From Coriobacteriaceae bacterium (GTDB lineage Bacteria; Actinomycetota; Coriobacteriia; Coriobacteriales; Coriobacteriaceae): a stretch of DNA of 28,679 nucleotides. The stretch covers positions 1 through 28,679 of the forward strand of contig CABJFQ010000019.1 of NCBI GenBank assembly GCA_902364975.1. The letters run 5' to 3'. Made by a program: the position numbers and the translations under genes. The notes below the pieces were generated by a model. It was not told the origin of the DNA. It saw only the letters and a list, made by a program, of their open reading frames with translations, and did not search any database. Below, piece after piece: positions 1 through 28,679 of the stretch (the stretch's first letter is position 1; each line of letters starts with the position of its first letter).

Positions 1-14
1 GGACATGCCGTCCT

Positions 15-56
15 CCGATCTCCCGGGGCCGGCCGATCCGGCCCTCAGGGTATCGG
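15..56. other. GC-rich nested hairpin at left edge
   Basis: A 7-bp stem (26-32 with 38-44) sits inside weaker outer pairing (15-19 with 52-56). No gene is visible in bases 1-200. This may be the 3' tail of a transcript that begins outside the window. No T-tract follows, so I do not call it a terminator. Confidence 0.3.
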
Positions 57-59
57 GTT

Positions 60-95
60 CCCATATTCATCCGTACATGTGCGGATGAATGTGGG
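60..95. other. 14-bp hairpin upstream of tRNA-Pro
   Basis: Arms 60-73 and 82-95 pair over 14 bp with one G-T wobble around an 8-nt loop. No T-run follows on the + strand, so it is not a standard terminator. An 11-bp odd palindrome, TTGATAATCAA, lies just downstream at 112-122. Its role is unknown; it could be a regulatory or transcript-end structure. Confidence 0.4.
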
Positions 96-200
96 AGGTG
101 TTCGGATAAAGTTGATAATCAAGGGTTCGCGTCGAAGTGCCAAAGAAGTAAAAATTTCTCTAGCACACGACGGAAATCTTTGTTACTATAGTCGAGCTAA

Positions 201-277
201 CGGGTTGTGGCTCAGTTTGGTAGAGCACTGCGTTCGGGACGCAGGGGTCGCTGGTTCAAATCCAGTCAACCCGACCA
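201..277 (+). tRNA. tRNA-Pro (anticodon CGG)
   Basis: A full cloverleaf can be drawn. The acceptor stem is 201-207 with 267-273, the anticodon loop TTCGGGA gives anticodon CGG (reads CCG), the T-loop is TTCAAAT, the discriminator is A274 and CCA is encoded at 275-277. A possible -10 TACTAT lies at 184-189 but no convincing -35 is seen. A rho-independent terminator follows within 11 nt, so the gene is probably monocistronic. Confidence 0.95.
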
Positions 278-287
278 GAGCATGAGG

Positions 288-316
288 AGGGACCGCTTCT
301 TGCGGTCCCTTTTTTT
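288..316 (+). terminator. Rho-independent terminator of tRNA-Pro
   Basis: A 9-bp perfect stem (288-296 with 302-310) with a 5-nt loop is followed by a run of T at 311-316. It lies directly after the encoded CCA of tRNA-Pro and before the tatA promoter. Confidence 0.9.
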
Positions 317-324
317 AGCTATTG

Positions 325-353
325 TTGTGATACCGCGATACCCGCGGTATACT
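325..353 (+). promoter_or_regulatory. tatA promoter with internal palindrome
   Basis: A -35 TTGTGA (325-330) and a perfect-looking -10 TATACT (348-353) are 17 bp apart. The spacer holds a perfect 8-bp inverted repeat, ATACCGCG (330-337) and CGCGGTAT (343-350), overlapping both promoter boxes. This is the geometry of a repressor operator. The regulator is unknown. Confidence 0.7.
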
Positions 354-389
354 CATTCGAGCTTGTCTCGCTGTATTGTGGAGGTCTAC

Positions 390-665
390 ATGTTTGGACT
401 GAGGGCTCCTGAGCTCATCATTATTCTCGTCGTTGTCCTGATTATCTTCGGGCCCAAGAACCTGCCGAAGCTCGGCAAGTCCCTCGGCTCTACCGTCAAG
501 AATATCCGCGAGGGTATGGAGGGCGACGATAAGGCCGAGACCAAACAGGCCGAGGAGGTCGTGGTCGAGCAGTCCGAGGAGGACAAGGAGATCGCTGAGC
601 TCGAGGCCAAGCTCGCTGCTGCCAAGAAGAAGCAGGCAGAGGACAGCGACGCGGACGCAGAGTAG
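390..665 (+). CDS. tatA: Sec-independent translocase subunit TatA
   Basis: A 91-residue TatA/TatE-family protein, part of the twin-arginine system that exports folded proteins across the membrane. It has the classical layout: a short N-terminus, one hydrophobic segment (about residues 7-21), an FGPKNLPKLGKSLG hinge and amphipathic helix, then a long acidic/lysine-rich cytoplasmic tail. The tail ends in an Ala/Glu/Lys coiled stretch. The ATG at 390 is chosen because it follows a GGAGG ribosome binding site and the strong promoter at 325-353; the reading frame is open further upstream through the tRNA but has no supported start there. No tatC lies nearby, so the partner must be elsewhere. TatA and TatB are hard to separate by sequence alone; the short size favours TatA. 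Confidence 0.88.
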   Translation: MFGLRAPELIIILVVVLIIFGPKNLPKLGKSLGSTVKNIREGMEGDDKAETKQAEEVVVEQSEEDKEIAELEAKLAAAKKKQAEDSDADAE

Positions 666-690
666 TCCCATCCCTTTGGGGTGAGCACCT

Positions 691-723
691 GACCGGCTTG
701 CCCGCAGGCTAGCCGGTCTTTTT
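691..723 (+). terminator. Terminator after tatA
   Basis: An 8-bp perfect GC-rich stem (691-698 with 711-718) with a 12-nt loop is followed by TTTTT at 719-723. Confidence 0.85.
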
Positions 724-771
724 CGTTTTGTTGACAGTTGATTGTTTGATCAGAGTTGGGGAGATATCCGT

Positions 772-1242
772 ATGGACGCAAGCCAGATCGTACTGACCGC
801 TGAGGGCCGCCAGAAGCTCGTCGAGGAGCTCGCTTGGCGTGAGGGCGATTACGCCAAGGAGATCGTCGAGGACATCAAGGAAGCCCGCGCGTTCGGCGAC
901 CTTTCGGAGAACTCCGAGTATGACGCCGCCAAGGACAAGCAGGCCCAGAACGCCGCTCGTATTGCCGAGATCCAGGCCATCCTCGCCAACGCTCAGGTTG
1001 CTGCCACCGCGGGCGATCTGACCGTCTCCATCGGTTCCACCGTTTCTCTGATTGATCCCAACGGTGAGGTCATGGAAGTCACGCTCGTCGGTACCACCGA
1101 GACCAACTCGCTCGAGCACAAGATTTCCAACGAGTCTCCGGTCGGTCACGCCATCATCGGTCACGGCGAGGGCGACTCCGTCGAGGTCGTTACGCCTTCC
1201 GGCAAGACTCGCGTCTACACCATCGCCAAGATCGCACGCTAG
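772..1242 (+). CDS. greA: Transcription elongation factor GreA
   Basis: A 156-residue GreA, the factor that enters the RNA polymerase secondary channel and stimulates cleavage of backtracked transcripts. The N-terminal coiled coil carries the family signature FGDLSENSEYDAA at about residues 41-53; D43 and E46 correspond to the catalytic tip acids D41/E44 of E. coli GreA. The C-terminal FKBP-like domain ends with a typical GDSVEVVTPSGKTRVYTI segment. I start at the ATG at 772, which has GGGGAG 8-13 nt upstream; an in-frame ATG at 742 would add ten residues not usual for the family and has no ribosome binding site. A TTGACA at 731-736 may be a -35 box, but no good -10 is visible. A terminator follows, then lysS. 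Confidence 0.96.
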   Translation: MDASQIVLTAEGRQKLVEELAWREGDYAKEIVEDIKEARAFGDLSENSEYDAAKDKQAQNAARIAEIQAILANAQVAATAGDLTVSIGSTVSLIDPNGEVMEVTLVGTTETNSLEHKISNESPVGHAIIGHGEGDSVEVVTPSGKTRVYTIAKIAR

Positions 1243-1270
1243 ACCACGGTCCCGCGTAAAGGTATGTTTT

Positions 1271-1303
1271 CGCTCCCTGGGACCGAATCCTGGGGAGCGT
1301 TTT
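1271..1303 (+). terminator. Terminator after greA
   Basis: A 7-bp stem, CGCTCCC (1271-1277) with GGGAGCG (1293-1299), is followed by TTTT. The T-run is short, so some read-through into lysS, only 19 nt further on, is likely. Confidence 0.65.
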
Positions 1304-1321
1304 AGTTTGAGGAGCTAACTT

Positions 1322-3286
1322 ATGGCAGAGAACCAGAACGCCGCCGATCAGGCATCGACGCTCAACGACGAGCGCGCCACCCGCCTGGCCAAGCGCGCCG
1401 CCCTGTTCGAGGCGGGCCAGAACCCCTATCCCGAGCACTCTGAGCTTGAGGACTACGTCGCCGATATCGAGACTAAGTACGCCGAGCTTGCCGATGGCGA
1501 GGACACCGAGGACGTCGTGAAGATCGCCGGCCGCGTGGTCGCCAAGCGCGGTCAGGGCAAGATCATGTTCATCGTCGTGCGCGATGCGACTGCCGAGATT
1601 CAGCTGTTCTGCCGCATCAACGACATGGACGAGGCTGCCTGGAGTACGCTCAAGGCCCTCGACCTGGGCGACATCCTGGGTGTGACCGGCGTGGTCGTGC
1701 GCACCCAGCGTGGCCAGCTTTCCGTTGCCCCTAAGAGCGCGACCCTGCTTGCCAAGGCCGTTCGTCCGCTGCCCGAGAAGTTCCACGGTCTTTCCGACAA
1801 GGAGACCCGCTATCGCCAGCGCTATGTCGACCTGATCGCCAACGACGACGTTCGCGAGACCTTCCGTAAGCGTTCGCAGATTCTCTCCACCTTCCGCCGC
1901 TTTATGGAGTCCGACGGCTACATGGAGGTTGAGACCCCTATCCTGCAGACCATCCAGGGTGGTGCCACGGCCAAGCCGTTCATCACGCACTTTAACGCGC
2001 TCGATCAGGAGTGCTACCTGCGTATTGCCACCGAGCTTCACCTCAAGCGCTGCATCGTCGGTGGTTTTGAGCGCGTGTTCGAGATCGGCCGCATCTTCCG
2101 TAACGAGGGCATGGACCTTACCCACAACCCCGAGTTCACCACGATGGAGGCCTACCGTGCCTTCTCCGACCTCGAGGGCATGAAGGCGCTCGCCCAGGGC
2201 GTCATCAAGGCTGCGAACAAGGCCATCGGCAACCCCGAGGTCATCGAGTACCAGGGCCAGACCATCGACCTTTCTGGTGAGTGGGCCAGCCGTCCCATGA
2301 CCGACATCGTCTCCGACGTGCTCGGCAAGCAGGTCACCATCGATACGCCGGTCGAGGAGCTTGCTGCCGCTGCGCGCGAGAAGGGCCTGGAGATTAAGCC
2401 CGAGTGGACCGCCGGCAAGATTATCGCCGAGATCTACGATGAGCTGGGCGAGGACACCATCGTCAACCCCACGTTCGTGTGCGATTACCCCATCGAGGTC
2501 AGCCCGCTTGCCAAGCGCTTTGAGGACGACCCGCGCCTGACGCACCGCTTTGAGCTGGTTATTGCCGGTCACGAGTACGCCAACGCGTTCTCCGAGCTCA
2601 ACGACCCGGTCGACCAGGCTGAGCGCTTTGCTGCCCAGATGGCCGAGAAGGCCGGCGGCGACGATGAGGCCATGGAGTATGACGAAGACTACGTGCGCGC
2701 CCTCGAGTACGGTATGCCTCCCGCGGGCGGCATCGGCATCGGTATCGACCGCGTGGTCATGCTGCTCACCAACCAGGCTTCCATCCGCGACGTGCTGCTG
2801 TTCCCGCACATGAAGCCCGAGAAGGGTTTCCAGTCCGGTGCCGCTGCTGCCAAGGCTGCCGAGGCCGGCAACGCCGCGAGCCCGTTCGTTAAGTCGCTCA
2901 AGCCCACGGTTGATTATTCCAAGATTGCCGTTGAGCCGCTGTTTGAGGAGTTCGTCGACTTTGATACCTTCTCCAAGAGCGACTTCCGCGCCGTGAAGGT
3001 CAAGGCATGCGAGGCCGTCAAGAAGTCCAAGAAGCTGCTGAACTTTACGCTCGACGACGGCACCGGCACCGACCGTACCATCCTCTCCGGCATTCATGGC
3101 TACTATGAGCCCGAGGACCTGGTCGGTAAGACGCTGCTCGCCATCACCAACCTGCCTCCGCGCAAGATGATGGGTATTCCCAGCTGCGGCATGCTGATCA
3201 GCGCTGTCCACGAGGAGGAGGGCGAGGAGCGCCTCAACCTGATCCAGCTCGACGCTTCCATCCCCGCCGGCGCAAAGATGTACTAA
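1322..3286 (+). CDS. lysS: Lysyl-tRNA synthetase (class II) fused to a C-terminal tRNA-binding domain
   Basis: A 654-residue enzyme that charges tRNA-Lys with lysine. Residues about 60-160 form the OB-fold anticodon-binding domain. The class II core follows, with motif 2 FRNEGMDLTHNPEFTTMEAY and motif 3 GIGIGIDRVVMLLTN near residue 471. A normal bacterial LysRS ends about residue 500. Here an Ala-rich linker leads into an extra domain, about residues 545-650, that reads like the EMAPII/Arc1p-type tRNA-binding module at the end of many MetRS proteins (DFRAVKVKACEAVKKSKKLL, ILSGIHGYYEPEDLVGK, LPPRKMMGIPSCGMLISA). It probably raises tRNA affinity or binds a wider range of RNAs; that is inference. 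The start has GAGGAG 9-14 nt upstream. Both parts are in one uninterrupted frame, so this is a real fusion. Confidence 0.96.
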   Translation: MAENQNAADQASTLNDERATRLAKRAALFEAGQNPYPEHSELEDYVADIETKYAELADGEDTEDVVKIAGRVVAKRGQGKIMFIVVRDATAEIQLFCRINDMDEAAWSTLKALDLGDILGVTGVVVRTQRGQLSVAPKSATLLAKAVRPLPEKFHGLSDKETRYRQRYVDLIANDDVRETFRKRSQILSTFRRFMESDGYMEVETPILQTIQGGATAKPFITHFNALDQECYLRIATELHLKRCIVGGFERVFEIGRIFRNEGMDLTHNPEFTTMEAYRAFSDLEGMKALAQGVIKAANKAIGNPEVIEYQGQTIDLSGEWASRPMTDIVSDVLGKQVTIDTPVEELAAAAREKGLEIKPEWTAGKIIAEIYDELGEDTIVNPTFVCDYPIEVSPLAKRFEDDPRLTHRFELVIAGHEYANAFSELNDPVDQAERFAAQMAEKAGGDDEAMEYDEDYVRALEYGMPPAGGIGIGIDRVVMLLTNQASIRDVLLFPHMKPEKGFQSGAAAAKAAEAGNAASPFVKSLKPTVDYSKIAVEPLFEEFVDFDTFSKSDFRAVKVKACEAVKKSKKLLNFTLDDGTGTDRTILSGIHGYYEPEDLVGKTLLAITNLPPRKMMGIPSCGMLISAVHEEEGEERLNLIQLDASIPAGAKMY

Positions 3287-3289
3287 CTA

Positions 3290-3316
3290 GTTACGCGGTT
3301 CTACGAACCGCGTAAC
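3290..3316. other. Perfect 12-bp hairpin after lysS
   Basis: Arms 3290-3301 and 3305-3316 are perfect inverted repeats around a 3-nt loop. No T-run follows. It starts four bases after the lysS stop codon and may protect the mRNA 3' end from exonucleases. Confidence 0.55.
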
Positions 3317-3364
3317 GGCTCGACGCTGCGCGGGCCGCATTTGGACAATCTGACGTTCAACTTC

Positions 3365-3394
3365 AAGGGCGCGACCAGAAGGTCAGCGCCCTTT
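3365..3394 (+). terminator. Terminator of lysS transcript
   Basis: An outer 8-bp stem, AAGGGCGC (3365-3372) with GCGCCCTT (3386-3393), and an inner GACC/GGTC stem separated by a one-base bulge, close on an AGAA loop and run into CTTTCGTTT. The T-tract is interrupted, so strength is uncertain. Confidence 0.7.
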
Positions 3395-3673
3395 CGTTTC
3401 ACGTCACCTTGTCTCAAATGCGACCCGCTCGCTGACTTATGCTCAACCTATGGTGGCATCTCGTTTCAAAGCACCTTGCTCGCTCTGGCGGGCTTTCGCT
3501 GTCGTTGCCAGGGCATCGACGTTGCCTTGGCTGTCAATAGTCATTGGGGACGTTCTTAAACGACTACCCAACGGCTATTGCGCGCATGGCTCGCATGACA
3601 GTCGTCTCTTTTATGTTTCCTTTAGCCGTCGCTGCCTAGGATGGGGGTTAGTCGGTAGGAAGGGAGCGTCTAT
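3395..3673. other. Intergenic stretch without a recognised gene
   Basis: Between the lysS terminator and the ThrE-type gene I find no convincing ORF, RNA gene or promoter pair. Short open frames here lack ribosome binding sites and family resemblance. The promoter of the downstream gene must lie here but I cannot place it with confidence. Confidence 0.5.
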
Positions 3674-5242
3674 ATGGACGACGCGAGCGAGCGTGCAATC
3701 GAAGAGGACATGCTCGATCAGTTCAATTACTTTGACGATGAGGATGAGGAGCTAATCGATCGTCGCGAGCCGGCATCGCTTGACTCATTTGATCTGGTCG
3801 ATGAAGAGACTGATGAGGTTGAGGACGAATCAATGGAGTCCCCACAGTCTTCGCGCCTTGACTCGCTGCTTTCGAGAGCCCCCATGCACCACGGTGTTCG
3901 TGCCGGCGCACTCCATATGAAAACTGACTGGCACCAGATCGTGACGGCAGGCGATGAGCTTGCCGTCGATGCGCCGCTCACCGATAAGTCATCCATCATC
4001 TGCCGCACCGGTATGCTTATGCTCGCGAGCGGAACGGGTGCCTGGCGTGTACGCGATACCATGAATCGCGTCGCCGCCGTACTCGGTGTCACCGTCCACG
4101 TTGACTTAAGTCTTCTGTCGTTTGAGTGCACCTGCATCGAAGATGGCCACTGCTTTAACGAGGTTGTCAGCCTGCCCACAACGGGAGTCAATACCCATCG
4201 CATTTGGATGATGGAGAGCTTCCTAAAGGAAATCGAGACGTATGGGCGCCGGTTTACCGTGCACGAATACCACGAGATGCTCAAGACCGTTGAGAGTTCA
4301 AAACCCGATTACTCTCCCTGGCAACAGGGCCTTGCGGCAGCTTGTGCTTGCGGCGCCTTCGTCTTTTTGCTCGGCGGCGGCCCTATCGAGATGGCCTGCG
4401 CATTCGTAGGCGCTGGTGTTGGCAACTTTGCTCGCTCTCATATTCTCAAGCAGGGTCTTGGCCAGTTTAGCGCGCTGACGATTGGCGTTGCGCTCGCTTG
4501 CGTTTCGTATCTGCTGGCATTGCTCGGCCTTGGCCAGGTCGTACCGGGGGCAATGTCGCACCAAGAAGGCTATATCGGCGCGATGCTCTTTGTCATCCCC
4601 GGCTTCCCCCTCATTACGGCAGGCCTCGACATCGCAAAGCTCGATATGCGAAGCGGCATCGAGCGTCTATCGTATGCTGTGTCAATTATTGTGATGGCGA
4701 CCCTCGTAGGCTGGATGGTTGCCGAATGTGTGGGGCTGGCGCCGGATGACTTCGCCCCGCTCGGCCTCTCACCGTTGGCTCTTACGCTCTTGCGCATACT
4801 GATGAGCTTTATCGGTGTATTTGGCTTCTCGGTGATGTTCAACAGCCCGGTAAAGATGGCCGCGGCAGCTGGGCTGATCGGCGCCGTGTCCAATACCTTG
4901 CGTCTGACCCTTGTCGATGCGCCGGCGCTGTTTCCCTTCCTGGGCCTGAGCTTAGGTATGCCTCCCGAGGCAGCAGCGTTTATCGGTGCGCTGGTATCGG
5001 GCCTGCTCGCGAGCTTAGCCGAAATCAAGCTCACCTACCCACGTATCGCCCTCACGGTGCCATCGATTGTCATTATGGTGCCGGGCTTGTATCTGTATCG
5101 CTCGATGTATTACATGTGCACCTTCGACACGGTCAATATGCTCGGCTGGTTTGTGCGTGCAGTGCTCATCGTGGCGTTTTTGCCCGTTGGCCTGGGTGTG
5201 GCGCGTACGCTCACCGACCCTCGCTGGCGCCACACCAGCTAA
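3674..5242 (+). CDS. Threonine/serine exporter family protein (ThrE-type)
   Basis: A 522-residue membrane protein resembling Corynebacterium glutamicum ThrE, a proton-driven exporter of threonine and serine. An acidic, probably unstructured N-terminus of about 85 residues comes first. The first family domain (DUF1212 type, soluble part then about five helices, residues about 90-330) begins near the family-like segment LMLASGTGAWRVRDTMNRVA. The second (DUF3815 type, about five helices, residues about 340-515) contains GALVSGLLASLAEIKLTYPRIALTVPSIVIMVPG. This matches the fused two-domain form of ThrE rather than the split two-gene form of Firmicutes. The ATG follows AGGAAGGGAG. The gene is monocistronic, with a terminator-separated lysS upstream and a palindromic repeat downstream. 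The substrate is inferred only from the family. Confidence 0.85.
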   Translation: MDDASERAIEEDMLDQFNYFDDEDEELIDRREPASLDSFDLVDEETDEVEDESMESPQSSRLDSLLSRAPMHHGVRAGALHMKTDWHQIVTAGDELAVDAPLTDKSSIICRTGMLMLASGTGAWRVRDTMNRVAAVLGVTVHVDLSLLSFECTCIEDGHCFNEVVSLPTTGVNTHRIWMMESFLKEIETYGRRFTVHEYHEMLKTVESSKPDYSPWQQGLAAACACGAFVFLLGGGPIEMACAFVGAGVGNFARSHILKQGLGQFSALTIGVALACVSYLLALLGLGQVVPGAMSHQEGYIGAMLFVIPGFPLITAGLDIAKLDMRSGIERLSYAVSIIVMATLVGWMVAECVGLAPDDFAPLGLSPLALTLLRILMSFIGVFGFSVMFNSPVKMAAAAGLIGAVSNTLRLTLVDAPALFPFLGLSLGMPPEAAAFIGALVSGLLASLAEIKLTYPRIALTVPSIVIMVPGLYLYRSMYYMCTFDTVNMLGWFVRAVLIVAFLPVGLGVARTLTDPRWRHTS

Positions 5243-5274
5243 TTGGTGCAAATGAAACTGATCCGCAAAACATG

Positions 5275-5367
5275 AACGTGGATAATCTCCCGTTTTTGGC
5301 CTGTTTACGGGCTCAAAACGGGAGATTATCCACGCTCGTGGAATGGGTGTCCGAAAATCCACGCTCG
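5275..5367. repeat. GAGCGTGGAT repeat family, locus 1
   Basis: A perfect 20-bp inverted repeat (5277-5296 with 5315-5334, 18-nt loop) reads CGTGGATAATCTCCCG in the left arm and CGGGAGATTATCCACG in the right. A further shorter unit, ATCCACGCTCG, follows at 5357-5367. Related units occur at 19652-19717 and 23737-23846. No T-run follows, so it is not a plain terminator. It sits between the ThrE-type gene and clpC. Confidence 0.85.
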
Positions 5368-5478
5368 TTGGGCCGATGCAGACGCACCTGGCAATTCCTT
5401 TTTTGTAGACGTTGCCGTATGGCTGCATGCGGGAAAGGTCCCAACGGTTAACATATACTCCATATGGGTAAAGAGACC

Positions 5479-5504
5479 AAAGCGCTGCCGCGGGGCGGCG
5501 CTTT
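5479..5504 (+). promoter_or_regulatory. Leader hairpin of clpC
   Basis: An 11-bp stem (5479-5489 with 5494-5504, one G-T wobble, 4-nt GCGG loop) lies 38 nt before the clpC start codon, followed by GCGTTTGAAAAAAC. A possible -10 TATACT lies just upstream at 5454-5459, without a clear -35. The hairpin could attenuate transcription or stabilise the mRNA; the weak T-run argues against a strong terminator. Confidence 0.5.
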
Positions 5505-5541
5505 GCGTTTGAAAAAACTAGCTCGTCTAAGAGGAACTAGC

Positions 5542-8184
5542 ATGTTAGACCGTTTTACCGATCGCGCGCGCAAGGTCATGTCCATGGCCAAGCAAGAGGC
5601 GCTCGATCTTCATTCAAATAAGGTGGGTACCGAGCACCTGCTGCTCGCGCTTGCCAAGGAGGACGAGGGCATTGCCGCCGAGGCACTGCGTTCGCTCGAC
5701 ATCTCCTACGATGACATCATGGATACTCTCAAAGAGGTCCAGACCACGGTTCCCGAGCCCAGTGAGGAGACCGAGGCGGCCAAGCTCGCCTTTACGCCGC
5801 TCGTCATTAGCGTGATGGAGCGTTCATTCCGCGTGGCGCGTGAGAACAACCAGACCTACGTGTCGACCGAGCACTTGCTGATCGGCATCGTCGAAGAGGG
5901 CAACGGCATGGCCATGGACATCCTCATGCGCTTGGGTGTGTCGTCCGCCTCCATCAAAAAGGCTATCGAGAAACTCACCGCCAAGGACCAGGACAAGAAG
6001 CGTCCGCTCGCCGGCGCCGGTGCTGGTCGTCCCGGTGCGGGCCTGCCGTTCTTTAGCGGCTCGGATGCCTCTCAGCAAAAGGGGAGTGGCACCGATACGC
6101 TTAAGCAGTTCGCGACCAACCTCACGCAGAAGGCGCGCGACGGCGAGCTCGACCCTGTAATTGGTCGCGAAAAGGAAGTCCAGCGTATGATGGAAATTCT
6201 TTCGCGCCGCACCAAGAACAACCCACTTATCCTGGGCGACCCCGGCGTGGGCAAGACGGCCATCGTCGAGGGCCTGGCACGGCAGATCGCTGCCGGCAAT
6301 GTGCCCGAGAACCTTATGAACCAGAACATCTGGACGCTTGACCTGCCGGGTCTTGTCGCGGGCGCCAAGTATCGCGGTGAGTTTGAGGAGCGCCTCAAGA
6401 ACGTGATCCAGGAGGCGACCGAGGCCGACGACGTCATTCTGTTTATCGACGAGATGCACACCATCATCGGTGCCGGTTCTGCCGAGGGATCCATCGATGC
6501 AAGCTCCATGCTCAAGCCCGTGCTCGCGCGTGGTGCCTTCCAGATTATCGGCGCCACCACGGCCGAGGAATTCCGCAAGTACCTCACCAAGGACCCAGCC
6601 TTCGAGCGTCGCTTCCAGACCATCGATGTCGAGGAGCCGAGCGTCGAGGACACGGTCAAGATCCTGACTGCGCTCAAGCCGCGCTACGAGGAGCACCACC
6701 ACGTGCGTTACACGCAGGGTGCCATCGAGGCCGCTGCGAACCTCTCCAACCGCTACATTCAGGATCGCTTCCTGCCCGATAAGGCCATCGACCTCATTGA
6801 CGAGGCCGGTGCCCGTGCTCGCATCGCCGCGAATCGCGCACCCGAGCCGGTGCGCGAGGCCGAGCATCGCATCGAGGAACTCAAGGCTGCCGCACAGGAG
6901 GCTACCGAGAGCGACGACATGAACAAGGCCGCCGAGATCACCGAGCAGCAGAAGGCCGCCGAGATTGAACTCGCCGAAGCCAAGGCCGCCTGGACCGCCG
7001 AGCTCGACGCCAGCCCGCTCACCATCGACGTGAGTCAGATTGCCGACATCGTGTCCGTGACCTCGGGCGTGCCGGTTTCCTCGCTCACCGAGAGCGAGAG
7101 CCGTCGCCTGCTGCAGACCGAAAGCGTGCTCAAGACCCGCATTATCGGCCAGGACGAGGCTGTCGAGGCCGTCGCCAAGGCCGTGCGCCGCAGCCGCTCG
7201 CCGCTCAAGGACCCGCGTCGCCCCGGCGGCAGCTTTATCTTCCTGGGTCCCACCGGCACAGGCAAGACCGAGCTCGCCAAGACGCTCGCTGAGTACCTCT
7301 TTGGCAGCAAGGACGCGCTCATCAGCTTCGACATGTCGGAGTTCGGCAGCGAGTTCGAGGTCTCCAAGCTTATCGGTAGCCCTCCGGGTTACGTGGGTCA
7401 CGACGAGGGCGGTCAGCTTACCAAGGCCGTTCGTCGTCACCCGTATTCGGTCGTGCTGTTCGACGAGATCGAGAAGGCGCACCCCGACATCTTCAACATC
7501 CTGCTGCAGGTGCTGGAGGAGGGCCGCCTGACTGATAGCCAGGGCAAGACGGTCGACTTCCGCAATACCGTGATCATCATGACGTCCAACGTGGGCGCCC
7601 GCGAGATTGCGCAGGATGCGAGCGTGGGCTTTGGCACCACCGGCGAGCAGGGTCTCACGTCGAGTGAGATCCGCGGCCGCGCGATGGGCGAGCTCAAGCG
7701 CCTGTTCCGCCCCGAGCTGCTCAACCGCATCGACGACATCGTGGTGTTCCAGAAGCTCTCGGGCGAGAACCTGACCAAGATCGCTCACCTGCTGGTGGAC
7801 GATCTGCGCCAGCGCCTGATTGCCAACGGCATGAACATCAAGCTCACCGATGCGGCCTATGACAAGATCGTGGCCGAGGGCACCGACCTCACCAACGGTG
7901 CGCGTCCGCTGCGCCGTGCTATTCAAAAGCTCATCGAGGACCCGCTGTCCGAGGAGCTTCTGGCCGGCGAGTGGGGTGAGGGCGATACCGTCCTGTGCGA
8001 CGTGGCCGATGGCAAGTTTGTCTTTAGCCATGGCACGGGCGAGATCCCGGCACCGCGTCCGGCGGGCACGCTCGGTGGCGATACCGCCCCGGCGGCACCG
8101 CACACCGGCAACGCCGCGCCCGTGAGCGGCGGCGTGACCTCGGGCCCCGGCGGTATGATGCAAGCCGGCTCTGGTGCGCTGTAG
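5542..8184 (+). CDS. clpC: ATP-dependent Clp protease ATP-binding subunit ClpC
   Basis: An 880-residue HSP100 unfoldase that feeds proteins to ClpP. The N-domain has two Clp_N repeats (from residue 1; [10 protein letters not shown] and [10 protein letters not shown] mark them). Walker A of AAA-1 is GDPGVGKT at about residue 232; AAA-2 has GPTGTGKT at about 569 and [10 protein letters not shown] as Walker B. Between them lies a short M-domain with a UVR-like coiled segment, which marks ClpC rather than ClpA or ClpB. The tail is rich in Gly, Ala and Pro. The start at 5542 has AAGAGGA upstream and gives the canonical [12 protein letters not shown] beginning; the frame is open upstream but that part runs through the leader hairpin. 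No ctsR, mcsA or mcsB lies next to it, unlike in Bacillus, so its heat-shock control must differ. Confidence 0.97.
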
Positions 8185-8207
8185 GGATTAAACATACCTT
8201 GTATAAC

Positions 8208-8240
8208 GGGGGCGTTTCCGATAAGGAAGCGCCCCCATTT
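8208..8240 (+). terminator. Terminator after clpC
   Basis: A 12-bp stem (8208-8219 with 8225-8236, one wobble, 5-nt loop) is followed by ATTTCTATT. Confidence 0.8.
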
Positions 8241-8266
8241 CTATTGAAATGCGCTTCAATCTGCCG

Positions 8267-8296
8267 TGCTATACTAAAATCGAGATATAGTATAGC
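8267..8296 (+). promoter_or_regulatory. Extended -10 promoter with palindromic operator of the toxin-antitoxin pair
   Basis: TGCTATACT (8267-8275) is an extended -10 element; a TTGAAA at 8244-8249 is too far upstream for a standard -35. A 9-bp perfect inverted repeat, GCTATACTA (8268-8276) with TAGTATAGC (8288-8296), covers the -10 and the start region. This is the usual layout for autorepression by an antitoxin of the ribbon-helix-helix class. Confidence 0.7.
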
Positions 8297-8308
8297 AAAG
8301 GAGCCGAT

Positions 8309-8668
8309 ATGCCTACGTCAATACTCGACACGCGGCCAGTTCAGATGAACGTGCGTATAGATCGCCAGCTCAAAGAGGCGGGAGACGCCGTCCTGACTCA
8401 TATTGGCATGACGCCGTCACAAGCCGTTCGGACACTTTGGGAGTATCTGGTCGTTAACGGACGCATGCCCTCGAAGGGAGACGCGGCGGCTCCGGTTTCT
8501 GACGGAGTGGAGCCCCAGCGCATGGAGTCAAGGGCCGCGCAAGGCAGCCATATCGTTCGCGATTCGTGCCTCAAATACGGCATCCCCATCCCTGAGTTCT
8601 CGGGAGACTATGACGACCTCTATGAGGAGGCCATGGCGGAGCGCTATCCCGAATGGGTGGAACTATGA
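8309..8668 (+). CDS. RelB/DinJ-family antitoxin
   Basis: A 119-residue protein. Residues about 12-50 (VQMNVRIDRQLKEAGDAVL, HIGMTPSQAVRTLWEYLVVNG) fit the ribbon-helix-helix DNA-binding fold of RelB/DinJ antitoxins. The C-terminal part, acidic and probably disordered until bound, would wrap the toxin. AAAGGAG lies 5 nt before the ATG. The stop codon overlaps the start of the PIN gene in ATGA, so the two are translationally coupled. The palindrome at 8268-8296 is the likely binding site for its own repression. It is longer than E. coli DinJ (86 residues). Confidence 0.82.
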   Translation: MPTSILDTRPVQMNVRIDRQLKEAGDAVLTHIGMTPSQAVRTLWEYLVVNGRMPSKGDAAAPVSDGVEPQRMESRAAQGSHIVRDSCLKYGIPIPEFSGDYDDLYEEAMAERYPEWVEL

Positions 8669-9177
8669 GCACAGAAGGCGTCCTCAAGCTGTTAATCGAT
8701 ACCAACGTATGGATGGATTATTTTTCTGGCAGGTCCGACCGTACGGCAAATGTCGTCCATCTGATCGAGATTGCCGACGCCTCGGAGCGGATTGCCCTGT
8801 TTGCCTCGTCGCTTTCGGTCAAAGACGTTTCATATCTTGTCTCGGCGGCAATCAAGCAGGAGTGCCGAAGAAAGACTGGCTCACTGAGCGATAACGCCAT
8901 TGCGGCGGCAGGCGAAACGGCTTGGGCATGCGTTCGACAGATGCGCGAGCTAGCCCTCATCGCCCCGGTCGGTGCAGACGAGGTCTTCGACTCCTTTGTG
9001 TTCAAGTACCACCACAATGACTTTGAGGACGACCTGATGCTGGGCGTCGCCAATCGCATTGATGCCGATTACGTCGTGACGGGGGATAAAGACCTTATCA
9101 AACATACCAATGGCGTATGCATTGACGTTTACCAAGCTCTGAAATTGGTCGGAGAGGGCAAAGGATCCTCGGCATGA
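8665..9177 (+). CDS. PIN-domain protein, likely VapC-like ribonuclease toxin
   Basis: A 170-residue PIN-domain protein. The first conserved acid is in LLIDTNVWMDYF near residue 15, and the C-terminal acidic cluster is in NDFEDDLMLGVANRIDADYVVTGDKDLIKH (given here in two overlapping parts of the fold). Family members are Mg2+-dependent RNases that cleave tRNA or rRNA when freed from the antitoxin. I choose the ATG at 8665 because it overlaps the antitoxin stop codon as ATGA and follows GGGTGGAA; an in-frame ATG four codons upstream is possible. A RelB/DinJ antitoxin would normally be paired with a RelE/YafQ toxin, so the partnership is unusual. RNA target unknown. Confidence 0.82.
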   Translation: MSTEGVLKLLIDTNVWMDYFSGRSDRTANVVHLIEIADASERIALFASSLSVKDVSYLVSAAIKQECRRKTGSLSDNAIAAAGETAWACVRQMRELALIAPVGADEVFDSFVFKYHHNDFEDDLMLGVANRIDADYVVTGDKDLIKHTNGVCIDVYQALKLVGEGKGSSA

Positions 9178-9190
9178 TACATCTGACCTG

Positions 9191-9254
9191 CTTTATCTTG
9201 ATAAAGTGGCGTTTCCCCGCCGTTAGCCGATGATGCAAGGGCGCTCGGCGTTTT
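9191..9254 (+). terminator. Possible terminator after the toxin-antitoxin pair
   Basis: Two elements: a perfect 7-bp palindrome with a 2-nt loop (9191-9206, CTTTATC/GATAAAG), then a weak hairpin (CGCCG at 9218-9222 with CGGCG at 9246-9250) followed by TTTT. The second could terminate the toxin transcript. The first looks more like a protein-binding site. Confidence 0.4.
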
Positions 9255-9334
9255 CGACTGGTTTATGCACGCAAAGTCTGGGAATATACAAGTCGCATGT
9301 CTTACTGTCTAACCAGTTGCGCCAAGGAGGCACC

Positions 9335-10792
9335 ATGGATTACAAGATCACCGGCTACGAGCCCGCCCAACTGTTCCATTTCTTTGAGGAGGTCAGCGCG
9401 ATCCCCCGTGGGTCTGGCAACGAGAAGGGCATCAGCGATTTCCTGGTTGCGTTTGCTAAGGAGCGCGGCCTCGATGTGTACCAGGACGAGGTCTACAACG
9501 TCATCATTCGCAAGCCCGCTTCTGCCGGCGCCGAGAATGCTCCGACCGTGATGCTGCAGGGCCACATCGATATGGTGTGCGACAAGTTGGGCTCTGTTGA
9601 GCACGACTTTACGACCGACGGTATCGACCTGGTCGTCAAGGACGGCGTCCTCACCGCTAACGGCACCACTCTGGGCGCCGACAACGGTATCGCCGTCGCG
9701 CTTATGCTCACTGTTCTCGATGACGATTCGATCGTTCACCCCGCCCTCGAGTGCGTATTCACCACCGACGAGGAGACTGGCCTGGTCGGCGCCGAGACGC
9801 TCGACAAGTCCCAGATTAGCGCCCGCACCATGATTAACCTTGACTCCGAGGAAGAGGGCGTTGCCACCGTCAGCTGCGCCGGCGGCGTCGTCGTTACCTA
9901 CACCTGCCCCATCGCGCGCGAGCACAAGACCGGTAGCACCCTCACGCTCGACATCTCCGGCCTGCTGGGCGGCCACTCCGGCAGCGATATCCACCTGGAG
10001 CGCGGCAACGGCAACCTCATCATGGCCCGCATCATCGACCGCCTGATGGTTGCCGGCGAGCCCGCCATCGTGAGCTTTAACGGCGGCACCAAGGACAACG
10101 CCATCAACCGTGAGTGCAAGGCTGTTCTGGTCTATGCCGACCACGCTGCCGCCGAGGCCGCGGCCCAGATCGCAAAGGACATCATCGCCGACGTCACTGC
10201 CGAGCTCGAGGTCTTCGACCCCGGCTTTACCTGCACCGTCGAGATTGCCGACGACGCCGAGGTCGAGGCCATGGACCAGAAGTCCGCGCTTGCCCTCATC
10301 CGCGCCCTGCGTCTTGCCCCTAACGGCGTGATTCGCCGCAACGTCGCCACCGACGGCTCCGTCGAGGTTTCCTCCAACATCGGTGTGGTTGCCACCTCTG
10401 ACGACGAGGTTAAGATCATGCTTTCCCCGCGCTCCTCGATCACCTCGCTGCAGAACGAGTTCAAGGATCGTTTGCAGACGCTTGCCGATGTCCTGGGCTT
10501 CGACGCCAAGTTTGAGTTCGAGTATCCCGGCTGGAGCTATGCCGAGCATTCGCCGGTCCGCGACGTCTTTGTCGAGAGCTATCGCGAGCTCTTTGGCTCC
10601 GAGCTGCGCATCGAGTCCATTCACGCCGGCCTTGAGTGCGGCCTGTTTGCCGAGGCCCTGCACGGCCTGGATGCCATCGCCGTGGGCCCGACGCTCTCCG
10701 ATGTCCACACCCCGGACGAGAGCATGGAGCTCGCTTCTGCCGAGCGCTTCTACGAGCTGCTCATCGACGTGCTCAAGCGCCTCGCCGCGTAA
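9335..10792 (+). CDS. pepD: Aminoacyl-histidine dipeptidase PepD (M20 family)
   Basis: A 485-residue cytosolic metallopeptidase of family M20C that cleaves dipeptides such as Xaa-His; it helps recover amino acids from peptides. Metal-binding elements appear in order: QGHIDMVCD near residue 77, GTTLGADNGIAVAL (bridging Asp) near residue 110, FTTDEETGLVGAE (catalytic and metal-binding Glu), NLDSEEEG, and LSDVHTPDE (final His) near the C-terminus. The dimerisation domain lies in between. The ATG at 9335 has a textbook AAGGAGG; longer in-frame starts upstream lack one. It is monocistronic, ended by a strong terminator, and shows the same GC-rich codon use as the housekeeping genes, unlike the hipBA pair next to it. 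Confidence 0.95.
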   Translation: MDYKITGYEPAQLFHFFEEVSAIPRGSGNEKGISDFLVAFAKERGLDVYQDEVYNVIIRKPASAGAENAPTVMLQGHIDMVCDKLGSVEHDFTTDGIDLVVKDGVLTANGTTLGADNGIAVALMLTVLDDDSIVHPALECVFTTDEETGLVGAETLDKSQISARTMINLDSEEEGVATVSCAGGVVVTYTCPIAREHKTGSTLTLDISGLLGGHSGSDIHLERGNGNLIMARIIDRLMVAGEPAIVSFNGGTKDNAINRECKAVLVYADHAAAEAAAQIAKDIIADVTAELEVFDPGFTCTVEIADDAEVEAMDQKSALALIRALRLAPNGVIRRNVATDGSVEVSSNIGVVATSDDEVKIMLSPRSSITSLQNEFKDRLQTLADVLGFDAKFEFEYPGWSYAEHSPVRDVFVESYRELFGSELRIESIHAGLECGLFAEALHGLDAIAVGPTLSDVHTPDESMELASAERFYELLIDVLKRLAA

Positions 10793-10847
10793 AGGTTGCG
10801 CTAGCAGCAGTCCGAGCCACGTGCTAGCGGATTGCAAATGACATTAC

Positions 10848-10895
10848 GAGAGGGGGTACCCGGTCTTTTGCGACAGGTGTCCCCTCTCTTCTTTT
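10848..10895 (+). terminator. Terminator of pepD
   Basis: GAGAGGGG (10848-10855) pairs with CCCCTCTC (10881-10888), extended inward by wobble pairs, and runs into TTCTTTT. It lies between the convergent pepD and hipA. The T-tract favours the + strand. A perfect 8-bp inverted repeat (10799-10806 with 10822-10829) lies just before it. Confidence 0.8.
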
Positions 10896-10919
10896 AAGAA
10901 ATGGGAAATTGATTGGCGT

Positions 10920-12224
10920 CTAGCCCATATCCGCCCTGATGAGGTCGAGGGTTCGCTGGCAGTTTTCGCGGACGGGGCCGAGCATATGATCGCGCAGGTC
11001 CGCCATGCCGGGCAGGTCGGCGTATTCGTCCATGACCTCTTCCATGCAAATGGGTACCTCGTAGGCGAGGTCCATCATGGTCGCAAAGCAAAACTTCTCG
11101 GATAGCCCGGCATCGGTGAGCGCCGTCTCCAGCGCGGGGTCGCCCATACCGTGGTATCGGCGGATAGCACCTGGACCGATGCGCCCCACACGATTTTCGC
11201 CGCCAACGCTCATAGCAAGGCGTGCCCGACGTCGCATGCTCTCATACGCCAAGCCCGATGCGACATCGTACATGGGTGCGAGTGCCGCGTTTGTGCCTTT
11301 GCCTAGGATGAGCGAGTAGTTTTTAGCGTGTGCGTCAGGCGCTCCGATAATGGCGTTATAGAACAACATATAGGTAAAAAGCACAAGATTCATGTGGTGG
11401 GGGACTGTGTTAATCAGTCGTTCTTGGATGTCTCGTGTAGTCGGTCCTCCGTCGGCGGTGTATTTCTGGCTTGGCAATACACCGAGCGCCTGGCAAAAGT
11501 CCTCCTGATGCAGCCTTTCGATACTTCCGCTGTTATTGACCATTCTGTCGTACCGTTCAATGACGAGTGCGGCTTCGTCTTCAAATGTGCAATAGGAGAC
11601 GTTGGCAGTTGGAATGCCAACACGCTGAGCCGTTTTCATGCAGACGAATTCGTTTAAGGCCTGATGTTTGAACCCAACGACACCATTTTTGAAGATATGG
11701 GTAGTGGGGGACGACCCTAGACATTCGCACCATTGGCCGTCATGCCAGGCTAGTGCAAATTTGCCTTGGTTGCCGCCCAGGGACCAGCTTTCGTTGGAGC
11801 CCATCCATGTTTCACTTTCGTCATCGCGAATTGCTTTGAGTCTGCGAGCAATTTGAGAATTGGTAAGCGGGCGGTATGTCGAGATTCTGCTGTAGGCAGC
11901 ATCTAATTGATCGATTTGACAAAACTGAACGGCGCCCGCGCAGTCAAGACCGATATGACGCAAGAGGGCGACAGGGTTATTGGAAGCAACGTCATACTCG
12001 GCGGCAATAGCGCGCCGCTGCTCTTGACTGTCAGGCAAAAGGCCAAATAAGAACGGGCGGACGATGCTATGACTATACGTGCGATTGGAAAGCGGCATTG
12101 TAAGCGATAGCGGTGCCCCGCAATAGGTTGGAGCGTACGCAAAGCTGCAGAGTCCTTGCTTGTCTTGTCGGAGTGTGCCGGCGATTTCGCCACAAATGAG
12201 GGTCGTAAGTTCCATCACTGCCAT
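10920..12224 (-). CDS. hipA: HipA-family serine/threonine kinase toxin
   Basis: A 434-residue kinase of the HipA family. In E. coli, HipA phosphorylates glutamyl-tRNA synthetase, halts translation and promotes persistence. Recognisable parts: an N-terminal HipA subdomain; the loop SLGGNQGKFAL with S148 at the place of the E. coli autophosphorylation site S150; lysine K179 in THIFK; the catalytic IGAPDAHAKNYSLI with D297; and MYDVAS with D320 as the metal-binding Asp. All key residues are present, so it is probably active. Its ATG abuts the hipB stop codon (TAAATG), giving translational coupling; a second Met three codons in is an alternative start. Base composition is more AT-rich than its neighbours, suggesting transfer. 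The target protein is unknown. Confidence 0.92.
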   Translation of the reverse strand: MAVMELTTLICGEIAGTLRQDKQGLCSFAYAPTYCGAPLSLTMPLSNRTYSHSIVRPFLFGLLPDSQEQRRAIAAEYDVASNNPVALLRHIGLDCAGAVQFCQIDQLDAAYSRISTYRPLTNSQIARRLKAIRDDESETWMGSNESWSLGGNQGKFALAWHDGQWCECLGSSPTTHIFKNGVVGFKHQALNEFVCMKTAQRVGIPTANVSYCTFEDEAALVIERYDRMVNNSGSIERLHQEDFCQALGVLPSQKYTADGGPTTRDIQERLINTVPHHMNLVLFTYMLFYNAIIGAPDAHAKNYSLILGKGTNAALAPMYDVASGLAYESMRRRARLAMSVGGENRVGRIGPGAIRRYHGMGDPALETALTDAGLSEKFCFATMMDLAYEVPICMEEVMDEYADLPGMADLRDHMLGPVRENCQRTLDLIRADMG

Positions 12225-12656
12225 TTATTTCACAACCTTACACCCAAAGGAGAGATTCGAAGTGCTGGAAAGGCCTTGCTCGGCTGCGATTTGGGCCAGC
12301 AAGGCACCGTAGGAGGATGGCGTTCCTTGTCGAGGAGGCCGTCTGCCTACGTTTGGCTTTGGCAGGGTATTTGAGCTTGCGATAGGGAGGTCTGCTGCCG
12401 TCGTTGGTTGTTCGGTGTGTGATGCGATGGAGTCGTTATTGATTTGCACAAAGAGACCTATGCCGAGTGCGTTAAAGACGGTCAGCAACTTGTCGAGTCG
12501 AATGCCGGTGGCGTCTCCTAGCTCGAGCGATGCGAGCAGACGCTCCGAAACACCGGCCTTTTTGGCGAGGGCGGCACGGGTGAGACCCTGAGCCTCGCGT
12601 GCCTGGCGCACGTAGATGCCAGCTTGGCGGGGTGTGGTGATGGGGAAGGTATCCAC
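12225..12656 (-). CDS. hipB: HipB-type antitoxin with Xre-family helix-turn-helix
   Basis: A 143-residue antitoxin and repressor. The helix-turn-helix is in AGIYVRQAREAQGLTRAALAKKAGVSERLLASLELG; the rest of the domain continues through LDKLLTVFNALGIGLFVQI. A C-terminal tail of about 75 residues, rich in Pro, Ser and Thr, is longer than in E. coli HipB (88 residues). I choose the GTG at 12656 because GGAG sits 6 nt upstream. Two in-frame ATGs, at 12686 and 12713, lack ribosome binding sites and lie inside the operator boxes, which would then encode MQTFA and MQKSA. With the GTG start, the operators fall in the promoter as expected. hipA follows without a gap. Confidence 0.82.
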   Translation of the reverse strand: MDTFPITTPRQAGIYVRQAREAQGLTRAALAKKAGVSERLLASLELGDATGIRLDKLLTVFNALGIGLFVQINNDSIASHTEQPTTAADLPIASSNTLPKPNVGRRPPRQGTPSSYGALLAQIAAEQGLSSTSNLSFGCKVVK

Positions 12657-12671
12657 GGCGATCTCCGAACG

Positions 12672-12739
12672 TGCAGACTTTTGCATATCAGTATGACATG
12701 CAAAAGTCTGCATGAAAAGGACTCATGCAAAACTCTGCA
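12672..12739 (-). promoter_or_regulatory. hipBA promoter with three TGCA-box operators
   Basis: Three copies of a 15-nt box occur: 12672-12686 and 12698-12712 as a perfect inverted pair 11 nt apart, and 12725-12739 as a direct copy of the second with one mismatch, 27 nt further. Read on the + strand the box is ATGCAAAAGTCTGCA, itself flanked by TGCA at both ends. On the - strand a plausible extended -10, TGTCATACT, with TTTTCA 17 nt upstream lies among the boxes. HipB very likely represses here. Confidence 0.75.
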
Positions 12740-12784
12740 TGAGGCCTTGTGCTGGCGTTGAGTTTTGAGCGATTGTGTTTGGCA

Positions 12785-13363
12785 CTACAGCGCCAAAATC
12801 CCCAGATGCTCAAGCAAGATCTTAAGCCCGATGAGGGTGAGCGCAACGCCGCCGACGATGGTGGCGGGTTTTTCGTAGCGCGCGCCAAAGGTGTGGCCGA
12901 TCGCTACGCCGGCGACGGAGAAGATAAACGTTGTGACGCCGATAAGCGATACAGCGGGAACGATATCGACCGAGAGCGCCGCAAACGAGATGCCTACGGC
13001 TAGGGCGTCGATTGAGGTGGCGATGGCGAGGATCAGGTACTCGCCCAGGTCAACCGTCTCGGCATTCTTGTTGTCGCCCTCATCCTCGTCTTCGGTAAAG
13101 GCTTCCCACAGCATCTTGCCGCCGATGGAGGCCAACAGAATAAAGGCAATCCAATGGTCGATGGGGCCGATGATGCCCATAAACTGACTGCCGAGCGCCC
13201 ATCCGATTACGGGCATGCCGGCCTGAAAGCCGCCAAAGAACAGGCCGAGCACAACGGCGACTTTAAGGTTGATCTTTTTCATGCCAAGGCCCTTGCAGAT
13301 GGAAACGGCAAAGGCGTCCATCGAAAGGCCAACGGCGAGCAACACGAGCTCTGCGAGTCCCAT
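12785..13363 (-). CDS. mntP: Manganese efflux pump MntP
   Basis: A 192-residue inner-membrane protein of the MntP (DUF204) family, which exports Mn2+. Six hydrophobic segments are visible in two repeats of three. The repeats carry the paired aspartate motifs GLSMDAFAVSICKG (D15) and ATSIDALAVGISFA, characteristic of the family. The loop between them is acidic (EDEDEGDNKNAE). The start has GAGGGAG 8 nt upstream. It is divergent from disA. It ends 72 bases before the hipBA operators with no terminator seen, so transcripts may run on into hipBA. The upstream region has GGGAGTAG, faintly like a yybP-ykoY Mn riboswitch, but is too short for one. Confidence 0.93.
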   Translation of the reverse strand: MGLAELVLLAVGLSMDAFAVSICKGLGMKKINLKVAVVLGLFFGGFQAGMPVIGWALGSQFMGIIGPIDHWIAFILLASIGGKMLWEAFTEDEDEGDNKNAETVDLGEYLILAIATSIDALAVGISFAALSVDIVPAVSLIGVTTFIFSVAGVAIGHTFGARYEKPATIVGGVALTLIGLKILLEHLGILAL

Positions 13364-13584
13364 AGTCTGGCTCCCTCTCTGCGGGCGAACCCGATTACAC
13401 GACTACTCCCTCATTTATATGAGACCCGATGCTACCACATGAGCAGTCAAAAGAGCCCCGTCCCAAATGAGCTGCCTAAGCGGTGTTCGCTCATTCTGTA
13501 AGCATCGGATTTCGCGAGCGCCGCGGGGACAAACCGTGAGAAACTATTTAGCGTTTATGGAGCGTATGCGATGGGAGCGATGCC

Positions 13585-14652
13585 TTGGATAAGAACGAGC
13601 TGCAAAAGCGTATGGAACAGGCCATCCGCCTGACGGCACCTGGTCAGCCGATCCGCACCGCCCTCGACATGATCATCGCCGGTCATCTGGGTGCCCTTAT
13701 CTGCGTCGGCGACACCGAAAACGTGCTCGCTGCCGGTAACGACGGCTTCCCACTCAACATTTCGTTCACCTCGAACCGCCTGTTCGAGCTCTCCAAGATG
13801 GACGGTGCCATCGTTATCGATGGCGACCTCACCCAGATTCTGCGCGCCAACTTCCACCTCAATCCCGATCCCTCGCTCGCCACGAGTGAGACGGGCATGC
13901 GTCACCGTACTGCCGCTCGCATGTCGGTGCTCACCGATGCCATCGTGATCTCGGTCTCGGCCCGTCGTGCCGTCGTCAACGTGTACGTCCACGGCAAGAG
14001 TTACGAGATCCAGCCCGTCACCACCATCATGAGCTCGGTCAACCAGCTCGTCGCCACGCTTCAGACCACCCGTCAGTCGCTCGACCGCTCCTTGCTGCGC
14101 CTGACGGCCCTTGAGCTCGACGACTACGTCACGCTCGCCGACATCACCGGCATCTTCTCGAGCTTCGAGATCATGCAGCAGGCAAAAACCGAGCTTAAGG
14201 ATTGCATCGTCAAGCTGGGTAATCAGGGCAAGCTCGTGCAGATGCAGCTCGAGCAGCTCGCGGGCTCCAGCATGGATACCGAATACGACCTGATGATCCG
14301 TGACTACGCAAGCGATTCCTCTGAGGCCAACGCCGAGAAGATCCGCGCCAACCTAAGCCGTATGACACCTAAGGACCTGTCCGACCCACAGCATGTGGCG
14401 GCGGTTCTGGGCTACGACGACCTGGACGAGGACTCCGTCATGACGCCGCTGGGCCTGCGCACGCTTTCGCGCGTGTCCGTCGTGCGCGACGGCGTGGCCG
14501 AGAAGATCGTCGACGAGTATGGATCGCTGCAGGAGCTCATGGATGACATCAGCGAGGATCCGGAGCGCTTGGGCGACTTTGGCGTCAACAACCCTGCCAT
14601 TCTTGCGGACTCGCTGTACCGCATGAAGGGCACCAAACAGGGGAACGCATAA
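13585..14652 (+). CDS. disA: Diadenylate cyclase DisA
   Basis: A 355-residue protein that scans DNA and makes the second messenger c-di-AMP from two ATP. The N-terminal DAC domain (about residues 1-145) has the catalytic DGA (73-75, in DGAIVIDGD) and the RHR motif (106-108, RHRTAAR). A helical linker and a C-terminal helix-hairpin-helix DNA-binding region follow, the last near YGSLQELMDDISEDPERL. The start is TTG at 13585: GGGAG lies 7 nt upstream, the frame closes at 13549, and nearby ATGs are in other frames. It overlaps ispD by one base (TAATG) and heads the operon disA-ispD-ispF-cysS-rlmB-yacP. radA, which often precedes disA, is absent. Confidence 0.96.
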   Translation: MDKNELQKRMEQAIRLTAPGQPIRTALDMIIAGHLGALICVGDTENVLAAGNDGFPLNISFTSNRLFELSKMDGAIVIDGDLTQILRANFHLNPDPSLATSETGMRHRTAARMSVLTDAIVISVSARRAVVNVYVHGKSYEIQPVTTIMSSVNQLVATLQTTRQSLDRSLLRLTALELDDYVTLADITGIFSSFEIMQQAKTELKDCIVKLGNQGKLVQMQLEQLAGSSMDTEYDLMIRDYASDSSEANAEKIRANLSRMTPKDLSDPQHVAAVLGYDDLDEDSVMTPLGLRTLSRVSVVRDGVAEKIVDEYGSLQELMDDISEDPERLGDFGVNNPAILADSLYRMKGTKQGNA

Positions 14653-15380
14653 TGGCGCCCGTATGCGCCGTGGTCGTTGCCGGTGGCAGCGGCCAGCGCT
14701 TTGGTAACCCCGGTGGCAAGCAGCTCGTCAATGTAGCGGGTCGTCCGCTTATGAGCTGGTCCATCCGCGCATTTGACCGTAGCAATAAGGTCGGCCACAT
14801 CGTCGTGGTTTGCCCTGCCGAGCGTCGTGCCGAGATGCGCCGCCTGGCCATCAGCCCGTATTCGTATAGCACGCCCATCAGCTTTGCCGATGCCGGCGAG
14901 ACCCGCCAGGATTCCACCCGCGCCGGCGTGCACGCGGTGCCGGCGGGCTTTGAATACGTCGCCATCCACGACGGCGCCCGTCCGCTCATCACGACCGAGG
15001 CCATCGATCATGCGATCGACGTGCTCGTGAGCGACCGCGCCCTCGACGGTGTCGTGTGCGGCCAGCCTGCCATCGACACACTCAAGATTGTCGACGGCGA
15101 CAACATCGTCGAGACGCCGCCGCGCGAGCTTTACTGGGCCGCGCAGACGCCGCAGATCTTTAGCGTCGACGCCATGAGGCGTGCCCATGCCACGGCGATT
15201 GCCGAGGGCTTTATCGGTACGGACGATTCGTCGCTGGTCGAGCGCATGGGTGGGCGCGTCCGCTGCGTCCAGAGCCCGCGCGATAACCTTAAGGTGACGG
15301 TGCCCGAGGACCTGCGTCCCGTAACCGCGATTCTGCTCGGTCGCATGGCCGAGGGAGAGGACCTTCCCCATGTTCAGTAA
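14652..15380 (+). CDS. ispD: 2-C-methyl-D-erythritol 4-phosphate cytidylyltransferase
   Basis: A 242-residue enzyme of the MEP isoprenoid pathway that joins CTP and methylerythritol phosphate. The N-terminal nucleotide-binding loop is VVAGGSGQRFGNPGGKQ, with R16 and K23 matching the essential R20/K27 of E. coli. Also present are the IHDGARPLIT motif, WAAQTPQIF and the C-terminal DNLKVTVPEDL. It overlaps disA by one base and ispF by 11 bases, so the three are coupled. Pairing with disA is typical of this gene order in Gram-positive bacteria. Confidence 0.96.
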   Translation: MAPVCAVVVAGGSGQRFGNPGGKQLVNVAGRPLMSWSIRAFDRSNKVGHIVVVCPAERRAEMRRLAISPYSYSTPISFADAGETRQDSTRAGVHAVPAGFEYVAIHDGARPLITTEAIDHAIDVLVSDRALDGVVCGQPAIDTLKIVDGDNIVETPPRELYWAAQTPQIFSVDAMRRAHATAIAEGFIGTDDSSLVERMGGRVRCVQSPRDNLKVTVPEDLRPVTAILLGRMAEGEDLPHVQ

Positions 15381-15864
15381 CCTGCGCATTGGACACGGCT
15401 ACGACGTTCACCGTCTGGTGGAGGGGCGTCGATGTATCATCGGCGGTGTCGACATTCCCTACGAGCGCGGCCTGCTGGGCCACTCGGATGCCGATGTGCT
15501 CGCGCACGCCTTGGCCGACGCCATTCTGGGCGCCTGCCGCGGGGGAGACATTGGCAAGCTATTCCCCGACACCGATCCCGCCTATGAGGGCGCCGACTCG
15601 ATGGTGCTGCTCGCTCGCGTGATGGACTATGCACGCGAGCTGGGCTTTGAGTTTGTCGATGCCGACTGCACCATTGCCTGCCAGCAGCCCAAGATCACCC
15701 CGCATCGCGATGCCATGCGCGCCAACCTGGCCCATGCCCTGGGCGTCGACGTCGAAAACGTGGGCGTCGCCGCCACTACGACCGAAAAGCTCGGTTGGGA
15801 AGGTCAAGGCGAGGGAATTGGCGCCTGGGCCGTCTGCCTGTTACAGAAAACCGTTAAGGAGTAA
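15370..15864 (+). CDS. ispF: 2-C-methyl-D-erythritol 2,4-cyclodiphosphate synthase
   Basis: A 164-residue homotrimeric zinc enzyme catalysing the ring-closing step two steps after IspD. Zinc ligands are D12 and H14 in GHGYDVHRL, and H46 in LGHSDADVLAHAL. The FPDTDPAYEGADS and ATTTEKLGWEGQGEGIGAWA segments complete the signature. Its start lies inside ispD with GAGGGAGAGG upstream. cysS begins three bases after its stop codon. The IspE step between IspD and IspF is not encoded here. Confidence 0.96.
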   Translation: MFSNLRIGHGYDVHRLVEGRRCIIGGVDIPYERGLLGHSDADVLAHALADAILGACRGGDIGKLFPDTDPAYEGADSMVLLARVMDYARELGFEFVDADCTIACQQPKITPHRDAMRANLAHALGVDVENVGVAATTTEKLGWEGQGEGIGAWAVCLLQKTVKE

Positions 15865-15867
15865 CGA

Positions 15868-17334
15868 ATGCGTATCTACAACAGCGCTACCCATAAAAAG
15901 GAAGAGTTCCAGCCCATCGAGTCCGGCAAGGTCCGCATGTACGTGTGCGGCCCCACGGTCTACGACAACATCCACATCGGCAATGCCCGCACGTTCATCA
16001 GCTTTGACGTGATTCGTCGTTGGCTCATCGCGAGCGGCTACGAGGTCACGTTCGCCCAGAACCTCACCGATGTCGACGACAAGATCATCAAGCGCGCCAA
16101 CGAGCAGGGCCGTACGGCTGCCGAGGTCGCGACGGAGTTCTCCGACAAGTTCATCGGCGTCATGCGTGCCGCCAACGTGCTCGATCCCGATGTGCGCCCC
16201 CGCGCCACCAAAGAGATCGGCCCCATGATCGCCATGATCAAGACGCTCATCGAGCAGGGCCACGCCTACGCCGCCGATAACGGCGACGTGTACTTTGCCG
16301 TGCGCAGCGATTCCAACTATGGTCAGGTCTCGGGCCGCAACATCGACGACCTTATGGTTGGCGCGCGCATCGAGGAGAACGAGGACAAGAACGACCCGCT
16401 CGACTTTGCCCTGTGGAAGGCCGCTAAGCCCGGCGAGCCCAGCTGGCCGAGCCCCTGGGGCGAGGGCCGTCCCGGTTGGCACACCGAGTGCGCCGCCATG
16501 GTGCATCGCTACCTGGGCACCCCGATCGACATCCACGGCGGCGGCTCCGACCTTGCCTTCCCGCATCACGAGAACGAGTGCGCCCAGGCCACCTGCGCCT
16601 GGCACCAGGGCTTCTCCAACACCTGGATGCACACGGGCATGCTGCTGGTAGACGGCGAGAAAATGTCCAAGTCGCTCGGCAACTTCTTTACGCTGGCCGA
16701 GGTCCTCGAGCAGCACTCTGCCGCGGCCCTGCGCCTGCTGATGCTGCAGACGAGCTATCGCTCGCCGCTCGACTTTTCGTGGGAGCGCCTGGAGGGTGCC
16801 GAGAACTCGCTCACGCGTATCGCCGGTACGGTCGAGAACCTGCGCTGGGCCGCGAACCATGCGACGGCCGAGGCCGATGAGGCAGCATCCGAGGCGTTTG
16901 CCGCCAAGGCCGCCGAGACCCGTGCCACCTTTAAGGAGTGCATGGACGACGACTTTAACACCGCCGGTGCCATGGGTGCCGTCTTTGGCTTTGTGACCGA
17001 GTGCAACCAGTACCTGGAGCAGGCGGGCGACGCTGCCGACAAGGCCGCCGCGCTTGCCGCCGCCGATACGCTGGTCGAGCTGCTCGATACGTTTGGCGTT
17101 GAGCTTCCCGAGCCCAAAGTCGAGCTGCCGCTTGGCCTGCTGGGCGTTGCCGCCGGTTTGGTTGCCTACATTGGTGACGACGTGGATGAGGCCGCTGCCA
17201 AGATTCTCGAGGCTCGCGCCGATGCCCGTGCCGCCAAGAACTGGGATCTGGCAGACGCCATCCGCGACCAGCTCAAGGACTTGGGTCTGACGATTGAAGA
17301 TACGGCCGCCGGCACTCGTATTAAGACTCTCTAA
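15868..17334 (+). CDS. cysS: Cysteinyl-tRNA synthetase
   Basis: A 488-residue class I synthetase that charges tRNA-Cys. The zinc-site cysteine C27 is in MYVCGPTVYD, the HIGH-type motif is HIGN (36-39), WHTECAAM holds another zinc ligand, and KMSKS is at 265-269. The C-terminal helical DALR-type anticodon domain fills the last 130 residues and contains Ala-rich helices. AAGGAG overlaps the ispF stop. In Bacillus the next gene is mrnC, missing here; instead a 103-nt hairpin lies between cysS and rlmB. Confidence 0.97.
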   Translation: MRIYNSATHKKEEFQPIESGKVRMYVCGPTVYDNIHIGNARTFISFDVIRRWLIASGYEVTFAQNLTDVDDKIIKRANEQGRTAAEVATEFSDKFIGVMRAANVLDPDVRPRATKEIGPMIAMIKTLIEQGHAYAADNGDVYFAVRSDSNYGQVSGRNIDDLMVGARIEENEDKNDPLDFALWKAAKPGEPSWPSPWGEGRPGWHTECAAMVHRYLGTPIDIHGGGSDLAFPHHENECAQATCAWHQGFSNTWMHTGMLLVDGEKMSKSLGNFFTLAEVLEQHSAAALRLLMLQTSYRSPLDFSWERLEGAENSLTRIAGTVENLRWAANHATAEADEAASEAFAAKAAETRATFKECMDDDFNTAGAMGAVFGFVTECNQYLEQAGDAADKAAALAAADTLVELLDTFGVELPEPKVELPLGLLGVAAGLVAYIGDDVDEAAAKILEARADARAAKNWDLADAIRDQLKDLGLTIEDTAAGTRIKTL

Positions 17335-17356
17335 TCCCTGCGGGTTTTCCAAGCAC

Positions 17357-17459
17357 CCGACCGCCCGAGCCACGGCACCTTGCCTTTCAATCGTCGGGCA
17401 TGACCTCAAGGTCTATGCCCTTCTCTTTCAAGGCAATCTGCCGCACCTCGGGCGGTCGG
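17357..17459 (+). ncRNA. 103-nt rod-shaped hairpin between cysS and rlmB
   Basis: The two halves are imperfect inverted repeats of about 50 nt. Outer stem: 17357-17369 with 17447-17459, 13 bp, perfect. Then CGGCA/TGCCG, TTGCCTT/AAGGCAA and GGGCAT/ATGCCC with GACC/GGTC, separated by small internal loops, closing on TCAA. It starts 22 nt after the cysS stop and ends 42 nt before rlmB. It could be a processing site, an mRNA-stabilising element or a degenerate palindromic repeat. T-rich sequence follows but not a clean T-run. Whether it is a functional RNA is unknown. Confidence 0.5.
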
Positions 17460-17501
17460 TCTATTTGTTTCGTTTGATAGTTGTATTTAGGAGGTCGCTT
17501 T

Positions 17502-18422
17502 ATGGCCGACAATCGCAAGTGTGCGCCTCGTGGTGGCAAACAGGCTGCTTCTGGCTCGCGCCCGATTCGCCGCAATGACCGCGCTGCCGCTTCCAAGGAC
17601 CAGCGCGAGCGCTCCCAAGCCCAGGCTGCGCGTTCGCAGCGAGATCGCAACCGCGACAACATTCAGGTCCCCAAGGGCGAGTTTATCGAAGGTCGTCGTG
17701 CTGCCGCCGAGGCGCTGCGCACTGGTTTTCCCATCAAGTGCGCGCTCATCGCCGAGGGCGGGGAGCGCGATGCCGCCTTGTCGCGCCTGGTCGATGACCT
17801 CAACGCCGCGGGTGCCCGCATTAAGTATGTGCCGCGCGCGCAGCTCGATGCGCTGTCGAGCCATGGCGCTCACCAGGGCATTGCGCTCGAGGTGGGCAAC
17901 TTCCCTTACGCCGATGTCGCCGACATCCTCGACCGCGCAGGCGAGGGCCCGGCGCTTGTCGTGGTGCTCGACCATGTGACCGACGACGGTAACTTTGGCG
18001 CCATCGTGCGCTCTGCCGAGGTTGTGGGCGCAGCGGGCGTCATCATCGCCAACAAGCGTGCCGCCGGCGTGACCGTGGGCAGCTACAAGACCTCCGCCGG
18101 CGCCGTCATGCATCTGCCTATCGCGCAGGTGCCCAATATCGCCCGTGCGCTCGATGTCCTCAAGGCCGCCGGCTTTTGGGTGGGTGGCGCTTCCGAGCAT
18201 GCCGAGGGCAGCTGCTGGGATGCTCCCTTCGAGGGCCGCGTGGCGCTCGTCATGGGCTCCGAGGGCGACGGCATCTCGCGTCTGGTGCTCGAGAAATGTG
18301 ACTTTTTGACCAAGCTTCCCCAGCGCGGCATGACCGAGAGTCTCAACGTGGCCCAGGCGACCACCGCGCTGTGCTTTGAGTGGCTGCGCCGCAATGCCGG
18401 CGAGCTCATGGGGGAGGAGTAG
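17502..18422 (+). CDS. rlmB: 23S rRNA 2'-O-methyltransferase RlmB (TrmH/SpoU family)
   Basis: A 306-residue SPOUT methyltransferase; family members methylate the ribose of a guanosine in 23S rRNA (Gm2251 in E. coli) using AdoMet. A basic N-terminal extension of about 55 residues precedes the L30e-like substrate-binding part, starting near FIEGRRAAAEALR. The catalytic knotted domain has motif 1 DDGNFGAIVRSAE, motif 2 VALVMGSEGDGIS and motif 3 ESLNVAQATTALCF. The ATG at 17502 follows TAGGAGGT. The next gene starts 3 nt after the stop. Position between cysS and yacP supports RlmB over other TrmH paralogues. Confidence 0.92.
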   Translation: MADNRKCAPRGGKQAASGSRPIRRNDRAAASKDQRERSQAQAARSQRDRNRDNIQVPKGEFIEGRRAAAEALRTGFPIKCALIAEGGERDAALSRLVDDLNAAGARIKYVPRAQLDALSSHGAHQGIALEVGNFPYADVADILDRAGEGPALVVVLDHVTDDGNFGAIVRSAEVVGAAGVIIANKRAAGVTVGSYKTSAGAVMHLPIAQVPNIARALDVLKAAGFWVGGASEHAEGSCWDAPFEGRVALVMGSEGDGISRLVLEKCDFLTKLPQRGMTESLNVAQATTALCFEWLRRNAGELMGEE

Positions 18423-18425
18423 CGC

Positions 18426-19103
18426 ATGTCCAAGAAGAACCGCGCCAAGTCCAAGGCCAAGCGCTTTGGCGAAGGCTCGGCCAAGCCGATTGTTTCGGCC
18501 GCGACCTATGGCGTGGGCGGCAATGCGTTTGCGCAGGCCATCGCCGACCCGGTCTCGACGGTGCACTCCAATAAGCCCGAGCTGCTGGTGGTCGACGGCT
18601 ACAACGTGATCCACTGCACGCCGCGCTACGAAAAGCTCGTCTACGACCATTCCGATGATCCGTATTCCAGCGACGTTCACGATATGGCGCGCACGGCACT
18701 CATCAACGATGTTGCCGCGTTTGCCCAGGGCCGCTACGAGGCCGTAATCGTGTTTGACGGCGCGGGCAATATCTCCAGCGAGCGCCCCAACCTGCCCGCC
18801 CGCGGCGTGCGCATCGAGTTTTCGCCGACGGGCGTGTCGGCCGACACCGTGGTGCAGAAGCTCTGCATCGAGGCGCGCGAGGAAGGCCGCGCGTGCTCCG
18901 TGGTGTCGAGCGACGGCACGATCCAGGCCGTCGTCATGGGTAAGGGCGTTACGCGCATCTCGAGCCGCATGCTGGTGGACGAGATCAAACAGATCGACAA
19001 CGACGTGCACGAGGCCGAGGAAGCCCCGCAGATCAAGATGACCCTGGGCAGCCGCCTGAGCCCCGATGCCCTGGCCAAGCTCAAGGCCCTTCGCGGGAGG
19101 TAG
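18426..19103 (+). CDS. NYN-domain protein, YacP/Rae1-like ribonuclease
   Basis: A 225-residue protein with a basic N-terminal extension of about 50 residues, then an NYN (PIN-like) nuclease domain. LLVVDGYNVIHC gives the first acid (D57) and N60; VIVFDGAG and SSDGTIQAVVMGKG supply further conserved acids. Bacillus subtilis YacP (Rae1) is an endonuclease that enters the ribosome A site and cuts mRNA during translation; that role is inferred by homology and by the same place in the gene order (after rlmB). The ribosome binding site GGGGAGGAG overlaps the end of rlmB. It is the last gene of the disA operon; no clear terminator follows. Confidence 0.85.
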   Translation: MSKKNRAKSKAKRFGEGSAKPIVSAATYGVGGNAFAQAIADPVSTVHSNKPELLVVDGYNVIHCTPRYEKLVYDHSDDPYSSDVHDMARTALINDVAAFAQGRYEAVIVFDGAGNISSERPNLPARGVRIEFSPTGVSADTVVQKLCIEAREEGRACSVVSSDGTIQAVVMGKGVTRISSRMLVDEIKQIDNDVHEAEEAPQIKMTLGSRLSPDALAKLKALRGR

Positions 19104-19151
19104 GGGATTATCCATAGAGACCCGTTTCCCAATTGGCCGGTCCGTTGCCGT

Positions 19152-19213
19152 CGCCAAAACGAATAGTTTTTGGTTTTGGCGAACAGATAAAATTATTCGT
19201 TCTGGCGAATAGT
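19152..19213. repeat. Operator-like inverted repeats before tRNA-Thr
   Basis: Arms 19152-19166 (CGCCAAAACGAATAG) and 19193-19207 (TTATTCGTTCTGGCG) are inverted copies with two differences. A second pairing, CGCCAAAAC (19152-19160) with GTTTTGGCG (19173-19181), is perfect. TATTCG-N6-CGAATA at about 19195-19212 is itself a palindrome. The pattern looks like a multi-site repressor operator, but no protein gene follows. Confidence 0.6.
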
Positions 19214-19241
19214 TTTGAGATGTGGTCGGTCGAAGGGTCTG

Positions 19242-19270
19242 TTGCGCCTCGTCCGCAATTCCTTTATTCT
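19242..19270 (+). promoter_or_regulatory. Promoter of tRNA-Thr (TGT)
   Basis: TTGCGC (19242-19247) and TATTCT (19265-19270) with a 17-bp spacer, 30 bp before the mature tRNA. Confidence 0.5.
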
Positions 19271-19300
19271 TAACTGGCTTCGCGCGAAAGCGCCAAGTGT

Positions 19301-19375
19301 GCCAGTGTGGCGCAACGGTAGCGCAACTGATTTGTAATCAGTGGGTTGCGGGTTCGATTCCTGTCACTGGCTCCA
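19301..19375 (+). tRNA. tRNA-Thr (anticodon TGT)
   Basis: The acceptor stem is 19301-19307 with 19365-19371. The anticodon loop TTTGTAA gives TGT, reading ACA. The T-loop is TTCGATT, discriminator T372 by local count (19372), and CCA is encoded at 19373-19375. A terminator follows. It marks the end of the housekeeping block and the start of the repeat-rich zone. Confidence 0.95.
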
Positions 19376-19384
19376 TGAGAGTTT

Positions 19385-19419
19385 CGGGCTCTGTCTCTAT
19401 ATGGGACAGAGCCCGTTTC
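19385..19419 (+). terminator. Terminator of tRNA-Thr
   Basis: An 11-bp perfect stem, CGGGCTCTGTC (19385-19395) with GACAGAGCCCG (19405-19415), is followed by TTTCTATTT. Confidence 0.85.
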
Positions 19420-19490
19420 TATTTAGGTGGTGCGCCATCGGGTTAGCGCCCATCCCGTTTTTGGTTTGTCTCGTCTTCCAGTTTGTCTAA

Positions 19491-19615
19491 ATCTGTAACA
19501 CCAAGACCGATATTCGGCATCTAACTGTTACAGATTGAGATGAAACTTAGGGTGTTTTAGGAATATCTTGATCTGTAACATGTAGAAGCGGAATAGGCCT
19601 CTTGCTGTTACAGAT
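19491..19615. repeat. Two tandem ATCTGTAACA palindromes
   Basis: ATCTGTAACA occurs at 19491-19500 and 19571-19580. Its complement TGTTACAGAT occurs at 19526-19535 and 19606-19615. Each pair is separated by exactly 25 nt and the two units are 80 nt apart. The loops are diverged but similar in layout. Flanks also tend to agree (TTGTCT before, GAGA after). The region holds no gene. Confidence 0.8.
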
Positions 19616-19651
19616 CGAGACAAGGGCGGGCGCGGATCTGGATGTCCTGCT

Positions 19652-19717
19652 CGAGCGTGGATTTCTGGATACGCGAGCGAAGAAAATCTCCCGACCGGAG
19701 AACGAGCGTGGATAATT
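19652..19717. repeat. GAGCGTGGAT repeat family, locus 2
   Basis: CGAGCGTGGAT occurs at 19652-19662 and again at 19703-19713. The stretch 19687-19716 matches 23737-23766 at 27 of 30 bases in the same orientation. It contains a small TCTCC/GGAGA stem. It lies 200 bp from the end of the PTS gene. Confidence 0.8.
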
Positions 19718-19772
19718 AACTTGGATAGGGAGCTAAGGTAAACACCGATTGTCTATCGGCGGCTTTAGAAAC

Positions 19773-19807
19773 AACGACCCCGATTTCATTGTGGAATCGG
19801 GGTCGTT
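19773..19807 (-). terminator. Terminator of the PTS operon (likely)
   Basis: A 13-bp perfect stem (19773-19785 with 19795-19807, 9-nt loop). On the - strand it is followed by GTTTCTAAA. It lies 100 bp past the stop of the PTS permease and no gene on the + strand needs it, so I assign it to the - strand operon. The sequence could work on either strand. Confidence 0.6.
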
Positions 19808-19908
19808 TGTGCCTCAGGAATCCGAATGGATTAATCGAGCTCCTAAGGAACTTCTTGGGTTCTTGCTAATGGTCTGCCGAGGATGTCCCCAATGCAAACA
19901 GCGGGCAT

Positions 19909-21309
19909 CTACTCAATATAGCTGGGGTTCTTCTTGATGATCACGCGTGCAGCGATGAAGGAGACGACGATGGCGATGATGGCGACAACGCATGCCAGCA
20001 CGAAGTTACCCATGGACCCATCGGGAGCGATAAAGATGAGTGCCGAAAGAAGGCCGGGGCATGCTCCCGCAACATACTCTTTCAGAACAAAGATGCCTGC
20101 AGGGAGTCCAGCGCAGAGCGCGCCGATTGCCGTGCCGACAAGCAGGCGGGGACGCTCGATGAGGCAACCGTAGAACGCGGGCTCGGTTACGCCACAGAGT
20201 GCGGTGACGGCAACCGTGGTGACCATACCCCTCTTCTCTTTGTTTCCCTTCATGGCAGTTGCCAGGGCGAGGCTCGTGCCGCCAATGCAGAGGTTCGAGA
20301 TGAATCCAAAGATAATGGGTGCCCAACCGAGCTGCGCCAGGCTCGTAACTTCGATTGCGATGTAAGCCTTATCGAGACCGAGCATGACGAAATAGGGGTT
20401 AAGGGCTGCCAGGATCGGAGTAGCGATAAATGCCACGTTGTCCATAAGCCACGTGACGGCATCGCTCAGCGCGTAGCCCATCATGCTGCCGGCGGGGCCA
20501 AGGATAATAAGCTCGACGGGCACGACGATGATCATGGTGAGCAGCGGCTTCAAGAACAGTTTGGTAACGTCGGGAATGATCTTCTGAAGGCCGCGGTCGA
20601 CAAAGTACATGAATACAACGCCCAGTACGATGGGCACTACCGTACTCGAATAGTCGTTCGTCGGGATGGGAATACCAAGAAAGTCGAGACCCTCGGCACC
20701 GCTAATGGACGAGCTGATCATGATCGCGCCCAGCAATGCGCCCATGATGGGCTGCATCTTCATGACGGCCGCGAGCTGATAACCAAGATAAACGGGTAAG
20801 AAGCTAAACGAAGCGCTAAAGATCGCCAACAGGACCTGGGCGGTTCCGCTATCGGTGCTCAATCCGCAATAATTGACCAGGAGATTCTTGATCGAAAGAA
20901 TGAGTCCGCCAACGATGAGCGCCGGGACGATGGGCATGAATACCTGTGCAGAGACGTTCCCGAATTTCTCAATCAAGCCCATGGCGGTGTTACCGCTTTT
21001 AATGCCTTCTGCAAGGTCTTTGGCGGTTTGGGCATCGTCGGCAACCGTGCCACCGCCGACTTCGATTCCCGCGAAGTCGAGGAAGTCGTTGTAAGCCTCG
21101 GTGACGTTGGGGCCGATGATCACCTGAAGCTGGCCACCGCTGACTACTGCCCCGAGCGCCTGATCGGCCGATTTGGCGAGCTGGAGATCGATGATCGAGG
21201 TGTCTCGTGCGTCGATGCGAAGACGCGTCGCACAATGAGTTACCGATGTAATGTTCTCTTTGCCGCCAACAGCCTTTAGGACTGTTTCGGACATTGCCTG
21301 ATATTTCAT
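19909..21309 (-). CDS. PTS beta-glucoside-family EIIBC permease, no EIIA domain
   Basis: A 466-residue sugar transporter that imports and phosphorylates its substrate. The N-terminal EIIB domain has the phospho-accepting C26 in THCATRLRI. An EIIC membrane domain with about ten hydrophobic segments follows, starting near residue 115. GLDKAYIAIEVTSLAQLGW and VTALCGVTEPAFYG, the latter with the conserved GxTEP glutamate, belong to the glucose-glucoside EIIC family. The C-terminal EIIA domain found in full-length BglF (about 625 residues) is missing, so an EIIA from elsewhere must donate the phosphate. The ATG at 21309 has AGGAG 8 nt upstream, overlapping the stop of the glycosidase gene. Substrate is not certain; see the glycosidase. 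Confidence 0.92.
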   Translation of the reverse strand: MKYQAMSETVLKAVGGKENITSVTHCATRLRIDARDTSIIDLQLAKSADQALGAVVSGGQLQVIIGPNVTEAYNDFLDFAGIEVGGGTVADDAQTAKDLAEGIKSGNTAMGLIEKFGNVSAQVFMPIVPALIVGGLILSIKNLLVNYCGLSTDSGTAQVLLAIFSASFSFLPVYLGYQLAAVMKMQPIMGALLGAIMISSSISGAEGLDFLGIPIPTNDYSSTVVPIVLGVVFMYFVDRGLQKIIPDVTKLFLKPLLTMIIVVPVELIILGPAGSMMGYALSDAVTWLMDNVAFIATPILAALNPYFVMLGLDKAYIAIEVTSLAQLGWAPIIFGFISNLCIGGTSLALATAMKGNKEKRGMVTTVAVTALCGVTEPAFYGCLIERPRLLVGTAIGALCAGLPAGIFVLKEYVAGACPGLLSALIFIAPDGSMGNFVLACVVAIIAIVVSFIAARVIIKKNPSYIE

Positions 21310-21318
21310 CTCTTTCTC

Positions 21319-22737
21319 CTAACCTTCCTGCTCCTGATACTTCGAGATAAGGTCTCGGTACCAATACCAGCTCTTTTTGGGGGTGCGCTCCAGATTGTTC
21401 TCGAAGTCGATATGGACAAGTCCGTATCGTTTTTCGTAGCCGTTGATCCAGCTATACAGATCCATCGTCGACCAGAGGTAGTAGCCCTCAACGCGCGCGC
21501 CGTCGCGCTTAGCCCTCATCATGTGCTCGATGAACTGGCCCAGAAGCTCGATGCGGTCATCATCGTGGATCATTCCGTCTGCGTCTGGTTGCTCATAGGC
21601 GCCATGTCCGTTTTCCGTAATAAAGATGCGGGGCGCGTCATAGCGCTCGTGGACATCCATGATGGTTGAATACATGCAACCTGGGAGTATTTCGCGGCCC
21701 CATTTATTGCGGGGAACATTGCTGTCGCGGGCGCTTTCAAACAAGGGCGCAATGCATTTTCCTTCGACCTTTTTGCTCGAACCGCCCTTATTGTTCGCCG
21801 AAACGGCAAGCTCTCCACCGTGCCAGTCGGTTACATACTCTCGGCAATACACGTTGAGTCCAATAAAATCGACTTTACCGTCTCTGAATTCTTCTACGTC
21901 ATTTGGGGATCGATAGAGCGAGACGCCAAGTTTTTCAAGGATTTCGTCCATTTCTGGCGGCAGTTGACCCTGAAGCGCTGGTGCCAGAATCATGCGATTG
22001 GCGAAAAAGTCTGCGTATCGAAATACGTCATCAGGGTGCTCGGTTGCCGGGTCGAGTTCGACAACGCCGCCATCGTGGACGGCGCCGATGATGCCGTCGT
22101 AGCCCATTTGACGATATGTTCGGACTGCGAGTGCGCTCGCGCGCATCAGGTTGTACTGAAACTGCATGTACGACTGAACGTCGAGCGATCGATTGGGGGG
22201 ATAGTTGCCCAACATGTTTACGCAGTAGCTGTAGAAATGCGGCTCGTTAACGGTAGCCCAGATTTTGACGCGGTCTCCAAAGCGCTCAAAGCAAATCTTG
22301 GCGTATTTGCAGAACCACTCTGCCATGTCGTTGTTCAGCCATCCGCCTTTGCAAGCAAGCGTGAATGGTAGATCGTAATGGAACAGCGTAACGTTGGGCT
22401 CTATGCCATTTTCGAGGCAACAATCAATGACCCGATTATAAAAATCGATACCCTCTTCATTCACTTCGCCGATACCCGTGGGGATGATTCGACTCCATGA
22501 AAGAGAGAAGCGATAAGTGTTTTGTCCGCCTTCTTTCATCATGCGGATATCTTCTTCATAGCGATGGTAGAAGTCGCAAGATACATCACCGTCAACATGG
22601 TTGATGTTCTTATTGCTTGTGTGGCTAAAGAAATCCCACTCGCCAAGGCCTTTGCCGTCTTCGTTCCAGGCACCCTCGCACTGATAAGACGCCGTGGCGG
22701 AACCCCAGAGAAACGGCATGTTGTTCACGTTGTCCAT
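21319..22737 (-). CDS. GH1 6-phospho-beta-glycosidase (possibly 6-phospho-beta-galactosidase)
   Basis: A 472-residue glycoside hydrolase of family 1, retaining mechanism. The acid/base E165 is in WATVNEPHF, the nucleophile E375 in FITENGHGA. The phosphate-binding signature S429, K436 and Y438 lies in YSWINGYEKRYG, so the substrate is phosphorylated sugar from the PTS. W430 after the serine matches W429 of Lactococcus LacG, a residue linked to galactosides; 6-phospho-beta-glucosidases usually have Ala or Met there. So a phospho-galactoside or dual specificity is plausible. I choose the ATG at 22737 because AAAGGGG is well spaced; an ATG 18 bases upstream is weaker. It is first in the operon, before the permease, and divergent from the RpiR gene. 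Confidence 0.9.
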   Translation of the reverse strand: MDNVNNMPFLWGSATASYQCEGAWNEDGKGLGEWDFFSHTSNKNINHVDGDVSCDFYHRYEEDIRMMKEGGQNTYRFSLSWSRIIPTGIGEVNEEGIDFYNRVIDCCLENGIEPNVTLFHYDLPFTLACKGGWLNNDMAEWFCKYAKICFERFGDRVKIWATVNEPHFYSYCVNMLGNYPPNRSLDVQSYMQFQYNLMRASALAVRTYRQMGYDGIIGAVHDGGVVELDPATEHPDDVFRYADFFANRMILAPALQGQLPPEMDEILEKLGVSLYRSPNDVEEFRDGKVDFIGLNVYCREYVTDWHGGELAVSANNKGGSSKKVEGKCIAPLFESARDSNVPRNKWGREILPGCMYSTIMDVHERYDAPRIFITENGHGAYEQPDADGMIHDDDRIELLGQFIEHMMRAKRDGARVEGYYLWSTMDLYSWINGYEKRYGLVHIDFENNLERTPKKSWYWYRDLISKYQEQEG

Positions 22738-22792
22738 GAATCCCCTTTCCATCATTCAACACGGTGGATACGTGTGGCGGAATTACGATTAA

Positions 22793-22846
22793 GATGACGT
22801 CAACTGATTTGAATCATAGGAGAACGACCAAAGCTGTTTGATTCAA
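22793..22846. promoter_or_regulatory. Divergent control region with inverted repeat
   Basis: TTGAATCA (22809-22816) and TGATTCAA (22839-22846) are a perfect 8-bp inverted repeat with 22 bp between. A TGACGTCA palindrome lies at 22793-22800. The region separates the glycosidase operon (-) from the RpiR regulator (+). It is the natural place for the regulator to bind. No -35/-10 pair is clear. Confidence 0.5.
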
Positions 22847-22888
22847 TAAATGAACCATGATTTCGAGGAGAGCGGAAAGAGGGATCAC

Positions 22889-23722
22889 GTGAATATCAAT
22901 GACTTCGATGTGCTCAATCGCATTAGCTCAATCATCAACAGCGAGTTTGGGTCAAACGATGCCGCCATCGCTCGATATCTCATCGCTCACATTAGGCGTT
23001 CGAGCGAAATCAATGTTGCCGCAATAACCCGCGATGCATTCGTGACCCGTTCCGCTGTTCGTCGTTTCTGCAATCGATTGGGCTACCAGTCTCTTAGCGA
23101 TTTGAAAGAATCATTTACTCAATCAGTCTTTCCAAGCGACTTAAGCCATCGAGAGGAGGAATTTGGCTACGAGGAGTACAGGGCAGAGCTCGACGTTCGC
23201 ATGATCGAGATGTTCGCTGAGGTTGAAAGCGGCGTGTCCGATATCGCTATTAAGCACCTTGCCGACGAAATTGATGGCCATAAAAACGTTGAAATCTGGT
23301 GCACCAATAATGTGAGCGCCAATCTCGTACGATTTCAGCAGGAAATGTTTTATGCGGGCAAGATAGTTCGCATAGTTGCTGGGGCTAACGTCGCGGAATT
23401 GAAAAACATGGGAGACGTTTCGCAGTCATTGATAATTCTCGTATCGGTCTCCGGGCTATTTGCGTCACAGGCACGTGAGTATCTTGATTGCCGTTCGGGC
23501 AGGAAGATTCTAATTACTGCGTTTAGCAACGATGACAAATCGAGGTCTTTTGACCGTGTATATCGTCTTGGTAATGCGGGAAACGGAATTGACCGACTCG
23601 GCGTTTATTCGAAATATGCCATGACTTATTTCTTCGACTTGCTATCGTCGTGTTACTTGAGTCGCTACCCCTGCACCAAGGGGGAGCCGCTCTATGGGTC
23701 TACTTTGGCCTGGCCCGAGTAG
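22889..23722 (+). CDS. RpiR-family transcriptional regulator
   Basis: A 277-residue regulator with an N-terminal RpiR helix-turn-helix (about residues 1-80; AAITRDAFVTRSAVRRFCNRL) and a C-terminal SIS-type sugar-phosphate domain. The SIS part looks degenerate: where a glycine/serine-rich phosphate loop is expected it reads IWCTNNVSANLVRFQQEMFYAGK, although LVSVSGLFASQ resembles the second serine-rich loop. It likely controls the divergent PTS operon in response to a phosphorylated sugar. I choose GTG 22889, which follows AAGAGGG; the ATG at 22850 lies 3 nt from the operator arm and has no ribosome binding site. The gene is relatively AT-rich, unlike the housekeeping operons. Confidence 0.85.
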   Translation: MNINDFDVLNRISSIINSEFGSNDAAIARYLIAHIRRSSEINVAAITRDAFVTRSAVRRFCNRLGYQSLSDLKESFTQSVFPSDLSHREEEFGYEEYRAELDVRMIEMFAEVESGVSDIAIKHLADEIDGHKNVEIWCTNNVSANLVRFQQEMFYAGKIVRIVAGANVAELKNMGDVSQSLIILVSVSGLFASQAREYLDCRSGRKILITAFSNDDKSRSFDRVYRLGNAGNGIDRLGVYSKYAMTYFFDLLSSCYLSRYPCTKGEPLYGSTLAWPE

Positions 23723-23736
23723 TTCGGCTCTATAGT

Positions 23737-23846
23737 TCTCCCGCCTGGAGAATGAGCGTGGATAATCTTCCACTTTGGGCCCAGTGGCACGCCAAAAGTG
23801 GGAGATTGTCCACGCTCGATTTCAAACGGGAGAATATCCACGCTCG
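23737..23846. repeat. GAGCGTGGAT repeat family, locus 3
   Basis: A 23-bp inverted repeat, 23754-23776 with 23795-23817, differs at two places; both are G-T wobbles if read as + strand RNA. A third unit, AAACGGGAGAATATCCACGC, follows at 23824-23843 and resembles the right arm of locus 1. The upstream part, 23737-23766, matches locus 2. It begins 15 bases after the regulator gene. Confidence 0.85.
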
Positions 23847-24060
23847 AATTTGCCAAGGAAGCCCGATCTCAACCTATATATAGGTACAAATGAGTTGTTA
23901 TCGAAGGGATGTTCTGCAGGCTCACTCCACCGTGCCAAAGTGTTCCCTCGGGAAATGTCACCGCTGTATCCAAAACCACCGTCCTTCACATCCAAACTCA
24001 ACAAAACCGCAGGTCACGGCTATATAGATACGCCCGGAACCGTGTATCTAGAGGTTTTCG
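23847..24060. other. Intergenic stretch with one palindrome
   Basis: The only strong signal is the 14-bp perfect palindrome ACCTATATATAGGT at 23872-23885. A weaker 7-bp inverted repeat, TAGATAC/GTATCTA, spans 24025-24050 just before the tRNA promoter. Open frames here lack ribosome binding sites and family resemblance. Confidence 0.45.
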
Positions 24061-24090
24061 TTGACAGCCCCCAAGGTTGCATCGTATTAT
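24051..24090 (+). promoter_or_regulatory. Strong promoter of the tRNA-tuf operon
   Basis: TTGACA (24061-24066) and TATTAT (24085-24090) with an 18-bp spacer. The preceding GAGGTTTTC and following GC match the promoter of rpmG (25882-25899) in 17 of 18 bases. Confidence 0.8.
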
Positions 24091-24152
24091 CTTTTTCGTT
24101 CGCGGGGGCGGCGGTCCAAAAGACCAAAGGACCTGCGGATACTTGAACGATT

Positions 24153-24234
24153 GGGAGTTTGCCCGAGTGGTTAATGGGGACGGGCTGTAAACCCGTTGGC
24201 TCTGCCTACATAGGTTCGAATCCTATAGCTCCCA
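24153..24234 (+). tRNA. tRNA-Tyr (anticodon GTA)
   Basis: The acceptor stem is 24153-24159 with 24227-24233, with one G-T wobble. The anticodon loop CTGTAAA gives GTA. A long variable arm (about 24198-24211) is present, as in bacterial tRNA-Tyr. CCA is not encoded: the sequence after the discriminator A24234 is CCC, so CCA must be added. Confidence 0.94.
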
Positions 24235-24244
24235 CCCGTCAAGT

Positions 24245-24320
24245 GCCTGTATAGCTCAGTCGGTAGAGCACTTCGTTGGTAACGAAGAGGTCACCAGTTC
24301 AAGTCTGGTTGCAGGCTCCA
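24245..24320 (+). tRNA. tRNA-Thr (anticodon GGT)
   Basis: The acceptor stem is 24245-24251 with 24310-24316. The anticodon loop TTGGTAA gives GGT, reading ACC and ACT. CCA is encoded at 24318-24320. It lies 10 nt after tRNA-Tyr and 3 nt before tRNA-Met. Confidence 0.95.
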
Positions 24321-24323
24321 TCC

Positions 24324-24400
24324 GGCGGTGTAGCTCAGTTGGTTAGAGCACACGGTTCATACCCGTGGCGTCACTGGTTCGAATCCAGTCACCGCTACCA
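24324..24400 (+). tRNA. tRNA-Met (anticodon CAT), elongator type
   Basis: The anticodon stem-loop CACGG-TTCATAC-CCGTG lacks the three G-C pairs of initiator tRNA, and the first pair is not the C-A mismatch of initiators. CCA is encoded at 24398-24400. The acceptor stem closes with a G1-T72 wobble (24324 with 24396). A tRNA-Ile with lysidine-modified CAT cannot be excluded from sequence alone. Gene order with tRNA-Thr favours Met. Confidence 0.88.
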
Positions 24401-24411
24401 TAGGTAACACG

Positions 24412-24474
24412 GTGGCTTCTCAATAGTATGTTGAGAGGCCACTATGGTATAAAGGCAAAGTCCCGTCCGGGGAC
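24412..24474 (+). promoter_or_regulatory. Hairpins between tRNA-Met and tuf
   Basis: A 12-bp stem (24412-24423 with 24431-24442, one wobble, 7-nt loop) lies 11 nt after the tRNA and has no T-run, so it may be an RNase processing site. An extended -10 like TGGTATAAA (24445-24453) follows, then a 5-bp GTCCC/GGGAC stem at 24460-24474 just before the tuf ribosome binding site. Confidence 0.5.
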
Positions 24475-24496
24475 GACCTGTTTAGAGGAGGGCTTT

Positions 24497-25687
24497 ATGG
24501 CCAAAGAGAAGTTTGAGCGCACTAAGCCGCATGTTAACATCGGCACCATTGGTCACGTCGACCACGGCAAGACCACGCTGACCGCTGCCATCACCAAGGT
24601 TCTCTCCGAGACCGAGGGCTGCAAGGCTGACTTCACTGCGTTCGAGAACATCGACAAGGCTCCCGAGGAGCGCGAGCGCGGCATTACGATCTCCGTCTCC
24701 CACGTCGAGTACGAGACCGCTTCCCGTCACTACGCTCACGTTGACTGCCCGGGCCACGCTGACTACGTCAAGAACATGATCTCCGGTGCTGCTCAGATGG
24801 ACGGCGCTATCCTGGTCATCGCCGCTACCGACGGCCCCATGGCTCAGACCCGCGAGCACATCCTGCTCGCCCGTCAGGTCGGCGTTCCCTACATCGTCGT
24901 CTTCCTGAACAAGTGCGACATGGTCGACGATGACGAGCTCATCGACCTCGTCGAGATGGAGACCCGTGAGCTCCTCTCCGAGTACGATTTCCCCGGCGAC
25001 GACATCCCCGTCATCCGTGGTTCCGCTCTGGGCGCTCTCGAGGGCGACGCCAAGTGGATGGACGCCATTCGCGAGCTCATGAACGCTGTCGACGAGTACA
25101 TCCCGACGCCTGCTCGTAACAACGACCTCCCGTTCCTGATGGCCGTTGAGGACGTTATGACCATCTCCGGCCGTGGTACCGTTGCTACCGGCCGTGTCGA
25201 GCGCGGTGAGCTCAAGCTCAACGAGCCCGTCGAGATCGTCGGCATCAAGGATACCCAGAACACCGTTGTTACCGGTATCGAGATGTTCCGTAAGTCCATG
25301 GACTTCTGTGAGGCTGGCGACAACGTCGGTCTGCTACTCCGTGGCATCAAGCGTGAGGACATCGAGCGCGGCCAGGTTCTCTGCAAGCCCGGTTCGGTTA
25401 CCCCGCACACCAAGTTCACCGGCGAGATCTACGTTCTGACCAAGGAGGAGGGCGGCCGTCACACCCCGTTCTTCGATGGTTATCGTCCTCAGTTCTACTT
25501 CCGTACCACCGACGTTACCGGTACGGTCAAGCTCCCCGAGGGCACCGAGATGGCTATGCCTGGTGACCACATCACCATCGAGGGCGACCTCATCCACCCG
25601 ATCGCCATGGAGGAGGGCCTGCGCTTCGCTATCCGCGAGGGTGGCCACACCGTCGGTTCGGGCATCGTCTCCACGATCATTGAGTAA
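24497..25687 (+). CDS. tuf: Translation elongation factor Tu
   Basis: A 396-residue GTPase that delivers aminoacyl-tRNA to the ribosome. G1 [11 protein letters not shown]2 with RGITIS, G3 DCPGHADY, G4 NKCD and G5 near GSALGA are all in the first 200 residues; domains 2 and 3 follow and end in [10 protein letters not shown]. The ATG at 24497 has GAGGAGG upstream; the frame is open earlier but crosses the leader hairpins. It follows three tRNA genes and probably shares their strong promoter, like the tRNA-tufB operon of E. coli. Codon use is strongly biased, as for a highly expressed gene. A terminator follows. Confidence 0.98.
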
Positions 25688-25715
25688 ATTAGCTCTTTGA
25701 TATAGCTGACTTAGA

Positions 25716-25749
25716 GAACCCGGCACTTATTTGGGTGCCGGGTTCTTTT
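25716..25749 (+). terminator. Terminator of tuf
   Basis: An 11-bp perfect stem (25716-25726 with 25735-25745, 8-nt loop) is followed by TTTT. Confidence 0.9.
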
Positions 25750-25881
25750 CTGCAATGGATATTGAGCCGTTGCTGGTGTCGAGAGGATCGATAATGGTTC
25801 TGGGTACACCGTCGATTAGATCTCGCTGGCCCCATTGATGTGTTCCAAATATGAATGGATCCACCGAGAACCAATTGATTC

Positions 25882-25920
25882 GAGGTTTTCATTGACAGCA
25901 CTTACATAGAGCTGATAAAG
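25882..25920 (+). promoter_or_regulatory. Promoter of rpmG-tRNA-Trp-secE-nusG
   Basis: TTGACA (25892-25897) is preceded by GAGGTTTTC. The -10 is GATAAA or ATAAAG at 25914-25920, spacer 16-17 bp. Bases 25750-25881 upstream hold nothing I recognise. Confidence 0.7.
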
Positions 25921-25966
25921 TACCATCTCGTGCCCGTACGGGGCGGATATGAAAGGTTCAGGATAC

Positions 25967-26116
25967 ATGCGTACTCTAGTTACTCTTGCGTGCACTGAGT
26001 GCAAGCGCCGCAACTATACGACCACTAAGAACAAGGCGAACATGCCTGATCGTATGGAGATCAAGAAGTATTGCCCCTGGTGCCGTCACCATACGCTGCA
26101 CAAAGAGACTCGCTAG
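25967..26116 (+). CDS. rpmG: 50S ribosomal protein L33, zinc-binding form
   Basis: A 49-residue protein of the large ribosomal subunit. It begins [19 protein letters not shown] and contains the two zinc-ligand pairs C-x2-C (CTEC and CPWC), so it is the zinc-dependent C+ form. Many bacteria carry a second, zinc-free copy for zinc shortage; none is seen here. The ATG follows CAGGA at a 5-nt distance. The conserved order rpmG - tRNA-Trp - secE - nusG supports the call. Confidence 0.95.
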
Positions 26117-26129
26117 TCTCTAGTCACAT

Positions 26130-26205
26130 ACGCCAGTAGTTCAATTGGTAGAGCATCGGTCTCCAAAACCGAGTGTTGAGGGTTCGAGTCCTTCCTGGCG
26201 TGCCA
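26130..26205 (+). tRNA. tRNA-Trp (anticodon CCA)
   Basis: The acceptor stem is 26130-26136 with 26195-26201. The anticodon loop CTCCAAA gives CCA. The discriminator is G26202 and CCA is encoded at 26203-26205. It lies 13 nt after rpmG, in the usual place before secE. Confidence 0.95.
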
Positions 26206-26214
26206 GTCATTATT

Positions 26215-26245
26215 CCGTAAGCTCCCAATTGGGGGCTTACGGTTT
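26215..26245 (+). terminator. Hairpin between tRNA-Trp and secE
   Basis: A 12-bp stem (26215-26226 with 26231-26242, one wobble, AATT loop) is followed by only TTT. It may be a leaky terminator that lowers secE-nusG expression, or a tRNA-processing site. Confidence 0.5.
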
Positions 26246-26281
26246 ACTCATGTATAAGCGCATTGCGCGGAGGTAACCCAA

Positions 26282-26620
26282 ATGGCCAACAAGAAGAACA
26301 AGAAGAAGGCTCAGCAGCCGGCACCTGCCAACAACGCTGCCGCCAACTCCAAGGTTGAGGCCAAGAAGGCCGTTGCCAAGAAGAACGAGAAGGCTGCGAA
26401 GTCCAAGAAGAACGAGAAGCCTGGTTTCTTCGCCCGCACCAGGAAGTATTTCGCTTCGGTGAAGTCCGAGATGAAGCGTGTCACGTGGCCCGATAAGAAG
26501 GAGCTCGTGAACTACTCGGTCGTCGTTTGCGCTTCTCTGATCGTCGTCGGCGTCGTCATCGCTCTGCTCGATGCTGGCTTTGGCGAGGCTCTTGCTCTGT
26601 TCTCTGGATTGAGGGGCTAA
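26282..26620 (+). CDS. secE: Preprotein translocase subunit SecE
   Basis: A 112-residue subunit of the SecYEG channel. The first 45 residues are rich in Lys, Ala and Asn, an extension common in actinobacterial SecE. The conserved cytoplasmic helix FFARTRKYFASVKSEMKRVTWP, with its VTWP motif, and one membrane segment (about residues 80-98) follow. GGAGG precedes the ATG. nusG starts three bases after the stop. Confidence 0.95.
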   Translation: MANKKNKKKAQQPAPANNAAANSKVEAKKAVAKKNEKAAKSKKNEKPGFFARTRKYFASVKSEMKRVTWPDKKELVNYSVVVCASLIVVGVVIALLDAGFGEALALFSGLRG

Positions 26621-26623
26621 ACC

Positions 26624-27160
26624 ATGTCTAAGCGTTGGTACGTCGTTCACACTTACTCTGGATACGAGAACCGCGTTAAGTCCGATCTCGAGCATCGCAT
26701 CGAGACTATGGGCATGCAGGACCGTATCTTTGATATCGAGATTCCTATGGAGCGCGTCACCGAGATTAAAGAGGGTGGCAAGCGTGAGACCAAGGATTCT
26801 AAGATCTTCCCGGGTTATGTCCTGGTTCGCATGGAAATGGATGACGACGCTTGGACGTGCGTTCGTAACACGCCTGGCGTCACCGGTTTCCTGGGCGGCA
26901 ACGGCAAGCCCGCTCCGCTTTCCCGTGACGAGTACAATAAGATGACTCGTCGTCCCGGTAAGGGCGATTCGCCCAAGCGCACCTCGGTTGATATTCAGGT
27001 CGGCACGTCCGTCCGCGTCACCGATGGCCCGCTTACCGACTTTGATGGCAAGGTCTCCGAGGTTAACACCGAGGCTGGCAAGCTCAAGGTCACGCTGATG
27101 ATCTTTGGCCGCGAGACGCCGGTCGAGCTCGACTTTAACCAGGTCGCTGTCATCGCTTAA
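26624..27160 (+). CDS. nusG: Transcription termination/antitermination factor NusG
   Basis: A 178-residue factor that binds RNA polymerase and modulates pausing and Rho termination. The NGN domain opens with KRWYVVHTYSGYENRVK and contains FPGYVLVRMEM and NTPGVTGFLG. The KOW motif is in QVGTSVRVTDGPLTDFDGK near residues 122-143. A GAGGGG ribosome binding site lies in the end of secE, so the two are coupled. It continues toward rplK with 120 nt between. Confidence 0.97.
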   Translation: MSKRWYVVHTYSGYENRVKSDLEHRIETMGMQDRIFDIEIPMERVTEIKEGGKRETKDSKIFPGYVLVRMEMDDDAWTCVRNTPGVTGFLGGNGKPAPLSRDEYNKMTRRPGKGDSPKRTSVDIQVGTSVRVTDGPLTDFDGKVSEVNTEAGKLKVTLMIFGRETPVELDFNQVAVIA

Positions 27161-27280
27161 GTTTTTGTCCGTTCGCGCGAGCGTGCTTCTTCTGTGACTG
27201 CTCATCTCAGGAGTGCTTCTAACACGTGCGTGCTTACGATATAGCAAGTACTTCACACTCGTGATTCGAAAGGAATGACC

Positions 27281-27709
27281 ATGGCTGAGAAGAAGGTTGC
27301 CAACGTCATTAAGCTCCAGATTCCTGCTGGTGCAGCTAACCCCGCTCCTCCCGTCGGCCCCGCCCTGGGCGCTGCTGGCGTGAACATCATGCAGTTCTGC
27401 CAGGCCTTTAACGCCGAGACGCAGGACAAGAAGGGTGACATCATCCCCGTTGAGATCTCTGTCTACGAGGACAAGTCCTTCTCCTTCATCACCAAGACCC
27501 CGCCGGCGGCTCACCTCATCAAGAAGGAGCTGAACCTCAAGTCTGGTTCCGCTAAGCCCCAGGCCGACAAGGTTGGTCAGCTCTCCCAGGAGCAGCTCAC
27601 CAAGATCGCCGAGATCAAGATGCCGGACCTCAATGCCAACGACATTGACGCCGCCAAGAAGATCATCGCCGGTACCGCCCGTTCCATGGGCGTCACCATC
27701 GCTGAGTAG
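27281..27709 (+). CDS. rplK: 50S ribosomal protein L11
   Basis: A 142-residue protein that binds the GTPase-associated centre of 23S rRNA. The N-terminal domain has [20 protein letters not shown] and [13 protein letters not shown]; the RNA-binding C-terminal domain ends [16 protein letters not shown] lies 6-11 nt before the ATG at 27281; the in-frame ATG two codons earlier is too close to it. The 120-nt leader before it has no clear hairpin that I would call an L1 site. Confidence 0.97.
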
Positions 27710-27784
27710 CGATTTCTTATGGTAACGACGGGTGCTCCGACCTGGGCGCCCGTTAAATGTGTGCAATAGGGCACACGATACGAT

Positions 27785-27818
27785 GTGGGAGGGCTCACGC
27801 CCGTTTAACCACAGGAGG
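27785..27818 (+). promoter_or_regulatory. Possible L1 binding site in rplA leader
   Basis: GTGG (27785-27788) pairs with CCAC (27809-27812), and GGGC (27791-27794) with GCCC (27799-27802) inside, with asymmetric unpaired bases between. The strand GTGGGAGGG resembles the L1-stalk strand of 23S rRNA as I remember it. The structure ends exactly at the AGGAGG ribosome binding site. Two other hairpins lie upstream at 27728-27753 and 27759-27776. Confidence 0.35.
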
Positions 27819-27826
27819 TAATGCAC

Positions 27827-28534
27827 ATGGCTAAGCATGGTAAGAGCTATAACGCCGCTGCCGAGAAGATCGATCGCGCCACGCTCTACACCCCCCTTCA
27901 GGCTGCCAAGCTCATTAAGGAGCTCGACACCGCCAAGTTCGACGAGACCGTCGAGGCCCACTTCCGTCTGGGCATCGATACTCGTAAGGCTGACCAGAAC
28001 ATCCGTGGTTCCATCTCCCTGCCCCACGGCACCGGCAAGACCGTTCGTGTTGCCGTCTTCGCCGAGGGCGAGAAGGCCCGCGAGGCTGAGGCTGCCGGCG
28101 CCGACATCATCGGTTCCGACGAGCTTGTCGCCCAGATTCAGAAGGGCGAGATCAACTTCGACGCCGCTATCGCTACGCCGAACATGATGGCCAAGGTTGG
28201 CCGCATCGGTAAGATCCTTGGTCCCCGTGGCCTCATGCCGAACCCCAAGCTCGGCACCGTGACCATGGACGTCGCCAAGATGGTCTCCGAGCTCAAGGCT
28301 GGCCGCGTTGAGTACCGCGCCGACCGCTACGGCATCTGCCACGTGCCCCTGGGCAAGAAGTCCTTCTCTGAGCAGCAGCTCGTCGAGAACTACGCTGCCC
28401 TGTACACCGAGATCCTGCGCGTCAAGCCCTCTTCTGCTAAGGGCAAGTACGTCAAGTCCATCTCCGTGTCTTCCACCATGGGCCCTGGCGTCAAGGTCGA
28501 TCCCGCTATCCAGCGCGACTTCCTGGCTGAGTAA
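27827..28534 (+). CDS. rplA: 50S ribosomal protein L1
   Basis: A 235-residue protein of the L1 stalk, which helps release deacylated tRNA; in many bacteria it represses its own operon. Two-domain layout: [14 protein letters not shown] at the start, the inserted domain with [20 protein letters not shown], and [16 protein letters not shown] and [12 protein letters not shown] near the end. AGGAGG lies 8 nt before the ATG at 27827; an earlier in-frame ATG is only 2 nt from it. A strong terminator follows, so rplJ and rplL are a separate unit if they come next. Confidence 0.97.
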
Positions 28535-28570
28535 CTAACAGTTACTGCCTGAGCAAAGCAAGCATTGCTA

Positions 28571-28614
28571 AAGAGACCCGGTTCTGCCTCGTGCAGGACC
28601 GGGTCTCTTGCTTT
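28571..28614 (+). terminator. Terminator of rplK-rplA
   Basis: A 17-bp stem (28571-28587 with 28593-28609, one wobble, 5-nt loop) is followed by GCTTTT. The strongest hairpin of its type in the window. Confidence 0.9.
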
Positions 28615-28645
28615 TGAGTCAACGAAACCACCACGAAGGGGACAG

Positions 28646-28679
28646 TGAACTGCCTCCCATTTCTTGGACATCGGGAAAT
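28646..28679 (+). mobile_element. Possible left end of an IS3-family (IS150 group) element, cut by window edge
   Basis: TGAACTGCCTCCCATTTCTT followed by GGACATCG resembles the terminal repeat of IS150-group elements as I remember it (TGTACTGCACCCATTTTGTT then GGACG). Only 34 bases are inside the window and no transposase is seen. It starts 32 bp after the rplA terminator. Confidence 0.45.

Follow-up and report, generated by a model that had tools for sequence, protein, structure and literature searches.

The window, by which we mean the whole stretch of 28,679 nucleotides that was analysed, carries two full copies of a palindromic repeat of about 64 nt that recurs between genes in Collinsella genomes. 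Our leading account, to which we give a probability of about 0.4, is that this family ends or insulates transcription on either strand, and that its copies provide the homology for gain, loss and movement of gene cassettes. The original prediction had reported a repeated box with long paired arms at three intergenic loci, and had suggested a selected RNA or DNA hairpin, a MITE-like element or, remotely, a DnaA-binding site. The observation was confirmed, while the interpretation was partly supported and overlooked the borders of variable gene blocks.

Window hairpins and the Collinsella family

The window contains six exact matches of the 10-mer GAGCGTGGAT, where 0.16 would be expected, and none of 100 shuffles reached six. 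When up to two mismatches are allowed it is not enriched in the window (39 matches versus 34.9 expected). Two one-mismatch copies (5274 and 23808) complete the eight boxes at three sites that had been announced (table 1). All eight indeed lie outside codon-scored genes. An additional one-mismatch GAGCGTCGAT at 1354 falls within a gene, and we regard it as ordinary.

Table 1. Repeat loci and neighbouring genes in the window.
Feature	Position	Strand	Remarks
ThrE-type exporter gene	3674..5242	+	Pfam PF06738, PF12821; ends ~32 nt before locus 1 hairpin
Locus 1 hairpin	5272-5339	+	64 nt (5274-5337) plus 2-nt flanks; between ThrE-type and Clp ATPase genes
Locus 1 tail unit, outer box ATCCACGCTC	5357..5366	-	direct repeat of right arm end, 29 nt off
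Clp ATPase gene	5464..8184	+	Pfam Clp_N, AAA_2, ClpB_D2-small; downstream of locus 1
Locus 2	19653-19713	+	two direct boxes, 51 nt spacing, no stem; degenerate element at left edge of PTS-GH1-RpiR block
PTS EIIBC (-), glycosyl hydrolase family 1 (-) and RpiR-type regulator (+) genes	19909..23722		Pfam; between loci 2 and 3
Locus 3 hairpin	23752-23819	+	64 nt at 23754-23817; ~32 nt past RpiR-type stop codon, upstream of tRNA-Tyr
Locus 3 third box	23836..23845	-	direct repeat of right arm end, 28 nt off

The long stems at loci 1 and 3 were also as described (20 bp perfect; 23 bp with two differences). At locus 1, positions 5274-5296 pair with 5315-5337, the 20 perfect base pairs being accompanied by one A-C mismatch at the third pair (cmsearch 84.5 bits; + strand fold -47 kcal/mol, z -10.9). 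At locus 3, positions 23754-23776 pair with 23795-23817 in 23 bp that include two T-G pairs on the + strand (73.9 bits; + strand fold -45.3 kcal/mol, z -8.7). A stable hairpin was predicted on both strands for each of six copies folded. Locus 2 lacks the long stem and gave no match to the covariance model up to E 10. Rfam, at the gathering score, returned only six tRNAs in the window and nothing in L228, L220 or L224. The two differences at locus 3 had been read as wobbles that keep pairing in RNA. They are T-G pairs on the + strand, but the argument is weak, because in relatives pair 16, one of the two, is G-G in four of seven distinct 64-nt copies of this locus (a count that omits its nine 63-nt rows) and other pairs are A-A, A-C, T-C or T-T.

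A covariance model placed the family in 21 of 43 Collinsella genomes, with arms that covary. Model R1 (E 0.001) matched 10-38 times per genome, both strands counted, in these 21 and never in the other 22, in a scan that used stricter filters and scored at most 119 candidates per genome; a reversed-pattern control gave no match in any of the 43. A pattern scan of GTDB contigs returned 75 stretches, every one titled Collinsella, and in the collections scanned no hairpin was found outside this genus. Pattern matches of coding appearance (e.g. L003, L004, L006, L009 and L010) were discarded by eye, and nine further stretches (L126-L134) held no hairpin. We rejected two 12-mer matches in other genera (genomes G030 and G032), which are single boxes and not hairpins, and also a phage origin, since five viral contigs carry a one-arm 18-mer and none a hairpin. 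Copies with GAGAGTGGATATTTGGACGG arms (type II, equal in length at 64 nt) were retained as variants of the family.

The geometry is near constant: 134 of 143 copies measure 64 nt, five 63 nt and four 70 nt, with two 23-nt arms around 18 nt. The stem comprises about 29 bp, and the GTGGAT box is constant, the box being the most constant part of the hairpin. An optional tail box 28-29 nt away also recurs among relatives. In alignment A2, composed of 33 hand-picked sequences out of 62 distinct 68-mers, all of the 64-nt type and each set to its better-pairing strand, 91.0% of cells were paired (85.4% when shuffled, at most 49.5% when slid) and 12 of 29 pairs changed on both sides (6.7 when shuffled, at most 9 when slid), counts that are biased toward structure because each row was turned to the strand that pairs better. 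The outer stem was 94.3% paired, with two-sided change in eight pairs. Compensation within one locus was seen from A-T to G-C (L276) and from A-T to C-G (L119 versus L226 and L236), and arm changes at the tuf locus were mostly uncompensated in a comparison of hairpin-selected stretches that omits five of the 21 genomes (G005, G013, G046, G059 and G064). The proposal of a selected hairpin is thus borne out by further copies genome-wide and in relatives, by the near-constant 64-nt geometry, by covariation and by compensation at each of two orthologous loci. The constancy of the box, and the likeness of GTGGATAA to part of a DnaA box, would also suit a site bound by DnaA or by some other protein that binds DNA. 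Across copies, however, the letters next to the box vary jointly with their partners (GAGCG, GAGAG, GAGGG; AAT, TTT, ATT), so pairing fits better than one fixed binding site. Nothing we saw supports DnaA binding, and we hold a protein-binding role of this kind to be extremely improbable.

Possible transcription-end signals at hairpins

None of 167 copies lay within codon-scored genes, copies being distinct by their 200-nt flanks, so that orthologues in other genomes, or copies cut differently at stretch ends, count again. This result is that of a codon-use gene caller trained on the window. Atypical genes, Fic for one, escape this caller, and long ORFs were added afterwards. An ORF-length caller had put several copies inside long ORFs, which we judged false in G+C-rich DNA, and it was replaced by the codon-use one.

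Copies tended to follow stop codons. Genes flanking the hairpins were tandem in 22, convergent in 13 and divergent in 6 of 41 neighbour pairs, and the facing stop codon was at most 34 nt away in 15 of 35. At tandem loci, the better-pairing strand was the sense strand in 12 cases and the antisense strand in 3, with 7 ties. Of 140 sides, 40 had at least five T in the 8 nt past the stem, compared with 22 of 672 background windows, and such tracts were more frequent at exits facing a gene 3' end (29/77) than at others (6/49; Fisher p 0.002). One or both sides were T-rich in 35 of 70 flank pairs and neither in the other 35; the better-pairing strand was not the T-rich one (6/41 versus 10/41). A simple terminator scan gave no match for the two full copies of the window. 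These positions and tracts suggest that the hairpin likely serves as a two-way 3' terminator or insulator: intergenic copies would form RNA hairpins that stop or insulate transcription of their neighbours on either strand.

The distance to stop codons, the T-tract enrichment and the modest excess of convergent over divergent pairs (13 versus 6) could also be those of plain intrinsic terminators that happen to be long and alike, with recombination uninvolved. In a human-microbiome study, 230 of 250 palindromic RNA candidates were predicted terminator stem-loops (PMC8040213). Termination nevertheless calls for less than a stem of some 29 bp, a length almost fixed at 64 nt, an invariant GTGGAT box and tail boxes. 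A T-rich side is missing from half of the flank pairs (35/70), and neighbouring genes change in excess (below). We consider plain terminators unlikely.

Gene blocks and possible mobilization

In several genomes, hairpins flank variable sugar-use and phage-defence blocks, and at the position of the PTS EIIBC-GH1-RpiR block other genomes have different genes, or none. Of 40 hairpin-bearing gene ends, 12 kept a single partner and 28 had varying neighbours, compared with 54 and 35 of 89 hairpin-free gaps of at least 150 nt. The observations in this test, both gene ends and flanks, depend partly on one another, and its stretches were chosen for holding hairpins. A copy-flanked apiosidase-PTS-esterase-Sde182 block occupies one site in genome G001 and another in G019 and G059, and no copy was found at this second site in G001. 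The SoFic gene has copies on its flanks in differing contexts. Unfilled sites hold a single copy and filled sites read copy-cassette-copy; in G059, five copies in series separate modules. This comparison of gene orders suggests that repeat copies likely provide homology for cassette swaps, recombination between them leading to whole cassettes that would be gained, lost or moved.

The contrast between unfilled and filled sites and the five-copy series would also fit a cassette system whose recombination site is structured, similar to integron attC, and served by a putative recombinase. No recombinase was seen tied to the copies, though, and neighbouring copies are barely more similar than other same-genome pairs (0.777 versus 0.771, p 0.09), identical pairs amounting to 2 of 36 adjacent and 0 of 438 other pairs. 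At one locus, moreover, inserted blocks L300 and L302 have a copy at one side only and L301 has none. The slight similarity of neighbouring copies and these blocks with one copy or none weigh against our leading account as well. We regard an attC-like site as very unlikely. A wider idea, which we hold to be decidedly unlikely, is that the hairpins are the sites of an undescribed Collinsella cassette-exchange system. As structured boundary elements they would end transcription of each cassette and would also be the points at which sugar-use and phage-defence cassettes enter, leave or move along the chromosome, building up arrays such as that of G059.

Other palindromes, of the GGGGACG type, occupy many of the hairpin gaps, and hairpin sites are only weakly more variable than gaps with those palindromes (12/40 versus 9/16 conserved; MWU p 0.045, Fisher p 0.12). 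That variable gaps hold other palindromes too favours a REPIN- or MITE-like mobile palindrome with no host function, whose gene-end position and cassette borders would be by-products of where it inserts or persists, namely 3' flanks and gaps that are already variable. The family is dispersed, clade-limited, intergenic and present or absent among relatives, and it follows the REPIN plan in that its conserved ends are inverted, its spacer varies and its changes compensate one another (PMC3116915). We nevertheless find this possible but doubtful. The T-tracts sit on the transcription exit side, and relatives have a gene in place of the hairpin at the ThrE-Clp site, which indicates replacement and not a clean insertion. 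The MITE-like character that had been proposed is half borne out: it is seen in the dispersal, the inverted arms and the presence or absence among relatives, but we found no adjoining transposase of the Y1 family, no clean empty site and, by eye in 75 flanks, no target duplication.

Y1 was the transposase family searched, and within 1.5 kb per side, where the contig permits, the hairpin model gave no match up to E 10 around any of the 54 Y1 matches in the 21 hairpin-bearing genomes. Y1 genes are present in 37 of 43 genomes, namely in every one of the 21 that carry the hairpin and in 16 of the 22 that lack it. On these two grounds we rejected mobilization by a RAYT. A smaller set of 30 Y1 loci (16 from hairpin-bearing genomes) gave one chance-level match (10.5 bits, E 1.4), and the genome concerned lacks the hairpin. 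Among five Y1 loci with flanks read by eye, L205 and L208 have GTAG-ended palindromes on both sides; a strict search found perfect GTAG-ended palindromes on one side at 3 of 54 Y1 loci and on both sides at none. No GTAG tag was seen by eye at hairpin ends in 75 flanks, the arm being mostly preceded by AGAAT, AAAAT or AAATC. GTAG stretches near hairpins are part of separate neighbouring palindromes. Our account of termination and cassette exchange assumes that the family would first have spread by REPIN- or MITE-like mobilization in trans.

Collinsella aerofaciens is a common gut bacterium, and at hairpin sites the Collinsella genomes compared carry differing genes for sugar use and defence. 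If the repeat marks block exchange, it would offer a handle for predicting exchange hot spots, and it would join two questions that are usually separate, the role of small palindromic repeats in RNA and their possible steering of genome change. Should neither role be true, it would still be a palindromic repeat for which we found no earlier description in the literature searched.

Comparison with known repeat systems

Several repeat systems resemble the Collinsella hairpin. The GTAG and CGTC super-families are likewise palindromic, extragenic and often downstream of genes, and CGTC families equally have no dedicated transposase, but their stems of 5-13 or 8-9 bp carry a tetranucleotide tag, whereas in Collinsella the stem spans about 29 bp and we saw no tag (PMC3733652). 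Neisserial intergenic mosaic elements and dRS3 are small repeats in intergenic arrays, with a proposed aid to recombination, and minimal mobile elements are differing whole-gene cassettes between conserved genes; dRS3, however, has 20 bp and almost 700 copies, compared with 64 nt and 10-38 matches per genome (both strands) in a different phylum (PMC3898611). Correia elements, a MITE of Neisseria, are also non-coding; they have inverted repeats and lack a transposase themselves, but measure 100-155 bp with a TA duplication, and we saw no duplication at the hairpin (PMC3898611).

REPINs, which are REP doublets that form hairpins, are described as having inverted conserved ends, a variable spacer, compensating changes and extragenic dispersal (PMC3116915), all shared by the Collinsella hairpin. 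The latter differs in its extra tail box and low copy number, and has neither an adjoining Y1 (RAYT) gene nor a GTAG tag. Its two ends are nevertheless conserved and inverted on either side of a variable spacer, and a hairpin is predicted, which are traits by which a REPIN is recognized; we read the family as REPIN-like.

Hairpin copies in the window and in Collinsella

The core box, GAGCGTGGAT, occurs in six exact copies in the window versus 0.16 expected, and two one-change copies bring the total to the eight of the original prediction, at its three sites. Folding also bore out the paired stems that it had described at locus 1 (the ThrE-Clp site) and locus 3 (the tuf locus, upstream of tRNA-Tyr), with energies on the + strand of about -47 kcal/mol (z near -11) and -45 kcal/mol (z near -9), respectively. 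A covariance model of the family, run on the window, left the middle site unmatched, and a simple terminator scan of the window called neither full hairpin copy.

Each hairpin consists of 23-nt arms followed by a mismatch, a 6-pair inner stem and a 4-nt loop. Among 143 copies distinct by their 100-nt flanks, 134 are 64 nt long, five are 63 nt and four are 70 nt, and many copies have an extra box 28-29 nt beyond one or both arms. A second type (type II) differs in its inner-arm letters and retains the 64-nt size.

Coordinates of hairpins and other intergenic repeats in the window and in stretches from compared genomes (L numbers)
Feature	Stretch	Positions	Remarks
Hairpin locus 1, boxes included	window	5274-5366	64-nt hairpin formed
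Middle site (locus 2)	window	19653-19713	two boxes, direct orientation, stemless
Hairpin locus 3, boxes included	window	23754-23845	64-nt hairpin formed
Type II hairpin	L083	12523-12586	GTGGAT box kept
Type II hairpin	L101	12727-12790	GTGGAT box kept
Type II hairpin	L111	2519-2582	GTGGAT box kept
70-nt hairpin	L094	7077-7146	6-nt extension; between EIIA-type and Fic genes; orthologues in several genomes
Second intergenic family, ~240 nt	window	3290-3557	
Second intergenic family, ~240 nt	L228	6770-7006	directly 3' of stop codon
Further inverted repeat	window	19483-19623	3' of tRNA-Thr; two 55-nt copies, ends ATCTGTAACA and TGTTACAGAT

The search of relatives proposed earlier yielded more copies: the covariance model, built from 33 of them, matched 21 of the genus's 43 genomes and gave 10-38 matches in each when both strands are counted. 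The other 22 gave no match under stricter filters, with which weak matches may be lost. The exact two-arm pattern was present in 14 of 58 genomes, all from this one genus of 20, and a pattern scan of GTDB contigs returned 75 stretches, every one titled Collinsella, which overlap largely with the compared genomes and are not an independent set. The nearest compared genome, G001, has 39% of sampled 31-mers in common with the window. The hairpin-bearing genomes are, judged by sequence, close kin: the 3' end of ThrE, found in 20 of these 21, shares 92-97% identity with that of the window, and in the six hairpin-free genomes that yielded it identity does not exceed 79%. A phage origin was rejected, as five viral contigs carry a one-arm 18-mer but without the hairpin.

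The predicted fold of the second intergenic family is one very long hairpin (251 nt folded, -143 kcal/mol, z -13.5), and the family gave 235 BLAST pieces within the fetched loci; for its repeat part, the genomes among the matches listed are all hairpin-bearing. An Rfam search with the window and L228 gave no match for it. Letters resembling the further inverted repeat recur close to the hairpin of the tuf locus in L001.

Pairing and position at gene ends

In alignment A2, whose rows were oriented to the better-pairing strand, a choice biased toward the structure, 91.0% of cells are paired and the covariation score is 0.214 versus 0.111 when shuffled. The proposed covariation check found two-sided changes at 12 of 29 pairs, above slid versions of the alignment (at most nine, with at most 49.5% of cells paired). 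Arm pair 4 varies among C-G, A-T and G-C, and compensation within a locus was seen once from A-T to G-C (15 distinct orthologous copies) and once from A-T to C-G (a second orthologous locus, five distinct copies). At the tuf locus, however, changes are mostly uncompensated among seven distinct 64-nt copies, the window's among them, in a count that excludes nine 63-nt rows. Taken together, these comparisons argue that pairing is maintained in general, yet not strictly everywhere. The G-T wobbles noted at locus 3 are real, but the argument that they preserve RNA pairing was overstretched, given the uncompensated changes there.

No codon-scored gene contains any of the 167 copies distinguished by their 200-nt flanks. 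The neighbouring genes form 41 pairs, tandem (22), convergent (13) or divergent (6), and the nearest facing stop codon is at most 34 nt away in 15 of the 35 pairs having one. At tandem loci, allowing G-U pairs makes the sense strand the better-paired one in 12 cases and the antisense strand in three, with seven ties. T-rich tracts directly follow the stem on 40/140 sides versus 22/672 background windows, and on 29/77 sides where transcription exits from neighbours versus 6/49 other sides, although flanks of related genomes were counted when different enough, so that the position and T-tract tests overstate independence. The T-rich strand was not the better-pairing one (6/41 versus 10/41). Combined, gene-relative position, strand bias and T-tracts point to a probable location at transcript 3' ends, whichever the strand, and we infer that the hairpin stops transcription.

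Y1 transposases, a family including RAYT, occur in 37/43 genomes of the genus irrespective of the hairpin, and a search of the hairpin-bearing genomes, 1.5 kb to either side of each of their 54 Y1 matches, turned up no hairpin. Separately, GTAG-ended palindromes of types GTAGCTAATTTGGGACGGGGC and GTAGTCATTGGGGACGTTC occur in L205, L208 and many hairpin flanks. Because the GTAGCTAATTTGGGACGGGGC type stands on both sides of Y1 in two of five loci read by eye (L205 and L208), these palindromes may represent genuine RAYT-linked repeats of Collinsella; under strict criteria, perfect ones turned up at 3/54 Y1 loci, on one side only.

Gene blocks beside the hairpins and their proposed exchange

Genes preceding the tuf-locus hairpin vary among the 17 places compared (16 genomes and the window): RpiR-GH1-PTS at five, a 446-aa helix-turn-helix gene at six (HipA_C match below threshold in the one copy scanned), a GmrSD restriction gene at one and no scored gene at five. 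The ThrE-Clp hairpin is present in the window and four compared genomes. In five others ThrE is followed by the ORF start of a membrane-like protein, with Clp next in four; the one such ORF translated (L164; the rest were judged by eye) has 200 aa and a weak DUF2798 match under the cut-off.

Other genes lie between hairpins. Copies flank a Fic gene (355 bits with the SoFic model) on either side in each of two distinct settings. Nine stretches, each from a different genome, show a 341-aa gene enclosed by a pair of hairpins; it matches AbiEi weakly (best E 2e-8) and has nothing over the cut-off in a Pfam search. A four-gene block (apiosidase, PTS, esterase-like, Sde182-like) stands between hairpins beside a 226-aa gene in G001, and between a 245-aa gene and a 500-545-aa gene in G019 and G059, where the G059 site also holds another module and two additional ORFs; at this second site G001 has neither hairpin nor block. 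Five hairpins within about 25 kb of G059 part a PTS-antiterminator pair, the apiosidase block, a longer backbone segment and the Fic gene.

We compared gene ends present in at least four genomes, in stretches chosen for holding hairpins and with every gap counted at both its ends. The partner was fully conserved at 12/40 ends with a hairpin in some genome versus 160/207 never with one. Conservation was 54/89 at hairpin-free ends with a median gap of at least 150 nt (versus 12/40, odds ratio 3.6, Fisher p 0.002) and, for gaps of at least 250 nt, 21/37 versus 7/27 with hairpins (p 0.02). Against gaps holding only GGGGACG palindromes (9/16 conserved), the difference was weak (Fisher p 0.12). Adjacent hairpins were not clearly more similar than other within-genome pairs (36 adjacent, 438 other); the only two identical pairs both border single modules of G059. 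One convergent locus (that of L270-L290) has inserts of about 1.5-6 kb next to the hairpin site in three genomes; a hairpin stands on just one side of the insert in two of them (L300, L302) and on neither side in the third (L301). Hairpins are thus associated with gene exchange, and recombination between hairpin copies may underlie this association.

Relation to known repeats

Rfam searches gave no match for the hairpin (window, L228, L220 and L224), and the consulted parts of the literature on Collinsella palindromic or intergenic repeats, hairpins and pangenome recombination gave no description of it. The family is a new extragenic palindrome, and its gene-end and cassette-border features merit experiment. 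Going by the portions of the sources consulted, closest in plan are REPINs, hairpin-forming REP doublets (PMC3116915), and tagged palindromes (PMC3733652), from which the Collinsella hairpin differs in having no tag, no adjacent RAYT and a far longer stem. A similar link with cassettes is described, in the part consulted, for Neisseria repeat arrays and minimal mobile elements (PMC3898611).
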